A stretch of 64,000 nt of DNA. It comes from Marinobacter arenosus (GTDB lineage: Bacteria > Pseudomonadota > Gammaproteobacteria > Pseudomonadales > Oleiphilaceae). The stretch covers positions 2,604,001 through 2,668,000 of the forward strand of contig NZ_JAHVAO010000001.1 in NCBI RefSeq assembly GCF_019264345.1, written 5' to 3'. Positions 1 to 64,000 of the stretch are shown here, piece after piece; the stretch's first letter is position 1; the number at the start of each line of letters is the position of its first letter. The notes beneath the pieces are model-generated. The model had not been told where the DNA came from. It ran no database searches and saw only the letters and a program-made list of their open reading frames with translations. Made by a program: the position numbers and the translations under genes.

Positions 1-59
1 TACTTCTGACCAGGTCAGAGCCCGGCTCATCCGATAATAATCACAACCAAGGAGAGTCC

Positions 60-812
60 ATGAGTCGCACGATTCTGATCACCGGTGCCAGTTCCGGCCT
101 GGGTGAAGGCATGGCCCGTGAGTTTGCGGCCCGGGGCGACCAGCTCGCTTTGTGCGCGCGGCGCACGGAACGACTGGAAACACTGCGGGATGAGCTCCAG
201 CAGAAACATCCGGCGGCCCGGATCAGTATCCGGGCCCTGGATGTCGACAACCACGACCAGGTGTTCGAGGTGTTCCGTGCCTTCCAGCAGGAGTTCGGCA
301 CATTGGACCGGGTTATCGTCAACGCTGGTATTGGCAAGGGCGCGCCGCTCGGCACCGGGCACTTCGATGCCAACCGGCAGACCGCCGAAACCAACTTCGT
401 CTCCGCCCTGGCCCAGATGGAAGCGGCCATGGAAATCTTCCGCAAGCAGAACCACGGCCACCTCGTGACCGTCTCATCGGTGTCGGCGGTGCGGGGCATG
501 CCATCCAGTATCACCACGTACGCGGCGACCAAGGTCGGCCTTGCGGCACTTTCGGAGGGCCTTCGTGTCGAACTGACAAAGGCGAAATCTCCGATTCGCG
601 TGACTACACTGTATCCAGGGTATATCCGCACGGCGATCAACGAGAGCGTCAAGAACGCGCCGTTCCGTGTGGACGCCGAGACCGGCTGCAAGGCGATGGT
701 GAAAGCCATCGAGTCCGGGAAAAACGAGTGTTTCGTGCCGCGCTGGCCCTGGACGCCTATTGGTTTCCTTCTGAGGCGCTTACCGGTGCCGGTCCTGGCC
801 AAAATGTTCTGA
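60..812 (+). CDS. SDR family NAD(P)-dependent oxidoreductase
   Basis: A 250-residue classical short-chain dehydrogenase/reductase. The Rossmann dinucleotide motif TGASSGLG is at residues 8-15, the NAG motif at 88-90, and the catalytic Ser near 139 with YAATK (Tyr154, Lys158). Length is normal for the family. The ATG is preceded by AAGGAG. It is followed after 25 bases by the NfeD gene on the same strand, so the two may be co-transcribed. The substrate cannot be read from the sequence; the C-terminal part, which normally sets substrate specificity, gave me no specific match. Confidence 0.9.
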   Translation: MSRTILITGASSGLGEGMAREFAARGDQLALCARRTERLETLRDELQQKHPAARISIRALDVDNHDQVFEVFRAFQQEFGTLDRVIVNAGIGKGAPLGTGHFDANRQTAETNFVSALAQMEAAMEIFRKQNHGHLVTVSSVSAVRGMPSSITTYAATKVGLAALSEGLRVELTKAKSPIRVTTLYPGYIRTAINESVKNAPFRVDAETGCKAMVKAIESGKNECFVPRWPWTPIGFLLRRLPVPVLAKMF

Positions 813-837
813 ATGCCATCGGAACCGGGGAGGCGTT

Positions 838-2286
838 ATGCCGGCAGACCAACCCGCGAGCTTATCCCGCGCCGCCCGTATCCGGGGCTGGAGCGCTGTT
901 TTTCTGATCGGGGTTTTCCTGGCGCTGGGGTCGCTGGCGTATAAGGTGCTCGCCCAGCAGGAAGCGGCGGACACCGCACTGGTGCTGACCATTGAGGGCG
1001 CCATCGGCCCGGCCACCATGGATTATGTGACCCGGGGTATCCGGCGGGCTGAGTCAGAGGGCGCCGGGCTGGTGGTGCTGGAGATGGACACCCCCGGCGG
1101 CCTGATGGACTCGATGCGGGACATCATCAAGGTGATCCTTGCCTCCGATGTGCCGGTCGCCACCTACGTGTCACCCCAGGGCGCCCGGGCTGCCAGCGCC
1201 GGAACCTACATCCTCTACGCCAGCCACATCGCCGCCATGGCCCCGGCCACCAATCTTGGATCCGCCACACCGGTCCAGATGGGGGGGCTGCCGGGATCCG
1301 ACCCCGAACCGGTTCCGGACAGTGACGGCCAGAATGGTGAGCCCGGCGGGGGCGACCAGAATGGCGACGGCAAGCGTCGCGGCAATACCGCTATGGAACG
1401 GAAAGTCCTGGAGGACGCGGTCAGCTACATTCGCGGCCTCGCGGAGCGGCATGGACGGAACGCCGACTGGGCCGAGGAGGCGGTGCGCGAAGCCGTCAAT
1501 CTCAGTGCCAATGAAGCCCTCGAGAAGAATGTCATTGATCTGGTGGCGCCCAGCCTGGGCGACCTGCTTCGCCAGATTGACGGGCGCACCGTGCGTATGG
1601 CGTCGTCGGAGCGAACTCTGAGAACGGCGTCACTGGAGTTGGTCCGTTCCCGCCCGGACTGGCGAACCCGGCTGCTTTCCGTGATCACCGATCCCAACGT
1701 GGCCTATTTCCTGATGATCATCGGGTTCTACGGCATCATCTTCGAACTGGCCAACCCGGGTGCGGTGGTTCCGGGGGTGATCGGCGCCATCAGTCTGATT
1801 CTTGCCCTCTTCGCCTTTCAGGTGCTGTCCGTTAATTACGCCGGGCTGGCACTCATCCTGCTCGGGCTGGCGTTCATTGTCGGGGAGGCGTTCGTGCCCA
1901 GTTTCGGCATCCTCGGTGTGGGCGGGATCGTGGCGTTTGTGACCGGCTCGGTGATTCTGATGGACGGCAGTCATCGCGATATCTCCCTACCCACCGTTGG
2001 CGGAACGGCCGTGGTTGCTGCAGGGTTCATCCTCTGGACCGTCACCCGGTTTATCGCCCTGCGCCGCAAGGGGCCGGTCAGCGGCACTGAACAGATGGCG
2101 CATGAAGAGGGACCGGCCCTGGATGACTTTATCGAGGAGCGTGACCATTACCGCGGGCATGTCCGCCTCAATGGTGAACGCTGGAATGCCGTTAGCCCGC
2201 AACCGGTCAGCGAAGGCGAACAGGTGCGCGTCACGGCGATGGAAGGATTAACGGTAACCGTCGAGGTCATTGACGACGACCGCTGA
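838..2286 (+). CDS. NfeD family membrane protein with ClpP-like serine protease domain
   Basis: A 482-residue long-form NfeD protein. An N-terminal membrane/signal segment (about 20-40) leads into a ClpP-like domain with MDTPGG (83-88) and the likely nucleophile Ser120 in ARAASAGTY; Lys189 is a candidate general base by comparison with PH1510-type proteases. A Gly/Asp/Pro-rich insert lies around 150-182. Four or more membrane helices follow (about 285-400), then a small beta-barrel OB-like C-terminus. The next gene is a slipin, the usual partner: NfeD proteases cut stomatin-type proteins in characterised archaeal pairs. Here a role in membrane quality control is inferred. Confidence 0.9.
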   Translation: MPADQPASLSRAARIRGWSAVFLIGVFLALGSLAYKVLAQQEAADTALVLTIEGAIGPATMDYVTRGIRRAESEGAGLVVLEMDTPGGLMDSMRDIIKVILASDVPVATYVSPQGARAASAGTYILYASHIAAMAPATNLGSATPVQMGGLPGSDPEPVPDSDGQNGEPGGGDQNGDGKRRGNTAMERKVLEDAVSYIRGLAERHGRNADWAEEAVREAVNLSANEALEKNVIDLVAPSLGDLLRQIDGRTVRMASSERTLRTASLELVRSRPDWRTRLLSVITDPNVAYFLMIIGFYGIIFELANPGAVVPGVIGAISLILALFAFQVLSVNYAGLALILLGLAFIVGEAFVPSFGILGVGGIVAFVTGSVILMDGSHRDISLPTVGGTAVVAAGFILWTVTRFIALRRKGPVSGTEQMAHEEGPALDDFIEERDHYRGHVRLNGERWNAVSPQPVSEGEQVRVTAMEGLTVTVEVIDDDR

Positions 2287-2328
2287 CCCGGCGCAGACAT
2301 AAGGCAACGGCAAACCTAAGGAGGCCGT

Positions 2329-3120
2329 ATGATTGGCGAACTGATTCCCTACCTTGCACCCACGGTGATTCTGCTGCTGATTCTGGGCTCGGCGATCAAG
2401 ATCCTGCCGGAATACCAGCGGGGCGTGGTCTTTTTCCTGGGCCGGTTCCAGGGTGTGAAAGGCCCCGGCCTGATCATTGTGATTCCGGGTATCCAGCAGA
2501 TCGTCCGGGTGGACCTGAGGGTCGTTGTCCTGGACGTGCCCAGCCAGGACGTGATTTCCAAGGACAATGTCACCGTGCGGGTCAACGCGGTGCTGTATTT
2601 CCGGGTGGTGGACCCGGAGCGGGCGATCATCCGGGTCGAGGATTTCAACTCGGCCACCAGTCAGTTGGCACAGACCACCCTGCGGTCCGTGCTCGGTAAA
2701 CACGACCTGGACGAGATGTTGTCCGAGCGGGACAAACTGAACTCGGACATTCAGGAAATCATTGATGCCCAGACCGAGGAGTGGGGGATCAAGGTGGCCA
2801 ATGTCGAGATCAAGCACGTCGATCTGAACGAATCGATGATTCGCGCCATTGCCCGTCAGGCAGAGGCGGAGCGCGAGCGGCGGGCCAAGGTGATCCACGC
2901 CGAGGGCGAATTGCAGGCGTCGAAGAAACTGGTAGAAGCGGCCCGGGTCATGTCCGCCGAATCCGGGGCCATGCAGTTGCGTTACCTGCAAACGATGGCA
3001 GATATGAGTGGCTCGAATTCTTCGACGATCGTGTTCCCGATGCCCATGGACCTGGTGCGGCCTTTCATGGAAAAGTCGTTCCGCAACACGCAGGGCGGAT
3101 CCAACGATTCCGCCGAATAG
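2329..3120 (+). CDS. Slipin (stomatin/SPFH family protein)
   Basis: A 263-residue stomatin-like protein: one N-terminal membrane hairpin (about 8-27), an SPFH/Band 7 domain (about 30-190) and a charged coiled-coil region rich in Ala/Glu/Arg (about 165-215) ending in a hydrophobic oligomerisation tail. The start ATG follows AAGGAGG. It lies 42 bases after the long NfeD gene, the classic nfeD-slipin operon arrangement; NfeD-type proteases are thought to process or partner slipins in membrane microdomains. An intrinsic terminator follows directly. Confidence 0.92.
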
Positions 3121-3133
3121 GGGGCGGGCACAA

Positions 3134-3158
3134 AAAAGGCCGGGGTTCCCGGCCTTTT
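3134..3158. terminator. Bidirectional intrinsic terminator between slipin and lipoprotein genes
   Basis: A perfect 11-bp stem (AAAAGGCCGGG with CCCGGCCTTTT, 3134-3144 and 3148-3158) around a 3-base loop. The A-run on one side and T-run on the other let it work for both convergent genes. Confidence 0.85.
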
Positions 3159-3180
3159 CAGCGTCAGCGTAAGCCGAGCC

Positions 3181-3459
3181 TTATTTCATGCTTGAACGCT
3201 CAAGCATACGCTTGGCGCGCTCGTTGGCTTCGTCAGCTGATTGCTGAGCAGCCTTTGCAGCGGCCAGAGCTTCCTCGGCGGTCTGCTGGGCAGTGCGGGC
3301 AGAGCTTGCAGCACTGTTAGCGGTGTTCAGTGCATTTTCAGCGGTCTGCTCTGCAGAGTTGGCAGTTGCATTCGCCTCGTCTACGGCAGCCTGATTAGAG
3401 GCACAGCCTGCAGTCAGAGCAGTAGCAAGTGCAAACCCAGCGATCGTCAGTTTACGCAT
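3181..3459 (-). CDS. Lpp/OprI-like alanine-zipper outer-membrane lipoprotein
   Basis: A 92-residue small lipoprotein. The signal peptide ends in the lipobox LTAGC (Cys19), followed by a long Ala-rich heptad region (about 25-85, repeats such as ANSAEQTAENAL) and the C-terminus RSSMK, whose last Lys matches the peptidoglycan-linking Lys of Braun lipoprotein. I chose the start at MRKLT because it begins the signal peptide and has AAGGGG upstream; a longer reading frame adds 45 residues that look non-coding. Codon bias (many GCA/GCT, CTG) suggests high expression. A TTGACA hexamer lies about 70 bases upstream, with no good -10 at normal spacing. Confidence 0.88.
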   Translation of the reverse strand: MRKLTIAGFALATALTAGCASNQAAVDEANATANSAEQTAENALNTANSAASSARTAQQTAEEALAAAKAAQQSADEANERAKRMLERSSMK

Positions 3460-3663
3460 TGTAAATCCCCTTATTGGTCGAGTTTTTTCCTGTGATCCGG
3501 AAGTCAGTTCAGTACATGGACGACTTCCTGTCAAACCGGCCGGATAGGCGTTGACTACCGGAGTCGTTAAACAGTGTAAAACACTCTGAGACAAAATGTT
3601 AACTACGGATACGTATATTTAATCGGCTTATGACAACAACTTAATGCTGCTGTCAGGGGATGT

Positions 3664-4227
3664 TCAGGGAACGATCCTGATTGGGGTACCGTCGGCGACC
3701 AATTGCCAGATCTCGTCCATTTCTTCGTTGGTCACCGCGATGCAGCCGTCGGTCCAGTCCAGGCCCTGGTAGGCAAAAGCCATATCGGCGGCCTCGTTGG
3801 GCAGCCCGTGAATCATGATGCTGCCGCCGGGGTTGAGTCCCCAGGCGTTGGCCAGCTCACGATCCCGTTCGCTGGGGTAGGAGATGTGAATGGACTTGTA
3901 GAAGTCGCTGCCAGCGTTGCGCCAGTCCAGCGTGTAGTCGCCTTCCGGAGTGCGTTCATCGCCTTCGTAAAGCTTGTGTCCGGTCGGGTTGTCACCGAGG
4001 GAGATCCGGTAACTCTTCACCACCTGGCCATCGTCCATCAGGTAAAGCCGACGCTCACCCTTGCGCACCAGCACCTTGTCGATACTCGGGGCTTCGGTCT
4101 GGAACGGCTCGGCCTCCGGCATGCGAGTGTCGGCTTTGGCCAATATTTCGCTGGCGGTTCCGGACACCGGGATCAGGACAAGCCCTGTCAGCAGGCAAAT
4201 GGCAATGAAAAAGCGGGTGAACATCAT
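3664..4227 (-). CDS. L,D-transpeptidase (YkuD/ErfK family)
   Basis: A 187-residue exported enzyme: a signal peptide (about 1-25, ending VSGTASE) followed by a YkuD domain. The catalytic motif shows His140 in MIHGLPN and Cys162 in DGCIAVTN; the usual Arg after Cys-Ile is replaced by Ala, as in YafK-like branches. Such enzymes form meso-DAP cross-links in peptidoglycan or attach Braun lipoprotein to it, which is interesting because an Lpp-like gene is next door; which reaction this one performs is not evident. The upstream gap contains TGCTATAAA (reverse strand, about 4264-4272), a plausible extended -10. Confidence 0.85.
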   Translation of the reverse strand: MMFTRFFIAICLLTGLVLIPVSGTASEILAKADTRMPEAEPFQTEAPSIDKVLVRKGERRLYLMDDGQVVKSYRISLGDNPTGHKLYEGDERTPEGDYTLDWRNAGSDFYKSIHISYPSERDRELANAWGLNPGGSIMIHGLPNEAADMAFAYQGLDWTDGCIAVTNEEMDEIWQLVADGTPIRIVP

Positions 4228-4332
4228 CCTAGCTTACCAATTATTAATCTTCATTCAGGCACGTTTATAGCACAGCCTGCCCGTAGGTTGTTGAGAGCTT
4301 TTGTTAAGTTTTTTGGTTATCTCTTTTCCGGA

Positions 4333-6057
4333 TCACACATTTTGTGAACTGTCCATCTTCAGGCCGACCTTGGTGACCTGATCGGAACTGGTCGCCCGGG
4401 CAACAAGAGTCACCGGGCCGAGCGTCACGGTATCACCCACCACCGGATGGCCCTTGGTGCGTCTGGCAAAGCACTCGGCCAACGACAGTTCCGGCGGAAG
4501 GTCGTCGAATTCGATACCGTAAACCTGTTCGACATCCCCAAGCAACGCGTCACCATTGAGTACAAAGTCGCCAAAAAAGGCCCGTTCGGCAAGGTACTTG
4601 GGTGCATGGCGGCCGCTCAGTGCCTTGCCCAGCTCGGGCAGCACGTTGGGTGTGGCAAACATCGCGACGGTGTCGCCACTGGCCACTTCCAGATCGCCTT
4701 TCGGTTGAAGGCATACCCGGTTACGGAAGACCCCGGCGACGGTGGTGTTTTCCGGGAAACGAAGCTGACTCAGCGGGCGCGGTGTTTCCCAGATTTCGCC
4801 CCGCAACGGGAACAGCATGAGCTCGTGGTCCCCGGCACCGGGAGCGTCCAGGGGCAGGCGGCGATACGGGTCCTCGCCGGCGGGGACTTCCAGTCGGAGT
4901 TTCCGGGCCAGCGGCGCCATGGTGGTGCCCTGGACCACCAGCGATACCAACACGATGAAGAAGGCGGCGTGGAACACCAGTTGGGCCTGGGGCAGGTTGG
5001 CCATGATCGGAAACAGGGCGAGCACGATGGGCACGGCGCCGCGTAGTCCGACCCAGCTGATGAATCCCAGTTCCCGCCGGTTGAAGCCGAAGGGCCACAG
5101 CGTGAGTAAGACCGTCAGCGGCCGGATGACGAAGATCAGTGCCAGTGCCAGGATCAGGCCACTTCCGAGCAGCGGCAACAGGTCCGACGGGGTGACCAGC
5201 AGGCCCAGCATCAGGAACAGGCACAGTTGCGCCAGCCAGGCCAGGCCGTCGTGCACCTGGAGGATCATGGGCATCATCCGGACGTGGCGGTTGCCGATCA
5301 CCACGCCGGCCAGGTAGATCGCCAGAAACCCGCTGCCCCCGAGTGCGTTGGTGGCAGAGAACACGGAAATCCCGGCGGCGGCAACGAGCAAGGGATAGAG
5401 CGAGGGCGTGAGTCGCGTCCGGTTGGCCAGCTCGACCACGACGTAGCCGCCGAGGACACCGGCCACGCCACCGATGCCAAACTGTTTGATCAGCATGATC
5501 AAGGCGGCGCCGGTGGCACCCTCGCCGCTGTTATCGATCAGGGTGACCAGCATCAGGGTGAGGAAGATCGCCATGGGATCGTTGCTGCCGGATTCGATCT
5601 CCAGGGTCGCGCTGACCCGCTCATTCAGGTGCAGGCCCCGCCCCTGAAGCAGAGAAAACACCGCGGCGGCGTCGGTGGAAGAAATGATCGCGCCCACGAG
5701 AAGGGCGGTCAGCCATTCCATGTCGAAGACCCAGCGGGCGACCACGGCAGCCCCCGCAGCCGTCATGAACACCCCCAGTGACGCCAGCACGAGGGCCGGC
5801 CGCAGGCCAACCCGGAAGGTTTCAGCCCGGGTTCGCATGCCGCCATCCAGCAGGATAACGCCAAGGGCCAGGTTGGCGATCAGGAAGGCCAGCTCGAAAT
5901 TGTCGAACTCGATGCCCCCCGGGCCGTCCTCGCCCATGATCATGCCGACCACCAGGAAAATCAGCAGCACCGGCATGCCCACCCGGCTCGACAGCGGGCT
6001 GAGCAGGATGCTGATGACCAGCATCATGGCTCCCAGCAGGGTAAGGATTGGATCCAT
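4333..6057 (-). CDS. Cation/proton antiporter, CPA1 family (NhaP2/CvrA-like) with RCK_C domain
   Basis: A 574-residue membrane antiporter. About 12-13 helices (residues 1-390) include the ion-site region SSTDAAAV and the nearby ESGSNDP motif of CPA1 exchangers; the cytoplasmic tail has a TrkA-C (RCK_C) domain and a CorC/HlyC-like end (about 400-570), the layout of NhaP2/CvrA potassium/proton antiporters. The start at MDPILT is chosen because GGAGCAAGA precedes it; the open frame extends 13 residues further upstream without support. Probably exports K+ (or Na+) in exchange for protons during ionic or pH stress. Confidence 0.9.
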   Translation of the reverse strand: MDPILTLLGAMMLVISILLSPLSSRVGMPVLLIFLVVGMIMGEDGPGGIEFDNFELAFLIANLALGVILLDGGMRTRAETFRVGLRPALVLASLGVFMTAAGAAVVARWVFDMEWLTALLVGAIISSTDAAAVFSLLQGRGLHLNERVSATLEIESGSNDPMAIFLTLMLVTLIDNSGEGATGAALIMLIKQFGIGGVAGVLGGYVVVELANRTRLTPSLYPLLVAAAGISVFSATNALGGSGFLAIYLAGVVIGNRHVRMMPMILQVHDGLAWLAQLCLFLMLGLLVTPSDLLPLLGSGLILALALIFVIRPLTVLLTLWPFGFNRRELGFISWVGLRGAVPIVLALFPIMANLPQAQLVFHAAFFIVLVSLVVQGTTMAPLARKLRLEVPAGEDPYRRLPLDAPGAGDHELMLFPLRGEIWETPRPLSQLRFPENTTVAGVFRNRVCLQPKGDLEVASGDTVAMFATPNVLPELGKALSGRHAPKYLAERAFFGDFVLNGDALLGDVEQVYGIEFDDLPPELSLAECFARRTKGHPVVGDTVTLGPVTLVARATSSDQVTKVGLKMDSSQNV

Positions 6058-6128
6058 TCTTGCTCCAGACAGAGGGCTTGCCCAAAAGCGCAGCAACCGC
6101 TTATATTGCTCTCGCGGCCATCGCTAAT

Positions 6129-6202
6129 GCGGGTGTAGTTCAATGGTAGAACGGCAGCTTCCCAAGCTGCATACGAGGGTTCGATTCCCTTCACCCGCTC
6201 CA
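6129..6202 (+). tRNA. tRNA-Gly (anticodon CCC)
   Basis: A complete 74-nt cloverleaf including encoded CCA. Acceptor arms GCGGGTG/CACCCGC, D-arm GTTC...GAAC, anticodon stem GCAGC/GCTGC with loop TTCCCAA giving anticodon CCC, T-arm GAGGG-TTCGATT-CCCTT, discriminator T. It reads GGG glycine codons. Confidence 0.97.
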
Positions 6203-6233
6203 ATGCTTGCCGGGCACAGTTCCCGGTTCCCTC

Positions 6234-7541
6234 TCAGTGTAGTTTGAGACGCGGGTGCATCGCACGGCTGATTTTGTCCATCAACCAGATAATGCCGGTG
6301 CGCACGAAACCGTGCAGGGCCACCTGATGCATGCGGTACAGGGACACGTAGAACAGCCTCGCCACCTTGCCTTCAATGTACATGCTCCGGCCCGACAGGT
6401 TGCCCATCAGGTTGCCGACCGTGGTGTAGCGGCTGAAATTGATCAGGGAGCCGTGGTCGTTGTACACAAAGGGGACGGCCTCACCGCCCTTGATGCGGTT
6501 GCACAGGGTCTTGAACAGGGCGTCGGCCTGCTGATGGGCCGCCTGGGCCCGTGGCGGCACTGGCCGGTCTGAATCCGGCTGCGGGCAGGCCGCGCAATCG
6601 CCGAAGGCAAAGATATCTTCGTCCCGCGTTGTCTGCAGGGTCTGCTTGACCACGAGTTGGTTGCCCTTGTTGGCTTCCAGCCCGAGTTCGGCGAGGAACG
6701 CCGGCGCCTTGATGCCTGCGGCCCAGATGCTCATTTCCGACGGCAGCTTGGTACCGTCTTTCATGACGATGGCGCCGTCCCGGACTTCGCTGACCGGTTG
6801 GCCGGTGAGCACCTTGATGTGCTGGTGCTCCAGTTCCCGACTGGCCGCCGCGGACAGTCGCGAGGGTAGCGCGGGCAGAATGCGGTCCGCGGCTTCTATC
6901 ACGGTGATCGACACGTCCGAGTCCTTCAGGTGATTCATGCCATAAACCGGCAACTCCCGGGAGGCCAGACGCAATTCGGCGGCCAGTTCCACGCCCGTGG
7001 CGCCGGCCCCGATGATGCTGATGTTCAGGGTGTGTTCCTGGCCCTGCCGGGCCTCATGGTTCTTCCGCAGGAACGCATTGAGCATCAGGTTGTGGAACCG
7101 GCGGGCCTGTTTCAGGCTGTCGAGGAACAGGCAGTGCTCCTGCGCTCCGGGGGTGCCAAAGTCGTTGGCGGTGCTGCCAACGGCAATCACCAGGGTGTCA
7201 TAGTGGATGTGGCGCTCTGGCACCACTTCCTTGCCGTCCTCATCGTGGAACGGCGCTACCACCAGTTGTTTGGCCGTGCGATCCAGGCCACTCATCCGGC
7301 CCAGCTGAAACTCGTAGTGGTGCTTGCGGGCGTGCGCGCGGTAGTTGATTTCGTTGGCATTGGCGTCCAGCGAGCCGGACGCCACCTCGTGCAGCAATGG
7401 TTTCCAGACATGCGTCAGGCCGGCATCCAACAGGGTAATCCGCGCCTTGCCCTTCCTGCCCAGTTTGTCGCCGAGACTGGTCACCAGCTCAAGCCCGCCG
7501 GCGCCACCGCCAACCACCACGATGTGATGAAGGTTTTCCAT
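6234..7541 (-). CDS. ndh: Type II NADH dehydrogenase (NDH-2)
   Basis: A 435-residue FAD-dependent NADH:quinone oxidoreductase. The FAD Rossmann motif GGGAGG is at residues 10-15, a second dinucleotide site for NADH contains IGAGATGVELA near the middle, and the FAD-contacting segment FAFGDCA is near the C-terminal third. The C-terminus has an amphipathic helical region for membrane attachment. NDH-2 oxidises NADH to feed quinones without pumping protons. I chose MENLHH as start: AAAGGGC lies 9 bases upstream, and the preceding 22 codons do not look coding. Confidence 0.9.
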   Translation of the reverse strand: MENLHHIVVVGGGAGGLELVTSLGDKLGRKGKARITLLDAGLTHVWKPLLHEVASGSLDANANEINYRAHARKHHYEFQLGRMSGLDRTAKQLVVAPFHDEDGKEVVPERHIHYDTLVIAVGSTANDFGTPGAQEHCLFLDSLKQARRFHNLMLNAFLRKNHEARQGQEHTLNISIIGAGATGVELAAELRLASRELPVYGMNHLKDSDVSITVIEAADRILPALPSRLSAAASRELEHQHIKVLTGQPVSEVRDGAIVMKDGTKLPSEMSIWAAGIKAPAFLAELGLEANKGNQLVVKQTLQTTRDEDIFAFGDCAACPQPDSDRPVPPRAQAAHQQADALFKTLCNRIKGGEAVPFVYNDHGSLINFSRYTTVGNLMGNLSGRSMYIEGKVARLFYVSLYRMHQVALHGFVRTGIIWLMDKISRAMHPRLKLH

Positions 7542-7712
7542 AACAGTCAGCCCTTTAAGTGAGGAGAGCCAAGCACTCTTCTGAGGAAAATGCTTGGCTG
7601 TCGTCACTGGGCCGGACGAAAAGGTAGGGTGCTAATACGAGAGGAAATATAGTAGCGCGATGGGCACCGTGGGGACAATTCTACGGAAGTGCAACAGCCA
7701 CCCGGCTTGCCC

Positions 7713-8312
7713 TCAATGGGGCTTGCGGTAAGCGTCGAGAATGCCAGCCACATCGTCACCCAGATTGGCCAGTTCATCCGGTGCCAGATCCCGCTCGGCC
7801 ATGGCACGGAGCGCAACAATCTGGGCCTGAAGCAGGCGCGCCAAGCGCAGGCAATCGGTACTTTCGACCAGCTCCCCCCGGGCTTTGGCCTGCTCGAGCG
7901 CGTCAAAGATCGTCTCCTGGATGGACGCCAGTATGTGGTTGGCCTGCTCGGCGAGTGCTGGGTGGGTGTTGCTCGACTCCAGCAGGGTTTTAACGATCAT
8001 GCAGGCGCGAGAGGGCTGGGCTTCGCTGCTGGTCCGGGCGATCGCGCGCAGATAGGCTTGCAGGCCGTCCACAACCGAGGGGTGGCGCTGCAGAAAGGTC
8101 GAGAGCTCCTGGCTGCCCTGTTCGGCATAAGCCGCCAATGCCTCTGAAAACAATCCGTCTTTACTGCCGAAGGTCGCGTAGATGCTACCCGGACGCATAT
8201 CCAGTGCCTGTTCAATCTGCTTCATGGAACTGCCGTGGTAGCCCCGTTCCCAGAACAGGGCGATGGCTTTTTGCAAAGCGGTTTGCCGGTCGTATCGGGC
8301 GTGTCTGGCCAT
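7713..8312 (-). CDS. TetR/AcrR family transcriptional regulator
   Basis: A 199-residue repressor-type protein. The N-terminal helix-turn-helix (about residues 10-55) includes the family signature GYHGSSMKQI and GSIYATFGSKDGL; the C-terminal ligand domain resembles TetR_C families near YdhM/AcuR. It is divergent from the AhpD-like gene, and the shared 118-base gap carries three near-identical palindromes, so it very probably represses its neighbour and itself. The inducer is unknown. Confidence 0.9.
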   Translation of the reverse strand: MARHARYDRQTALQKAIALFWERGYHGSSMKQIEQALDMRPGSIYATFGSKDGLFSEALAAYAEQGSQELSTFLQRHPSVVDGLQAYLRAIARTSSEAQPSRACMIVKTLLESSNTHPALAEQANHILASIQETIFDALEQAKARGELVESTDCLRLARLLQAQIVALRAMAERDLAPDELANLGDDVAGILDAYRKPH

Positions 8313-8339
8313 GGCTGATGACTGTCAGGATCTTTGATT

Positions 8340-8417
8340 TTGAGTAGTTGCTCAATTATATCTTGAGTGATCGCTCAATAATAGTTAACCTGAAGGTGTT
8401 GTTGAACGATCACTCAA
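8340..8417. promoter_or_regulatory. Three-site operator array, probably for the divergent TetR protein
   Basis: Three 16-bp palindromic boxes of the form TTGAGY-N4-RCTCAA lie in the divergent gap: 8340-8355 (TTGAGTAGTTGCTCAA), 8363-8378 (TTGAGTGATCGCTCAA) and 8402-8417 (TTGAACGATCACTCAA). Centres are 23 and 39 bp apart. The third ends 13 bp before the start codon of the AhpD-like gene, overlapping the likely promoter or transcript start. Binding by the adjacent TetR protein is inferred from location and symmetry. Confidence 0.8.
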
Positions 8418-8430
8418 ATTGGAGATTGTT

Positions 8431-8985
8431 ATGACGGACTTCAAACTGCACGACACCGATTCTGCCCCGGAACAGGCGAAGCCGCTGCTGGAAAACTCCC
8501 TGAAGGGTTTCGGCATGATCCCGGGCCTGCATGCCGTGATGGCCGAGGCGCCGACGGTGCTGGACGGCTATCAGAAGCTGCATCAGCTGGTGCTGGACAG
8601 CAGTTTCAACAATGACGAAACCACCGTGGTGTGGCAGACCATCAACGTTGAGCATGCCTGCCATTACTGCGTGCCAGCGCACACCGGCATCGCCAAGAGC
8701 ATGAAGGTCTCGGACGAGATCATCGATGCATTGCGGGACGAGACGCCCCTGCCCAATGACAAACTGGAGGCGCTGAGAACCTTTACGCTGGCGGTCACCC
8801 GCAAGCGCGGCAACGTCAATGCCGAGGACCTGAATGCGTTTTACCAGGCGGGCTACGAGCACCGGCACGTACTTGAGGTGATTCTGGTGCTGTCGCAGAA
8901 GGTGATGAGCAATTACATCAACCACATTGCCGAGACGCCGGTGGACGAACCTTTCCAGAAGTTCGCCTGGCAGAAGGCCAAGTAA
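8431..8985 (+). CDS. Carboxymuconolactone decarboxylase family (AhpD-like) protein
   Basis: A 184-residue all-helical protein with the AhpD signature E-x2-C-x2-C-x3-H (Glu74 region, Cys77, Cys80, His84 in HACHYCVPAH), which gives alkylhydroperoxidase or thiol-disulfide activity in AhpD relatives. Start is at the ATG 7 bases after GGAGA rather than an ATG 12 bases further upstream. Regulated in all likelihood by the divergent TetR protein through three palindromic sites. A role in detoxification or peroxide defence is inferred; the physiological substrate is unknown. Confidence 0.88.
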   Translation: MTDFKLHDTDSAPEQAKPLLENSLKGFGMIPGLHAVMAEAPTVLDGYQKLHQLVLDSSFNNDETTVVWQTINVEHACHYCVPAHTGIAKSMKVSDEIIDALRDETPLPNDKLEALRTFTLAVTRKRGNVNAEDLNAFYQAGYEHRHVLEVILVLSQKVMSNYINHIAETPVDEPFQKFAWQKAK

Positions 8986-9012
8986 GCGAGCCCGATGGCG
9001 ACGGGTGCGGAA

Positions 9013-11121
9013 TCAGCCCGCATCCGTTGCCAGGATATTGGCCTGCCTTTCCTGTTTCCGGTTCCGGAGGCGCTTGTCGATGCACTGGTCTTCTGCGTTC
9101 AGGATGACCACGCACTCCAGGCACTGTATGCATTCGTCGTAGTCCACCCGGCCGTCCTTCCGGATGGCGTTGATCCCGCAGGCGTTCTTGCAGTGCTGGC
9201 AGGGATTGCCGCACAGCTCCACCCGGTCCAGCCAGCTGAACAGCCGAAGCCGGCCGAGCACGGCCAGTCCGGCGCCCAGCGGGCACAGGTAACGGCAGTA
9301 GAATTTGTGGATGAACATGCCCACCACCACCAGTCCCACGGCGTAGACCACGAACGGCCAGTATCGGACAAAGAACAGCGTGATGCCGGTTTTGAAGGGC
9401 TCGACTTCCGCCAATTGCTCGGCCAGTGTCAGCGAATGGAAGGCGGTGCCGACCAACCCGACCAGGATCGGGTACTTGAGCAGGATCAGCCAGCGATGCC
9501 AGCGTTCCGGCACTTTGATCTGGGGGAAGCGCAGTTTCTCACCGAGCCAGGCGGCCATCTCCTGCAGCGCCGCGAACGGGCACAGCCAGCCACAAAATAG
9601 CCCACGCCCCCAGATGAACAGCGTAATGAAGGTGTAGGTCCAGAGAATGAACAGGATGGGATCGAGCAGGAACACATCCAGCGAAAAGCCATCCCAGATC
9701 GCCAGGAACAGCGTGTAGATGTTAACCACCGAGAGCTGACCCTGGGCGTAGAAACCGATAAAGAACAGCGTGAAGAACAGGAAGCCCCAACGGAACCGGT
9801 GGACCAGGGCCGGATACCGGCTCAGGGTCCGCTGTTTCGCGAAGAACACCGTCAGCACGGCCAGCCCGCTGACCAGCAACGAGATTTGCCACCAGCGCTC
9901 CTTCCACAGGCCCACCCAGACCGGCGCCCGCGTCTGCTCCGGCAACGGCGCCACCTCGACGGTCTCGAACAGCTCTTCGGGGAACGCGACCGGTACGGCC
10001 AGCGTGGTCCGGTCGACCATCAGGTGATTGCGCGCCAGCTCCACGTTCAGCCGGAGCGTCGCCTCGGCGCCGGGGTTGAAACCGGCGTTGCCTCCGACCC
10101 GGAACAGGGTCTGTTGGGCAAATTCCGGCATCGAACCGGCCTGTAGCTGGATACTGCCACCGAACATGTTCAGGTCCCGAAGCTCTAGTGACAGGTTGTT
10201 CTGCACCATGCCCAGCCGGTCGGGGGCGCTGGCGGGGACAAAGTCCTCGGACAGGTGAGTAAATGGCCCGCGGGACATCACCGCCAGAATCTTGGCGTCT
10301 TCCCCCGCCTGCTCCAGCAGTTGGTCATAGCCCTCGTGCCCCAGCAGGTTGCGCCCCACCATGGGCGCATTCACGTAGCCGTAGAACAGCTCGGTAAACG
10401 GCTCGCCGGGCCGGGGTTCCGGGTTGCCCGGGTAGTCTGACAGAGGCCGTCCCAGAGCCTGTTCCACCGTGTCCGTGGCCACCTGCCAATGCCGGATGTA
10501 GCCGCGATCAATCAGTTCCTGCCAGGTCAGTGGCGTAAAGAAATCCGGCCGCGCGCGGGTCGGGGCCGCCTGGCCGAAGCCCTCGAGTTTGGCGCGGGCA
10601 ACCTTCAGGGCGGACGACAGCACGGTGTCGTTGACGATCAGCACGGACACCGTGGCCTTACTGACCCCGTCGAAATGGACGATATTGCCCTCCGGGTCCT
10701 TGCCGGAGCGACGGGAATTGGATGTGTCGACAAGAATCTGTTCGCGCAGGGAGTGGCCGGCGTACTGGTCAACAAAGTCGAACAGCGGCTGCTCGCCCAG
10801 GCCATGGAGGAAGACGGGTTCATGGTGGTCGAGCACCCGGACTCCGGTAAAACGGCCGCGGGCATCCAACCCGACCAGCAGCTGGATCGGTTTGCCGGCA
10901 AACCCTTGTAGCCGGCTCAGATCCGCCGATTCGTAGGCATAGCCCAGCAGTTCCTGAAGCTGATACACCGGGTACACGGGGAAATCCGACCGTTTGTCGT
11001 CGATCACTGTCGCTTTCGGGAACAGCTCCTGGATCAATGACCGCTTGCTTTCCGACAGCTCCGCACGGGCGCTGGACAGCAAGAACAGGCAGGCCATCAG
11101 GAGCGCTAGGCGCCCTGCCAT
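9013..11121 (-). CDS. NosR/NirI-type FMN- and [4Fe-4S]-containing membrane protein (orphan)
   Basis: A 702-residue polyferredoxin membrane protein with NosR layout: signal peptide (1-20), periplasmic FMN-binding domain (about 80-185, FMN-Thr candidate in GVSKATVS), a second periplasmic region, then about five or six helices with CGWLCP and CRYLCP motifs, and a cytoplasmic ferredoxin segment with Cys637, 641, 644, 648 and 664, 667, 670. NosR passes electrons to periplasmic nitrous oxide reductase and is needed for its expression. No nosZ or nosDFY gene lies in this window, so the partner here is unknown. It is flanked by an AhpD-like gene and a LOG gene. Confidence 0.85.
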   Translation of the reverse strand: MAGRLALLMACLFLLSSARAELSESKRSLIQELFPKATVIDDKRSDFPVYPVYQLQELLGYAYESADLSRLQGFAGKPIQLLVGLDARGRFTGVRVLDHHEPVFLHGLGEQPLFDFVDQYAGHSLREQILVDTSNSRRSGKDPEGNIVHFDGVSKATVSVLIVNDTVLSSALKVARAKLEGFGQAAPTRARPDFFTPLTWQELIDRGYIRHWQVATDTVEQALGRPLSDYPGNPEPRPGEPFTELFYGYVNAPMVGRNLLGHEGYDQLLEQAGEDAKILAVMSRGPFTHLSEDFVPASAPDRLGMVQNNLSLELRDLNMFGGSIQLQAGSMPEFAQQTLFRVGGNAGFNPGAEATLRLNVELARNHLMVDRTTLAVPVAFPEELFETVEVAPLPEQTRAPVWVGLWKERWWQISLLVSGLAVLTVFFAKQRTLSRYPALVHRFRWGFLFFTLFFIGFYAQGQLSVVNIYTLFLAIWDGFSLDVFLLDPILFILWTYTFITLFIWGRGLFCGWLCPFAALQEMAAWLGEKLRFPQIKVPERWHRWLILLKYPILVGLVGTAFHSLTLAEQLAEVEPFKTGITLFFVRYWPFVVYAVGLVVVGMFIHKFYCRYLCPLGAGLAVLGRLRLFSWLDRVELCGNPCQHCKNACGINAIRKDGRVDYDECIQCLECVVILNAEDQCIDKRLRNRKQERQANILATDAG

Positions 11122-11266
11122 GGGAAACTCCTGGGATTTCTTGTTGTTTGATCCTTCATGCTAGAGCTTTTGAGAGGCTGCTCAATGCGACCTCGGAGCC
11201 AGCTCTCTGCTACTTTGTGAGGAGATCGACCGATTTTCCGGCGCCGGACCATAGAGTGAGGAGTGG

Positions 11267-11827
11267 ATGAAAATAGCTGTTTATTGCGGTTCCCGGTCGG
11301 GAACCGATCCGCAGTACGCCCAAAAGGCCAGGGAGCTGGGGGAGTTCCTGGGCGCCCAGGGCGTGGACCTGGTGTTCGGCGGCGGCCATGTCGGGTTGAT
11401 GGGGATCGTGGCCGACTCGGTCATCGAGAGTGGTGGCCGGGTCTATGGCGTGATTCCGGAGCACCTGCGGGACCGCGAACTCGCCCATTCGGGTCTGACC
11501 GAGTTGTTCGTGGTCCGGGACATGCACGAGCGCAAGGCGAAGATGGCGGAGTTGGCCGACGGCTTTGTCGCCTTGCCCGGCGGCATCGGGACGCTGGAGG
11601 AAATCTTCGAGGCCTGGACCTGGGGCCAGCTCGGCTTCCACCGAAAGCCCTGCGGGCTTTACAACGTGGGTGGCTTCTACGACCCCCTGCTGGCAATGGT
11701 GCAGTCCATGAAGACAGCGGGTTTCCTGAAACAGGAATACATCGACATGCTGGTGGTGGCAGACACCCCGGACCAACTCCTGGCAGGATTCCGGCAGTAC
11801 CAGCCGCCGCACGAAAAGTGGACCTGA
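11267..11827 (+). CDS. LOG family protein (cytokinin riboside 5'-monophosphate phosphoribohydrolase)
   Basis: A 186-residue Rossmann-like TIGR00730 protein. It shows the nucleotide-binding GGG (38-40), the MHERK catalytic segment (86-90) and the signature PGGIGTLEE (104-112) carrying the catalytic Glu. Characterised LOG enzymes split N6-modified AMP or other nucleoside monophosphates into base and ribose 5-phosphate; in bacteria the physiological role is often nucleotide salvage. The ATG follows GAGGAG. The AGCS symporter gene starts 37 bases downstream. Confidence 0.9.
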   Translation: MKIAVYCGSRSGTDPQYAQKARELGEFLGAQGVDLVFGGGHVGLMGIVADSVIESGGRVYGVIPEHLRDRELAHSGLTELFVVRDMHERKAKMAELADGFVALPGGIGTLEEIFEAWTWGQLGFHRKPCGLYNVGGFYDPLLAMVQSMKTAGFLKQEYIDMLVVADTPDQLLAGFRQYQPPHEKWT

Positions 11828-11864
11828 AACGAACTGCGGGCACGGCCAAAAGGAACCGTCTGGC

Positions 11865-13247
11865 ATGCAGGAACTGGTGGAAGGCGTCGGAGAAATTGTC
11901 TGGGGGCCACTGACCGTCGTATTGCTGGTTGGCACCGGCTTGTATCTGAGCGTGCGCCTGCGTTTTATCCAGTTGCTTCGTCTTGGCCTGTCGCTCCGCA
12001 TCGTCAGTGGCCGGGATGCGGAAACGTCCATCACCGGCGAACTCAGTCACTTCAGCGCGCTTACCGTGGTCCTATCGGCGGCCATTGGCAACGGCAACAT
12101 TGCCGGGGTGGCGACCGCCATCGCCCTGGGTGGTCCGGGTGCCATTTTCTGGATGTGGGTAACCGCCATCGTCGGCATGGCGACGGTCTTTGCCAGCACC
12201 ACCCTGGCCCTCAGGTTCCGCGTCTATGACCCGGAAACCGGCTACGCCGGCGGCCCCATGTACTACATCGAGCGAGGTCTCGGCCCTCGATGGAAACCTC
12301 TGGCCCAGTTCTTCGCCCTGTGCGCCATCATTGCCGCCTACGGCACCGGCAATATGGTGGAAGCGAACTCCGTGGCCGATACCCTCGAGTTTTCCCTGCG
12401 CGACATCCTTGGCTACGAGAACCGTGCGGCGACGGTGTTCGGGGTCAAGCTCGGTATCGGCCTTCTTTATGGCGCACTGATCTGGCTCGTGATCGTGGGT
12501 GGGATCCGTCGCATCGGCAGCGTGGTCTCGCGTCTGGTGCCCCTGATGTTCGTGATCTATGTCGGCAGTGCGCTGGTGGTGCTCGGGCTGAATGCGGACG
12601 CGGTGCCGGCCGCCTTTGTCAGCATTCTTTCCGATGCCTTTACCGGGACCGCCGCCACCGGGGGCTTCGCCGGCGCGGCGGTGATGACCACCATTCAATT
12701 CGGTGTTGCCCGGGGGGTGTTCAGTAACGAGGCAGGCCTGGGTACAACCCCCATCGCCATGGCGGCAGCCCGGTCCGACGAGCCGGTGCGGGCCGGCCTG
12801 GTGGCCATGAACGGCCCGTTGTTCGATACCCTGGTGGTATGCACCATGACCGCGCTCGTCATTATCACCACCGGGGTCTGGACCACCGGGGTGAGCGGCT
12901 CTGAACTGACGACCATGGCCTTCAATGCGGCCGTGCCGGATCTGGGCAAGCTGGCGGTCACCCTGTCGCTGTTGTTCTTCTCGTTCTCGAGCGTGGTGGG
13001 CTGGAGCTACTACGGCGATCGGGGCACCGGTTATCTGTTCGGTAACCAGCGGATTCGGGTTTACCGGAAACTCTTCTGCCTGTTGCTGCCGCTGGGCGCG
13101 GTGATGGATCTGGAACTGATCTGGGGGCTGTGTGACATTGCCAACGGGTTGATGGCCGTGCCAAACCTGATCGCGCTCCTGCTGCTGTCTCCCCTGGTGG
13201 TCCGGCTGACGCGGGAATACTTCAAGCGTAAGGCCGCGGCAGCCTGA
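11865..13247 (+). CDS. Sodium:alanine/glycine symporter (AGCS family)
   Basis: A 460-residue transporter with about ten helices. Family hallmarks include AAIGNGNIAGVATA near the N-terminus, GPGAIFWMW, PMYYIERGLG and the conserved region GVARGVFSNEAGLGT. AGCS proteins import alanine, glycine or related amino acids with Na+. Length is typical. It follows the LOG gene by 37 bases on the same strand. A short GC hairpin (13271-13285) lies after the stop but lacks a T-run. Confidence 0.9.
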   Translation: MQELVEGVGEIVWGPLTVVLLVGTGLYLSVRLRFIQLLRLGLSLRIVSGRDAETSITGELSHFSALTVVLSAAIGNGNIAGVATAIALGGPGAIFWMWVTAIVGMATVFASTTLALRFRVYDPETGYAGGPMYYIERGLGPRWKPLAQFFALCAIIAAYGTGNMVEANSVADTLEFSLRDILGYENRAATVFGVKLGIGLLYGALIWLVIVGGIRRIGSVVSRLVPLMFVIYVGSALVVLGLNADAVPAAFVSILSDAFTGTAATGGFAGAAVMTTIQFGVARGVFSNEAGLGTTPIAMAAARSDEPVRAGLVAMNGPLFDTLVVCTMTALVIITTGVWTTGVSGSELTTMAFNAAVPDLGKLAVTLSLLFFSFSSVVGWSYYGDRGTGYLFGNQRIRVYRKLFCLLLPLGAVMDLELIWGLCDIANGLMAVPNLIALLLLSPLVVRLTREYFKRKAAAA

Positions 13248-13286
13248 AACCATCTGCCGCGTGCTCACGTCGGGCCTACGGCCCGA

Positions 13287-13463
13287 TTACTCGGTGTCGC
13301 CCCGCGCTTTCTTGAGTTGCTCCAGTTTTTCGTGCAGCAGGGCTTCGAGCTTGATCAGCTGTTCCCGATTCTTTTCGTTGGGTCTGTTGGTGTACAGGCT
13401 CACGTAGGTCTGGGTGATCTCGTTCAGGATCGGGTGGAGCTTCTTGTAGTCCTCATCAGCCAT
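13287..13463 (-). CDS. Small charged coiled-coil protein, 58 aa, unknown function
   Basis: A 58-residue gene with a strong GGAGG 8 bases before its ATG. The product is mostly helical and charged: it begins MADEDYKKLHPILNE and has a heptad-like stretch (NREQLIKLEALLHEKLEQLKK) over the last 30 residues, ending GDTE. There is no signal peptide, Cys or membrane segment. Codon use matches its neighbours. I do not recognise a named family; a small soluble binding or regulatory protein is a guess. The gene faces the AGCS gene tail to tail. Confidence 0.75.
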   Translation of the reverse strand: MADEDYKKLHPILNEITQTYVSLYTNRPNEKNREQLIKLEALLHEKLEQLKKARGDTE

Positions 13464-13538
13464 ACGCTGTTTCCTCCAGTCACAGTAACACCTAGTTACT
13501 ACTATGGATCATCCTGACCAGTGATCAAGGCTGGGGCG

Positions 13539-14279
13539 TCAGAGGCGGGTCACTTTCGCCATCAACCGGCGCCAGTCGATCGGCATTCGCTTTTCCAGAT
13601 CCTGCAGGGCCGGGTCCCGCTCGTGCAACGCCTCGAAAGGTTGCTTGCTGGCGTAGATAACCGTGTTGTTGGTTTTGCTGCGGAACATCAACAGCACCGG
13701 AAAGTGTTTCCGGATCTGCCGGAAATAGGGGCCCTCCGGGTCCGGGGTCCGGTGGTAGTTGAGCGTTAACCAGCCCGTGGCACCGAGCACGCGACTGCAG
13801 TGATTGATGAACATCCGCTGGGCCTGGGCCGGGCTCATACGGTCGGCGTTGTAGAGGTCGGCCAGGATCATGTCGGTGCTGGCGTCGGGCAGTCGTTCCA
13901 GCACGTCGCGGGCATCGCCGATGGATACGGTCAGCCGGCTGCTTTGGGGCAGGTCGAAAAAGCCCCGGGATACGTCCAGCACGGCCTGACGTAGCTCGAT
14001 GGCGTGGATCTGGCAGTCCGGATACAGATGGTGGAACGCGCTTGCCATCACCCCGCCGCCCAATCCCAGAATCGTGACGTGGCCGGGTGATGCGAACGCC
14101 GATGGCAGCATCATCGCCCGATTGTACTCGTGCACCGGCACATGGGGACGGCGCCGGTCGATCTTGCTCTGCTCAAAAACGGAGTTGAACGTCAGGACCC
14201 GGTGCTTGCGGTAGTCGATCACCAGGATACTGCCGAGGGTATCCCGGACGTGGTGAATGATTTCTCCCTTTTTGAGCAT
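13539..14279 (-). CDS. Spermidine synthase-like (polyamine aminopropyltransferase family) methyltransferase-fold protein
   Basis: A 246-residue Rossmann-fold protein of the SpeE family. It has the S-adenosyl ligand motif ILGLGGGVMA near residue 70, an acidic loop (HAIELRQAV) at the end of strand 2, and GDARDVL with ILADLYNAD after it. The usual catalytic Asp segment of true spermidine synthases (GGGDG, DxxDP) is only partly kept, so the substrate may not be putrescine; many such proteins are annotated only as spermine/spermidine synthase domain. It is 7 bases downstream of an ankyrin-repeat gene and probably co-expressed. Confidence 0.8.
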   Translation of the reverse strand: MLKKGEIIHHVRDTLGSILVIDYRKHRVLTFNSVFEQSKIDRRRPHVPVHEYNRAMMLPSAFASPGHVTILGLGGGVMASAFHHLYPDCQIHAIELRQAVLDVSRGFFDLPQSSRLTVSIGDARDVLERLPDASTDMILADLYNADRMSPAQAQRMFINHCSRVLGATGWLTLNYHRTPDPEGPYFRQIRKHFPVLLMFRSKTNNTVIYASKQPFEALHERDPALQDLEKRMPIDWRRLMAKVTRL

Positions 14280-14286
14280 CGACCGG

Positions 14287-14619
14287 TCACCGATTCAGTT
14301 TGGCGATCGCGTCCTGGGCTCCGGCGGCGCGGGCGTGGCCCAATGCCGTAACACCGTCGGCATCGGTGGCCTCGGGGTTGGCGCCTTTTTCCAGCAGCAG
14401 TTGAACGGTTTCAGGGTGATTGCCGGCGGCTGCCAGCATCAACAGGGTTTCCCCCTTGCTGGTGCGCAGATCCACGGGCACGCCGGCGTCCAATAACGGC
14501 ACCAGCAGACCCGCAGCGCCCTTGCGGGCCAGCTCGAACAGGCCTTGGGCAAAGGCAATGGCGTCTTCGTCCATCTGGTTTTCTGGCGGCCCTGGCTGGC
14601 CGGATTGCTGGTCGCTCAT
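14287..14619 (-). CDS. Ankyrin repeat protein
   Basis: A 110-residue soluble protein with an acidic N-terminus and two to three ankyrin repeats: the run GAAGLLVPLLDAGVPVDLR, then GETLLMLAAAGNHPETVQLLLEKGANPEA, then DGVTALGHARAAG. No signal peptide. The arrangement directly upstream of the spermidine synthase-like gene (7 bases apart) suggests an operon. Small bacterial ankyrin proteins usually mediate protein contacts; the partner is unknown. Confidence 0.85.
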   Translation of the reverse strand: MSDQQSGQPGPPENQMDEDAIAFAQGLFELARKGAAGLLVPLLDAGVPVDLRTSKGETLLMLAAAGNHPETVQLLLEKGANPEATDADGVTALGHARAAGAQDAIAKLNR

Positions 14620-14794
14620 GGCGGTTTCCTGGTTGGTGAGTGAGCCTGTTTGTGTGGCCGGGCGTAAGGATTATGGCAGTCTGGTAATCTGGACAGACCT
14701 GCAACACCCTTGCTAAAACCCTTGTATCACAGATCGGGTCTGTTCCAGACACCATGACTGAGATATAAGCCAACGATCAACAGGAGGCAACGCC

Positions 14795-15418
14795 GTGAAA
14801 CTAGAGGTTCGAGGCATCGAGGAGGGCCAGCCGGTCCCGGAAACGTTCGCGTTTGGCGTCTACAGTGAAGAAGATCATATGAGTTTCGGGCCCAATCGCA
14901 ACCCGGAAACCGTTTGGGAGGGGGCGCCCGACGGCACCAAGAGCTTTGTGGTCATGATGTTCGATCCGGATGTGCCCAGTGTCGCGGACGATGTGAATCA
15001 GGAAGGCAAGACCGTGTCGAAAGACCTGCCCCGGGTGGATTTCTTTCACTGGCTGCTGGTGGATGTGCCTGCGAACATCAGCCGCATCCCCGAGGGTGAG
15101 GACAGCGACGGCGTTATTCCCAAGGGCAAGGAGCCCGGCCCCGGCCCCATTGGCATCCGCGGGGTGAACAATTACACCCAGTTTCTGGCCGGCAACCCCG
15201 ACATGGCGGGCACCTATGGCGGTTACGACGGACCTTGCCCACCGTGGAACGATGAGATTATTCACCACTACCACTACGAGGTGCATGCGCTGGATGTCGA
15301 GAGTCTCGGCCTCAGCGGTGAATTTGATGGCAATGATGTCCGGGAGGCCATGGCCGGCCACATATTGGCCAGCGCCCGGGTAACGGGGACCTATACCCTG
15401 AATCCGGCGCTCCGCTGA
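14795..15418 (+). CDS. YbhB/YbcL family Raf kinase inhibitor-like (PEBP) protein
   Basis: A 207-residue phosphatidylethanolamine-binding-protein fold. The ligand-pocket motif MFDPDVPS and the downstream HWLLVDVP segment are typical, as is GYDGPCPP near residue 148. It has no signal peptide. The ATG is preceded by AGGAGG. The family binds anionic ligands, but the bacterial function is poorly defined. A T-tailed hairpin lies about 35 bases after the stop. Confidence 0.87.
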   Translation: MKLEVRGIEEGQPVPETFAFGVYSEEDHMSFGPNRNPETVWEGAPDGTKSFVVMMFDPDVPSVADDVNQEGKTVSKDLPRVDFFHWLLVDVPANISRIPEGEDSDGVIPKGKEPGPGPIGIRGVNNYTQFLAGNPDMAGTYGGYDGPCPPWNDEIIHHYHYEVHALDVESLGLSGEFDGNDVREAMAGHILASARVTGTYTLNPALR

Positions 15419-15453
15419 GACGTCCCTTCAAGACGGCCCCGGCACATCACGGG

Positions 15454-15473
15454 AACCGGCGCAGGCCGGTTTT
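15454..15473 (+). terminator. Probable intrinsic terminator after the PEBP gene
   Basis: Stem AACCGGC/GCCGGTT (15454-15460 and 15465-15471) with a 4-base loop, followed by TTTT. The T-run is short, so strength is uncertain. Confidence 0.55.
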
Positions 15474-15719
15474 CCCCCTGCTGGCTCTCCTGACCCCACC
15501 ACCATTCCCCGTTGCTGTTCGCCGGCCCTCGCCCGAGCTCAGTCAGGTGTCCTCGGCGATCAGCGCTTCGACGCTCGTGACTTCACCGGGCTTGTCCGGT
15601 GCGTACCCCGTCAACGGGAGGTTCACTCCGGTCATGGAAATGTCGCAGCGCTGTCACTGTGCCGTCATTCGGATCTGGGATCGTGCGGTTATCCGGGCAG
15701 ACCGAGGGCAGGAGACACC
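15474..15719. other. Intergenic stretch with no supported gene
   Basis: The 301 bases between the PEBP and LpxH-like genes hold the terminator above and then about 245 bases in which I see no convincing gene. A 30-codon frame on the reverse strand (15543-15635) has no ribosome binding site. The promoter of the downstream gene is presumably here; AGGAG stands just before its ATG. Confidence 0.5.
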
Positions 15720-16571
15720 ATGCGATACTACCGGAGCGTTTTCATTTCCGATGTGCACCTGGGCACCGCCGACTGTCAGGCAGCCTACCTGCTCGACTTC
15801 CTCAACAGTGTGCACTGTGAAACCCTTTACCTGGTTGGCGATATCATCGATCTGATTGCCATGCAGAAGCGGGTCCACCTGCCTCCCGAGCACCATGCCA
15901 TCGTCCAGCGACTGATGGATATCGCCGCTGGCGACACCCGGGTTGTCTACATTCCCGGCAATCACGATGAGTTCTTCCGCAAATTCTGTGGCCAGACCGT
16001 GGCCGGGATCGAACTCAAGACCAAGGTTGTGCACAGCACGGCAGACGGCCGCCGGTTCATGGTCTGCCACGGCGACCAGTTTGACCAGGTGGTTCGGTGC
16101 AGCCCCCTGATGCTGCTGGTGGGCGATCGCGCCCACGGCATACTGCTTCGCTTCAATCGCTGGTTCAACGCCTGGCGCCGACTCCGGGGCAAGCCCTACT
16201 GGTCCCTGGCGGCCTGGGTGAAGAGCCGCATCGGAAAGGCGCGCACCTTCATCCGCCGGTTCGAACTTGCGGCGCTGACCGTGGCGGAAAAAGGCCACTA
16301 CGATGGCTTCATCGGTGGGCACATCCACTCGGCGGGCTTCCTGCGAAGCGAGGACGGCCTTTACTGCAACGACGGGGACTGGGTGGAGCACTGCACCGCG
16401 CTGGTGGAGCAGGCATCCGGACGGCTGGAGCTACTGCACTGGTCGGAGGCACCGATGATTCTGACTTCGGAGCCGGATGCGCCGCACCCGGATGTGACTG
16501 GGAACGCGCGACCGACGCTTGACCCGGTGCCGGCCGCTTTCGTGGAACAGGCCAATAGCCTGGTCAGTTAA
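15720..16571 (+). CDS. UDP-2,3-diacylglucosamine diphosphatase family (LpxH-like) metallophosphoesterase
   Basis: A 283-residue calcineurin-like phosphoesterase with a full set of metal motifs: DVHLGT (11-16), GDIID (about 41-45), GNHDE (about 80-84), CHGDQFD and GHIHSAG. The insertion with positively charged helices after CHGDQFD fits the LpxH/LpxH2 branch, which removes UMP from UDP-diacylglucosamine in lipid A synthesis. It is longer than E. coli LpxH (240 residues), mostly at the C-terminus, and may be a paralogue rather than the essential enzyme. Its stop overlaps that of the convergent small gene by two bases. Confidence 0.85.
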   Translation: MRYYRSVFISDVHLGTADCQAAYLLDFLNSVHCETLYLVGDIIDLIAMQKRVHLPPEHHAIVQRLMDIAAGDTRVVYIPGNHDEFFRKFCGQTVAGIELKTKVVHSTADGRRFMVCHGDQFDQVVRCSPLMLLVGDRAHGILLRFNRWFNAWRRLRGKPYWSLAAWVKSRIGKARTFIRRFELAALTVAEKGHYDGFIGGHIHSAGFLRSEDGLYCNDGDWVEHCTALVEQASGRLELLHWSEAPMILTSEPDAPHPDVTGNARPTLDPVPAAFVEQANSLVS

Positions 16572-16711
16572 CGCCTGTCTTCTCCCGAGGGTTGTTGAAG
16601 GCAAGCTGGGTTGTTTTGACATCTGAGGTCCTCATCGCTTACACCTTCGGCGTGGGCTAGACCGCCGATTGCGAAAGCAAGCAAGAGTCCGGTGAGCGCC
16701 AGGATCTTCAT
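16568..16711 (-). CDS. Small secreted protein, 47 aa, unknown function
   Basis: A 47-residue product: a clear signal peptide (MKILALTGLLLAFAIGGLAHA) followed by a mature part of about 26 residues, acidic at first, with a Cys pair spaced by five (RCQNNPACLQ) that could form a disulfide. GGAGG lies 9 bases before the ATG. A longer frame with 38 additional N-terminal residues is not credible because it would bury the signal peptide. No family recognised. It is convergent with the LpxH-like gene. Confidence 0.65.
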   Translation of the reverse strand: MKILALTGLLLAFAIGGLAHAEGVSDEDLRCQNNPACLQQPSGEDRR

Positions 16712-16885
16712 GTCTACGTCCTCCATCTTCCAGACTGCCACCCTCCTCGGAGTCCGCCCGGACAAGGGGAAATGGGTGGCAAGTAGAACTTGGACAACTG
16801 AACAGGAGATGGGTTGCGCATTCATTCATTAATTCATGCATTATTTATTGCTTCCCCGGACCTGCCTGACGGGTAGAATGCCCCA

Positions 16886-17572
16886 ATGAATCGTTCACAC
16901 TGGGTATTTCGTCTCTCCTTTCTGGCCATTGTCGCGCTGGTGATGGCGGCTACCTGGCTGGTACTTCGCCAACTGGGGATGCCGGCCAGTCTGTCGCCCG
17001 CCGCCATCTCCGACTGGCTCAACCAGCAAGGCATGTCCGGGCCGCTGTTGCTGATGCTGATGATGATCCTCGGGGTGGTTGTCGGGCCGATTCCAACCTT
17101 GCCGATCAGTGCGGCCTCGGGCCTTGCCTTTGGCATGTTCGAGGGCACGGCGATTGCCGTGGCAGGCGCTCTGATGGGTGCTATGATCGCCTTCTACCTG
17201 GCCCGGGTGCTCGGCCGCGAGGTGGTCCAGCGCAAGCTTGAGGACAATCCGGTGTTCTCCGTGAACGGTTCCCAGCGGTTTCTGTTCATTGCGGTACTGC
17301 TCACCCGGTTAATCCCGCTGTTCTCATTTGCCCTGATCAGCTACGCCGCGGGGGTCACGGCAATTCGGGCGTGGCGATTCGCCCTGGCCTCAGTGGTCGG
17401 TATGTTACCGATGACCTTTGTCTTCGCCGGGCTCGGGCACAGCTTTGAACTCAATCCGCTGCTGACCGTTGTGGCCGCCGTGGTGATCCTGGTAATCATG
17501 AGCACCCTGCCCTGGTACCTGAGTCGCAGGCCCCATTCCCGCATTGCACGTTGGCTGCATCTTAGCGCCTGA
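16886..17572 (+). CDS. TVP38/TMEM64 (DedA-related, VTT domain) membrane protein
   Basis: A 228-residue integral membrane protein with six or so helices. The VTT signature is visible in GPIPTLPISAASGLAFGMFEGT followed by the re-entrant-loop region and FYLARVLGRE; a second conserved block is LTRLIPLFSFALISYAAG. Family members are implicated in lipid or undecaprenyl-phosphate flipping. Start ATG is the first in frame. It stands alone between convergent ABC transporter genes and the small secreted protein gene. Confidence 0.85.
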   Translation: MNRSHWVFRLSFLAIVALVMAATWLVLRQLGMPASLSPAAISDWLNQQGMSGPLLLMLMMILGVVVGPIPTLPISAASGLAFGMFEGTAIAVAGALMGAMIAFYLARVLGREVVQRKLEDNPVFSVNGSQRFLFIAVLLTRLIPLFSFALISYAAGVTAIRAWRFALASVVGMLPMTFVFAGLGHSFELNPLLTVVAAVVILVIMSTLPWYLSRRPHSRIARWLHLSA

Positions 17573-17590
17573 CTCCGCGGCGGGCGGGCA

Positions 17591-18337
17591 TCAGGCCTGG
17601 TGGGTGGCCAGGATTTTCTGCAGGAAATCCCGGGTGCGGGGGTCCTTCGGGTGGTAGAAGATTTCGCTCGGCGGCCCCTGCTCCACGATCCGGCCGCCAT
17701 CGATAAAGATGACCCGGTCGGCCACATCCCGGGCGAAGGACATTTCGTGAGTGACCAGCAACATGGTCTGACGTTCCCTGGCCAGCTGTTTCATCAGCGA
17801 CAGCACTTCGTCCACCCATTCCGGATCGAGTGAGGAGGTGGGTTCGTCAAACAGGATCACTTCGGCACCGGCGGCCATGGCCCGGCCAATGCCCACACGC
17901 TGTTGCTGACCGCCGGACATGGACGCCGGGTAGGCATCGGCCTTGTCTTCGAGGCCAATGCGCCGGAGGATTTCCCGGGCCCGTTCATGGGCCTTGGCCT
18001 TCGGCCAGCGATCCACGACCAGCAGTCGCTCGGCAATGTTCTCCAGCGCCGTCTTGTTGGCAAACAGGGCGTAGTTCTGGAAGACAAAGGCGGTCTGCCG
18101 GCGCAATTCCAGAATGTCGGCTTTACGGGCCCGGTTCACATCCACCGTCAGGTCGCCCACGGTGATCTCGCCGGCGGTGGGCTGCTCGAGAAAGTTCACG
18201 CAACGGAGCAGCGTGGACTTACCGGTGCCGGATGGCCCGATAACAACCACGATCTCGCCTTTTTCGATGGTGAGGTCAATGCCGTCGAGGACCACGGCCT
18301 CGCCAAACTGCTTGCGCAGTCCCTTGAGTTCAATCAT
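17591..18337 (-). CDS. Polar amino acid ABC transporter, ATP-binding protein
   Basis: A 248-residue ATPase of the His/Glu/Gln family. Walker [10 protein letters not shown] at 34-42, signature SGGQQQR, Walker [13 protein letters not shown], and the H-loop in LVTHEMSFA. The ATG overlaps the stop of the permease gene (ATGA), which fixes the start and shows translational coupling. It works with the permease and binding protein encoded just upstream. The transported amino acid is not evident. Confidence 0.93.
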
Positions 18338-19008
18338 CGGCTGTAGGCCTTGTTCAGTCGGGTTTCCAGGTTGCCCTGCAGCCAGGACAGCATCTCGACC
18401 ACGATCCAGTACATGACCGCCGCGACTATGAACGCCTCGAAGTAGAGGAAGCTGCCGGAGGCCTCTTTCTGGGTGGCCCCCATCAGCTCGGTAACGCCGA
18501 GGGTGAAAGCCAGCGAGGTTGCCTTGATCATGTCGATGAAGTAGTTCATCAGGGTGGGCAGGGCCACCCGCGTGGCCTGGGGCAAAATGATTCGCCGCAT
18601 CAGCTGGCTGTTGGTCATGCCGATCGACAGGGCCGCTTCGGTCTGGCTGCGATCGACGCCGACAATGGCGGCGCGAATGGATTCGGCCATGTACGCCGAG
18701 AAGTGCATGGTCAGGCCCATGATGGTGGCGGTGATGCCGTCGATCACGGTCAGCGCACTGAACAGCTGGGGCAGCCCGTAGTAGAACAGGAACAGCTGGA
18801 CCAGCAGCGGCGTGCCCCGGAAAAACGAAATGAACACGATGGTGAACGGATTCAGCACGGGAATCCGCAGTACCCGGATGACCGCAAACAGGCACGCCAG
18901 GATCAGCGCCAGGACCATGCCCAGAGACGCCAGCTGCAGGGTCAGGGGCAGGTACCCCAGTAATACGGGGACCAGCCCCAGCATGTAGTCGACGTCAAGC
19001 GCGCCCAT
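18334..19008 (-). CDS. Polar amino acid ABC transporter, permease
   Basis: A 224-residue inner-membrane permease of the HisMQ type with about five helices. The EAA loop that contacts the ATPase is present ([22 protein letters not shown]). AGGAACC precedes the start. It lies 18 bases after the substrate-binding protein gene and overlaps the ATPase gene by four bases, a compact three-gene operon. A single permease gene implies a homodimer. Confidence 0.92.
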
Positions 19009-19026
19009 AATGCGGTTCCTGTGTTG

Positions 19027-19779
19027 TTATGGGGCGGTGATGTCGGTGCCGAACCATTCCTCGGAAATCTCGCGCAACGTGCCCTTCTCGCGCAACGCAC
19101 TCAGGGCCGCATTGACTTCATCACGCAGCGCACGGCCTTCCTCGGTGTCCTTGAACGGGTACGCATTGGTGATCTGGGAGAAGGTGGGGCCGGCCAGTTC
19201 CAGCGGCAGCGGCTTCTCCTTGATGATCTGGCTGGCACTGACCCGGTCCATCACGAAGGCATCCACGCGCCCGAGGGCGGTGTCACGCTCGATATTGCTG
19301 TCGTACGTCTTGATGTCGATTTCATCGGCGTAGGGCAGGTTACGCAGCAGCGCCTCGAAATTGGAACCGAGGTTCACCGCCACGGTTTTGCCCTTCAGGT
19401 CCTCGACGCCCTCGATCTCGGTATTGCCGGCCTTGGTGACCACCTGGGCGCCGTCGTAGACGTACGGCTCGCTGAAGATGTACGCCTTCTGGCGCTCCTC
19501 GGTGATGGTGATCTGGTTGGCCACGGTATCAATCCGCCCCGCGCCGAGCATGCCGAACAGGCCAGAGAAGGCGGCGGTCTGGTACTCGACCTCACGCCCC
19601 ATCTCCTGCGCCACAGCGTTCATGACGTCGACCTCGAAGCCTTTCAGGGTGTCCTGCTCGACAAAGGTGAACGGGAAGTACTGGCCCGACATGCCGACCC
19701 GGATTTTTCCGTCCTGGGCCAAAAGCGGCGTCGCGACCAGAGACAATACTAACAGTGTGGTTGCTAACAGGGTTTTCAT
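19027..19779 (-). CDS. Polar amino acid ABC transporter, periplasmic substrate-binding protein
   Basis: A 250-residue SBP_bac_3 protein: signal peptide (1-21, cleavage after LLAQ or LLA), then the two-lobed domain with GKIRVGMSGQYFPF and GFEVDVMNAVAQEMG typical of FliY/cystine or polar amino acid binders. I chose the second ATG as start: AAGGA is 7 bases upstream of it but only one base from the first ATG. First gene of the operon. Confidence 0.9.
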   Translation of the reverse strand: MKTLLATTLLVLSLVATPLLAQDGKIRVGMSGQYFPFTFVEQDTLKGFEVDVMNAVAQEMGREVEYQTAAFSGLFGMLGAGRIDTVANQITITEERQKAYIFSEPYVYDGAQVVTKAGNTEIEGVEDLKGKTVAVNLGSNFEALLRNLPYADEIDIKTYDSNIERDTALGRVDAFVMDRVSASQIIKEKPLPLELAGPTFSQITNAYPFKDTEEGRALRDEVNAALSALREKGTLREISEEWFGTDITAP

Positions 19780-19920
19780 GGTCATGTCCTTTCGGGTTGA
19801 TGACTTTGGGAGCGGGAATCAGAAATTACCGCCAGTTTAACAACCTTGGCGCGCGCATCCGATACGGGCTTTCCTTGAGGGCGAGTGCCACCGACACCGG
19901 GTCTGCGCGCAAGGGTGGTA

Positions 19921-20172
19921 TCAGTCCTTTCGCTCGGGCCTGGCCCCCAATGCCTCGGAAATCCGCTGATTGATGCGATCGATGACCGCCGCCTCCACGT
20001 GCGAGGCGGTGTGCCGTCGCATCAGCTCGGTGCTGGTGCGTAAGTTGCCGATGAACGACCGGCAGGGCCTGCACATCATCAGGTGCATTTTTACGGACAG
20101 GTTCCGGCCCGTGGTTAATTCCCCGTCGATGTAGTCGCTGGCAATGCCCGCCAGCTCGCGGCACATTAACAT
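19921..20172 (-). CDS. Zinc-finger (ZAS/HC2) anti-sigma factor
   Basis: An 83-residue protein with the zinc motif H-x3-C-x2-C (HLMMCRPC, residues 30-37) preceded by Cys4, and a helical remainder. This is the short soluble-type ZAS anti-sigma factor that holds an ECF sigma factor inactive. It overlaps the sigma gene by 7 bases; GGAG lies 8 bases before the ATG. It lacks a membrane segment, so release is probably by redox or a metal change at the zinc site rather than by regulated proteolysis. Confidence 0.85.
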   Translation of the reverse strand: MLMCRELAGIASDYIDGELTTGRNLSVKMHLMMCRPCRSFIGNLRTSTELMRRHTASHVEAAVIDRINQRISEALGARPERKD

Positions 20173-20783
20173 TGGCCCGTCTCCTGGAACGTTTCCACCA
20201 TCAGAAAAATTTTCTGCCGGGCGCGGTGAAGCATCACCCGCAGGTTAGACGCGCTGACGTCCAGAATGTTACAGACGTCGTCGGATCTGTGCTGGTGAGC
20301 TTCATACAGGATCAACGCCGAGCGCTGGGTTTCCGGCAAATGGGCGAGGTGCTTGTCGAGGCAGTTGCTCAGGGCCTCGTTCTCCAACAGGGCTTCAGCG
20401 GATGCGTCGAAACGCAGTTTCGGGGGAGTGGCCCAACGGCCGGAGGCGTCGAAGCGGCTGGCCAGTTCCGGATCGAGTCGCTCGGAAAAATCGGTCGGGA
20501 TCTCCCGGTGGGTGCTGCGCAGCCTGTTCTTGCAGCGATTGGCCACGATGCGGTGCAGCCAGGTTTTCAGACCGGAGCGGCCCTCAAATTTCTGGATGGC
20601 ATCGATCACGGTGACCCAACAATCCTGGACGATGTCTTCGGCACTGCCCGTGTCCAGGTAATAGCGGGCCACCGCAAGCATGCCGGGGCTGAACTGTGAG
20701 ACGGCCTGGGCGTACGCCGATGAATCACCGCGTTTCAGGGCTTCAACCAGGCGGCGCTCGTCAAGGTCTGTTTGTTGAATCAC
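20166..20783 (-). CDS. ECF-type RNA polymerase sigma factor
   Basis: A 205-residue sigma factor with region 2 (about 40-110, VQDCWVTVIDAIQKFEGR and LKTWLHRIVANRC) and region 4 (about 140-195, LPETQRSALIL and NILDVSASNLRVMLHRARQKI). GTG start; weak TAGG upstream. Co-transcribed with the overlapping ZAS anti-sigma gene. Between this gene and the divergent DedA-oxidoreductase fusion lies a 277-base gap, so that fusion is a reasonable candidate target; I cannot show a matching promoter in it. Confidence 0.9.
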   Translation of the reverse strand: MIQQTDLDERRLVEALKRGDSSAYAQAVSQFSPGMLAVARYYLDTGSAEDIVQDCWVTVIDAIQKFEGRSGLKTWLHRIVANRCKNRLRSTHREIPTDFSERLDPELASRFDASGRWATPPKLRFDASAEALLENEALSNCLDKHLAHLPETQRSALILYEAHQHRSDDVCNILDVSASNLRVMLHRARQKIFLMVETFQETGQC

Positions 20784-21060
20784 GCGTACCTACTCTTTGA
20801 GTCGAGGGTCTAGCCGTTGGTCAGCGTAGCGGTGGCGCGGTTCCCTGACCCCATCTGAAATCGGAAGTTTGTCTGCAAGTTTAGGACATGTTTGGGGTTT
20901 TTGACGGGATTGTTATCAATTCGTGACCTCTTCGGGTAGAAAACCACGTACCCTTCGACAAGGAAGCTGGCGTATAGATCGACAATGTTCCACGGCATCT
21001 GTAACAACGCCAGGATTACCGAGTCAGTGATACAACGAATCAATAATGCGGGATAAAGAG

Positions 21061-23250
21061 ATGAACCGGAAAAAGTGGCTGATGATACTGGCGATTCTGG
21101 TGGTGGTGATTGCCTTCTGGAGCAGCGGAGCCCACAACTACCTCACCCTGGAGTCGCTCAAGGCCCACCAGCAGAGTCTTGACGCCTGGATCGTTGACAA
21201 TGCCTGGCTGGCGGTCGGCGGTTACATGCTGGTTTACATCCTGGTCACTGCCCTGTCGCTTCCCGGCGCCGCCATCATGACGCTGGCGGGCGGGGCGTTT
21301 TTTGGCAACGTCTACGGTCTTGCCGCCGTCTCGGTCGCTTCCACCATCGGCGCTACCATCGCCTTTCTCGTCGCCCGCTTCCTGGCCCGTGATACGCTTC
21401 GGGACAAGTACGCGGCCACCGTCGCCCGCATGGACCGGGGCATTGCGAAGGACGGCGCGTTCTACCTGGCGACCCTTCGGCTGGTCCCGGTGTTCCCGTT
21501 CTTCCTGATTAACATCGCCATGGGGCTGACCGGCATGAAGCTGCGTACCTATGCCCTGGTGAGCTGGATCGCCATGCTTCCGGGTACCTTCGTGTATGTT
21601 AATGCCGGTACCCAGTTGTCACAGATTGAATCCACCGGTGACATTGTTTCTGCCGATCTGCTGTTGTCGTTTGCCTTGCTGGGGCTGTTCCCGCTGATTG
21701 CCAAGTTCGTGGTGGGGTTCATCCGGCGTCGCCGGGTGTATGCCGGATGGACGAAACCGGACTCCTTTGATTACAACCTCCTGGTGATTGGCGGCGGTTC
21801 GGCCGGTTTGGTGTCGGCCTACATTGCGGCGGCAGTGAAGGCCAAGGTGGCGCTGATCGAGAAACACAAGATGGGGGGTGACTGCCTTAACACCGGTTGT
21901 GTGCCGTCCAAGGCCCTGATCCGCAGTGCCAAGGCGGCGGATACCCTGCGCCATGCCGATCGCTATGGCCTCGAGGCGGTGCCGGTCAGGGGCTCGTTCA
22001 AAACCATCATGGACCGGGTCCAGACGGTGATCGCGAAAGTCGAGCCCCACGATTCCCCGGAGCGTTACCGCAAACTGGGCGTGGATTGCATCTCCGGCGA
22101 AGCCAGCTTCGTATCACCCTGGGAGCTTGAGGTGAAGCACACCGATGGCCGGACCGAGCGGCTGACTGCCCGCAGCATTGTCGTGGCCACGGGGGGTAAA
22201 CCGGCTGTGCCGCCGATTCCGGGACTCGCTGACATGGAGCCGCTGACCTCTGACAATCTGTGGTCACTGGAGGTTCAGCCGGAGCGCCTGCTGGTGCTTG
22301 GCGGTGGGCCGATCGGCTCGGAATTGGCCCATGCCTTTGTTCGGCTGGGCAGTCAGGTGGTCCAGGTGGAAATGGGGGAGCGGCTATTGCCGAGGGAAGA
22401 CCGAGATGTGTCGGACCTGGTGAAACACCGCTTCGAACAGGACGGCATTGATGTGCGCCTGGAGCATGCGGCGAAGGAATTTGTCATCGAGGATGGCGAG
22501 AAGGTGGTGTACTGCGACCACGGTGGCGACCGGGTGCGGATTGCTTTCGATCAGGTGCTGGTGGCGGTGGGGCGTGCCGCCAATACGGACGGCCTGCACC
22601 TCGACCGGATTGGTGTGGAAACCTTGCCCAACGGCACGGTGCCGGTGGAGGAGGACATGAGCGTACGCTACCCCAATGTATTTGCCTGTGGCGACGTGGC
22701 CGGTCCTTATCAGTTTACCCACGCCGCCGCGCATCAGGCCTGGTACGCCGCGGTGAATGGTTTGTTTGGTCAGTTCAAGCGCTTTAACGTGGATTACCGG
22801 GTCATGCCCTGGGTCACGTTTACCTCGCCGGAAGTGGCCCGGGTGGGATTGAGCGAGGCCGAGGCCCGGGACCAGGGTATCGAGTATGAAGTGACCCGAT
22901 ACGGCCTGGACGATCTCGACCGGGCCATCGCGGAGAGCGAGGACCACGGCTTCATCAAGGTGCTGACGCCGCCGGGCAAGGACAAGATCCTGGGCGCGGT
23001 GGTGGTTGGCACCCATGCCGGAGAGATCCTGTCGGAATTCACCCTGGCCATGAAGCATGGTCTGGGCCTGAACAAGATTCTGGGCACGATCCATCCCTAC
23101 CCGACCTGGAACGAGTCGGCCAAATTCGCCGCCGGTGAATGGAAGCGTGCCCATGCGCCGCAGGGCATACTGAAACTGTTGGAAAAACTGCACGGCTGGC
23201 GCCGTGGCAAAGACACAAACGTATCGAGGAGCGTTTATGCCCCTGACTGA
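21061..23250 (+). CDS. DedA/TMEM64 domain fused to a pyridine nucleotide-disulfide oxidoreductase
   Basis: A 729-residue two-part protein. Residues 1 to about 230 are a TVP38/TMEM64 membrane domain (FFGNVYGLAAVSVASTIGAT, LRLVPVFPFFLINIAMGL). The rest is a class I flavoprotein disulfide reductase: GGGSAG at about 242, redox pair Cys275/Cys280 in GGDCLNTGCVPSK, second Rossmann site LGGGPIGSE, and the C-terminal HPYPTWNE catalytic His-Glu. It lacks the C-terminal vicinal Cys pair and the heavy-metal domain of mercuric reductase. The start follows GGGATAAAGAG; an ATG 15 bases upstream has no such site. The radical SAM gene overlaps its 3' end by 14 bases. Confidence 0.88.
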   Translation: MNRKKWLMILAILVVVIAFWSSGAHNYLTLESLKAHQQSLDAWIVDNAWLAVGGYMLVYILVTALSLPGAAIMTLAGGAFFGNVYGLAAVSVASTIGATIAFLVARFLARDTLRDKYAATVARMDRGIAKDGAFYLATLRLVPVFPFFLINIAMGLTGMKLRTYALVSWIAMLPGTFVYVNAGTQLSQIESTGDIVSADLLLSFALLGLFPLIAKFVVGFIRRRRVYAGWTKPDSFDYNLLVIGGGSAGLVSAYIAAAVKAKVALIEKHKMGGDCLNTGCVPSKALIRSAKAADTLRHADRYGLEAVPVRGSFKTIMDRVQTVIAKVEPHDSPERYRKLGVDCISGEASFVSPWELEVKHTDGRTERLTARSIVVATGGKPAVPPIPGLADMEPLTSDNLWSLEVQPERLLVLGGGPIGSELAHAFVRLGSQVVQVEMGERLLPREDRDVSDLVKHRFEQDGIDVRLEHAAKEFVIEDGEKVVYCDHGGDRVRIAFDQVLVAVGRAANTDGLHLDRIGVETLPNGTVPVEEDMSVRYPNVFACGDVAGPYQFTHAAAHQAWYAAVNGLFGQFKRFNVDYRVMPWVTFTSPEVARVGLSEAEARDQGIEYEVTRYGLDDLDRAIAESEDHGFIKVLTPPGKDKILGAVVVGTHAGEILSEFTLAMKHGLGLNKILGTIHPYPTWNESAKFAAGEWKRAHAPQGILKLLEKLHGWRRGKDTNVSRSVYAPD

Positions 23251-24205
23251 AGCACGACCGACCCGCAAGCGCATTCCGGCGGTGGAGGTTCTCGAGCCCA
23301 GGGCGTTCGACAGCTGGACCCACACCCGCCAGGGCGATCCCCGGGGCTATATCGACGCGGACAAGCTCCGGGAACTGTGGATTCACACCGGCACCGCCTG
23401 CAACCTGGCGTGTCCGTTCTGCCTGGAAGGGTCTCACCCCGGCGATGGACGGATTCCGGGCATGAAACTGAGCGATGTGAAGCCGTTCATTCACGAAGCC
23501 ATCGATATGGGCGTGGAGCAGTTCTCCTTCACCGGCGGAGAGCCTTTCGTGATCCGGGATTTTGTGAACATCCTGGACTACGCCAGCCAGCACCGGCCCT
23601 GTTTTGTGCTGACCAACGCCACCGAGCCGCTGCTCAAGCGTCGGCACCAGGTGTTGCCGTTGCTGGACAACGCCTATCCGATTCACTTCCGGGTCAGCCT
23701 GGATTTTCCGGACCGGGCCCGGCACGACAAGGATCGGGGAGAGGGCAGTTTCGACCAGGCCCTGGAGGGTATTCGCTGGCTGATCGAGCAGGGTTTCAAG
23801 GTATCCATCGCCCGCCAGACCGATCCGGAGGAAATTCCGGCGGACGTGGAGGCCGTATTTCGGGAAATTTTCCGGGAATGGAACATCCCTGAGGGCCTGG
23901 CGTTTACCGCGTTTCCCGACCTGGGCACGCCGGGGTCGGAAGATGGCAGCCCGGAGATCACCGAAACCTGTATGGAGAAGTACCCGAGCAAGGCGTCACG
24001 TTCGCACTTCATGTGCACCTACACGCGGATGCTGGTGAAGAAGGGCGACAAGGTCCGGGTCTATGCCTGCACGCTGGTGGACGACGATCCCCAGTACGAT
24101 CTGGGTGGGTCGCTGGCGGAGAGTATGGAGGAGCGCATTATGTTGCGGCATCATCGGTGCTTTTCCTGTTATCGATTTGGGGCCAGTTGTTCGGCGCCCG
24201 GTTGA
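23237..24205 (+). CDS. Radical SAM protein with Cys-rich (SPASM-like) C-terminus, function unknown
   Basis: A 322-residue radical SAM enzyme. The cluster motif is C-x3-C-x2-C (Cys55, 59, 62 in CNLACPFC), followed by the GGEP SAM-binding motif (about residue 100, FSFTGGEPF). Cys residues return at the C-terminus (MCTY, YACTL, CFSCYRFGASC), the pattern of an auxiliary-cluster SPASM or twitch domain. The ATG at 23237 has GGAG 7 bases upstream and overlaps the preceding flavoprotein gene. It is therefore probably translated together with that membrane reductase. I cannot name the substrate; peptide maturation or small-molecule modification are both possible. Confidence 0.82.
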   Translation: MPLTEARPTRKRIPAVEVLEPRAFDSWTHTRQGDPRGYIDADKLRELWIHTGTACNLACPFCLEGSHPGDGRIPGMKLSDVKPFIHEAIDMGVEQFSFTGGEPFVIRDFVNILDYASQHRPCFVLTNATEPLLKRRHQVLPLLDNAYPIHFRVSLDFPDRARHDKDRGEGSFDQALEGIRWLIEQGFKVSIARQTDPEEIPADVEAVFREIFREWNIPEGLAFTAFPDLGTPGSEDGSPEITETCMEKYPSKASRSHFMCTYTRMLVKKGDKVRVYACTLVDDDPQYDLGGSLAESMEERIMLRHHRCFSCYRFGASCSAPG

Positions 24206-24237
24206 TTGTCGCAGCCTGCTTGTTGGGGGTTGGCGGC

Positions 24238-24324
24238 CTGCGGGGCGGGTATTAATTTCCTTGGAAAAATAACTCGCTTCGCTCAGACATATTTTTCTGG
24301 CGGGAATTAATACCCGCCCCACAG
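24238..24324. repeat. Composite palindromic repeat, copy A
   Basis: Outer arms 24238-24257 and 24305-24324 (20 bp, one mismatch) enclose an A/T-rich inner arm pair (AAAAATA/TATTTTT) and the 19-bp core AACTCGCTTCGCTCAGACA at 24271-24289. It sits in the 169-base gap between the radical SAM and symporter genes. The core differs at one base from copies B and D. Confidence 0.9.
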
Positions 24325-24374
24325 ACCGCGCGGTTCGCCGTGCTGTGCGCTAAAAGTAACGTGGATTTTTTACG

Positions 24375-25778
24375 ATGACGACGTTTGAGGGTGCCCTGTT
24401 CTGGGGGTTTCTGGTGGTTTACGGCATTGTGATGTATGTGCTGTCGCCGAAAAGTAAGAACGCGAATTCCTTTTACAAAGGCGCGGATGATCAGGGCAAT
24501 CCGGTGAGTCAGTGGTCGCTGACGGCGAGTATTTTCATCAGCTGGATTTTTGCCAAGTCGGTGACCAACGCGGCCAATCTGGGGGCGGCGTACGGGGTAA
24601 CCGGCGGCCTCGCCTACGCCAGTTACTGGCTGTCGATTCCGGTGGCCGGTTACATCATCTATCTCATCCGGACCCAGACCGGGGCCCGGAGTCTTCAGGA
24701 TTTCCTGACGTCGCGGTTTGGTCGGCTGGCGGCGCTGGCGTTTGCCGCGGCGATTCTGATTCGTCTGTACAACGAGGTCTGGAGCAACACCGCGGTCGTG
24801 GGTGGCTACTTCGGCCTGCCGGGGCAGTGGGAGTACTACGCCGCGGCGATGCTCTTTACCGTGTTTACCCTCGCCTACAGCCTCAAGGGTGGTTTGCGGT
24901 CATCGATCTTTACCGACGTGATCCAGGCCTTCGTGTTTGTCTTTTTTGTTGGCGCGGTCCTGTTCCTCATCCTGCCGGCCAATGACACCAGTGCCCTGCT
25001 CAGCAATGGCGAGTTCCGGCTGGATGCCGGCTTTGATCTGCTGCTGGTGGCGCTGCTGCAGATGTTCAGTTACCCGTTCCACGATCCGGTCCTGACCGAC
25101 CGGGGCTTCGTGAACAAGGAAAAGACCATGCTGAAGAGTTTCGTGGTCGCCGGGCTGCTGGGCTTCGTGGCGGTGTTTATTTTCAGCCTGGTGGGCGTGC
25201 ATGCCCGTCTCAATGGCATCGACGCCATGGGTAACGCGCCGGCGGCGGTTGGTCAGTCCCTTGGTCTGGCGGCGCTGTTCTTCATGAGCGTGGTGATGAT
25301 GACCTCGGCCGGCTCGACCCTGGACTCCACGTTCACCTCGCTGGCCAAATCCCTGGCGGTGGACCTGCCGCGGCTGGCCAGACGGGCCAAGAACCGTCTG
25401 CCGAGTATCCGGGTGGGTGCGCTGGTCATGGTGATCTTTGCCTTTGCCGGCAACCTGCCGATGTTCGCCGGCACCGACATTCTCAAGGCGACCACCATTT
25501 CCGGTACCATGGTGATGGGGTTGGCGCCGGTGTTCCTGTTCTATGGTTTCACCCGCTGGTCGCCCTGGAGTTTTCACCTGAGTTTCTGGACCGGCCTGGG
25601 GTTGGGTGTGTTGCTCGCGGCCGGTCTGATACCAGCCAGCTGGGCCATCGGTGACGGCAAGTACGCCATGCTGCTCGGGGTCAACGCTTACGGCTTCCTG
25701 ATCTGCTCGTTCGGGTTCTTCGTGCCGTTGGCGCTGCGCCGTCTGGCGGGTCGTTCGCTGGCGGCCGGCGAAGCCTGA
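24375..25778 (+). CDS. Sodium:solute symporter (SSS) family protein
   Basis: A 467-residue membrane protein with about 12-13 helices of the SSS/LeuT-like fold. Recognisable stretches are SLTASIFISWIFAKSVTNAANLG at the start and FLTSRFGRLAALAF, as in pantothenate/proline/urea-like members; the long-tail signature of sensor fusions is absent. The ribosome site is weak (GTGGA). It lies between the radical SAM gene and a metallophosphoesterase-like gene 12 bases downstream, so the latter is likely co-expressed. Substrate unknown. Confidence 0.85.
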   Translation: MTTFEGALFWGFLVVYGIVMYVLSPKSKNANSFYKGADDQGNPVSQWSLTASIFISWIFAKSVTNAANLGAAYGVTGGLAYASYWLSIPVAGYIIYLIRTQTGARSLQDFLTSRFGRLAALAFAAAILIRLYNEVWSNTAVVGGYFGLPGQWEYYAAAMLFTVFTLAYSLKGGLRSSIFTDVIQAFVFVFFVGAVLFLILPANDTSALLSNGEFRLDAGFDLLLVALLQMFSYPFHDPVLTDRGFVNKEKTMLKSFVVAGLLGFVAVFIFSLVGVHARLNGIDAMGNAPAAVGQSLGLAALFFMSVVMMTSAGSTLDSTFTSLAKSLAVDLPRLARRAKNRLPSIRVGALVMVIFAFAGNLPMFAGTDILKATTISGTMVMGLAPVFLFYGFTRWSPWSFHLSFWTGLGLGVLLAAGLIPASWAIGDGKYAMLLGVNAYGFLICSFGFFVPLALRRLAGRSLAAGEA

Positions 25779-25790
25779 GGAGACGGCGTT

Positions 25791-26741
25791 ATGAGTGCAG
25801 GTCGAAGTTGTCCACTCGCCTACCGGTATCGGCCTGACGTCCTGTGTGAGCAGGCGACGCCCGTGCCCGAGGACGTGCTCTACATTGTCGGCGGGCTGTA
25901 CGGGAATCCTTTTGCCCTGGACGAAATCGAGCGCATGGTCCGTGCCGAGGAGCGGCTTGGGCACAGGGTCCGGCTGGTGTTCAATGGCGACTTCAACTGG
26001 TTCAACGCCAGCGATCCGCTGTTTCGCGACATCAACACGCGGGTCCTCGACCACACCGTCAGCCTGGGCAATGTCGAGTACGAACTTGGCAACCCGAGCG
26101 CCGAAGCCGGGTGTGGCTGTGCCTACCCGGATTTCGTTGAACAGGGCGTGGTTGAACGGTCGAACCGGATCATGGCCCGGCTGCAGGGGGTGGCTGACCG
26201 TCACCCCGATCTCCAGAACCGGCTTTCGTTGCTGCCTCGGTACCTGTGCCTGATATTTGGAGGCCTAAAGATTCTGGTTCTGCACGGCGATCCGGAATCC
26301 CTGGCCGGCTGGGGGCTGGCCCATGAGTCCTTTAGTGCAGCTAATGAATTGGTGGTGCAGGAGTGGCTGCGGGCCACCGGTGCCGATGTGATTGCCTGCA
26401 CCCATACCTGCCTGCCGGTACTCTGGTCCGGGCGGGTCCAGGATCGGGTGCGCACTGTGGTCAATAACGGCTCGGCCGGCATGGGTAACCTGCGTGCCGA
26501 TCCCCGGGGGCTGATCACGCGGATCGGTTTTTCCCGCCCCACGGCAGCCCCCGTGACAGGCTGCGAGCAGCGCGGCGCCCACGTTTCCCTGCTGCCGGTG
26601 GCCTTTGATTCCGCGGCCTGGCTGGCGGAGTTCGATGGACTCTGGCCGGCGGGTTCGGACGCCGCCGAATCCTATCGCCGGCGTATTCTGAACGGCACCT
26701 CCCTGGATCCCGCGTCGCTGGTTTTTCCTTCCGTTTCCTAA
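25791..26741 (+). CDS. Metallophosphoesterase-like protein with altered metal ligands
   Basis: A 316-residue calcineurin-fold protein. The fold motifs can be traced but key ligands differ: the first D-x-H appears as GLYGN (Asp and His lost), GDFNW keeps the second Asp, GNVEYE keeps Asn but replaces His of GNHE with Val, LHGDPES keeps its His, and THTCLP replaces the last His of GHTH with Cys. NNGSAGMGN at the end is typical of the family. It may be inactive, use fewer metals, or have changed chemistry. Start follows GAGGAGA, 12 bases after the symporter gene. Confidence 0.75.
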   Translation: MSAGRSCPLAYRYRPDVLCEQATPVPEDVLYIVGGLYGNPFALDEIERMVRAEERLGHRVRLVFNGDFNWFNASDPLFRDINTRVLDHTVSLGNVEYELGNPSAEAGCGCAYPDFVEQGVVERSNRIMARLQGVADRHPDLQNRLSLLPRYLCLIFGGLKILVLHGDPESLAGWGLAHESFSAANELVVQEWLRATGADVIACTHTCLPVLWSGRVQDRVRTVVNNGSAGMGNLRADPRGLITRIGFSRPTAAPVTGCEQRGAHVSLLPVAFDSAAWLAEFDGLWPAGSDAAESYRRRILNGTSLDPASLVFPSVS

Positions 26742-26827
26742 CGATTTTGTCACTGGCGAATGCGTCAAACCGGTCTATTCTGAAAGAACGAGCCGGGGCC
26801 CACTCAGAGGGAGCCGCGAAAGCTGAC

Positions 26828-26855
26828 TTGAATTATATTTTGTGGTCTATATAAT
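26828..26855 (+). promoter_or_regulatory. Sigma-70-type promoter of the ectoine operon
   Basis: TTGAAT (26828-26833) and a perfect TATAAT (26850-26855) with a 16-bp spacer in an unusually A/T-rich stretch (26829-26870), 36 bases before the ectA ATG. A/T-rich, near-consensus promoters are common upstream of osmotically induced ect genes. Confidence 0.7.
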
Positions 26856-26890
26856 TTAGCACTAACTTTTTGAGGCGAATTGATCACGTT

Positions 26891-27406
26891 ATGACATCTG
26901 AAGGATCGAATACCACCGCCATCTCGCTTCGCACACCCGTGAAGGACGATGGCTACAGGCTCCACCAGCTGGTGGCAGAATGCCCGCCGCTGGACCCCAA
27001 CTCGATTTACTGCAACCTCTTGCAGTGCAGCCACTTTGCCGAAACCGGCGTGGCCGCGGAGAAGGAAGGCGATCTGGTCGGCTTTATCTCCGGATACATC
27101 CCTCCCCAACAGCCCGAGACCGTGTTTGTCTGGCAGGTGGCGGTTCACGAGAAAGGTCGTGGACAGGGCCTGGCCAAGCGGATGCTGAAAGAGATCGTCG
27201 GCCGTGAGGCGTGCAAAAACGTCACGCACATGGAGACGACCATCACCGCAGACAACGAGGCCTCTTGGGCGCTGTTCCGCTCATTCGCCCGTGATATGGG
27301 AGCCGAGCTCACCTACCACGAGCACTTCGAGAAAGAGACCCATTTTGGTGGGCAGCACGATTCCGAGTTCCTGCTGCGCATCGGGCCCTTCACGAAGCCT
27401 GTCTGA
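26891..27406 (+). CDS. ectA: L-2,4-diaminobutyrate acetyltransferase
   Basis: A 171-residue GNAT enzyme that acetylates 2,4-diaminobutyrate at N-gamma in ectoine synthesis. Family stretches include CPPLDPNSIYCNLLQCSHF, the acetyl-CoA loop VHEKGRGQGLAKRML and the end FLLRIGPF. The ATG is taken as start; an in-frame TTG lies 21 bases upstream but overlaps the GAGG region. First gene of the ectA-ectB-ask set, expressed from the strong promoter just upstream. Confidence 0.93.
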   Translation: MTSEGSNTTAISLRTPVKDDGYRLHQLVAECPPLDPNSIYCNLLQCSHFAETGVAAEKEGDLVGFISGYIPPQQPETVFVWQVAVHEKGRGQGLAKRMLKEIVGREACKNVTHMETTITADNEASWALFRSFARDMGAELTYHEHFEKETHFGGQHDSEFLLRIGPFTKPV

Positions 27407-27471
27407 GAGCCCCGGTCCACGCCGGTGAAAGCCGGCCGTGAACGACTGTGAGACTGTGTTTTGGACTAGCC

Positions 27472-28870
<1,399 letters not shown>

Positions 28871-28921
28871 GACGCCTCCCGGCTCCGCACATTCATTCTG
28901 CAGGATAGCGAAGGCAAACCT

Positions 28922-30373
28922 ATGACTACCCAACAACATACCGTCGAGAAAATTGGCGGTACCTCAATGAGCAACTACGAGGCCGTTCGCGATAACATCA
29001 TTATTGGCAATCGCGACAAGGAAGACCTCTACCAGCGTATTTTCGTGGTCTCCGCCTACGGCGGCGTCACCAACGAACTGCTGGAGCACAAGAAGACCGG
29101 CGAGCCGGGCGTTTACGCCCTGTTTGCCGACGCCGAATCGGACTGGGCCTGGGGTGACGATCTCACCAAGCTGGTGAAGTTTCTCACCGACATCAACGGT
29201 GACCTGTTCGAGGACCCGATGCTCAAGCAGCAGGCCGACCAGTTCATCACCGACCGCATTGAAGGCGTCCGTGGCTGTCTGATCGATCTCCAGCGCCTGT
29301 GCTCCTACGGCCAGTTCCAGCTCGAGGAGCACCTGTTGACGGTGCGCGAGATGCTCGCCGGCATTGGTGAAGCCCACAGTGCGTTCAACACCGCCCTGAA
29401 GCTGCAGCAGGAAGGCATCAACGCCCGCTTCGTGGACCTGACGGGCTGGCGCGATGCGGAACTGCTGCCGCTGGATGACAAGCTCAAGCAGGCCTTCGAC
29501 GCCGTTGACCTGACCCGGGAGCTGCCGATCGTTACCGGTTACGCGCAATGCAAGGAAGGTCTGATGCGCACCTTCGACCGGGGCTACAGCGAAATGACCT
29601 TCAGCCGGGTGGCGGTGATCACCGAGGCCCGTGAGGCCATCATCCACAAGGAATACCATCTGAGTTCCGCGGACCCCAACATCGTCGGTGCCGACAAGGT
29701 CGTTCCGCTGGGTCGCACCAACTACGACGTGGCGGACCAGCTTGCCAACCTCGGGATGGAAGCCATCCACCCCCGTGCGGGCAAGGGGATGCGCCAGAAC
29801 GAAATTCCGTTGCGGGTAATGAACACCTTCGAGCCGGAGCACACCGGGACACTGATCACCGGAGATTACGTCAGCGAGACGCCGCAGGTCGAAATCATAG
29901 CCGGTGCCAAGGGCGTGTTTGCCATCGAAGTGTTCGATCAGGACATGCAGGGCGAGCCCGGTTCCGACCGCCGCATCCTGGATGTATTGGGCCGCTTCAA
30001 GGTGCGCTTCATGGCGAAGGACACCAACGCCAACACCATCACCCACTATGTGGACAGCACGCTCAAGCATGTGAAGCGTGTGGTGCGGGCGCTGAAAGAG
30101 GAGTTTCCGAACGCCGAGATCAACACTCGCAAGGTCTCACTGGTGTCTGCGATCGGCAGCGACATGAAGGTGCCGGGCATTCTTGCCCGTTCCGTGAATT
30201 CGCTGACCGAGAACGAAATCAGTGTCCTGGCCATTCACCAGTGCATGCGACAGGTGGACATCCAGTTCGTGGTCGATGAAGACCACTATGAAAAGGCGAT
30301 TGCCGCCCTTCACGGTGCCTTGATCGAGCCACACAATCACGAGTACGCCATCGTGGCGGCCTCGATCGAGTAA
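28922..30373 (+). CDS. Ectoine-pathway aspartate kinase (Ask_Ect)
   Basis: A 483-residue aspartokinase of the specialised type found in ectoine operons. It starts with the KIGGTSMSNYEAV motif (residues 10-22) and has an insert-bearing N-terminal kinase domain and two C-terminal ACT domains (about 330-480, including VSLVSAIGSDM and NEISVLAIHQCMRQVDIQFVV). It supplies aspartyl phosphate for aspartate semialdehyde and is thought to escape the usual lysine/threonine feedback. It follows ectB directly, where ectC would normally stand. Confidence 0.93.
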   Translation: MTTQQHTVEKIGGTSMSNYEAVRDNIIIGNRDKEDLYQRIFVVSAYGGVTNELLEHKKTGEPGVYALFADAESDWAWGDDLTKLVKFLTDINGDLFEDPMLKQQADQFITDRIEGVRGCLIDLQRLCSYGQFQLEEHLLTVREMLAGIGEAHSAFNTALKLQQEGINARFVDLTGWRDAELLPLDDKLKQAFDAVDLTRELPIVTGYAQCKEGLMRTFDRGYSEMTFSRVAVITEAREAIIHKEYHLSSADPNIVGADKVVPLGRTNYDVADQLANLGMEAIHPRAGKGMRQNEIPLRVMNTFEPEHTGTLITGDYVSETPQVEIIAGAKGVFAIEVFDQDMQGEPGSDRRILDVLGRFKVRFMAKDTNANTITHYVDSTLKHVKRVVRALKEEFPNAEINTRKVSLVSAIGSDMKVPGILARSVNSLTENEISVLAIHQCMRQVDIQFVVDEDHYEKAIAALHGALIEPHNHEYAIVAASIE

Positions 30374-30443
30374 CGGATTACCCGTAGGCGGAACCGGTCG
30401 CTTCGTCTGCGGGTAATGGAGGTTGTCTTGCCTCCAGGTCGGG

Positions 30444-30489
30444 GTGCCCGGCTGGCCGGTCTGCAGTGGCAGGTTGCAAGGCCGGGCAC
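30444..30489. other. Long GC-rich hairpin after ask
   Basis: Stem GTGCCCGGC/GCCGGGCAC (30444-30452 and 30481-30489) enclosing 28 bases, in the 253-base gap before the sigma factor gene. A second inverted pair, ATTACCCG/CGGGTAAT, lies at about 30377-30412. Neither has a T-run. They may act as a weak terminator or mRNA 3' end structure; nothing else is visible in the gap. Confidence 0.4.
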
Positions 30490-30626
30490 CACCCGATCCC
30501 CATCCGGACCGGACGATTTCTTCCTTTTATCCTTCCCCGTGACGACTACCCTCGACCTCAGGGGTGGTTAATCCATCAACACCTGAACAACGTATCTTCT
30601 GTAAATTTCCGACCGGTACCATAGCC

Positions 30627-31625
30627 ATGCGTAAAACGGATAGGCTGGGACCGTCTCCGACCACGCCCAACGATGGCGAAAGGGATTCCCTGGTTGGGCT
30701 GTATTTCAGGGATGCGTCCCGGTATGAGCTCCTGACGGATGAGGCGGAGCGCCGCCTCTCCCGAAAACTGACCCGCTGCTACCGCACCATCAGTACCGAA
30801 CTGGCGTTGCCGGTGGAAACCCCGCAGACCTTTCGGGAAGTCATCGGAAGTCTGGGGGATGCGTGCGCCTTTTCGACCCGCTGTCGCCGGGCCTTTCATC
30901 TGGCGACTGCGTGTCGTCGCAAGCTGATCCAGAGCAACCTGCGCCTGGCTGTGCACATTGCGCGCCGCTACGGTCAGCATGGCATTCCGATGTCGGACCT
31001 GATCCAGGACGCGAATATCGGCCTGATCAAGGCCGCCGAGCGATTCGATCCCGGCAAGGGCTTTCGGTTCTCGACCTACGCGTACTGGTGGATCAGTGAA
31101 GAGGTGAAGCGCTGCCTTCAGCGCGGAACCCGTCTGGTGCACACCCCCGAAAACGTGGTCGATGAAATTCGCCAGTTGCACCGGGTATCGCTGGGCATGC
31201 ACCAGACCCTTGGCCGCACCCCGTCCCAGTCCGAGCTGGCCAGGGAAATGGAGGCTTCGCCCTCCCGGATCGGCGAATTGCGCGCCCTCGCCTTGCGTGA
31301 GGTGTCCACGGACGTCCCGTTGGTCGACGATGGGTCTGTGACCCTGGGAGACAGCCTGGAGGCGGCAGAACAGCAGGCTCCCGAGCATGCCATGTCGCAG
31401 CGCGACCGCCGCCGGACCCTGACCGCCATGATGGGAGAGCTGACCGATCGTGAACAGGCCATCCTGTCACGACGCTACGGTCTTGGTCTGCCCGAACCGG
31501 AGACGCTGCAGGTCATTTCGGATGATCTGGGGATCAGTCGGGAGCGGGTTCGTCAGATTGAGAAGATGGCGGTGAAGAAACTGCAGAGCCGATTCTCTGA
31601 CCCCGAGGATGTCTTTGGAGCCTGA
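30627..31625 (+). CDS. Sigma-70 family RNA polymerase sigma factor (RpoS/group 2-like)
   Basis: About 332 residues. Region 1.2 (LVGLYFRDASRYELLTDEAE), region 2 (LIQSNLRLAVHIARRYG, FDPGKGFRFSTYAYWWI), region 3 and region 4 (LTDREQAILSRRYGLG, ISRERVRQIEKMA) are all present. A segment of about 45 residues between regions 1.2 and 2.1 (after LSRKL) is longer than in RpoS and has no match I recognise. No good ribosome site is seen; a GTG 63 bases upstream is an alternative start. It lies just after the ectoine genes and may be a stress sigma factor; this is inferred. Confidence 0.85.
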   Translation: MRKTDRLGPSPTTPNDGERDSLVGLYFRDASRYELLTDEAERRLSRKLTRCYRTISTELALPVETPQTFREVIGSLGDACAFSTRCRRAFHLATACRRKLIQSNLRLAVHIARRYGQHGIPMSDLIQDANIGLIKAAERFDPGKGFRFSTYAYWWISEEVKRCLQRGTRLVHTPENVVDEIRQLHRVSLGMHQTLGRTPSQSELAREMEASPSRIGELRALALREVSTDVPLVDDGSVTLGDSLEAAEQQAPEHAMSQRDRRRTLTAMMGELTDREQAILSRRYGLGLPEPETLQVISDDLGISRERVRQIEKMAVKKLQSRFSDPEDVFGA

Positions 31626-31634
31626 CCGTCCCGG

Positions 31635-32090
31635 TCAGGCTCCGTGCAACAGCACATACCAGGCGCCAATCGCCACCTGGCAGAGCAGTACTACGAACGT
31701 GAGAAACAGACGCAGGCGCAGGTACCAGTCCGGCCAGTAGAGTCGCATCCAGCGGGCGTCGACCAGATAGAGGGCCAGATACGCGACCGTGTAGAGCAGA
31801 ATCTGACCCGGCGTCGAAAGCAGCAGGCCGACGCCGGCGGTTACGAAAAAAATCTGGCTGAACACCATGGTCACGAGCGGGGACTGCGGATAACAGCAAT
31901 CGTCCAGTTGCATGGAAATGGGCCAGTACACCCCGGCCATGAAGGCAAGAATCCCCGCGCTGTACAGGTAGAACCAGGACACCGCCGCGACGCTGTACTG
32001 GGGCATGAGGTACACGGTTGCGACCGCCGCGAGGAAGGGCAGCAGGCCGGCGACACCAAATACGATGGCCAGTCGGGCAACAGCAATCAC
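31635..32090 (-). CDS. DUF3429 family membrane protein
   Basis: A 151-residue protein with five hydrophobic helices. Features of DUF3429 include the N-terminal GLLPFLAA segment, FLYSAGILAFMAGVYW-like second and third helices (here SWFYLYSAGILAFMAG) and a DARWMRLYWPDWYLRLR loop. Function unknown in the family. Its ATG overlaps the stop of the upstream DUF6482 gene by four bases, showing translational coupling, and it ends the pdxH-PPTase-tag series. Confidence 0.82.
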   Translation of the reverse strand: MIAVARLAIVFGVAGLLPFLAAVATVYLMPQYSVAAVSWFYLYSAGILAFMAGVYWPISMQLDDCCYPQSPLVTMVFSQIFFVTAGVGLLLSTPGQILLYTVAYLALYLVDARWMRLYWPDWYLRLRLFLTFVVLLCQVAIGAWYVLLHGA

Positions 32091-32392
32091 GTCTTTTCCC
32101 TCTGCACCCTTATCCGCATGGGCTCAACGTGGGCCGGCTCCATCCCAACCATCTCATGGTACGCGGACGGGTGCACCACCTGGGTCTCCCGGACCTGAAA
32201 CCCCGCGAGGGTGTCCTGGATCTGCCAGGAACTTCGGAACAGGCTGGTGACTCCGTCTTTGTCGGACAGCAACAGCAGTCGGCCATCCAGCGTAAGCCTG
32301 GCCATGTAGTGCTGGCCTTCGAGGGAGATGATTTCCAGCAGTTCGATGACCGGACCTTGGCTGTTTCGCAATTCTTCCAGGGTGATTCTCAC
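32087..32392 (-). CDS. Conserved small protein (DUF6482-like)
   Basis: A 101-residue soluble protein, without signal peptide or Cys. The segment LEGQHYMARLTLDGRLLLLSDKDG looks like a beta-rich core; the tail (AYHEMVGMEPAHVEPMRIRVQRE) matches proteins listed as DUF6482 in gammaproteobacteria, as far as I recall. Stop overlaps the next start (ATGA). No function known. Confidence 0.75.
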   Translation of the reverse strand: MRITLEELRNSQGPVIELLEIISLEGQHYMARLTLDGRLLLLSDKDGVTSLFRSSWQIQDTLAGFQVRETQVVHPSAYHEMVGMEPAHVEPMRIRVQREKT

Positions 32393-32449
32393 AGTGAAGC
32401 TCCGGAGTTGGTGTTATTGGCAGTGTTACGACTCCGGTACGTAATGAGA

Positions 32450-33031
32450 TCAGTTGCCGAGCGCCAGACACCTCTGATGTTGCGGGCATCGGACCAGGTG
32501 ATCGTTCACCATGCCGGTGGCCTGCATGAAGGCGTAAATGATGGTCGGGCCGACGAAGGTGAAGCCGGCGCGCTTGAGCGCCCGGGACATTGCTTCGGAT
32601 TCGGGGGTGGTCACCGGAACGTCCTCAAACCGCTCCCAGGCGTTCTGGATGGGGCGGCCATCGACGAAGGACCAGAGAAAGTCACTGAAACTCTGGCCGT
32701 TCTCGCGAAACTCAAGAAATCCCCGGGCGTTCTTGATGATGGACTGAACCTTCAGGCGGTTCCGGATGATGCCAGGATTGGCGAGCAATTCCGCGACTTT
32801 CGCATCGTCGTACCGCACGATTCGCTCCGGATTGAAGCCATCGTAGGCCTCGCGATAGTTCTCTTGCTTGCGCAGGATGGTAATCCAGCTCAGGCCGGCT
32901 TGCTGGCCGTCCAGGCACAGCTTTTCAAACAGGGCCAGGTCATCGTATTCGGGCCGGCCCCAGACGGTGTCGTGGTAGTGAACGTACAGTGGGTCGGTGC
33001 CACACCAGGGACAGCGTTCGGTGTTTGCCAT
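32450..33031 (-). CDS. tag: DNA-3-methyladenine glycosylase I
   Basis: A 193-residue Tag enzyme that removes 3-methyladenine from alkylated DNA. The N-terminal RCPWCGTDPLYVHYHDTVWG is nearly invariant (it includes the first zinc-binding Cys and the HDxxWG motif), followed by the catalytic Glu region FEKLCLDGQQAGLSW and the zinc-binding His/Cys near the C-terminus (CPQHQRC). Length matches E. coli Tag (187). It begins 3 bases after the PPTase gene ends. Confidence 0.94.
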   Translation of the reverse strand: MANTERCPWCGTDPLYVHYHDTVWGRPEYDDLALFEKLCLDGQQAGLSWITILRKQENYREAYDGFNPERIVRYDDAKVAELLANPGIIRNRLKVQSIIKNARGFLEFRENGQSFSDFLWSFVDGRPIQNAWERFEDVPVTTPESEAMSRALKRAGFTFVGPTIIYAFMQATGMVNDHLVRCPQHQRCLALGN

Positions 33032-33034
33032 CGC

Positions 33035-33817
33035 TTAGCCTTGCTCCTCTGAAGGACGGTGTGTGGGTTCGATGCGACGTCGCAACACCGGGGTTTCCGA
33101 CTCGCGCGGCTCATCAGTCCCGGCCAAGCCATAGTCCTCGGGTGGTGCCTCAAACCGCCGCAGCATCGGGGGCGTCGGATCGCTCTGGCGGTATACCAGC
33201 GTCACCAGAAATCCCTCCACGCGCCAGCAGTCGGCGTGCCAGTCCGGTTCGGCCTGGTCACCCCGGAGGTCGAAGCCCGGGCCAACTTCCAGAGTTTGCA
33301 GATTGCCGGCAATGCCCCGGCCCGTCGCCTTCAGCCAGGCCTCCTTGAGGGTCCAGACTTTCAGAAAGGTTTCCGGGTTGTCCTCGGCCAGCAACCACGA
33401 CTGTTCCAGCGGTGAAAACCAGCGTCGAGCGACCCGTTGCCAGTGGGGGTGGCGGGTGCAGGGCTCGATGTCCAGGCCAATCCGGTGCGCCGGACTGGTG
33501 GCACAGGCGGAAAGGCCGTGGCTATGGCTCAAGGACAGATGCCAGCCAACCGGCTCGGCTGAGGCCACCGGGCGGCCGTTGATCGGTCTGCACCGGGCAG
33601 CCTCCTGGCCACTGGCACCGGCAATCGCCCGGCGAATCAGCCAGCGGCTGGACAGGTACTCCCGCTTGCGCGGGCCGCTGAATTTGTCCGCCGTCTCGCG
33701 TTCGTAATCGGTGAGCCAGTCCGGCAGCCGGGAGGCCTCCCGGCCCGCTTCCCGGCACAACCAGATCGCCGGCTGCGGATCAGGGTTGAAGGCGCTGGAT
33801 GAGCCAGTCATCGCCAT
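33035..33817 (-). CDS. 4'-phosphopantetheinyl transferase superfamily protein (Sfp type)
   Basis: About 260 residues, Sfp-like. The Mg-binding motif appears as RIGLDIEP, the downstream W-x3-KEA-x3-K motif as VWTLKEAWLKATG, and FSPLEQSWL is the intervening segment. It transfers phosphopantetheine from CoA to carrier proteins. The 5' end overlaps the pdxH gene by about 38 bases; an in-frame ATG two codons later would shorten the overlap only slightly. The carrier protein it serves is not in this window. Confidence 0.88.
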   Translation of the reverse strand: MAMTGSSSAFNPDPQPAIWLCREAGREASRLPDWLTDYERETADKFSGPRKREYLSSRWLIRRAIAGASGQEAARCRPINGRPVASAEPVGWHLSLSHSHGLSACATSPAHRIGLDIEPCTRHPHWQRVARRWFSPLEQSWLLAEDNPETFLKVWTLKEAWLKATGRGIAGNLQTLEVGPGFDLRGDQAEPDWHADCWRVEGFLVTLVYRQSDPTPPMLRRFEAPPEDYGLAGTDEPRESETPVLRRRIEPTHRPSEEQG

Positions 33818-34415
33818 CCCTCACGTATTCGAACCGGTCGTGGAGTCGGCTCGGGCGCCCCTGCCAGAACTCGATCCGGTCGGGCACTACGCGGTAACCA
33901 CCCCAGAAACTGGGCAGTGGGATCTCGCCCTCGCTGAACTTCCGTTTGAGTTCGGCCACTTTCTGCTCCAGCAGGCCGCGGGACGTGATGGCCTTGCTCT
34001 GTTCCGATACCCAGGCGCCGATCTGGCTGCCGCGGGGGCGCGATGCAAAGTAACGCAGGGACTCCGATTTGCTGACCTTTTCCACCGGCCCCTGAATGCG
34101 GACTTGCCGATTCAGGCCGATCCAGGGAAACAGGAGGGCCGCCTGGGGGTTCTCCTCGATTTCACGAGCTTTGCGACTGCCATAATTGGTGTAGAACACG
34201 AAACCGTTCTGGTCGAAGTATTTCAACAGCACGGTACGCAGGTCGGGCAGACCGTCTGCGCCGGCGGTGGCCAGAGACATGGCATTGGGCTCCAGCAGGC
34301 CTGCTTGCAGCGCGTCCTGGAACCAGTGTTGGAATTGCCGCACCGGATTGTCATCGAGGGCATCGCGATCGAGCCCCTCACTTTCAAACTCCCGACGCAT
34401 ATCGCCGATGTCCAT
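33780..34415 (-). CDS. pdxH: Pyridoxamine 5'-phosphate oxidase
   Basis: A 211-residue FMN oxidase that makes pyridoxal 5'-phosphate from PNP or PMP. Typical stretches are MSLATAGADGLPDLRTVLLKYFD, FYTNYGSRKAREIEENPQAALLF (FMN-binding), the substrate loop SKSESLRYFASRPRGSQIGAWVS and the C-terminal DRFEYVRDGDDWLIQRLQP. Length and ends match E. coli PdxH (218). First gene of a five-gene leftward series. Confidence 0.95.
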   Translation of the reverse strand: MDIGDMRREFESEGLDRDALDDNPVRQFQHWFQDALQAGLLEPNAMSLATAGADGLPDLRTVLLKYFDQNGFVFYTNYGSRKAREIEENPQAALLFPWIGLNRQVRIQGPVEKVSKSESLRYFASRPRGSQIGAWVSEQSKAITSRGLLEQKVAELKRKFSEGEIPLPSFWGGYRVVPDRIEFWQGRPSRLHDRFEYVRDGDDWLIQRLQP

Positions 34416-34639
34416 AAAGCTTCCCTCGTCTTCAACAGGCCAAGAACACTCTGACCGCTGAGCATAACGGGTTCGGCGGCGGCTGTCAGGGGCAGTATAT
34501 GTCCGCTTTAATTACACAAAAAAACAAAAGAATGAGTCCTGGTTCACATTTCGCCCCGTATTACTTTCCACATTTATGGGGAGTCAGGCCCGGCAAGTCC
34601 AGTCAGGAACCTCGCCCTGAACCGAGAGAGAAAGAGACG

Positions 34640-35926
34640 ATGTTGGCAGAATACGATTTATCCCTGGTCATTGCGTCCTATGTGGTGGCTTTGCTCGCGG
34701 CCTACACCGCGCTGTATTTCGGAACCCGACTTAACACCGCCCAGGGCGGTGAGCGCCGGCGCTGGCTGATAACCGGTGCGCTGGTCATGGGCTCCGGGGT
34801 GTGGACCATGCACTTCGTGGGCATGCGCGCCATGCCGATGGAAGCGCCGATGTCCTTCGACACTGTCATGACCGTAGTGTCGTGGCTTGCGGCCGTTGTG
34901 GCGTCTGGCGTGGCCCTGAACATCATTGGTCGGACCCGGATCAGTGCCGCCCTGTTTGGCACTGCCACACTGGCCATGTCCGGCGGGGTCGTGGTCATGC
35001 ATTACCTGGGCATGTACGCCATGCGCATGTCCGCGGACCCGGTTGTTGATACCGGCTTCCTGGTGCTTTCGGTGATTATTGCCGTGGTCGCGTCCGGGGC
35101 GGCGCTGGCGATGTGTCGCAAACTGCAAGGGCTGGAGGGCGGGCGTGCCCTGATGATCCAGTTCGTGGCCGCCCTCGTGATGGCAGCTGCAATTTGCGGT
35201 ATGCACTACACCGGCATGATTGCCCTGCAATTTCCGCCGGGTGCGGTACCTGCGGCGGATAATGGTCTGCGCGGCGAATGGATCGGTATTCCCCTGGCTG
35301 TGGCCTGTGTTGCGCTTCTGGCTGTCGCCCTGGTGGTCACGATTATGGACGTGCGCGCCCGGCGTGAGCTGGAACTCAAAAAGGCGGAGGAAAGCCGCTG
35401 GGTCGAGCAAATGGCGTTTGTGGATTCCGTGACAGGATTACCCAATCGCTCCGGGCTGGAGCAGGAGCTGCTTGAGCACCTTGCCCGACCCGATGCCCGT
35501 GAGCACCCGTTTGCGCTGATTTATCTCGATGTTGCCAATTTCCGTGAGCTTACTGACCGGCTTGGGCATCGGGAGCTCGAAGACGCTATCCGGGAGATCA
35601 GTAGCGCCTTGCGGGCGGACCTGTCCGACACCGTGTACCTGGCGCGCTATTCCGCCGGCGCCTTTGTGGCCCTGGTGCCGGATTATGAGAGTGCCGACCA
35701 CGCGTTCATGTACAGGCGCCTGCGACAGATTGATGGGTCAATTACCACCGCCGGTATGGCCATTACATGGCGTGCCGGCCAGTCCGTCTACCCGACCACT
35801 GGCACGTCGAGCCGCAAACTGGTGCGCGCAGCCATGGTACCCCGCGACCTGAACGACATTGGCCATTTCGCCAACATGGAAGCGACGCCGGAACTGGCCT
35901 TGCCCGGTCAGCTCGGTGGCAGCTGA
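34640..35926 (+). CDS. MHYT sensor protein with degenerate GGDEF domain
   Basis: A 428-residue membrane protein. Seven helices (about 5-245) carry three MHYT motifs (MHFVGM, MHYLGM, MHYTGM), which are thought to bind copper and sense small gases. A GGDEF-fold domain follows (about 265-400, with DSVTGLPNRSGLEQELLEHL), but the active-site loop reads SAGAF instead of GGDEF/GGEEF, so cyclase activity is unlikely. It may bind c-di-GMP or GTP. The start at MLAEYDL follows GAGAGAAAGAG; an upstream 47-codon extension is not convincing. Confidence 0.85.
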   Translation: MLAEYDLSLVIASYVVALLAAYTALYFGTRLNTAQGGERRRWLITGALVMGSGVWTMHFVGMRAMPMEAPMSFDTVMTVVSWLAAVVASGVALNIIGRTRISAALFGTATLAMSGGVVVMHYLGMYAMRMSADPVVDTGFLVLSVIIAVVASGAALAMCRKLQGLEGGRALMIQFVAALVMAAAICGMHYTGMIALQFPPGAVPAADNGLRGEWIGIPLAVACVALLAVALVVTIMDVRARRELELKKAEESRWVEQMAFVDSVTGLPNRSGLEQELLEHLARPDAREHPFALIYLDVANFRELTDRLGHRELEDAIREISSALRADLSDTVYLARYSAGAFVALVPDYESADHAFMYRRLRQIDGSITTAGMAITWRAGQSVYPTTGTSSRKLVRAAMVPRDLNDIGHFANMEATPELALPGQLGGS

Positions 35927-36011
35927 CAAAACGGGTCAAGGCCGACTATCCTTGTGATCAGGCGGGGGCGAAGAAGCCCCCTGGGATTGTGCCTTTGACA
36001 AGGAGAGATTC

Positions 36012-38837
36012 GTGGCCGCGAGCCGACAACCGAACCGCCTCGTAAGGAACCTGCTTATTGGGCTTCTGGCCCTCGTCGTGCTCTACGGCATTGCCGGTTT
36101 CCTGCTGTTGCCCTGGTGGCTGGAACGAACACTGCCGGACCAGCTCAACGAGCGTATGGGATGGCAGTCGGAAGTTGCGGAGATCTCGGTCAATCCGTTT
36201 GCTCTGAGTGTGGAAGCCTCAGGTCTGTCCGCCCGGGACAGCGACGACGAACGAGTGGTGGCGTTCGACCGCCTGGCCGTGAACCTGAATTTCTTCCAGT
36301 TGGTTCGGGGGATCGTCGGCTTTGAGGCAATTGAGCTGCAGGAGCCCTTTATCCGCCTCGATCTGCTGGACGATTACGGCGTCAATTTCGCCCGGGACTG
36401 GCAGAACAATAACCCCGCATCAGAGCCGCCGGCCGCGGACCCTGGAGGGTCGGAGGAGGATGCCGAGCCTCCGCGCTTCTACTTTACCGGCATTACCATC
36501 GAAGGCGGAGAACTGCTGTTCCGGGATTTCAGCAAGGCTGAGTCTGCGGAGTTCCGGATCACGCCGCTGGACCTCAGCCTGAATGATCTCGCCACCTGGC
36601 GCCGGGATGGCCAGGACAGCAGCTACAGTCTGCAGGCGGCCATCGGGGACGAGTCGCTCGAGTGGCAGGGTGAGCTCAGTGTCACCCCGTTGTATTCCAG
36701 CGGGACGATCAGCATCAGCGGCATCGGGTACCAGACCCTCGAGCACTTTTTGGCCCCCTACCTGCCCTACGATCTCCGGGGCGGCAGGGTCAGCCTGCAA
36801 TCGGAGTACGAGCTGCAGGCCGGGGATATGTTTTTGCTGGCAACACGCAACGGTACCCTGTCGCTGGAGGAACTGGCGGTGGCCATCGATGCCGAGAGCG
36901 AGGAGGCCCGTCTCACCTCCGGCACCATCAGCGTTGACCAGATCGGCTTCGATCTCAGTGCGAGGGAGGCCAGCGTCGGCATGGTATCCCTTACCGCCCT
37001 TGAGCTTGCGGTTGCCCGCGATGAAAACGGGGTGATTGACTGGCTGGTGCCGCTGACCACCGGTGAGGATGCCCAGACGGCTCCTGAGGCCTCCGAACCG
37101 CCGGCCGCGTCAGGCGGGCCAGCATTCCACTGGTCTGTCGAGGGCATTACCCTGTCGGAGGGCCGGGTGCAGTGGCAGGATCGCCAGACCGAGACGCCGG
37201 CGGACCTGACCCTTGAGCAGCTCTCCCTGACCACGGGCGCCCTGAGCCACAGGCTTGACGAACCGGTGAACTATCAGCTTCAGGCCACCCTTGCCAGTGG
37301 CGGTTCGCTGTCCCTGGACGGTCAGTTGACGCCCCAACCCTTCACCCTCGAAGCGGGCATATCCGGTTCCGGGGTGGCGCTGGCGGCGTTCGAACCCTAT
37401 GTGCAGGAAGGCGCCAACCTGTCCATTGCCGAGGGCATTCTGGGGGTTGACGGCAACCTGGATCTTGATGGCCAGCAGGAGCCGCTGACCGGCACCTTCA
37501 GTGGCACAGCGGAAGTGGCCGGGCTGTCGCTCGCCATGGCGGACGACAGCGGTCGGCTGTTGTCCTGGCAGTCCCTCCGCCTGTCGCCTATTGAATACAA
37601 CGTGAACCCGGCCCGGTTGGAAATCGGCACCGTGACCCTGACCCAACCCTCGGTCAATGTCGTGCGGGCCACCAACAACGTGCATAACCTCGAGCGAATT
37701 GTCCGTTCAGGCAATGGAGGCCCAACGGATCAGGGGACGGATGGCAATGCGTCCGGTGAGGACCCGGGGTTTATTTTCCGGATCGGTCAATTGATGCTTG
37801 AGCAGGGCGAGATCGCCTACACGGACCGCAGTATCAGCCCGGCCTTCACCACGTCCTTCGACGAACTGAACGGCTCGGTAACCGGGCTCAGCAATATTCC
37901 CCCACAGCAGGGCAAGGTCGACATCCGTGGTCGCGTCGGCGAAGTGGCCACCGTGGAGTTCGCGGGAACCCTGGGCACCCTCGGGACGGACGACGTCAGC
38001 GACCTGAAGCTGACCATGAATGATGTGTCCCTGCCGGCACTGTCGCCGTACTTCGGTCGCTACATCGGTTACGGGGTGGACAGCGGGAAGCTGGACCTCG
38101 ACCTGAATTATGAAATTGCCGGCACCCGACTGGACGCTCACAACCTGGTGGTCATGGACCGCCTGGAGCTGGGGCAGGCCGTGGCCAGCGATGACGCCGT
38201 GGACGCGCCGGTGGCGCTCGGGCTGGCCCTGCTCAGGGACCGTGATGGTGTGATTGAAGTGGATCTCCCCATCAGCGGCGATCTTTCCGACCCTGATTTC
38301 AGTCTGGGCCAGGTGATCATGCGCGCGTTCGTCAACCTGCTGGTGAAGGCTGCGGCGTCGCCGTTCAGCATGCTGGGGTCCATAGCCGAGATGGCGGGAC
38401 TGAGCAGCGACGAGTTGGGCCAAGTCGGTTTCCAGCCCGGCAGCGTGGCACTGGCCGAGGGTGAGCCCGCCAAGCTTGCGGCCCTTGCCGACGGCCTGCT
38501 CGAGCGTCCGGACCTGTTGCTCAACGTTCGCGGCGGAGTTGCGCCGGAGGCGGATGGCCTTGCACTGTTGCGGGACGAGCTGACCGCCGGTGGCCAGAAG
38601 TCGCTGACCGACGAGGAATGGGAAACGGCCCGTCAGGCCTACCTGGCCGGCGAGCGTCAATTGCCGCCCGAGGCATTGAGTAACCTGGCGTCCGCCCGGG
38701 GCGTTGCGGTTCGCAAGGTACTGCTGGATACCCACAAGGTGCCCGCAGACCAGCTGTTCATGCTGGATCCGTCGCGGGATGCGAGCGTTGATGAAAACGG
38801 TGCGGTGACCGTCCAGTTTACCCTGGATGTCCGCTAG
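36012..38837 (+). CDS. DUF748 (AsmA-like) domain protein
   Basis: A 941-residue protein with one N-terminal membrane anchor (about 14-38) followed by a very long periplasmic beta-rich region with AsmA/DUF748 repeats; the middle has low-complexity Pro/Glu/Asp linkers (about 136-155 and 355-375). The last 130 residues contain the conserved block PDLLLNVRGGVAPEADGLALLR. AsmA-family proteins bridge inner and outer membranes and may carry phospholipids. GTG start with AGGAGA 9 bases upstream. Its stop TAG forms a CTAG palindrome with the stop of the convergent gene. Confidence 0.86.
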   Translation: MAASRQPNRLVRNLLIGLLALVVLYGIAGFLLLPWWLERTLPDQLNERMGWQSEVAEISVNPFALSVEASGLSARDSDDERVVAFDRLAVNLNFFQLVRGIVGFEAIELQEPFIRLDLLDDYGVNFARDWQNNNPASEPPAADPGGSEEDAEPPRFYFTGITIEGGELLFRDFSKAESAEFRITPLDLSLNDLATWRRDGQDSSYSLQAAIGDESLEWQGELSVTPLYSSGTISISGIGYQTLEHFLAPYLPYDLRGGRVSLQSEYELQAGDMFLLATRNGTLSLEELAVAIDAESEEARLTSGTISVDQIGFDLSAREASVGMVSLTALELAVARDENGVIDWLVPLTTGEDAQTAPEASEPPAASGGPAFHWSVEGITLSEGRVQWQDRQTETPADLTLEQLSLTTGALSHRLDEPVNYQLQATLASGGSLSLDGQLTPQPFTLEAGISGSGVALAAFEPYVQEGANLSIAEGILGVDGNLDLDGQQEPLTGTFSGTAEVAGLSLAMADDSGRLLSWQSLRLSPIEYNVNPARLEIGTVTLTQPSVNVVRATNNVHNLERIVRSGNGGPTDQGTDGNASGEDPGFIFRIGQLMLEQGEIAYTDRSISPAFTTSFDELNGSVTGLSNIPPQQGKVDIRGRVGEVATVEFAGTLGTLGTDDVSDLKLTMNDVSLPALSPYFGRYIGYGVDSGKLDLDLNYEIAGTRLDAHNLVVMDRLELGQAVASDDAVDAPVALGLALLRDRDGVIEVDLPISGDLSDPDFSLGQVIMRAFVNLLVKAAASPFSMLGSIAEMAGLSSDELGQVGFQPGSVALAEGEPAKLAALADGLLERPDLLLNVRGGVAPEADGLALLRDELTAGGQKSLTDEEWETARQAYLAGERQLPPEALSNLASARGVAVRKVLLDTHKVPADQLFMLDPSRDASVDENGAVTVQFTLDVR

Positions 38838-39658
38838 GGCAGGTCGAAACCGGTGAGGAAGCCGGCGGGCAGCTGCAGGCCCCATTTTTCGACCATCAGC
38901 CGATAGGAGCCGTTGGTGACCAGTGGTGCCATGAAGCGCAGCATGTCGTCGGCGCTCACCGGGCCATCTTCCCGGGCCACAATGCGGAGCTGATAACTCT
39001 GGTCGAGCTTGTCCGAGATCAGCAATTTGCGCCAGTCCTCGGGATTTTCCGACAGGTGCATCTGCAGGTATGAGCGACTGATGATGGCCACCTCCGCAAC
39101 CGACGGGCGATCGGCCTTGATAAGCTGGAGGTTGCGGCTGTGACTGTCGGAAAATTCGATGTGGAACCTTGCCTGCAACGCCTCGCTGTCGGTCTCGAGA
39201 TCGGCAAACCCGTAGTGGTACCCGGACATGGCCACGATGCTGTGGCGGCTGATGTCCTCGAAGAAGGACAGGTCCCGACCGGGCTTTTTCAGGGCCACGT
39301 AGAGCTCCTCATCCGTCAGGATGGGCCGGCTCAGGGTGACCTTTCGGTCGGACCAGCCCCAGTTGGCGCTTTCGAAGAAGATGACGTCGAAAAGTCCGGC
39401 TTCGAAGTCGAGATAGCGCCGCTTGGGAGAGGTATAGAACACCTGGATGTCGAGATCGTCGTTGACCGCTTCGAGCCCCGCAATCAGGTCGCCCAGCAGT
39501 CCCTGGGCTTCGTTCTCGTGGTTGACTTCGGCAACGGGCGGGAAGTAGTAGGCGCCGACCGTAATCTCGGTCTTCGGGTACGCCGCCGACAGCCAACTCA
39601 GGGCGAGTGTGCCAGTCAGCAGGGCCAGTGTTCTGGTCGATCGATGGATGGCTGGCAC
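38834..39658 (-). CDS. Periplasmic substrate-binding protein, SBP_bac_3-like
   Basis: A 274-residue exported protein: signal peptide (about 1-28) and a two-lobed binding domain beginning TEITVGAYYFPPVAE. No ABC permease or ATPase gene is adjacent, so it is likely an orphan binding protein or a sensor-type solute binder. The motif DVIFFESANWGW is typical of this single-gene subfamily, which I know only as hypothetical or transporter substrate-binding domain. Convergent with the DUF748 gene, sharing four bases. Confidence 0.8.
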   Translation of the reverse strand: MPAIHRSTRTLALLTGTLALSWLSAAYPKTEITVGAYYFPPVAEVNHENEAQGLLGDLIAGLEAVNDDLDIQVFYTSPKRRYLDFEAGLFDVIFFESANWGWSDRKVTLSRPILTDEELYVALKKPGRDLSFFEDISRHSIVAMSGYHYGFADLETDSEALQARFHIEFSDSHSRNLQLIKADRPSVAEVAIISRSYLQMHLSENPEDWRKLLISDKLDQSYQLRIVAREDGPVSADDMLRFMAPLVTNGSYRLMVEKWGLQLPAGFLTGFDLP

Positions 39659-39763
39659 GCTGGGTCCTGATCTGTAATAAATGAATACCCGTTCAGATTA
39701 GCACCAGAATGGATGTGACTGAACAACAGGATTTTAAAGTTATGCAAAACGGGAATCCCTGCC

Positions 39764-40357
39764 ATGGCCAACGCCGCTAGCCCCTTTTTCGCCTACGTCT
39801 CCCGACTGCGCTGGATCAAGCGTTGGGGACTGATGCGCAATGCCATCGAAGAGAACGTGGCGACGCATTCCTGGGAGGTGGCGACCCTCGCCCATGCCCT
39901 GGCCCTGATCCGTAACCGGCATTTTGGCGGCCAGGCCAATGCCGACCGGATCGCTGCGGCGGCGCTGTACCACGATGCCACCGAAGTGATCACCGGGGAT
40001 ATGCCAACGCCGGTAAAATACCACTCGAGGGTGATGCGCGAAGCGTTCGGAGATATCGAGCACAAGGCCGAAGCCGAATTGCTGGCGCTGCTGCCGGAGG
40101 ATCTGCGGGCGGATTTTTCACCCTACGTGCGGGAATCGAGGCTGCCGGCGGAGGACCGGGAACTGATCAAGGCGGCGGATCGTCTGTCCGCCTGGCTCAA
40201 GTGCCAGGCGGAAATCCGAGCCGGTAACAAGGAGTTTGAACCGGCTGAAAGACAGATCCGGGCCCGTCTGGAAGAAGACGGGCTGCGGGAAGTGGCTTAT
40301 TTCATCAAGGTGTTTGCGCCCAGTTACGAACAGCCACTGGATAACCTGCTGGAGTGA
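39764..40357 (+). CDS. yfbR: 5'-deoxynucleotidase (HD domain)
   Basis: A 197-residue HD-domain phosphohydrolase closely resembling E. coli YfbR (199 residues), which dephosphorylates deoxyribonucleoside 5'-monophosphates. Metal ligands His35, His70-Asp71 (LYHDATE) are visible, as are the N-terminal SPFFAYVSRLRWIKRWGLMRN and the substrate loop TGDMPTPVKYHS. Monocistronic, convergent with the SPFH gene. Confidence 0.93.
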   Translation: MANAASPFFAYVSRLRWIKRWGLMRNAIEENVATHSWEVATLAHALALIRNRHFGGQANADRIAAAALYHDATEVITGDMPTPVKYHSRVMREAFGDIEHKAEAELLALLPEDLRADFSPYVRESRLPAEDRELIKAADRLSAWLKCQAEIRAGNKEFEPAERQIRARLEEDGLREVAYFIKVFAPSYEQPLDNLLE

Positions 40358-40385
40358 TCTCGATCACCGCCGCGGGCCTGCCTCA

Positions 40386-41420
40386 TCAGGCGCCGGCGGC
40401 GGAGCCGACCAGACCGCCCTTCAGACCGTCGCGACGTAGGGCCTGGCGCACCGTGTCTTCGGGACTGCCGGCCAGTTCCCGGAACATGCCCATGGAACCG
40501 AGCAGGGCGGAGGATTCGTAGGGCACGAAGACCCGTTCCCCGTCTTTCGCCATTGTCGGCAGGACCTTGATGTAGCTTTGGCCCAGCAGGTAGCCGATAA
40601 CGGTCTGCTTGTTCTCCTCGGAGTCGCCCATGGCGCTGAGGACCAGGCGAATGGATTCCTGCTCACCCTGGGCCCGCAGAATCGCCGATTCCTTGTCGCC
40701 CTGGGCGTTGAGGATGGCCGATTCCCGCTGGCCCTGGGCCATGGCAATGGCCGCGGATTTCTCACCCTCGGCCTCGGTGACCGTGGCCCGGCGCTTGCGC
40801 TCAGCCGCCATCTGCAGGCGCATGGCTTCCTCGACCTCTTCCGGCATGCTGATGTCCTGGACCTCGACCCGGGTCAGCTTCACGCCCCACTTGGACGCCG
40901 GCTCCTCCATCTCCGCCTGAATGGCGTTGTTCACCTCACTGCGGGACTCGAACAGCTTGTCCAGCTCCATCTTGCCCACCACCGAGCGCAGGGTGGTCTT
41001 GGCCAGGACTTCCACCGCCTGGCTCATGTTGGCGACTTCGTACACCGCCCGGCGCGGATCAATGATCTGGTAATACAGGGCGCCGTTGATCTTCACGGTC
41101 ACGTTGTCGGTGGTGACCACCGGCTGGCCGGGGAAATCCATCACCGTTTCACGCCGATCGATGCGGGTCTCGTCGCTGGTGACCGGGTGGTATTCCTCGC
41201 CCATCCGCACGTAGCGGATCATGGTGATCGGGCGCGGCCGCTCGATGAACGGAATGATGATGTTGACGCCGCTTTCGAGGACCCGGTTGAAGGACCCAAG
41301 GCGCTCGATCACCATGACCTCGGACTGACGGACAATCACCAGGCCTTTGGCGACGATAAAAATGCCGATAACAACAAAAACCAGGCTGAGAACCAGCCCC
41401 GGTGTGATGAACGATTCCAT
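40386..41420 (-). CDS. SPFH/Band 7 protein (paraslipin, QmcA-like)
   Basis: A 344-residue membrane-anchored SPFH protein: one N-terminal helix (about 8-28), Band 7 domain (about 30-200), then a long heptad-rich stretch (about 205-255, repeated INAQGDKESAILRAQGEQES-like units) and a hydrophobic end. It starts 2 bases after the short NfeD gene with GGAGC inside that gene's end, so they are coupled. QmcA-like proteins form membrane microdomains and are linked with FtsH/HflKC quality control. Confidence 0.92.
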   Translation of the reverse strand: MESFITPGLVLSLVFVVIGIFIVAKGLVIVRQSEVMVIERLGSFNRVLESGVNIIIPFIERPRPITMIRYVRMGEEYHPVTSDETRIDRRETVMDFPGQPVVTTDNVTVKINGALYYQIIDPRRAVYEVANMSQAVEVLAKTTLRSVVGKMELDKLFESRSEVNNAIQAEMEEPASKWGVKLTRVEVQDISMPEEVEEAMRLQMAAERKRRATVTEAEGEKSAAIAMAQGQRESAILNAQGDKESAILRAQGEQESIRLVLSAMGDSEENKQTVIGYLLGQSYIKVLPTMAKDGERVFVPYESSALLGSMGMFRELAGSPEDTVRQALRRDGLKGGLVGSAAGA

Positions 41421-41422
41421 GT

Positions 41423-41887
41423 TTACTGCTCCGTGTGAGTGATCGTTTCGACGACGGCGGTGGTGCCGTCGAACTGCTTGAAAATAACCTCGGTGCCTTC
41501 CGGAAGCTCGGTGGTGCCGGTGCTCTCGACCCTGAGCCGATAAAAGTCGCCGTTCACCTTGATGCCGCAGGCGCCGTCAAAATCCCGGTTCAGAGTGCGG
41601 TAGCGCTGGCCGTGCTCAACGCCGGTCCCGGTGGTGCCGTAGGCAACCCCCTTGGGCGAGAATCGCGGTCGGATCCAGCGTATCGCCACCGGAACCAGCA
41701 CCCCGGAAAACACACCCATACCGACCAGTTGCCACTCAAAGGAGGCACCGAAAAAGGCCAGCACAGCGGTCAACGCCGCCGCCACGCCCAGCGCCAGCAA
41801 CAGCAGCACACCGGAGGTGAGTTCGGCCAGGCTCAGGACCAGGGCGAGGATCAGCCAGAAATGCGTAAGGCTCCATTCCATATGCAA
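41423..41887 (-). CDS. Short NfeD family protein (NfeD1b type)
   Basis: A 154-residue protein with two or three membrane helices (about 8-30, 35-70) and the C-terminal OB-fold domain (about 90-150, DGACGIKVNGDFYRLRVES). It lacks the ClpP-like protease part present in the long NfeD elsewhere in this window. Partner of the SPFH gene 2 bases downstream; equivalent to the E. coli ybbK (qmcA)-ybbL-like pair. Confidence 0.9.
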   Translation of the reverse strand: MHMEWSLTHFWLILALVLSLAELTSGVLLLLALGVAAALTAVLAFFGASFEWQLVGMGVFSGVLVPVAIRWIRPRFSPKGVAYGTTGTGVEHGQRYRTLNRDFDGACGIKVNGDFYRLRVESTGTTELPEGTEVIFKQFDGTTAVVETITHTEQ

Positions 41888-42081
41888 ATTCCATTGTTCC
41901 GGGAGAGTGGTCTGGCGGCGGTTGCCGGCCAGCGGACATCGATTGTACCCAAATCCGGCGGGCGCGTCTCAGGGTGGCCGTAATGCCTGATCGGGATGTC
42001 GACTGCAGCCATATTCAGCGCCCGGGCAACTGGTAAAGTGACTGCTTTGCACAACATTCCACAACAAGAGGTCGTGTGACC

Positions 42082-42897
42082 ATGAAGGATCTGAACAACA
42101 AGGTTGCGGTTGTCACGGGCGCAGGCTCCGGTATTGGTCGGGCGTTGGCGCTGTCGCTGGCGAAGCGTGGGTGCCGTCTGGCCCTGTCCGATGTCAACGA
42201 GTCCGGTTTGGCGGAAACGGTGGCGGCGCTCAACGATGCCGACGTGAAAAGCTACACCCTCGACGTGTCGGATCGGGACGCTATCTATGCCCACGCTGAA
42301 GCCGTGGCGAAGGATTTCGGACAGGTCAATCTCGTGATCAACAACGCCGGCGTGGCCCTTTCTGCCAGCGTACGCGAGATGACCGACGAAGACTTCCAGT
42401 GGGTCATGGACATCGATTTCTGGGGTGTCGCCCACGGCACACGAGCCTTCCTGCCGCACCTGATCGCCTCTGGCGAGGGGCATGTGGTGAACATTTCCAG
42501 TGTCTTCGGCCTGATTGGCGTGCCCAAGCAGAGCGCGTACAACGCCGCCAAGTTTGCGGTCCGCGGGTTCACCGAGGCGTTGCGCCAGGAAATGAAACTG
42601 GAGAATCAGCCGGTTGCCGTCAGCTGCGTACACCCGGGAGGCATCCGCACCAACATCGCCAACGCCGCCCGCATGGGCAAATCGGAGAACGCCGCGGCCC
42701 AGCGCAAGGGCTTCGACAAGCTGGCGATGACCACACCGGAGAAGGCGGCGGAAATCATCGTCAAAGGCATACTCCGGGACGAGTCGCGGATTCTGGTTGG
42801 CCCGGATGCCTGGGGCATTGAGGCCATCAACCGGTTGCTGGGCGCTGCGTATCAGCCGCTGGTGGAGCGTTTCTCCCGCAAGAACCTGTATGTCTGA
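42082..42897 (+). CDS. SDR family NAD(P)-dependent oxidoreductase
   Basis: A 271-residue short-chain dehydrogenase. TGAGSGIG at residues 12-19, NNAGVA near 88-93, SSVFG with YNAAK as the active site. The C-terminal extension (LVGPDAWGIEAINRLLG) occurs in SDRs next to fatty-alcohol and wax genes in marine gammaproteobacteria, so action on long-chain acyl substrates is possible. Start ATG follows AGAGGT; a GTG six bases upstream is less likely. Confidence 0.9.
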   Translation: MKDLNNKVAVVTGAGSGIGRALALSLAKRGCRLALSDVNESGLAETVAALNDADVKSYTLDVSDRDAIYAHAEAVAKDFGQVNLVINNAGVALSASVREMTDEDFQWVMDIDFWGVAHGTRAFLPHLIASGEGHVVNISSVFGLIGVPKQSAYNAAKFAVRGFTEALRQEMKLENQPVAVSCVHPGGIRTNIANAARMGKSENAAAQRKGFDKLAMTTPEKAAEIIVKGILRDESRILVGPDAWGIEAINRLLGAAYQPLVERFSRKNLYV

Positions 42898-42948
42898 GGC
42901 TTGACCGGCATGGCGGCAGGCGGAAAGGGAAAAGCGCCTGCTGTACAT

Positions 42949-42978
42949 TTTACATACAGTCCGAGGGCGTCCTATACT
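42949..42978 (+). promoter_or_regulatory. Sigma-70 promoter of the diguanylate cyclase gene
   Basis: TTTACA (42949-42954) and TATACT (42973-42978), 18-bp spacer, 28 bases before the ATG. The -35 sits in a partial inverted repeat (TGTACATTTTACATACA). Confidence 0.6.
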
Positions 42979-43006
42979 TTGGGTTCGTCCAGGGAAAGAG
43001 TACAGC

Positions 43007-44113
43007 ATGAACACGCCTATCCACACGGATTTGGGGGCGACTCTGGAGCGGAGTCGCTCAGGCCTCAGGGAAAGCCATCGCCGGTCAATCATGCGGCTCC
43101 TCTTCGCAGCCACCGGGGCCGCCCTGGTTGTGTTCGCCTGCCTGCAGATACTGAACGGGTTCTGGTGGGTGGGCGCCGGGGAACTTGCGGCCGCCGCAAC
43201 CCTGTTTTTCGGTGTCGGTCGGTTGCGCACCACGCTGCATCTCCAGCGCTGGATATACGCTTACCTGATTACCCTCTTCTCATTCTTCCTGGTCATCATG
43301 TTGTTGCCGCAGGCGTCGGTTTCGGCCTTTGTCTGGGTTTTGATGATTCCGGTCCTGGCGTATCTGCTGCTGGGCAAACGCGAGGGCATGCTGTTGAGCG
43401 TGCCGTTCATGCTCCTGGGCGGCGTGATCTACTACGTTCACCTGGGCAATGTCGGTAGCCCGCGGGTCCTGATTGACCTGCTGAACATGGTGCTGTGCGG
43501 CGTGCTCATGCTGGCGTTCATCCATGTCTATGAAATCTGGCGGGAGGAGGCCGAGCAGCGCCTGGTGGATATGGCGGAAACCGATGCCCTGACCGGTCTG
43601 GCCAACCGCAGCAAATTCCAGAGCATCCTGAACCGGACCATCGCCGAAAGTGCCCGCAGCGGTACCGAGTTTGCCCTGGTCATCATGGATATTGATCACT
43701 TCAAGGTGGTCAACGACACCCTGGGCCATGATGCCGGCGACCAGGTGCTTAGCAGCATTGCACTGCGCCTGACCGAGCGTTTGCGGGCCACGGATTCCGT
43801 CGGGCGGCTGGGCGGTGAGGAGTTCGGCCTGATCCTGAGGGACGTGAAGCCGGCGGTGGCGTTCGAGTTGATGGACGAACTGCGCCAGCGTATCGCCGAA
43901 CGCGACCTGACCTATGGCGAGGCTCACATCCGGGTTACGGCCTCCTTTGGCATTGCCCAGTGGCCAGCGGATGGACGGGATGCCCGAACCCTGTTCTGCA
44001 TGGCCGATCGCGGCCTGTATTCCGGCAAACGGTCCGGCCGCAACTGCATCGCCCGTCCCGATGGCGTGGCGCATCGACGGCCCCGTGAAATTCTGTCTGG
44101 TCGGGCCAGCTAA
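43007..44113 (+). CDS. Membrane diguanylate cyclase (GGDEF)
   Basis: A 368-residue protein: five to six N-terminal helices (about 30-180) as an unclassified sensor, a short coiled linker and a GGDEF domain (about 190-355). The active loop GGEEF is intact at residues 269-273, and RATD five residues upstream is a complete RxxD inhibitory site for c-di-GMP feedback. It should synthesise c-di-GMP. Own promoter upstream; followed by the amidotransferase gene. Confidence 0.93.
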   Translation: MNTPIHTDLGATLERSRSGLRESHRRSIMRLLFAATGAALVVFACLQILNGFWWVGAGELAAAATLFFGVGRLRTTLHLQRWIYAYLITLFSFFLVIMLLPQASVSAFVWVLMIPVLAYLLLGKREGMLLSVPFMLLGGVIYYVHLGNVGSPRVLIDLLNMVLCGVLMLAFIHVYEIWREEAEQRLVDMAETDALTGLANRSKFQSILNRTIAESARSGTEFALVIMDIDHFKVVNDTLGHDAGDQVLSSIALRLTERLRATDSVGRLGGEEFGLILRDVKPAVAFELMDELRQRIAERDLTYGEAHIRVTASFGIAQWPADGRDARTLFCMADRGLYSGKRSGRNCIARPDGVAHRRPREILSGRAS

Positions 44114-44165
44114 TTCCGGTACCCTTGAGGCATGAGCTCTTTTCCACAAGGAACCAATGCCCGTC

Positions 44166-44948
44166 ATGTGTGAACTCCTGGCCATGAGCGCCAACACGCC
44201 CACGGATCTCTGTTTCAGTTTCACCGGCCTGACCCGTCGGGGCGGCGACACCGGGCCGCACAAAGATGGCTGGGGCGTGGCCTTCTACGAGGGCAAGGGC
44301 GTGCGGGCGTTTCACGATGTGGATGCCAGTGCCAACTCCCGCATCGCCGAGGTGGTCCAGACCACACCGATCAAGAGTGAGGTGGCCATCTGCCACATCC
44401 GGCAGGCGAACGTCGGCGCGATCTGTCTGGCCAATACCCACCCGTTCCAGAGAGAGCTCTGGGGCCGCTACTGGGTGTTCGCCCACAACGGCCAGATTTC
44501 GGGATTCCGGTCGGACCCGGGGTTCTACGAGCCGGTGGGCAGCACGGACAGCGAGGGGCTGTTCTGCGATATCCTCAATCACCTGCGGCGTGACTGTGAC
44601 CGCGATACCCCCACCGAATCCATCGTCGAACGTTTGGTCGCCTTGGCGCGAGGTTATGCCCGTCAGGGCGTCTTCAATCTCCTGCTCAGCAACGGCGACT
44701 GGCTGTTCACCTACTGCAGCACAAAAATGGCGAGCATCACCCGCCGTGCCCCGTTTGGACCGGCCCGGCTGAAAGATGCCGACGTCATCGTCGATTTCGA
44801 ATCCGAAACGACCCCCGACGATGTTGTCAGCGTGATCGTCACCGAACCGCTGACGACCGACGAGGTGTGGGATATCTACGAGCCCGGTGAGTGGCGCCTC
44901 TGGCGCAAGGGCGACGTGGTGATGAGGGGGAATGGCACCACCGGGTGA
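44166..44948 (+). CDS. Class II glutamine amidotransferase (YafJ-like)
   Basis: A 260-residue Ntn-type amidotransferase. Starting at 44166 gives MCELLAMSAN, so Met removal exposes the catalytic Cys; the ATG nine bases upstream would not, although AAGGAA lies closer to it. Other family motifs: GWGVAFYEGKG, ICHIRQANVG and HNGQI. The E. coli relative YafJ is uncharacterised in reaction. A 9-bp hairpin overlaps the stop codon (44939-44964). Confidence 0.9.
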   Translation: MCELLAMSANTPTDLCFSFTGLTRRGGDTGPHKDGWGVAFYEGKGVRAFHDVDASANSRIAEVVQTTPIKSEVAICHIRQANVGAICLANTHPFQRELWGRYWVFAHNGQISGFRSDPGFYEPVGSTDSEGLFCDILNHLRRDCDRDTPTESIVERLVALARGYARQGVFNLLLSNGDWLFTYCSTKMASITRRAPFGPARLKDADVIVDFESETTPDDVVSVIVTEPLTTDEVWDIYEPGEWRLWRKGDVVMRGNGTTG

Positions 44949-44993
44949 CCTTGGCCACCCGGTGTCCGGGGCCAGATAGGCCCTCTGGGGCGC

Positions 44994-45899
44994 TTATTGC
45001 AGGGTGCGACGATTGCCGTTCTGGTACTCGGGGGCAATGTACTGCTGGATCTCGTCCTTGAACCTGGCAATCAGGTCACTGTTGTCCTTGTCCCAGGGGT
45101 GATAACCGGGCTTGAAGTACTCCAGCCAGGTCGGAATCAGGCTGGAGAACGTGCCGTTCGCGCCCCACATGCGCCACAGGCCCCTGGCCGCGTCCGTGAC
45201 TGAAAAATTCTTGCGATCCTGAAGCATCATTCGGCCGGTAAACCAGGTGGCAACCACGCCCAGCACGCCGGTGCTGATGACCTGATAAACCGCGCGCTCG
45301 GCATAGGTGCCGCCGGCCTGCTGGAACACGTCATAGGCCACCGCCTTGTGCTCGGTCTCCTCGATGGCGTGCCAGACCCAGAGTGGCCGCATGCTCTCGT
45401 CCATGTCTTCGCGGACGTCGTCCCGTTCCAGCAGCATGTCCGCCATCATGGCGGTGATGTGTTCCAGGGCGCAGGTTATTGCCAACTGGTGGCGTTTGGG
45501 TAGCAGGCGGACCGCGTCCAGCAGCACCTTGAGGTCTTTCTCCATGGCCTCGACCGGCATGCCCTGATCCCGAACGTGCCGATTCATGGCGTCGTGTTCC
45601 AGGGAGTGCATGGCTTCTTGCCCGATGAACCCGCGAACCTCATTCTTCAGCTTGGCGTCCTGGATCTGGCCCCGGAAGGCTCGCACCGAATCCACGAAAA
45701 ATTGCTCGCCCTCGGGAAACAGCACCGACAGCGCATTCATGGTGTGGCTGAGGAGGTAGCTGTTGTCGAGCCAGTAACGGGGCACCGACTCGCCGAACTC
45801 GAATCCCATGCGTTGAGGCTTGATGGCGACCTTGTCCGGGGTGTTGGAAGCCTTGTGGGTCACGACCGCCTGTTTTTCGGGTGTTTTCGTGCTCAGCAT
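44994..45899 (-). CDS. PF10118-type metal-dependent hydrolase (ferritin-like helical protein)
   Basis: A 301-residue helical protein of the PF10118 family. Candidate metal ligands are in EAMHSLEHDAMNRH, CALEHITA and HAIEETEHKAVAYD. The start at MLSTKTP follows GAGGAG by 7 bases; a frame 10 codons longer is less likely. It is divergent from an AraC-type regulator, which probably controls it. Its reaction is not established to my knowledge; relatives often sit near lipid genes. Confidence 0.85.
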   Translation of the reverse strand: MLSTKTPEKQAVVTHKASNTPDKVAIKPQRMGFEFGESVPRYWLDNSYLLSHTMNALSVLFPEGEQFFVDSVRAFRGQIQDAKLKNEVRGFIGQEAMHSLEHDAMNRHVRDQGMPVEAMEKDLKVLLDAVRLLPKRHQLAITCALEHITAMMADMLLERDDVREDMDESMRPLWVWHAIEETEHKAVAYDVFQQAGGTYAERAVYQVISTGVLGVVATWFTGRMMLQDRKNFSVTDAARGLWRMWGANGTFSSLIPTWLEYFKPGYHPWDKDNSDLIARFKDEIQQYIAPEYQNGNRRTLQ

Positions 45900-46123
45900 C
45901 TGTGTACTCCTCACTTTGGCTGATGTCATGGCTTCAGTGTGGGAGAGTCAACGCCGGGACGGAATGCGCGAAGAGGACGGCCATCGTTCAGGATGGGCCA
46001 GCGGGGATGGCGCAATTGACTAAGTTGACGGTGTCACACCTGCCCCCCGCCCCACTGTGGCGCCGGAGACCTTCTGATAGAGTCGGGACATCGCGTTTGG
46101 AAACTTCCCGCAAAGGACCTCTT

Positions 46124-47230
46124 ATGACAACAACCGGACCGGAAAAAGAACGGCGGATGCTGGGCCTGTTCCTGGTGCCCGGCGTGTACATGCGGGTCCT
46201 GGCGGAAACGGTCCGGCAGCTCGGCCACAATGATCGGAAGCTCTACGACGGGCTCAACTTCACCGCCGATGACCTCAAGGCCAACGACAGTCGGGTGTTT
46301 GTGACCGACGCGATCCTGATGGCGCAGCGTGCCCTGGATCTGGCGGGCCCGGACGGCCTGAGCTTTGCCCTGGCACGCGAGTTGCGGCTGACCATCCACG
46401 GGACACTCGGGTTTGCCGCCCTGACCAGCCCCACCTTCGAGGGCGCGCTGGATTCCGTGCACCGATACCTGCAATTGCGGGCGCCCTTTCTGAGCATGAA
46501 ACAGTCCCTGGCCGGCGAACGGGTCCTGGTGCAGCTGTGTACCGAGTTCGATGTACCCGAGCTCTACCCGTTCCTGGCCGAAACCGTCAGTGCCACCCTG
46601 ATCCTCCTGACCGAACAGCTGCTCGACCGCGACGACGCCCAGAGCAAGGGGTTTGCCCTGGAGCACGGCAAGCTGCCCGGCGTCACCGTGCGCCTGAGCG
46701 CACCCGAGCCGCCATACTATCGACGGTTTGCTGACCAGTTTCCGGTACAGTTTGAGTATGGTCAGCCGGAAGAAATGTTGGTCTTTCCCCGGCAATTGCT
46801 TGAGGTGCGCATGCGCCTGGCCGACGCCGATGCCTCGGAAATGGCCCGGGAGCAGTGTGAGTTCGAGTTGCAGAAGGCCCTGAAGGAGCAGGGAGACATC
46901 ACCCTGGCGATCCGCAATATGCTGAGGATGATGCCGGGGCCCCTACCGTCGCTGGAGGCCATGGCCGAACGCTTCTGCGTCTCGTCCCGGACCCTGAAGC
47001 GACGGCTGGCGGAGAAAGACACCCACTACCGGGAAATTGTCGAGTCGGTGCTCAAGGACCGCGCCATCCAGCTGCTGCGGTACACCAATCAGTCGGTCAG
47101 CGAGATTGCCTACGAGCTGGGGTACGCGGACCTATCCAATTTCAGCCGGGCGTTCCGCAAGTGGACTGGCAAGTCGGCCAGCGAGTTTCGGGAGGACGGG
47201 CCTGATCCGGCGCCCGAACTAGGGCCTTGA
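46124..47230 (+). CDS. AraC family transcriptional regulator with arabinose-binding-like N-terminus
   Basis: A 368-residue regulator: N-terminal PF12625-type ligand region (about 15-205) and two C-terminal helix-turn-helix units (about 270-360, MAERFCVSSRTLKRRLAEK and SVSEIAYELGYADLSNFSRAFRKWTG). OruR/ArgR-like layout. Start at MTTTGPEK with AAAGGA 7 bases upstream; the open frame runs 81 codons further without support. Divergent from the PF10118 gene, its likely target. Confidence 0.9.
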   Translation: MTTTGPEKERRMLGLFLVPGVYMRVLAETVRQLGHNDRKLYDGLNFTADDLKANDSRVFVTDAILMAQRALDLAGPDGLSFALARELRLTIHGTLGFAALTSPTFEGALDSVHRYLQLRAPFLSMKQSLAGERVLVQLCTEFDVPELYPFLAETVSATLILLTEQLLDRDDAQSKGFALEHGKLPGVTVRLSAPEPPYYRRFADQFPVQFEYGQPEEMLVFPRQLLEVRMRLADADASEMAREQCEFELQKALKEQGDITLAIRNMLRMMPGPLPSLEAMAERFCVSSRTLKRRLAEKDTHYREIVESVLKDRAIQLLRYTNQSVSEIAYELGYADLSNFSRAFRKWTGKSASEFREDGPDPAPELGP

Positions 47231-47279
47231 GGTGGGGTTTCCTCGTTTCTGTGACCGCTTCTATGGGAGCGTGGTCGCA

Positions 47280-47360
47280 GGGTGATGGTTTATTTTTTCA
47301 GAGAAAAAGAACTCGCTGCGCTCAGACACCTTTGTTCTCTGAAAAAATAAACCATCACCC
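47280..47360. repeat. Composite palindromic repeat, copy B
   Basis: Perfect 26-bp outer arms (47280-47305 and 47335-47360) enclose a 29-base loop holding the core AACTCGCTGCGCTCAGACA (47310-47328). The arms read GGGTGATGGTTTATTTTTTC and its complement, unlike any other copy. Lies 50 bases after the AraC gene. Confidence 0.93.
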
Positions 47361-47451
47361 CACGCCCTTCTGACTCATTAAGAAGCCGTCTCGTTGGTTT
47401 CAGTATTTTTGTCCTTTGTTTTCAGCAACTATGCCCTTATTGTCTGACGGA
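47361..47451. other. Spacer between repeats B and C, no gene seen
   Basis: The 378-base gap between the AraC and TM2 genes (47231-47608) is dominated by repeats B and C; these 91 bases between them and the flanks hold no supported gene. The TM2 promoter should be in 47539-47608, but no clear hexamers stand out. Confidence 0.5.
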
Positions 47452-47538
47452 CGGGGGCCGGATTATTTTTCCCGCCAGGAAAAAGATGTCTGAGCGCAAC
47501 GAGTTGTTTTTCCCAAGGGAAAAATAATCCAGCCCCCG
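47452..47538. repeat. Composite palindromic repeat, copy C (inverted core)
   Basis: Outer arms 47452-47473 and 47517-47538 (22 bp, one mismatch) and inner arms GGAAAAA/TTTTTCC around the core in reverse orientation (TGTCTGAGCGCAACGAGTT, 47487-47505). Each outer arm can also pair with its neighbouring inner arm (TTTTTCC-GGAAAAA; TTTTTCCC-GGGAAAAA), giving an alternative two-hairpin fold. Confidence 0.92.
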
Positions 47539-47608
47539 GCCAGCCACCGTCATAGTCAGGCTAGGTGATCACGGAACTGCGCAAACGAGCCATCATAAGG
47601 AAGCCAAT

Positions 47609-48016
47609 ATGGAAACCAGAACAGACACGCACAGCAAACTCTTCGGTTACCTGCTCTGGATCTTCGGATTCCTGGGCTCCCACCGTTTCTACTACGGCAA
47701 GCCCATCACCGGCACCATCTGGTTCTTCACCCTGGGCCTGCTGTTCATCGGCTGGATCATCGACCTGTTCCTGATCCCGTCCATGGACCGGGAGGCGGAC
47801 TTCCGTTTCCGTGAGGGCGAAGTCAGCTACAACATCGGCTGGCTGCTGCTGACCTTCACCGGCGTGTTCGGGCTGCACCGGATGTACATGGGGAAATGGA
47901 TCACCGGCATCATCTACCTGCTCACCGGCGGCCTGTTCCTGCTGGGCGTGCTCTACGATTTCTGGACCCTGAACGACCAGATCTCCGAACGAAACCGGGA
48001 GCATCGCTTCGGCTGA
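47609..48016 (+). CDS. Tandem TM2 domain membrane protein
   Basis: A 135-residue protein built from two copies of a TM2 unit: residues 10-50 (FGFLGSHRFYYGKPITGTIWFF) and 75-125 (FTGVFGLHRMYMGKWITGIIYLL), each with the G-x-H-R-x-Y motif and a hairpin of two helices. Most TM2 proteins have one unit, so this is an internal duplication. Function unknown. Its stop directly abuts the stop of the convergent WS/DGAT gene. Confidence 0.88.
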   Translation: METRTDTHSKLFGYLLWIFGFLGSHRFYYGKPITGTIWFFTLGLLFIGWIIDLFLIPSMDREADFRFREGEVSYNIGWLLLTFTGVFGLHRMYMGKWITGIIYLLTGGLFLLGVLYDFWTLNDQISERNREHRFG

Positions 48017-49381
48017 TCAGAGCGTGGCCGCGCGTTCCAGCTCTACCAGGCCGTCCTCCAGGTAGTCGAGCATGCGTTGCAGGCTGGGCAGCGTGCGGCG
48101 GCAGCCGATCAGACCGAACTCGACCTGGTCCCGGTAGCTGGTCAGGGTCATGTTCAATGCCAACCGGTCCATGGCAATGGAGACCGGGTACATGCCTTCC
48201 AGCCGGGCGCCGTTCCAGTAGCGGGTTTCTTTCGGGCCGGGCACGTTGGAGATAACCACGTTGAAGGTCTGCCATTTCGGCGCCATGCCGGTGAGCAGGT
48301 GGAAGGCCGCCGGTGCCAGAGTCAGGGCGGTGTAATTGAGAATCTCCTCCGAGGACATCTTGGCGTAGCGGTCTTTGGCCAGTTTGACGTCCTGATGGAT
48401 GTGCATCAGCCGGGCAACGGGATCGACGAGATCGGTGCCCAGGGACGCCAGGATGATGCCCACCTGATTGCCCTCGGCGCTGTCGTCGTGGCGCAGGGAG
48501 ACCGGCACCATCGCGATCAGCGGCTTGTCGGGCAAGGCGTCCAGGTTCATCAGGTAAGTGCGCAGGGCACTGGCACACATCGCCATCACCACGTCGTTCA
48601 CCGTTGTGCCAAACGCCCGGCAGACCTGGCGGATTCGTTCCATGCCGTAGGACTGTGCCGCGAAACGTCGGGAACCGGTAATCTTCTGGTTCAGTAGGCT
48701 ACGCGGTGCGTGGAAAATCGAGTCGTAGGCAGGGTTCTTCCGGGCCTCGTTGACGGTGCGCAGGATTTCCCGAGCCACCGTGGGCACGGTGCCCAACTGC
48801 TTCCCGGATTCGCCCAGCAAATGACCAATACTGCGCCAGAGCGTCGGCCGGCTGGCGCTGTCCCGCCCGGCACCTGCCGGCAGGTCCCAGATGGGTGGCA
48901 TGTTCCGCTCAGAGGGATCGGTGCTCAACATGCGTTGACCCATGCGCATGGCGGATACCCCATCCATCAGCGCATGGTGAACCTTGATGTAGAGTGCAAA
49001 CTGGCGGTCCCCCAGACCTTCAATCAGGTGAAACTCCCACAATGGCCGTTCCCGGTCCATCAGGTGTGAATGCTCCGCTGAGACGAAGGTCAGGAGTTCC
49101 CGGATACGCCCGGGCGTGGGCAACGCCTCGAAGCGGAAGTGATGTTCCAGGTCCAGATGTTCGTCGTGGACCCACACCGGCTGGGCCAATCGGGTGTCGA
49201 GGCGTCGATCGAACGGTGCCGTGACCTCCGTGTGCTGGCGGAGCTGGTCGGCCAACTGGGCGACGTAGTCGTCCGGGGCGTCGTCCGGAAACGAAAACAG
49301 CTGCAGGCCGCCCACGTGCATGGGTTGCTGTCGCTTTTCGAGCCATAGGAACAGCTGGTCGGTGGGGCTCAGGGGTTTCAC
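48017..49381 (-). CDS. Wax ester synthase/diacylglycerol acyltransferase (WS/DGAT)
   Basis: A 454-residue bifunctional acyltransferase that esterifies long-chain alcohols or diacylglycerol with acyl-CoA to make storage lipid. Catalytic HHALMDG lies at 135-141; other family motifs are PLSPTDQLFLW at the N-terminus, NDVVMAMCASALRTYL and ISNVPGP near the end. The GTG start has AAGGA 8 bases upstream and yields the usual length; the open frame extends 23 codons further. Typical of Marinobacter, which keeps several copies. Confidence 0.93.
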   Translation of the reverse strand: MKPLSPTDQLFLWLEKRQQPMHVGGLQLFSFPDDAPDDYVAQLADQLRQHTEVTAPFDRRLDTRLAQPVWVHDEHLDLEHHFRFEALPTPGRIRELLTFVSAEHSHLMDRERPLWEFHLIEGLGDRQFALYIKVHHALMDGVSAMRMGQRMLSTDPSERNMPPIWDLPAGAGRDSASRPTLWRSIGHLLGESGKQLGTVPTVAREILRTVNEARKNPAYDSIFHAPRSLLNQKITGSRRFAAQSYGMERIRQVCRAFGTTVNDVVMAMCASALRTYLMNLDALPDKPLIAMVPVSLRHDDSAEGNQVGIILASLGTDLVDPVARLMHIHQDVKLAKDRYAKMSSEEILNYTALTLAPAAFHLLTGMAPKWQTFNVVISNVPGPKETRYWNGARLEGMYPVSIAMDRLALNMTLTSYRDQVEFGLIGCRRTLPSLQRMLDYLEDGLVELERAATL

Positions 49382-49543
49382 GCTGCCATCCTTTTCATTG
49401 GGTGTCTGGGCCGATAGTAGCCTAATTGCCGACGGTCTAAATTGACCCATTCGCGAATTCCGGAGTTGCTGGCGGTCAGGTCTGGTCTAAGGTTCATTTC
49501 GTAGCACTTAATTCGGGTTATCAAAAAGATCGGAGGGTGCCGG

Positions 49544-50641
49544 GTGCGAGTATTGGGAGGAATGCGAAGGGCGACTGTCCACGGGAACGTCCGGTTGGGG
49601 GCGTTGCTGTTGTGGCTGGTTGCGGCGGTGGCGTCCGCGCAACAGGCCCCGGGAGTCCGGCTCGAGACCGTGTCCAGGGAACCCATTATCCAGGAGGTGT
49701 CGCTCAACGGCACCGTCAATCCGTTGCGGGTGTCGTCGATTTCGCCTGCCGTGGCCGGACTGTTGGATTCGGTCAGGGTTGAAGTCGGCGATCGGGTATC
49801 CCGGGATGACGTACTGGTTGAACTCGATGACGAGCAGGCCGTCTACGAACTGGCAGCCGCCAGGGCCGAAACCGACCAGGCCCGTGCGTTGCTGGCGGAG
49901 GCGGAGCGGCGGCTCGAGGAAGCGCGTTCGGTCGGCGCCGGCCGGAACATTGCCGCCACCGAGGTACGCAGCCGCGAAAGCGACGTGGTGGCTGCCCGCG
50001 CTGCCCTCGCCCGGCTTGCGGCCGTGGTCAATCAGATGGAGGTCCGCGTTCGCCGGCACCATGTACGGGCGCCCTTCGACGGTGTCGTCAGTGAGCGGAC
50101 CAGTGACCTCGGTGAGTGGGTCACTCCGGGTGACGAACTGCTTCGGCTGGTGGACACCACCAACCTGCGCCTGGATTTCCAGGTGCCCCAGGAGTATTTC
50201 GACCGGTTGGATGAAGGCTCCAGCCTGCGGGTTCGACAGGGGACTGGTTTTGTCGAGGCAACCATCAACACCCGGGTTCCGGTGACCGACCCGCAGTCGC
50301 GGACCTTCCTGCTGCGGGCGCTCCAGCCTGAGGGCGCCGGATTCTGGCCGGGCATGGCGGTGCAGGCCGTACTCCGGGTCAGCACCGGAGAGGAAGGGCT
50401 GACCGTTTCCCGGGACGCCATCAACCGCTACCCCGAGGGCCGGGTGACGGTCTGGATTGCCCAATCTGCCGAGGGCGACACCTACACCGTGAGTGAAAAA
50501 CGGGTGCGCCTGGGGACCGCCTTCAAGGGTCGGGTTGAGGTCACCGATGGCCTGAGCGGGGGTGAGCAGGTGGTTATTCGGGGCAACGAGTCGCTCAGTG
50601 AGGGGATTACCGTCCGGATTGCTGAGCGGGAGGCCCGCTGA
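49544..50641 (+). CDS. RND efflux periplasmic adaptor (membrane fusion protein)
   Basis: A 365-residue exported adaptor: signal peptide (about 1-32, ending ASAQQ), lipoyl-like and barrel-sandwich motifs, a helical hairpin (about 100-160), and a beta-barrel domain (about 200-280). The GTG start has GGAGG 7 bases upstream; the ATG at codon 7 is too close to its own GGAGGA. The stop TGA shares its A with the ATG of the RND gene. No outer-membrane TolC-like gene follows. Confidence 0.9.
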   Translation: MRVLGGMRRATVHGNVRLGALLLWLVAAVASAQQAPGVRLETVSREPIIQEVSLNGTVNPLRVSSISPAVAGLLDSVRVEVGDRVSRDDVLVELDDEQAVYELAAARAETDQARALLAEAERRLEEARSVGAGRNIAATEVRSRESDVVAARAALARLAAVVNQMEVRVRRHHVRAPFDGVVSERTSDLGEWVTPGDELLRLVDTTNLRLDFQVPQEYFDRLDEGSSLRVRQGTGFVEATINTRVPVTDPQSRTFLLRALQPEGAGFWPGMAVQAVLRVSTGEEGLTVSRDAINRYPEGRVTVWIAQSAEGDTYTVSEKRVRLGTAFKGRVEVTDGLSGGEQVVIRGNESLSEGITVRIAEREAR

Positions 50642-53600
50642 TGTTTGCCGGCGTGATCCGCCACGGTATCCTCGTCGCCGTTATTGCCCTGATCGTCGCG
50701 ATCCTGGGGACCGCGGCCGCGTTCCGGATACCGGTGCAGATGATTCCGGATCTGGAGGTTCGGACGGTCACCGTCGAAACCCGTTGGCCGGGCGCCACGC
50801 CCCAGGACATCGAGAAAGAGATCCTGATCGAACAGGAACGGTACCTGCGCAACGTGCCGAACCTGAGCCGGATGATGGCGACCGCGGAGAGTGGCTCGGC
50901 GGAAATCGAGCTGGAGTTTCCGTTCGGTGTCGACATCACCGAAACCCTCATTCAGATCAACAATGCCCTCAGCCAGGTTCCTGATTACCCCCGCAATGTT
51001 GATGAACCCCGTATCGTGGCCGCGTCCTTCTCTTCGAATTCCTTCATGTACCTGCGTGTCTCGACCCTGGAAGGCAATCCTCGGGAGCTGGACATCGAGC
51101 TGATGCGCGATTTCATTGAAGACCGGGTGCGCCCCCGGATGGAAAGCGTACCCGGGGTGTCGGAAGTGGAAGTCGGGGGTGGCGCCGACCGGCAGATGCA
51201 GATCATTGTCGACGCGGCGGCGCTGGCCCAGCGTGGCCTGAGCCTGGTGGACCTGCGCGATGCGGTCACCGATCGCAACCGGGACATCTCCGGTGGCGAG
51301 ATTGAGGCCGGCAAGCGCCGCTACCTGCTGCGTACCGTCGGCCGCTTCGACGATATCGAGGCGCTTGAACGGCTGGTGGTCCTTCGCCAGGGCGACAGTG
51401 TGGTGCGGTTGGGGGAGGTGGCCCGGGTTGAGCCCGGCCACTCCCGCATCCGGGAATTGGCGAAGATCAACGGCCGGCGGGTCATCGGTCTGCAGGTCCG
51501 GCGCGAAAGCGGCTCCAACGTCATCGACATCAAGCACGCGATGATGGACGAGGTGGCCGCCATCAACGACGAGGTCCTCAGACCGGCCGGCATGATCCTG
51601 GAATTGACGGCGGACGATGCCCGTTACGTCGAGGCGTCCATCGCCAACGTCTGGACCAACCTGGGCATCGGCGCGGTGTTTGCCACCCTGGTCATGTACC
51701 TGTTCCTTCGATCCGGCCGGGCGACGCTGGCCGGTGTATGCGGGATTCCACTCTGTGCCATCGCGGCGTTCATCGGCCTGCTGATCACCGGACGCACCAT
51801 CAACGTGATCTCGCTGGCGGGCATTGCCTTTGCGATTGGCATGACCGTGGACAACAGCATCGTGGTGCTGGAGAACATTGAACGACACCGCCGTCTGGGC
51901 CTGGATCGCTTCGAGTCGGCGCTCAAGGGCGTGAAGGAAGTCTGGCCCGCCGTGCTGGCCTCCACCGCCACCACCATGCTGGTTTTCCTGCCGATCCTGT
52001 TCATCGATGAGGAAGCCGGGCAGCTCTATTCGGACGTTGCCATCGCCATTTCGGCCGCCATCCTGGCCTCAATGCTGGTGGCCATCACGATCATCCCGAC
52101 CCTCTGCGCCCGGCTGGATTTCGGCCGCGGAACGGTCCAGACCGATCAATACGGCAATGAGACCGCCGGCGGCTGGGCCACCACCGTGATGGCGACCGTG
52201 CGCTGGCTGGTGTCCGGCTCGGTGCGGCGGATCCTGGTGATCGCCACCACCGTGCTGGCGAGTGCCTGGGTGATCCTGTTCCTGACACCACCGGCGGAGT
52301 ACCTGCCCGAGGGCGAGGAACCCAAGACCTTTGCCGCCATGAGCGCACCGCCCGGCTACAACCTGGACGAAATGGCCGCGATCGGGCAGCAGGTGGAAGA
52401 CCATTTCCTGCCCCATGTAAACGCGGACGGTGCGGCCTACGCGGCGGGCGAGACCGGTGTGCCGCCGATGGCCTACCTGAACCTGCAGATCACGCCCACC
52501 GGCCTGAGAATCATCGCGGAGACCCTGGAACCGACGCACATCGAGGCGTTGATGGACGAGATCACCCGGGTCTACGAGCAGTTTCCGGGCATGCGCGCGT
52601 TTGCCGCCAAGGGGTCGATCATTTCCAGCAATGACGGCGGCACCCGCAGCATCAATCTGGACATTTCCGGGCCGGACCTGGTCTCGGTCTATCAGGCCGC
52701 CAACGCTGCCTACCGGCAGGCCGAGGCCATTTTCGACAACCCGCGGATCCAGAGCCAGCCGTCGACCCTGTCCCTGGCTCAGCCGCTGATCCAGATCCGG
52801 CCGGACTGGGACCGGGCGGCCGAACTGGGCCTGGATACCGAAGCCATCGGTTTTACGGTGGCGTCGCTGACCGAAGGCAGTTACATCGACGACTTCTTTC
52901 TCGATGACGACAAGATCGATATCTACCTGTACGGCCGCGAGGGCCGGGATTCAAAGCTCACCCGGCTGCCGGATGTCATGGTGCACACGCCCGAAGGCGC
53001 CACCCTGCCGCTGTCCAGTGTGGCGGCCATCGAGGAAACCGTGGATACCAGTGTGGTCCGGCGGGTGGACGGTCGACGAACGGTCACCCTCAACGTGATT
53101 CCACCCGGGGACGTTCCGCTGGAAGCTGGCGTGGAACGGGTGCGTACCGAGTTGCTGCAGGCGATGCGGGAGAAAGGCACGTTGCCGGCCAGTGTGAACG
53201 TTGACATCTCCGGTGCCAGTGACCAGCTCAACGCCACCCGCGACGCCCTGGCTGGTAACTTCATCATCGCCATTGCCATTGTCTACCTGGTCCTGGTGGC
53301 GATCTTTGCGCACTGGGGCTTCCCGCTGCTGATCCTGACCGCGATTCCCCTGGGCGTTGCCGGTGGCATTGTCGGCCTGGCCTTGATGAACCTGGTCGGG
53401 GGCCTGCTGCCGTTGCTCGGCCTGCAGCCGCTGCGCCAGCCCTTCGACATGATCACCATGCTGGGCTTCCTGATCCTGATGGGTACGGTGGTGAATAACC
53501 CGATTCTGGTGCTGGACCAGGCCCGCCAGAACCTGCGTCACAAGGGCGGCTCGGTGGTGGACGCGGTTACGGATGCGGTCCGCACCCGCCTGCGCCCCAT

Positions 53601-53805
53601 CGCCATGACGACCCTGACCACGCTGTGTGGCCTGTCGCCCCTGGTGTTCCTGCAGGGCGAGGGTACCGAGCTCTATCGTGGCGTGGGGGCGATTGTGCTG
53701 TTTGGCCTGGTGGGTGCGGCGATTGTGACGGTGACGTTTCTGCCGGCGCTGACCATCGTTGTTCTGGGCTGGCGGGAGCGTTTCAGGACGGCCTCTGGCC
53801 GGTAG
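50641..53805 (+). CDS. RND family efflux permease (AcrB-like)
   Basis: A 1054-residue trimer-type RND pump with twelve helices and two large periplasmic loops. The helix-4 proton-relay segment reads GMTVDNSIVVLEN, so the second of the two Asp residues of AcrB (Asp408) is Asn here, a variant known in several RND subgroups. Translationally coupled to the adaptor gene through TGATG. Substrate unknown. Copy D of the repeat family lies 28 bases after the stop. Confidence 0.92.
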   Translation: MFAGVIRHGILVAVIALIVAILGTAAAFRIPVQMIPDLEVRTVTVETRWPGATPQDIEKEILIEQERYLRNVPNLSRMMATAESGSAEIELEFPFGVDITETLIQINNALSQVPDYPRNVDEPRIVAASFSSNSFMYLRVSTLEGNPRELDIELMRDFIEDRVRPRMESVPGVSEVEVGGGADRQMQIIVDAAALAQRGLSLVDLRDAVTDRNRDISGGEIEAGKRRYLLRTVGRFDDIEALERLVVLRQGDSVVRLGEVARVEPGHSRIRELAKINGRRVIGLQVRRESGSNVIDIKHAMMDEVAAINDEVLRPAGMILELTADDARYVEASIANVWTNLGIGAVFATLVMYLFLRSGRATLAGVCGIPLCAIAAFIGLLITGRTINVISLAGIAFAIGMTVDNSIVVLENIERHRRLGLDRFESALKGVKEVWPAVLASTATTMLVFLPILFIDEEAGQLYSDVAIAISAAILASMLVAITIIPTLCARLDFGRGTVQTDQYGNETAGGWATTVMATVRWLVSGSVRRILVIATTVLASAWVILFLTPPAEYLPEGEEPKTFAAMSAPPGYNLDEMAAIGQQVEDHFLPHVNADGAAYAAGETGVPPMAYLNLQITPTGLRIIAETLEPTHIEALMDEITRVYEQFPGMRAFAAKGSIISSNDGGTRSINLDISGPDLVSVYQAANAAYRQAEAIFDNPRIQSQPSTLSLAQPLIQIRPDWDRAAELGLDTEAIGFTVASLTEGSYIDDFFLDDDKIDIYLYGREGRDSKLTRLPDVMVHTPEGATLPLSSVAAIEETVDTSVVRRVDGRRTVTLNVIPPGDVPLEAGVERVRTELLQAMREKGTLPASVNVDISGASDQLNATRDALAGNFIIAIAIVYLVLVAIFAHWGFPLLILTAIPLGVAGGIVGLALMNLVGGLLPLLGLQPLRQPFDMITMLGFLILMGTVVNNPILVLDQARQNLRHKGGSVVDAVTDAVRTRLRPIAMTTLTTLCGLSPLVFLQGEGTELYRGVGAIVLFGLVGAAIVTVTFLPALTIVVLGWRERFRTASGR

Positions 53806-53833
53806 CGGTTTTCTCAGGGGGTATCGCCGCTTC

Positions 53834-53920
53834 GGGGGTGTGGTGTCTTTTTTCTTTGGGAAAAAGAACTCGCTGCGCTCAGACAGCTTTTTCCTGGCAG
53901 AAAAAAGACACCACACCCCC
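53834..53920. repeat. Composite palindromic repeat, copy D
   Basis: Perfect 22-bp outer arms (53834-53855 and 53899-53920, GGGGGTGTGGTGTCTTTTTTCT and complement) and perfect 8-bp inner arms GGAAAAAG/CTTTTTCC around the core AACTCGCTGCGCTCAGACA (53867-53885). Lies between the convergent RND and nirD genes. Confidence 0.93.
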
Positions 53921-53956
53921 AAATCGGCTTGTTCGGCTGCTCAGATCGACCGATTT

Positions 53957-54325
53957 TCAGGCTACGGCGGATTCTGACTGATTAACTGGGACTTCCAGCC
54001 GGATTTTGTCACCGTCCAACAGCACGGGATAGGTTCTGACCGACACGTTTTCATCTTCCAGGCACTGGCCGGTTACCAGGCTGAAGTGCTGCTTGTACAG
54101 CGGCGATGCCACCACGGGTTCGCCCTTCAAATCCCCTGTGATTCCACGAGCCAGCACATTGGCACCGCTGAACGGGTCGGTATGGCTGATGGCAAACAAC
54201 GCCGGCAGCCGGTGCGGCAAATAGAATACCGCCACCGGTCCATCGTCAGTCCAGACCGCAATACCGGATTCCGGCACCAGATCCTCAACGGTACAAACCG
54301 CGTCCCAACAAGTACGAGCTTTCAT
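53957..54325 (-). CDS. nirD: Nitrite reductase (NADH) small subunit
   Basis: A 122-residue Rieske-fold subunit of assimilatory NADH-nitrite reductase. As in other NirD proteins the Rieske Cys/His ligands are absent; FYLPHR, FAISHTDPFSGANVLARGI and the C-terminal FSLVTGQCLEDE segment are characteristic. It pairs with NirB encoded 154 bases upstream; repeat copy E occupies that gap. Start ATG has AAGGAG upstream. Confidence 0.93.
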   Translation of the reverse strand: MKARTCWDAVCTVEDLVPESGIAVWTDDGPVAVFYLPHRLPALFAISHTDPFSGANVLARGITGDLKGEPVVASPLYKQHFSLVTGQCLEDENVSVRTYPVLLDGDKIRLEVPVNQSESAVA

Positions 54326-54371
54326 GGCTGTTCTCCTTTAATTCTGTCTATCTCAGGGTTCCCTGAGTGAG

Positions 54372-54455
54372 GCGGTATGGGTGTGCTTTTCCGCCGGGAA
54401 AAGATGTCTGAGCGCAGCGAGTTATTTTCCCAGAGGAAAAGTACTCCCTTGCCGC
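54372..54455. repeat. Composite palindromic repeat, copy E (inverted core, within nirB-nirD operon)
   Basis: Inner arms GGGAAAA/TTTTCCC are perfect and flank the reversed core TGTCTGAGCGCAGCGAGTT (54405-54423). Outer arms (54372-54392 and 54435-54455) are imperfect, with about five mismatches over 21 bases. It lies in the intercistronic gap between nirB and nirD. Confidence 0.88.
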
Positions 54456-54479
54456 CGCGCTCTTGCACCCAAAAACAGG

Positions 54480-56987
54480 CTAGGCTGACTCCAAAACCGG
54501 CCGCCGCTGATCCCGTTCGGTCGTCCACTGCTGTACCGGGTCCTTCTGCTCCGGCGCGTTCACGAACTCCCGGAACCGCTTGCGCTTCTCCGGATCCTCC
54601 ACCGCGGTCTTCCACTCGCACTGGTAGGTATCGACGATGCCCGCCATGTGCTCGTCCAGTTCCGCACAGATCCCCAGGCTGTCCTCCAGGACCACCTGTT
54701 TCAGGTAATCCAGGCCGCCCTCCAGGTTTTCCATCCAGACGCTGGTGCGCTGCAGCCGGTCGCCGGTGCGCACGTAGAACATGATCACCCGGTCGATGGT
54801 CCGGATCAGTTCCTCGTCCGACAGGTCGGTGGCAAATAGGTCGGCGTGGCGCGGGCGCATGCCGCCGTTGCCGCAGACGTAGAGGTTCCAGCCGTTCTCG
54901 GTGGCAATGACCCCGAAGTCCTTGCTCTGGGCCTCGGCGCACTCCCGGGTGCAGCCGGACACCGCCATTTTGACCTTATGCGGCGCGCGCAGGCCCTTGT
55001 AGCGGTTCTCCAGGAGGATGGCCATGCCGACGCTGTCTTGGACGCCGTACCGGCACCAGGTGCTGCCGACGCAGGATTTGACCGTCCGCAGGGACTTGCC
55101 GTAGGCGTGACCGGTCTCGAAGCCGGCGGCGATGAGTTTTTCCCAGATTTCCGGCAGTTCACTCAGGGTGGCGCCGAACAGGTCGACCCGCTGGCCGCCG
55201 GTGATCTTGGTGTACAGGTTGTACTGCTTGGCCACCTCGCCGAGGACAATCAGCTTGTCCGGGGTGATTTCACCGCCGGGGATGCGCGGCACGATGGAGT
55301 AGGTGCCGTTTTTCTGCATGTTGGCCATGAAGGTGTCGTTGGTGTCCTGCAGTGGCACGTGGTCGGTGGCCAGGATGTGGTCGTTCCAGCAGGTGGCCAG
55401 GATGGAGGCCACCGTCGGTTTGCAGATGTCGCAGCCGTGGCCTTTGCCGTGCTGGCTGATCAGGGTGCGGAAGGTGCGAATGCCGTTCACCTTCACAATG
55501 TGGAACAGCTCCTGGCGGCTGTACGGGAAGTGCTCGCACAGGTCCTTGCTGACCTCCACGCCGCGCTTCTCCAGTTCGCTGTCGACCACGTTCTTGAGCA
55601 GGGCGGTGCAGCCACCACAGCCGGTGCTGGCCTTGGTTTCGGCCTTGATGCTGCCCAGGTCGCCACAGCCGGCGTCAATCGCGCCACAGATGTCGCCCTT
55701 GGTGACGTTGTGGCACGAGCAGATGGATGCGGTTTCCGGCAGGGCATCCGGGCCCAGGGCGGGTGCCCCACCCTGGCTTTCCGGCAGGATCAGGGTTTCC
55801 GGATTGTCTGGCAGGGTGATGCCATTCAGGGTGTACTGAAGCAGGGTGTCGTAATGGCTGTTGTCGCCCACCAGGATGGCGCCCAGCAGGGTCTTGCCGT
55901 CCTCGCTGATCACCATGCGACGGTAATGCCCGGCCTGTTCGTCGTTGAAGCGGATGTTGCGCGCGCCCGGTGTCTGGGCGTGGGCGTCACCGATGGAGCC
56001 GACGTCAACGCCCAGTAGCTTCAGCTTGGTGCTCATGTCGGCGCCGGTGAAGGCGGCCCCGGCATCGCCGTTGAGCACCGAGGCCAGGGTACGCGCCATG
56101 GTGTAGCCCGGGGCCACCAGGCCGAAGATCCGCTGGTCCCAGAGGGCGCACTCGCCAATGGCGTGAATGTGTGGGTCCGAGGTGGTGCACTGATCATTGA
56201 CGACGATGCCGCCGCGTTCACCCACCTCAAGTCCGCTGGACCGGGCCAGGGCATCCTGGGGACGGATACCGGCGGAGAACACGATCAGGTCGGTTTCCAG
56301 GTGACTGTCATCGCTGAAGTTCATGCGCAGGCGAGCATCCTCGCCTTCCACGATGGCGGTGGTCGCTTTCTCGGTGTGAACCTGCACACCGAGCTCTTCG
56401 ATCTTGTGGCGCAGCAGCGCGCCGCCGTCGGTATCCAGCTGCACCGGCATCAACCGGGGGGCAAATTCCACCACGTGCGCCTGCAGGCCGAGGCTTTTCA
56501 GGGCGTTGGCGGCCTCGAGGCCGAGCAGGCCACCGCCGACCACCACGCCGGATTTGCCGCTCTGGGCACTGGCCCGGATGGCATCCAGATCCTCAAGGGT
56601 CCGGTACACGAAGCAGTGCGGGTGTTCGCGACCCTCGATGGGCGGCACGAACGGGTAGGAGCCGGTGGCCAGCACCAGTTCGTCGTAGCGGTACTGCCCT
56701 TTGGGCGTGGTCACGGTGCGCTGGTCACGGTCGAGGCTGGTGACCGCCTCGTTCAGGCGCAGCTGGATACCCTGTTCGGTGTACCAGTCGGCGGTGCCCA
56801 TGGCGAGATCGGCGTGGGTCGAGCCGGCAAAGTACTCGGACAGGTGGACCCGGTCGTAGGCCAGCTGTTTCTCCTCACCGAAAACGACGATGTCGTAGTC
56901 CGCCGCCGCCGGGCTGGTAACGAACTGCTCGAGGAAGTGATGGCCCACCATTCCGTTGCCGATCACGATCAGGGTTTTCTTGCTCAT
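54480..56987 (-). CDS. nirB: Nitrite reductase (NADH) large subunit
   Basis: An 835-residue assimilatory nitrite reductase. N-terminal FAD/NADH domain (IVIGNGMVGHHFLEQ at 7-21; second Rossmann site VVGGGLLGLEAA), two BFD-like Cys clusters (CSCHNVTKGDICG, later GCGGC; and GHGCDICKP), then the siroheme-[4Fe-4S] domain with CVGSTWC and SGCTRECAEAQ. It reduces nitrite to ammonium using NADH with NirD. Start fixed by AGAGGA 7 bases before the ATG. It follows the FAD-oxidoreductase gene by 28 bases. Confidence 0.95.
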   Translation of the reverse strand: MSKKTLIVIGNGMVGHHFLEQFVTSPAAADYDIVVFGEEKQLAYDRVHLSEYFAGSTHADLAMGTADWYTEQGIQLRLNEAVTSLDRDQRTVTTPKGQYRYDELVLATGSYPFVPPIEGREHPHCFVYRTLEDLDAIRASAQSGKSGVVVGGGLLGLEAANALKSLGLQAHVVEFAPRLMPVQLDTDGGALLRHKIEELGVQVHTEKATTAIVEGEDARLRMNFSDDSHLETDLIVFSAGIRPQDALARSSGLEVGERGGIVVNDQCTTSDPHIHAIGECALWDQRIFGLVAPGYTMARTLASVLNGDAGAAFTGADMSTKLKLLGVDVGSIGDAHAQTPGARNIRFNDEQAGHYRRMVISEDGKTLLGAILVGDNSHYDTLLQYTLNGITLPDNPETLILPESQGGAPALGPDALPETASICSCHNVTKGDICGAIDAGCGDLGSIKAETKASTGCGGCTALLKNVVDSELEKRGVEVSKDLCEHFPYSRQELFHIVKVNGIRTFRTLISQHGKGHGCDICKPTVASILATCWNDHILATDHVPLQDTNDTFMANMQKNGTYSIVPRIPGGEITPDKLIVLGEVAKQYNLYTKITGGQRVDLFGATLSELPEIWEKLIAAGFETGHAYGKSLRTVKSCVGSTWCRYGVQDSVGMAILLENRYKGLRAPHKVKMAVSGCTRECAEAQSKDFGVIATENGWNLYVCGNGGMRPRHADLFATDLSDEELIRTIDRVIMFYVRTGDRLQRTSVWMENLEGGLDYLKQVVLEDSLGICAELDEHMAGIVDTYQCEWKTAVEDPEKRKRFREFVNAPEQKDPVQQWTTERDQRRPVLESA

Positions 56988-57015
56988 GGTTTTGTCCTCT
57001 TTCATGGGCGACGGC

Positions 57016-58248
57016 TCAGGCCGCCGCCTCGCAAAATTGCCTGCCAAACGGCAGCTGGGCCCGGAACCGGGCAATGTTGGCGTTGTCAGCGATCAGCTCC
57101 TGATACCAGGGGCCCTGGCTGGTGTCGCCAACCAGAATCGCGCCGACAAGGCGGTTGTCGCGAATGATCAGGTGGCTGTAACCGCCGGTTTCGAAGTCCT
57201 GCCAGACCAGGGATTCGGTGCTGTCGTCCGGGGCCTGCAGGCCGCAGGAAAAGACCGGAACGTCGCTGATCTTGAGCCGGGTGGCGATCACCGAACGGCG
57301 ATAGCTGGCGGAGCTGGCGTCGTCCGCCAGTACCTCAGCCAGCACCCGGGCCTGCTGATAGCCCGGTTCCACCAGTCCGAAGGTTTCGTCGTCCAGTTCG
57401 CAACATTCGCCGAGCGCATGGATGCGGGGATCGCTGGTGCGCAGTTGCCGGTCCACCCGGATTCCCCGCCCACAATCGAGGCCAGCCGCCTGCGCCAGTT
57501 CCCGGTTCGGCACAATGCCGGTGGCGACAACGACGAGGTCGGTGCTGAGGACGGTCTGATCACTCAATTGAACCGCGCGCACACCGTCCCGGCCCAGGAA
57601 CTGGACCGGTGAGGTTGACGTAAGAATCTCCATGCCTTTGGCCCTCAGGGCGTCCGCCAGCAGGTTGCCTCCGGTGGGGTCAAGTTGCCGGTTCAGCAGG
57701 TGGCTGCTGCGGTGCAGGACCGTCACTGCGACGCCCCGACGCAGCAGGCCGGCGGCGGCTTCGAGACCGAGGAAGCCGCCGCCCACCACGACCGCCCGTT
57801 TGCGGGTCCGGCTCTGCTCGATCAGGTGGCAGGTGTCGTCGAAATCCCGGAATTGCGTCACGCCGGGCAGGTCTTCGCCGGGAAGGCCCAGTCGGCCTGG
57901 CCGGGAGCCGGTGGCAATGACCAGGCGGTCGTATCGTTGGATACGTCCGGTGGTGGTGGTCACGGTCTGGCTCTGGCGATCAATGGCGCTGACCGATTCA
58001 CCGCAATGCACGCGAATGCCATGGCGCGAAAACCAGTCCCCGGGCTTGAGCGTCAGGCTGCCTTCGTCGGCATCGCCACTGAGCAGGGCCGATAGCTGGA
58101 TCCGGTTGTAGGCCGGCCGGGATTCGCCGTTGAAGACAATAATGTTCAGACGAGTCGCAAGGGGCCGGGCCACCAGCTCTTCCAGGAAGCGCTGCGCCAC
58201 CATGCCATGGCCGCAGATAACCAGAGTGCGTTCCCTGTTGCGGGTCAT
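57016..58248 (-). CDS. FAD/NADH oxidoreductase of nitrate assimilation (NasC/NirB N-terminal-like)
   Basis: A 410-residue flavoprotein homologous to the N-terminal part of NirB: VICGHGMVAQRFLEEL at the start, GGGFLGLEAAAGLLRRG as the NADH site, ALGECCE near the FAD end. It lacks the Cys clusters and siroheme domain. By position and fold it is best seen as the NADH-dehydrogenase partner of assimilatory nitrate reductase (as in Klebsiella NasC). Start at MTRNRERT follows GGGGAG; the upstream frame runs through the regulatory leader and is not coding. First gene of the operon. Confidence 0.85.
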   Translation of the reverse strand: MTRNRERTLVICGHGMVAQRFLEELVARPLATRLNIIVFNGESRPAYNRIQLSALLSGDADEGSLTLKPGDWFSRHGIRVHCGESVSAIDRQSQTVTTTTGRIQRYDRLVIATGSRPGRLGLPGEDLPGVTQFRDFDDTCHLIEQSRTRKRAVVVGGGFLGLEAAAGLLRRGVAVTVLHRSSHLLNRQLDPTGGNLLADALRAKGMEILTSTSPVQFLGRDGVRAVQLSDQTVLSTDLVVVATGIVPNRELAQAAGLDCGRGIRVDRQLRTSDPRIHALGECCELDDETFGLVEPGYQQARVLAEVLADDASSASYRRSVIATRLKISDVPVFSCGLQAPDDSTESLVWQDFETGGYSHLIIRDNRLVGAILVGDTSQGPWYQELIADNANIARFRAQLPFGRQFCEAAA

Positions 58249-58276
58249 ACCTGCTCCCCTCACTTTCCGAACCAAC

Positions 58277-58324
58277 AAAAAAAGCCGGAGCATCTCATCC
58301 CCGAGGGGGAATCGATGGTCCGGC
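58277..58324 (-). terminator. Leader terminator upstream of the nitrite operon (NasR-controlled)
   Basis: On the reverse strand GCCGGA (58324-58319) pairs with TCCGGC (58289-58284); CATC/GATG and ATTCCCC/GGGGAT extend the stem; seven T residues follow. It sits 28 bases before the start codon, in the transcribed leader. Upstream bases (GTCCCGGCC) could pair with the same GCCGGAC strand, which would break the terminator. Confidence 0.85.
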
Positions 58325-58351
58325 GCCAATGCCAACAACAATGATCTGATG

Positions 58352-58376
58352 GTCCGGCCGAATCCTTGGCCGGGAC
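58352..58376 (-). promoter_or_regulatory. Leader hairpin upstream of the nitrite operon terminator
   Basis: GTCC(C)GGCC and GGCCGGAC form a near-perfect stem with an eight-base loop (AAGGATTC on the transcribed strand). Its right arm repeats GCCGGACCATC, the left arm of the terminator, so the two could switch. This is the position of the NasR recognition hairpin in Klebsiella nasF; whether the loop fits the A1-G4 hexaloop rule is not clear. Confidence 0.65.
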
Positions 58377-58397
58377 GTTCATCCTTACGTTCGACTA

Positions 58398-58413
58398 AGC
58401 GATCTTCGTGCCA
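58398..58413 (-). promoter_or_regulatory. Sigma-54 promoter of the nitrite/FAD reductase operon
   Basis: Reverse-strand TGGCACGAAGATCGCT: the -24 GG and -12 GC are exactly ten bases apart, with six of the -24 bases matching TGGCACG. It predicts a start near 58387 and a leader of about 140 nt. GGTGC and TGCAC half-sites (about 58453 and 58507) upstream are possible NtrC sites. No other gene content is seen in the 346-base gap. Confidence 0.8.
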
Positions 58414-58594
58414 CTTTTCTAGTGCCTTTAAAATCAACAACATCCGTGAATTGGTGCGCGAGACGAGCGTGGGCGAGCGGGATTTGTTGCCCTGTGGTGG
58501 GGCGGTTTGCACGACTTTGATGCCTTTTGCTGGCGCGGTAATTGCTGAGTTCTTGGGTATCGAGAAAGTACGGCCACGTGCCGGGAGTCATGCC

Positions 58595-59893
58595 ATGAAC
58601 ACCAGACGAAAACAGCACAACCCCACTCCGCCGTCCGCGGCGGACTACCTGATCGCCTCGCGGCAGTGCGAATTGATGAACCTCCAGTACTTCCTGCAGA
58701 TGGGCAAGGTGGTCCAGAGCATCAGCAATCTGGTGCACGGCCTGCAGCGGGAGCGTGGGGCCTCCAACGTATTCCTGGGGTCCGGCGGCGAAAAGTTTGT
58801 GACCGAGCGCCGGGCGACAATCGCGGAGTCAGAACGCCTGGCGGGCATCTTCGAGCAGGCCCTGGCCGAAGTGCATGAGGAACTGACGGCCCACCCCGTC
58901 AGCAGTCACCTCCTCAACCACATCGCCAGTGCCTTGCACGGCCTCGAGGCGCTACCGGCCCTGCGGGTCGGGGTTGAGAACCGCACGTTGTCGGCTGCCG
59001 AAGCCACCGACGCCTATTGCGGCCTGATCCACGAGTTCATTACCGTCGTTTTCGAGGCCGCCGACACGGCCGTCGATCCGTCCATCGCGGGCTTGCTGGT
59101 GGCCATGGTGCACCTGATGAATGGCAAGGAGTTCTGTGGTCAGGAGCGGGCGGTGGGGTCCGCCGGATTCTCCAGTGGCGGCTTCGACAATGCACTGTCA
59201 ACGCGCATGATGCACCTTGTTGAGGCACAGGAGCGCTGTTTCGACGTGTTTGTCAGCTTCGCCGATGACCAGAGTCGCGAATTATGGCAGTCCCTGCGCG
59301 GTAACGATCGGGAAACCGAAATCGAACGCCTGCGCCAGCTTGGCTGTTCAGTCGGTCGCTACAAGTCCCTCGACCCGGAACTGGCGGACCACTGGTTCAC
59401 GCTGATGTCCGAACGCATGGATGAGCTCAAGAAAGTCGAAGATGCGGTGGAAGGCAGCTTTCACACCCGCTGTGTCGAGCGCTTTGCCGAGGCCCGCAAT
59501 TCCCTGGCGCACCAGGAAACCCTGATCGCGTCCCTGGACCAGCAGGATACGTCGTCCCAGCCGCTGCTGGTGTTATGTGATTCCGGCGACGATGCCCGGG
59601 CGGGAGAATCCTGGAACAGTGACGGGGTGGGTCAGCAGTTTGGCCGGTCCATCTTCGATCTGGTGCAGGAACAGACTCGCCGGCTTCAGCAGATGAATGA
59701 CGAGTTGCAGAGCGCCAAGGAAGCCCTGGAAGACCGGAAAACCCAGGAGAAGGCGGTGTTGCTGTTGATGGACCATCGCAAGATCGACAACGACGAGGCC
59801 CACCGGGTGTTGCGGAAACTGGCCATGGACCAGGGCAAGAAGCTGCCCGAGGTAGCCCGGGCCCTGGTCTCCATGGCCGATGTTCTGAAGTAA
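58595..59893 (+). CDS. nasR: Nitrate/nitrite-responsive transcription antiterminator
   Basis: A 432-residue NasR: an N-terminal NIT domain (about 20-300) with the RERGAS ligand motif near residue 52, and a C-terminal ANTAR RNA-binding domain (about 370-425, KAVLLLMDHRKIDNDEAHRVLRKLA). It binds nitrate or nitrite and then nascent leader RNA to prevent termination. The ATG follows GGGAG by 7 bases; the frame upstream crosses the divergent promoter region. Three leader terminators in the window are likely targets. Confidence 0.94.
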   Translation: MNTRRKQHNPTPPSAADYLIASRQCELMNLQYFLQMGKVVQSISNLVHGLQRERGASNVFLGSGGEKFVTERRATIAESERLAGIFEQALAEVHEELTAHPVSSHLLNHIASALHGLEALPALRVGVENRTLSAAEATDAYCGLIHEFITVVFEAADTAVDPSIAGLLVAMVHLMNGKEFCGQERAVGSAGFSSGGFDNALSTRMMHLVEAQERCFDVFVSFADDQSRELWQSLRGNDRETEIERLRQLGCSVGRYKSLDPELADHWFTLMSERMDELKKVEDAVEGSFHTRCVERFAEARNSLAHQETLIASLDQQDTSSQPLLVLCDSGDDARAGESWNSDGVGQQFGRSIFDLVQEQTRRLQQMNDELQSAKEALEDRKTQEKAVLLLMDHRKIDNDEAHRVLRKLAMDQGKKLPEVARALVSMADVLK

Positions 59894-59904
59894 GGCGGAA
59901 CGGC

Positions 59905-60774
59905 TCAGGCCCGTGCGGCCTGGGCAGCCTTCTTTGTCTCCGGGGTTGTCTCAGCAGGCTGGCCGCCCCGTCGGGGCGCTATGTGTTCCAGCTTGCGCTG
60001 TTTCTCGTACAGGAATTTCAGGACCTCCTGCCGGTAATGCACGTAGGTCGGATCGTCGGCCAGGGTGACCCGGTTCCTGGGTCTGGGCAGGTCGATGTGC
60101 AAATCCTCGCCCACAGTGGCGGCCGGGCCGTTGGTCATCATGATGATGCGATCGGACAGCAGTACCGCCTCATCGACGTCGTGGGTAATCATGATCACCG
60201 TGTTGTTCAGGTCCTGCTGGATATCCATCAGCGAATCCTGCAGGTGCGCCCGGGTCAGGGCATCCAGTGCCCCGAACGGCTCGTCCATCAGCAAGACGCT
60301 GGGTTTCATGGCCAGGGCCCGGGCAATGCCCACCCGCTGGGCCATACCCCCAGAAATTTCCCCCGGCCGCTTGTTGGCGGCGTGGGCCATGTTGACCAGT
60401 TCCAGATTGTGATGGATCCAGTCCCGGCGTTCCTGTTTGGCCATGGATTTGCGGAACACCTGCTGCACCGCCAGTTCCACGTTCTCGTACACCGTCAGCC
60501 AGGGCATCAGTGCGTGGTTCTGGAACACCACTGCCCGCTCCGGGCCGGGTGAATTGACTTCATGGCCGTCCAGTACGCAGCCCCCTTTGGTGGCCTGCAG
60601 CAGGCCGGCGACGATGTTCAGGACCGTGGATTTTCCGCAACCCGAGTGGCCAATCAGGGACACGAATTCGCCCTTCTTGATCTTCAGGTCGACGTTGTCC
60701 AGGGCCACGAAGGGGCCCTTCGGGGTATCGAAGGCCATTTCGACCCCGGTCAGTTCCAAATGCGCTTTAGTCAT
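59905..60774 (-). CDS. Nitrate ABC transporter, ATP-binding protein
   Basis: A 289-residue ATPase of the NrtD/NasD/SsuB type. Walker A GHSGCGKST, signature ISGGMAQRVGIARA (Q-loop with NHALMPW before it), Walker B VLLMDEPFGALD. The tail after residue 260 is Lys/Glu/Ala-rich. The start at MTKAHLE has GGAG six bases upstream; an ATG six bases earlier touches the GGAG. Last gene of the nrtAB operon; convergent with nasR. Confidence 0.92.
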   Translation of the reverse strand: MTKAHLELTGVEMAFDTPKGPFVALDNVDLKIKKGEFVSLIGHSGCGKSTVLNIVAGLLQATKGGCVLDGHEVNSPGPERAVVFQNHALMPWLTVYENVELAVQQVFRKSMAKQERRDWIHHNLELVNMAHAANKRPGEISGGMAQRVGIARALAMKPSVLLMDEPFGALDALTRAHLQDSLMDIQQDLNNTVIMITHDVDEAVLLSDRIIMMTNGPAATVGEDLHIDLPRPRNRVTLADDPTYVHYRQEVLKFLYEKQRKLEHIAPRRGGQPAETTPETKKAAQAARA

Positions 60775-60785
60775 GATCATCTCCG

Positions 60786-61781
60786 TTATTCGTTCCAGGC
60801 GACTTTCTTCTGGATCAGCAGCATGATGCGATCCAGCAGGAAGCCGATAAACCCGATGGCGAGTACCGCCACCATGATCCGGCTCAGGGACTGACTGCTG
60901 CCATTCTGGAATTCGTCCCAGACGAATTTGCCCAGGCCCGGGCTCTGGGCCAGCATTTCGGCCGCAATCAACACCATCCAGGCAATGCCCAGGGACACCC
61001 GAAGGCCGGTGAAGATCATCGGGACCGAGGACGGCAGGACGACCCTCCGGACGTGGGTCCAGAACGACAGCCGCAGCACCCGGGATACGTTCAGCAGATC
61101 CGGATTCACGGCCGCGACGCCGACGCTGGTGTTGATCAGGGTGGGCCACAGGCTGCACAGGGTCACCGTGATCATCGAGGTCAGGAACGACTTTTCGAAC
61201 ATCGGATCGTCACTGACGTAGGTGGCGGACACCACCATGGTGACCAGCGGCAGCCAGGCCAGGGGCGACACCGGCTTGAAGATCTGGATCAGGGGATTGA
61301 CCGCGGCCTGGAAATACCGGTTCAGGCCGAACACGATGCCCAGGGGGACGGCGATGATCGTAGCCAGTATGAAGCCCGCCAGCACGGTAATGAGACTGGT
61401 GACGACTTGATCCAGAAACGTCGGGGCTCCGGGGTAATCACGGATCTTGACCTCGGCTTCCGGGTTGTCGGCCAGGATCCGGGCGTTGCGCTCCTCCTGC
61501 ATGGTCACGAACTTGTCCGCCCGTGCCCGCTGGTTCGCGTGTTCCTGCCACAGCTGTCCACCCTGCTCCCAGACCTGCGCCGGCCCGGGAAAGGTGCCCA
61601 GCGATGTGTCCACCTGGGGTGCGGCCAGATGCCAGAAGCCGAGAAAAATCAGAATGCCGATGGTCGGCAGCAGCAGCTGCTTGCCGCCCTGGGCCAGCTC
61701 GGCGCCGGTGAACCGGTCAGCCAGCAGTTTCAGCCAGCCGGATGCGCCGGTTCTGGAAGTGGGGGTGGTTGACGTACTCAT
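60786..61781 (-). CDS. nrtB: Nitrate ABC transporter, permease
   Basis: A 331-residue permease with six to seven helices; one N-terminal helix is separated from the rest by a periplasmic segment of about 70 charged residues (about 65-130). The ATPase contact loop VLRLSFWTHVRRVVLPSSVP lies near residue 240. AGGAGAACGAC precedes the ATG. It lies between the binding protein and ATPase genes. Confidence 0.93.
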   Translation of the reverse strand: MSTSTTPTSRTGASGWLKLLADRFTGAELAQGGKQLLLPTIGILIFLGFWHLAAPQVDTSLGTFPGPAQVWEQGGQLWQEHANQRARADKFVTMQEERNARILADNPEAEVKIRDYPGAPTFLDQVVTSLITVLAGFILATIIAVPLGIVFGLNRYFQAAVNPLIQIFKPVSPLAWLPLVTMVVSATYVSDDPMFEKSFLTSMITVTLCSLWPTLINTSVGVAAVNPDLLNVSRVLRLSFWTHVRRVVLPSSVPMIFTGLRVSLGIAWMVLIAAEMLAQSPGLGKFVWDEFQNGSSQSLSRIMVAVLAIGFIGFLLDRIMLLIQKKVAWNE

Positions 61782-61804
61782 GTCGTTCTCCTGGGTACTC
61801 CCGG

Positions 61805-63193
61805 TTACGGTGTCTCGGAGCCTTTGAGGCCAATGTCGAAGCTGTCGATGTAGGCATTGGGCTGGCGCGGTGTGAACGCGACACCATCGATCAGCTCACC
61901 CTGGTCCGGGCGGGCGAAGTTTTCCTGGCTGAAGTCAGGGAAATCCTCTGCATTCATCAGGCCATCTTCGATCAGGGATTTGGCCGCTTCGGCATAGATG
62001 TCGCCCCGGTAGACCCGGGCCGCGGTCTTCATGTACCAGTCGTCCGACTTGGCTTCCGGAATCTGTCCCCAGCGACGCATCTGCGAGAGGTACCAGATGG
62101 CGTCAGACGGGTACGGGTAGGTGGCGTGGTAGCGGAAGAACACGTTGAAGTCGGGCACTTCCCGGACATCGCCTTTCTCGTACTCGAAGGTACCGGTCAT
62201 GGAATTGGCGATGACCTCGGCATCGGCGCCAACGTAGCTGGGACGGGCCAGGATCTCGACCGCTTCCTCCCGGTTGGCGTTGTTGTTCTCATCCAGCCAG
62301 TGCGCGGCGCGGATCAGTGCCCGCAACAGGTGCAGGTGGGTGTTGGGGTTCTCCTCGGCCCAGGCCTGGGTGACACCAAAGACCTTTTCCGGGTTGTTTG
62401 GCCAGATCTCATAGTCGGTGATCACCGGTACCCCGATGCCCTTGAACACGGCCTGCTGGTTCCACGGCTCGCCGACGCAGTAGCCCTGAATCGTCCCGGC
62501 TTCCATGGTGGCCGGCATTTGCGGCGGTGGCGTGACCGACAGATGCACGTCGGCCTCCAGGGTACCGCTGGTGTCGCCGCGCTGGGGCGCGTAGTAGCCC
62601 GGGTTCAGGCCCCCGGCGGCCAGCCAGTAACGCAGCTCGTAATTGTGGGTGGAGACCGGGAACACCATGCCCATGCGGAACCGCTCGCCCTTGGCCCGGG
62701 ATTCCTCCACCACCGGCTTCAGTGCGCTGGCGCTGATCGGGTGAACGGGCTTGCCATCCTGTTCGGGGATGTGCTGGCTCATGGTTTCCCAGACATCGTT
62801 GGACACGGTGATGCCGTTGCCGTTGAGGTCCATGCTGAAGGCGGTGATGATGTCGGCCTGGGTGCCGTAGCCGATGGAGGCGCCCAGAGGCTGGCCGGCC
62901 AGCATGTGGGCGCCGTCCAGTTCACCGGTGATGACCCGGTCCAGCAGAACTTTCCAATTGGCCTGAGCCTCCAGCTCGACGAACAGGCCCTCGTCCATAA
63001 AGAAGCCCTGTTCCCAGGCGACAGCCAGGGGTGCCATGTCCGTCAGTTTGATGAAGCCCAGTTTCAGGTCCGGCTTCTCCGGCGCGCCAATCTCGGCCTG
63101 GGTCAGGCTGGCACCGGTCAGCAGCGAGACTGCCGTGGCCAGTCCGGCCAGTTGTCGGAGTGTTCCGGTGACGATTGTCAGGGATGTCTTCAT
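61805..63193 (-). CDS. nrtA: Nitrate ABC transporter, periplasmic binding protein
   Basis: A 462-residue NrtA/NasF-like protein: signal peptide (1-33, cleavage after LTQA), mature part starting [32 protein letters not shown], and typical segments [18 protein letters not shown] and [13 protein letters not shown]. The operon is preceded by a -24/-12 promoter and a leader terminator, showing nitrogen and nitrate control. Confidence 0.94.
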
Positions 63194-63223
63194 GGTTCCT
63201 TACCTCGCGATGTTCTTTCAGGC

Positions 63224-63264
63224 AAAAAAAAAGCGCCTGCCCTCCGTTGCCGGAAAGCAGGCGC
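63224..63264 (-). terminator. Leader terminator upstream of nrtA (NasR-controlled)
   Basis: On the reverse strand GCGCCTGC (63264-63257) pairs with GCAGGCGC (63240-63233), with an inner TCCG-GCAA-CGGA hairpin, followed by nine T residues. It lies in the transcribed leader, 31 bases before nrtA. CTCCGT further upstream (63304-63299) can pair with ACGGAG in the terminator loop and may help an antiterminated fold. Confidence 0.85.
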
Positions 63265-63312
63265 CTATGCCTGTCGAATCTGTGATGTTCTCGAATGTTC
63301 ACGGAGATAGTC

Positions 63313-63328
63313 TGCACAGCCTGTGCCA
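63313..63328 (-). promoter_or_regulatory. Sigma-54 promoter of nrtABD
   Basis: Reverse-strand TGGCACAGGCTGTGCA: GG and GC ten bases apart, close to the consensus TGGCAC-N5-TTGCA. Predicts a start near 63302 and a leader of about 110 nt before nrtA. Confidence 0.85.
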
Positions 63329-63417
63329 GTGATAAAAAAATGCGTGAAAACAGGAGGTAAGAAAAACCGGCGCAGCTCATGGACGGAGCTTCCGCTGTCT
63401 GGACCGAGTCGTTTTAG

Positions 63418-63448
63418 TGCATCTTGATGGTTTTTTGCACCATTGTGG
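63418..63448. promoter_or_regulatory. Candidate shared NtrC-binding region between nrtA and nasA
   Basis: TGCATCTTGATGGT and TGCACCATTGTGG lie 18 bases apart. They resemble the NtrC consensus (TGCACC...GGTGC), and stand about 90-145 bases upstream of the two divergent sigma-54 promoters, the usual enhancer position. Confidence 0.4.
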
Positions 63449-63560
63449 CCCCGCTGACCCGGGTTTCGGCAAAGACGAACGTCGGGGTTGGTGTCGGGTG
63501 CCGGCCCCGGGGCGGCATGGCCACAGGCCTGGGGCCTCGATCCTCCGATCGGGGACGCAC

Positions 63561-63576
63561 TGGCCCTGTTATTGCA
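63561..63576 (+). promoter_or_regulatory. Sigma-54 promoter of nasA
   Basis: TGGCCCTGTTATTGCA: GG and GC ten bases apart with a perfect TTGCA -12 element. Predicts a start near 63587 and a leader of about 109 nt before the GTG start of nasA. Confidence 0.8.
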
Positions 63577-63620
63577 CCGTGAATTGCCAGAAACCGACCC
63601 ATTATTGAAACCAGGCAACG

Positions 63621-63671
63621 AAGCCCCTCCACTGCCCAACGGATCACCCGTGTGCAGTCGAGGGGCTTTTT
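63621..63671 (+). terminator. Leader terminator upstream of nasA (NasR-controlled)
   Basis: AAGCCCCTC (63621-63629) pairs with GAGGGGCTT (63660-63668), extended by ACTG/CAGT, followed by five T residues. It lies in the leader, 25 bases before the start codon. Confidence 0.82.
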
Positions 63672-63695
63672 GCTTGTGAGCCAAGAGGATGAAAC

Positions 63696-64000
63696 GTGGA
63701 TACCAAGCTGAACTCCGCAACCGGGATCAAGACCACCTGCCCTTATTGTGGCGTTGGCTGCGGTGTTGCCGCGCGCCCCGATGGGGTTACCGGCGATCAG
63801 GACCATCCGGCGAACCAGGGTCGCCTGTGTGTCAAAGGCTCTGCACTGCATGAAACCCTGGTGCCAACCGGTCGGTTGTTGTCGCCCCGGGTGGCGGGAG
63901 CGGATCGCACCTGGGCGGAAGCTCTGGCCGCTGTGTCCGGGGCCATACGAGAGGTCGTGGCTGAGCACGGGCCCGGGTCCGTGGCCTTCTACCTGTCGGG
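63696..64000 (+). CDS. nasA: Assimilatory nitrate reductase large subunit, N-terminal part (cut by window end)
   Basis: The first 101 codons are visible. The protein opens with the [4Fe-4S] motif C-x2-C-x3-C and a fourth Cys (Cys15, 18, 22, 45; TCPYCGVGCGV and GRLCVKG) of molybdopterin oxidoreductases, followed by a stretch typical of NasA (WAEALAAVSGAIREV). It reduces nitrate to nitrite in the cytoplasm. GTG start with AGAGGA 6 bases upstream. The rest lies beyond the window. Confidence 0.9.
   Translation, partial: MDTKLNSATGIKTTCPYCGVGCGVAARPDGVTGDQDHPANQGRLCVKGSALHETLVPTGRLLSPRVAGADRTWAEALAAVSGAIREVVAEHGPGSVAFYLS

Follow-up and report, generated by a model that had tools for sequence, protein, structure and literature searches.

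A dispersed family of bacterial hairpins with a conserved tip and divergent, complementary stems: probably a once-mobile DNA element

Five hairpins in the Marinobacter arenosus window

The window analysed here, a 64-kb stretch of the Marinobacter arenosus genome, contains five copies of a hairpin (A to E, Table 1), all of which are intergenic, as a preliminary description had stated; none lies inside an ORF retained by our crude caller. Copy A is flanked by a radical-SAM gene and an SSF symporter gene, while copies B and C occupy the gap between genes for an AraC-type regulator and a TM2-domain protein. With C and E on the minus strand, B/C and D/E form convergent pairs. The common 19-bp core, said to vary by at most one change per copy, is real: a search of the window for AACTCGCTGCGCTCAGACA at up to three mismatches returned exactly these five matches, against a mean of 0.01 in 100 shuffles, none of which reached five. 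Folded as single-stranded DNA (plus strand), copies A to E have energies of -23.9, -29.4, -26.0, -32.2 and -21.7 kcal/mol, corresponding to z-scores of -6.7, -9.7, -6.5, -8.2 and -5.6, and for each copy 0 of 200 shuffles folded as well as the native hairpin.

Table 1. Hairpin copies and outer boxes in the window (positions within the window)
Feature	Position	Strand	Remarks
Hairpin copy A	24238..24324	+	core 24271-24289, one change
Outer box CAGCCTG of copy A	24212..24218	+	59 bp before core; one mismatch to TAGCCTG
Hairpin copy B	47280..47360	+	core 47310-47328, exact; first of convergent pair B/C
Hairpin copy C	47452..47538	-	core 47487-47505, one change; second of pair B/C
Outer box TAGCCTG of copy C	47557..47563	-	58 bp before core
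Hairpin copy D	53834..53920	+	core 53867-53885, exact; RND permease gene/nirD gap
Hairpin copy E	54372..54455	-	core 54405-54423, exact; nirB/nirD gap
Outer box TAGCCTG of copy E	54476..54482	-	59 bp before core; overlaps nirB stop region

Distribution among bacterial genomes

When the core was sought in the complete genome and in related ones, further copies were found in both. The Marinobacter arenosus genome has 17 in all, the window's five included, and 12 of these lie in a cluster (C1:2.53-2.76 Mb) that is kept in genomes G016 and G066; within the genus, 91 of 100 genomes carry the core, the present genome being counted. An identical 18-mer occurs in several phyla (titles were seen for 80 of the 119 stretches concerned) and the conserved tip is common to Clostridium, Flammeovirga and Marinobacter. 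Eight loci were excluded as Marinobacter, L127 and L144 among them by sequence likeness, no title having been seen. At up to one mismatch the core is present in 27 of 229 Gammaproteobacterial genomes, where some singletons are perhaps due to chance, and genomes selected for a match have between 1 and 142 copies. A 32-nt extended-core query matched five of 5,426 E. coli genomes, each match spanning 18 nt of a restriction-modification gene; a plasmid search gave 25 weak records.

These figures bear on the possibility that the hairpins are binding sites for a host chromosomal protein (nucleoid-associated, gyrase-like or replication related), extruded as cruciforms and immobile. A tip of 18 nt kept across phyla suggests a single conserved binder, and the preserved cluster and conserved positions would agree with this, but the patchy presence among Gammaproteobacteria, the nine genus genomes that have no core and the great range in copy number among matching genomes all argue against a binding site, which we regard as distinctly unlikely.

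Structure of the element

Each unit is a hairpin composed of a near-invariant tip of 18-19 nt, an inner stem, asymmetric internal loops and an outer stem. The outer arms had been described as unrelated between copies; they do differ while keeping their pairing, but this is too strong a word for copies that share a layout, namely a G-rich 5' arm, a C-rich 3' arm, a T-rich inner part and internal-loop motifs, the last being lineage-specific. TAGCCTG stands 58-61 bp before the core in 7 of the 17 genome copies, and one-mismatch forms are present in two more (at -57 and -59) and in a third at -74; YAGCCTG boxes, found in 9 of 17, are situated at the outer ends of pairs. A strict search combining the outer box with a G-run returned the C3 pair alone (3 rows). 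Among 30 left halves fetched from the Clostridium genome G115, the core was present at up to three substitutions in 26 and with an insertion in the other 4. Single genomes also contain families of near-identical foldbacks scattered over unrelated places, a pattern that multiplication of copies would produce.

An origin of the arms through inversion and copying of flanking DNA, which had been put forward earlier, is unsupported, because the variable block of the Clostridium copies is unenriched in their own flanks (p 0.16), and because the loop motifs and the outer box at its fixed distance belong to the element. It is possible that one arm is copied onto the other inside the hairpin. Some copies show traces of the kind to be expected from template switching, or from an insertion, at the tip: L293 has a second, inverted core at its tip, and in L484 and L488 a small hairpin is inserted within the core. 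According to PMC8794818, template switching can both create and mend stems, which lends some credit to the idea that there is no unit at all, only palindromes produced by mutational template switching, or a short core inserted into pre-existing ones. The palindrome that G016 retains at the C3 site without a core, and the arms of simple repeats in the MAG genome G104, would be consistent with such an origin. However, the loop motifs, the outer box and the likeness of whole elements within a genome show the arms to be part of the element, and the variable block is not derived from the flanks; we therefore consider this origin quite improbable.

With regard to orientation, the strand reading TGTYTGAGC(GNA)GCGAGTT would be the likelier folded strand, since the GNA mini-hairpin motif d(GCGAAGC)/d(GCGCAGC) occurs on it and lone mismatches in the stem tend to be G.T there. 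On the core strand the ratio of A.C to G.T mismatches was 73:35, 45:17, 29:18 and 45:32 in four groups, from which viral copies, G104 copies and those with an arm score below 36 were left out; a looser count in Marinobacter gave 51:51.

Complementarity of the stems

Of 116 copies outside Marinobacter, 81 form a stem of 6 bp or longer at the core, compared with 66 of 5,550 random positions (6 of 122 matches near contig ends having been dropped). A 6-bp stem is absent from the remaining 35, a strict arm test was passed by only 63 of 114 copies (8 of 122 dropped likewise), and some cores stand without any palindrome.

Compensatory change was examined in orthologues and paralogues, L293 and L451 being dropped before counting. 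Among site A orthologues, matched changes to both sides were found in 13 of 36 pairs; 50 cells are double-changed, where shuffles give 18.3 and slid structures no more than 12. In Clostridium (G115), where foldbacks are about 230 bp long, 44 of 88 pairs had changed on both sides across 25 paralogues, with 173 double-changed cells against 41.8 in shuffles and at most 21 in slid structures. All 173 are Watson-Crick, set against 21 one-sided standard cells (the latter summed by hand). At five hypervariable inner-stem positions, chosen after looking, 125 of 125 cells were paired. Site E has a weaker signal and common G-U pairs on the core strand; its double-changed cells number 57 against 24.8 in shuffles, and its double-changed pairs 12 against 10.1, a value that 67 of 500 shuffles reach. 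The stems are conserved mainly as base complementarity. Non-complementary arms at orthologous loci, which would have spoken against a structured element, were encountered as an exception in L370, one of 16 site A orthologues, whose outer arm is badly mismatched; site E is also less clean.

Genomic context and persistence

Neighbouring copies are convergent in 34 of 34 cases in Marinobacter, orthologues included, and in 22 of 29 elsewhere. Of 30 orthologous loci fetched for site A, 16 retain the copy, and of 30 fetched nirD loci, 11 have copy D and 29 have copy E in place. Single copies stand where relatives keep pairs; at the place orthologous to B/C, for instance, G016 and G066 have copy C and no copy B. 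The examined Marinobacter copies are old and inherited in place, with the loss of single pair members, and recent movement in this genus is unproven, the examined sites being shared. The persistence of site E fits a function better than a fossil, and some copies may accordingly be functional.

In Marinobacter segments, 29 copies, representing about 9 independent sites and including 7 within ORFs judged spurious, were distributed among 18 tandem, 11 convergent and no divergent gaps, where the background comprised 132 tandem, 26 convergent and 81 divergent gaps. Elsewhere, divergent gaps do hold copies: G115 has 2 such cases among 16 resolved copies, and G128 has 7 among 26. A crude survey of neighbour orientation at 119 loci (62 resolved as 22, 19, 12 and 9; 52 copies within called ORFs) was of too poor a quality for use.

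The avoidance of divergent gaps in Marinobacter could indicate that the hairpins are transcribed, either as intrinsic, perhaps bidirectional, terminators with a curious loop, or as a structured RNA, be it a 3'-UTR stabiliser, a processing site or a small RNA, recognised in its loop by a conserved RNA-binding protein or RNase. For terminators there is also a T-rich stretch after the inner stem in several Betaproteobacteria, seen by eye, but the loops of roughly 18-22 nt, the lack of a T-run after the outer stem in the Marinobacter copies inspected, the classical terminator that adjoins the element at two sites (by eye) and the divergent placements elsewhere make this very improbable indeed. A structured RNA draws further credit from site E, with its retention at nirB/nirD and the abundance of G-U pairs on its core strand. 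The same divergent placements in G115 and G128 count against it, as does the excess of double over one-sided changes in G115, which is unlike drift through G-U, and the element matched no Rfam family at gathering score; we think a structured RNA unlikely.

Associated genes and RNA families

A link to a RAYT/REP-associated transposase, which had seemed worth seeking, was not found. Y1_Tnp gave no match in the present genome at E <= 0.001, 7 of 16 genomes that have copies are without it, and within the genus the core occurs in 40 of 44 genomes lacking a match as well as in 51 of 56 with one, which rules out RAYT/Y1 as a requirement. A RAYT may be too distant for Pfam, or have been lost since. 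No gene is shared by the 119 loci: the clusters obtained cover at most 9 of them each and, on our reading, represent commonplace families such as transporters, synthetases and regulators. Nor do the 30 Clostridium left halves include an autonomous copy or parent transposon, and the examined loci showed neither an insertion event nor an empty target site with duplication, nor an enzyme. SbcCD was rejected as a limit on the hairpins, with SbcD passing the cut-off in 4 of 19 genomes, including G115 and G128, which have the longest foldbacks.

The sole Rfam match in the window at gathering score is a tRNA; sub-threshold matches occur in nine loci, two of them covering copies B and C (E 0.3 and 0.054). 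A conserved RNA that pairs with the core was rejected too: at up to two mismatches the genome has 17 core matches, every one of them a copy of the element, so that no long complement is present. We did not find the core sequence printed in the literature and, in agreement with the preliminary description, found no named repeat family with such a layout.

Discussion

The earlier proposal of a structured and maintained element is upheld by the further copies and by matched arm changes at orthologous sites, while its suggestion that arms are copied from flanks is not. The hairpin family looks like an undescribed small DNA element, probably mobile in the past. More specifically, we see about an even chance that the five copies belong to a dispersed, non-autonomous foldback DNA element, similar to REPINs or MITEs and recognised by its tip. 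Such an element would spread, or have spread, in the form of hairpin DNA, either single-stranded or extruded, and an enzyme supplied in trans would recognise its tip. Its arms would be kept complementary by selection for the hairpin, by hairpin-templated (template-switch) repair, or both, through which copies would diverge while each stays palindromic, and some copies may since have acquired a host role. A bolder version, which we offer tentatively, is that of a single ancient hairpin family, characterised by a universal mini-hairpin tip instead of by its stems or ends, which a hairpin-recognising enzyme would move, or have moved, through many phyla, and in which a hypervariable inner-stem block, always complementary, would be rewritten on both arms at once during copying or repair.

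REP sequences and REPINs are among the nearest known elements. According to PMC3116915 and PMC3733652, these are short intergenic palindromes reported in 8 phyla, present in many copies and in inverted doublets, with singlets as doublet remnants; in REPs one end of the stem bears an unpaired tag, GTAG or CGTC, the stems are similar, the loops are mostly short and there is an association with RAYTs. The Marinobacter-type hairpins resemble REPINs so described (PMC3116915) in being intergenic and multicopy, in their convergent doublets and singlets and in their broad spread. Unlike REPs, they have a constant tip and free stems, whose sequence is not shared between copies though pairing is kept, their loops are of about 18-22 nt and a RAYT is not required. 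No end tag of REP type was evident, since in the 90 bp preceding the core 6 of the 17 genome copies have GTAG and 2 have CGTC, at varying distances. The intrastrand triplex motif TM_ECO (PMC4666352) is likewise an abundant, intergenic non-B DNA with no known function, but with C-/G-run stems of 9 nt and loops of 3-6 nt; it was rejected as the same family because sequence and layout differ.

The hairpin copies are also small, non-coding, dispersed and self-complementary, with within-genome families, as are MITEs and foldback elements; here, however, it is the centre and not the ends that is conserved across phyla, and there is no established parent transposase, duplication or terminal repeat. 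Rickettsia palindromic elements, known from Rickettsia and often inside genes, are comparable in being dispersed, palindromic and of similar size. The attC sites of integrons, which act as a folded single strand, keep their structure while their stem sequence varies, and to this extent, on layout, the hairpins behave similarly, with neither R boxes nor a cassette array noted. Known dispersed bacterial palindromes are grouped by their stems, end tags and partner transposase, whereas here the tip is conserved and the stems are rewritten in pairs. This conservation of the tip points to a widespread DNA-hairpin-recognising activity that has no name as yet, and the orthologous and paralogous copies offer a natural data set for asking what maintains DNA hairpins of this sort, selection or the copying of one arm onto the other by template switching.

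Structure and distribution of the element

The preliminary description of five palindromes built on a constant core is borne out, as the 19-bp core, allowing up to three mismatches, has exactly five matches in the window (see table) against a chance mean of 0.01 (100 shuffles), and each hairpin, with the core at its tip, folds better than 200 of 200 shuffles. Reading in core orientation, the left half comprises an outer box, a G-rich outer arm, a small asymmetric internal loop and an A-rich inner arm running into the core; the right half continues with a T-rich inner arm, an internal loop (GGCA or TGGCGG type) and a C-rich outer arm. Because copies C and E lie on the minus strand, B/C and D/E form convergent pairs.

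Copies of the hairpin repeat in the window and their gene neighbours
Copy	Position	Strand	Neighbours
A	24238..24324	+	radical-SAM gene; SSF symporter
B	47280..47360	+	AraC-type regulator; TM2 protein (with C)
C	47452..47538	-	AraC-type regulator; TM2 protein (with B)
D	53834..53920	+	RND permease; nirD; nirB (with E)
E	54372..54455	-	RND permease; nirD; nirB (with D)

Further copies were found in the genome and across the genus. With 4.11 Mb in 8 contigs, the source genome contains 17 core matches with at most two mismatches; nine of these have (Y)AGCCTG, the outer box, 57 to 61 bp before the core (seven exact, two with one mismatch). Twelve lie in C1:2.53-2.76 Mb, a stretch of about 0.22 Mb with syntenic segments in two congeners (G016 and G066), two elsewhere on C1 and three on C3. 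In an even draw of 100 genus genomes from a larger group, its own included, 91 contain the core, with up to 38 copies per genome.

Beyond the genus, a scan for ACTCGCTKCGCTCARACA matched at least 119 stretches, and those listed include Bacteroidota, Bacillota, Pseudomonadota, several sulfate-reducer and Desulfuromonadales groups, Nitrospirota and Patescibacteria, a spread that rests on titles for 80 of the at least 119 stretches and on our own phylum assignment. In 81 of 116 non-Marinobacter copies a perfectly paired stem of 6 bp or more lies within 4 nt of the core, compared with 66 of 5,550 random positions. When the whole arms are tested more strictly, 63 of 114 copies score above the 99th percentile of 1,332 random positions. 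The Magasanikbacteria copy passes this stricter test; both titled Nitrospira-type copies fall below it, and one of them also has no 5-bp stem. Within Gammaproteobacteria the core occurs in 27 of 229 genomes (at most one mismatch), some with 5 to 34 copies, while single-copy matches may be chance hits. Counts range from 1 to 142 in 29 genomes picked for having a hit; some of these also give a high reversed-pattern control, owing to the mirror symmetry of the repeat ACTCGCTTCGCTCA.

Strong arms accompany seven of 43 distinct viral copies scored. The 18-mer also occurs without a long palindrome in at least three viral families, each family having a constant context of its own (L169, L171, L175 and many more; L188, L198 and others; and L172, L191, L201, L217 and L226). 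In a Eubacterium MAG (G104; L338-L357) the core sits within a GGTTACTCGC...ACAATAA context, a GC-rich hairpin coming after it in several copies, and is flanked by arms made up of simple repeats (AATTCGG or TTAAGC, for example); loci L057, L061, L072 and L124 are similar. Left and right arms are mismatched at L133 and L154, whose right arm is like that of L065; these two are possible recombinants at the core.

Conservation of pairing

The positions of the element are old, while its arms change. Across the syntenic segments of the source genome and the two congeners it recurs at orthologous sites, and in places one partner of a pair is absent. Neither congener has it at site B. Alignments longer than 3 kb among these segments are 79.6-91.9% and 75.6-83.8% identical. 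The sole remnant of the C3 pair in G016 is a palindrome without the core, which we read as the pattern that deletion between T-runs would leave.

Compensatory change, proposed in the preliminary description as a check on the self-complementary arms, was found at site A, where the core is in place in 16 of 30 loci examined (from 100 genomes with the gene). There 89.3% of cells (one pair in one aligned copy) are paired and 13 of 36 pairs are altered on both sides, giving 50 double-changed cells, where shuffles yield 18.3 and shifted-structure controls no more than 12; the outer arm is broken in one orthologue (L370). Among the 30 best-matching loci around nirD, from 76 genomes with the gene, site D is occupied in 11 and site E in 29, and this persistence of E suggests a use. 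The 29-row alignment of site E has 86.8% of cells paired and 57 double-changed cells, exceeding shuffles (24.8) and shifted structures (at most 25), but its 12 double-changed pairs are unexceptional, 12 or more arising in 67 of 500 shuffles. With this pair count, and with one-sided G-U type changes common (49 cells, our sum), support for the hairpin is less clean than at A.

Paralogues tell the same way in Clostridium sp. KNHs205 (G115, the genome of L097), where the element takes the form of a foldback some 230 bp long. Across 25 of its 27 copies, 95.6% of 2,177 cells are paired and 44 of 88 pairs are doubly changed, with 173 double-changed cells against 41.8 (shuffles) and at most 21 (shifted structures), and 21 one-sided standard changes (our sum). 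Variation is high at five inner-stem positions, chosen after looking at the data, which show two to four Watson-Crick types and are paired in 125 of 125 cells; the position between them has one T.G. No origin of the variable block was found in the copies' own flanks (enrichment p 0.16). Template switching is described in PMC8794818 as a route to creating and mending stems.

Several tips in this genome are irregular: L293 has a second core, inverted and back to back with the first at one hairpin tip; L478 and L491 have a one-base insertion in the core; and L484 and L488 have the same small perfect hairpin inside it, as though a further, very small palindrome had inserted there. In genome G128 we read two types of element, about 190 and about 250 bp long, that share the same core. 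Convergent pairs of two different types occur there (L297-L300) and in G240 (L282-L284), with cores 172-173 bp apart in the latter.

Strand and tip structure

Isolated non-Watson-Crick pairs, with two matched pairs required on each side, favour A.C over G.T on the core strand in Marinobacter (73:35, 112 copies) and other phyla (45:17, 91), and in G115 (29:18, 27), G128 (45:32, 36) and G200 (4:1, 4), with 0:0 in G240 (4), all tallies of non-independent copies; a looser count gives 51:51 in Marinobacter and 99:47 elsewhere. The excess may stem from mutational asymmetry, and in the site E alignment G-U pairs are numerous on the core strand. If real, the excess would mean that wobble is tolerated on the strand TGTYTGAGC(GNA)GCGAGTT. 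Within that strand lies a GNA-loop mini-hairpin, d(GCGAAGC) or d(GCGCAGC), in which N corresponds to the G/T alternation of the core. With the folding model applied here the bare core forms no structure on either strand, so the mini-hairpin reading rests on PMC4686876, which gives GCGAAGC a melting point of 78 C.

Gene context and possible mobility

The 29 copies at about nine sites in the three Marinobacter segments occupy 18 tandem, 11 convergent and no divergent gaps (seven lie inside ORFs of a crude caller, which we take as spurious), against 132, 26 and 81 among background gaps of at least 90 bp. Divergent gaps hold two of 16 resolved copies in G115 and seven of 26 in G128 (11 unresolved in each). 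At two Marinobacter sites we read an ordinary terminator adjoining the element. Of pairs no more than 700 bp apart, all 34 in Marinobacter (a count that takes in orthologues) and 22 of 29 elsewhere are convergent, the others being divergent (L056, L121, L156, L163) or direct (L064, L161, L452).

The suggested link to a RAYT transposase did not hold as a rule: Y1_Tnp gave no match in the source genome, and within the genus 40 of the 44 genomes that have no match carry the core, versus 51 of the 56 that have one; seven of 16 other copy-bearing genomes also have none. We found no neighbouring gene common to the loci, and no autonomous version among 30 left halves (40 of 117 candidates scored).

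Comparison with known repeat families

The family is real, structured and widespread. No paper containing the core or its complements, down to 14-mers, was found in open-access PMC full text (figures excluded), and the view that no named family has this layout agrees with the accessible parts of the REP, REPIN, MITE and triplex literature, where it is not described. The loops of the element exceed the default maximum of 11 nt that PMC12306157 gives for RepRanger. Our best reading is of a REPIN- or MITE-like foldback DNA element, putatively mobile, some copies of which may have a host role, a possibility that we now weigh more heavily; on the same reading, its novelty lies in the conservation of the tip.
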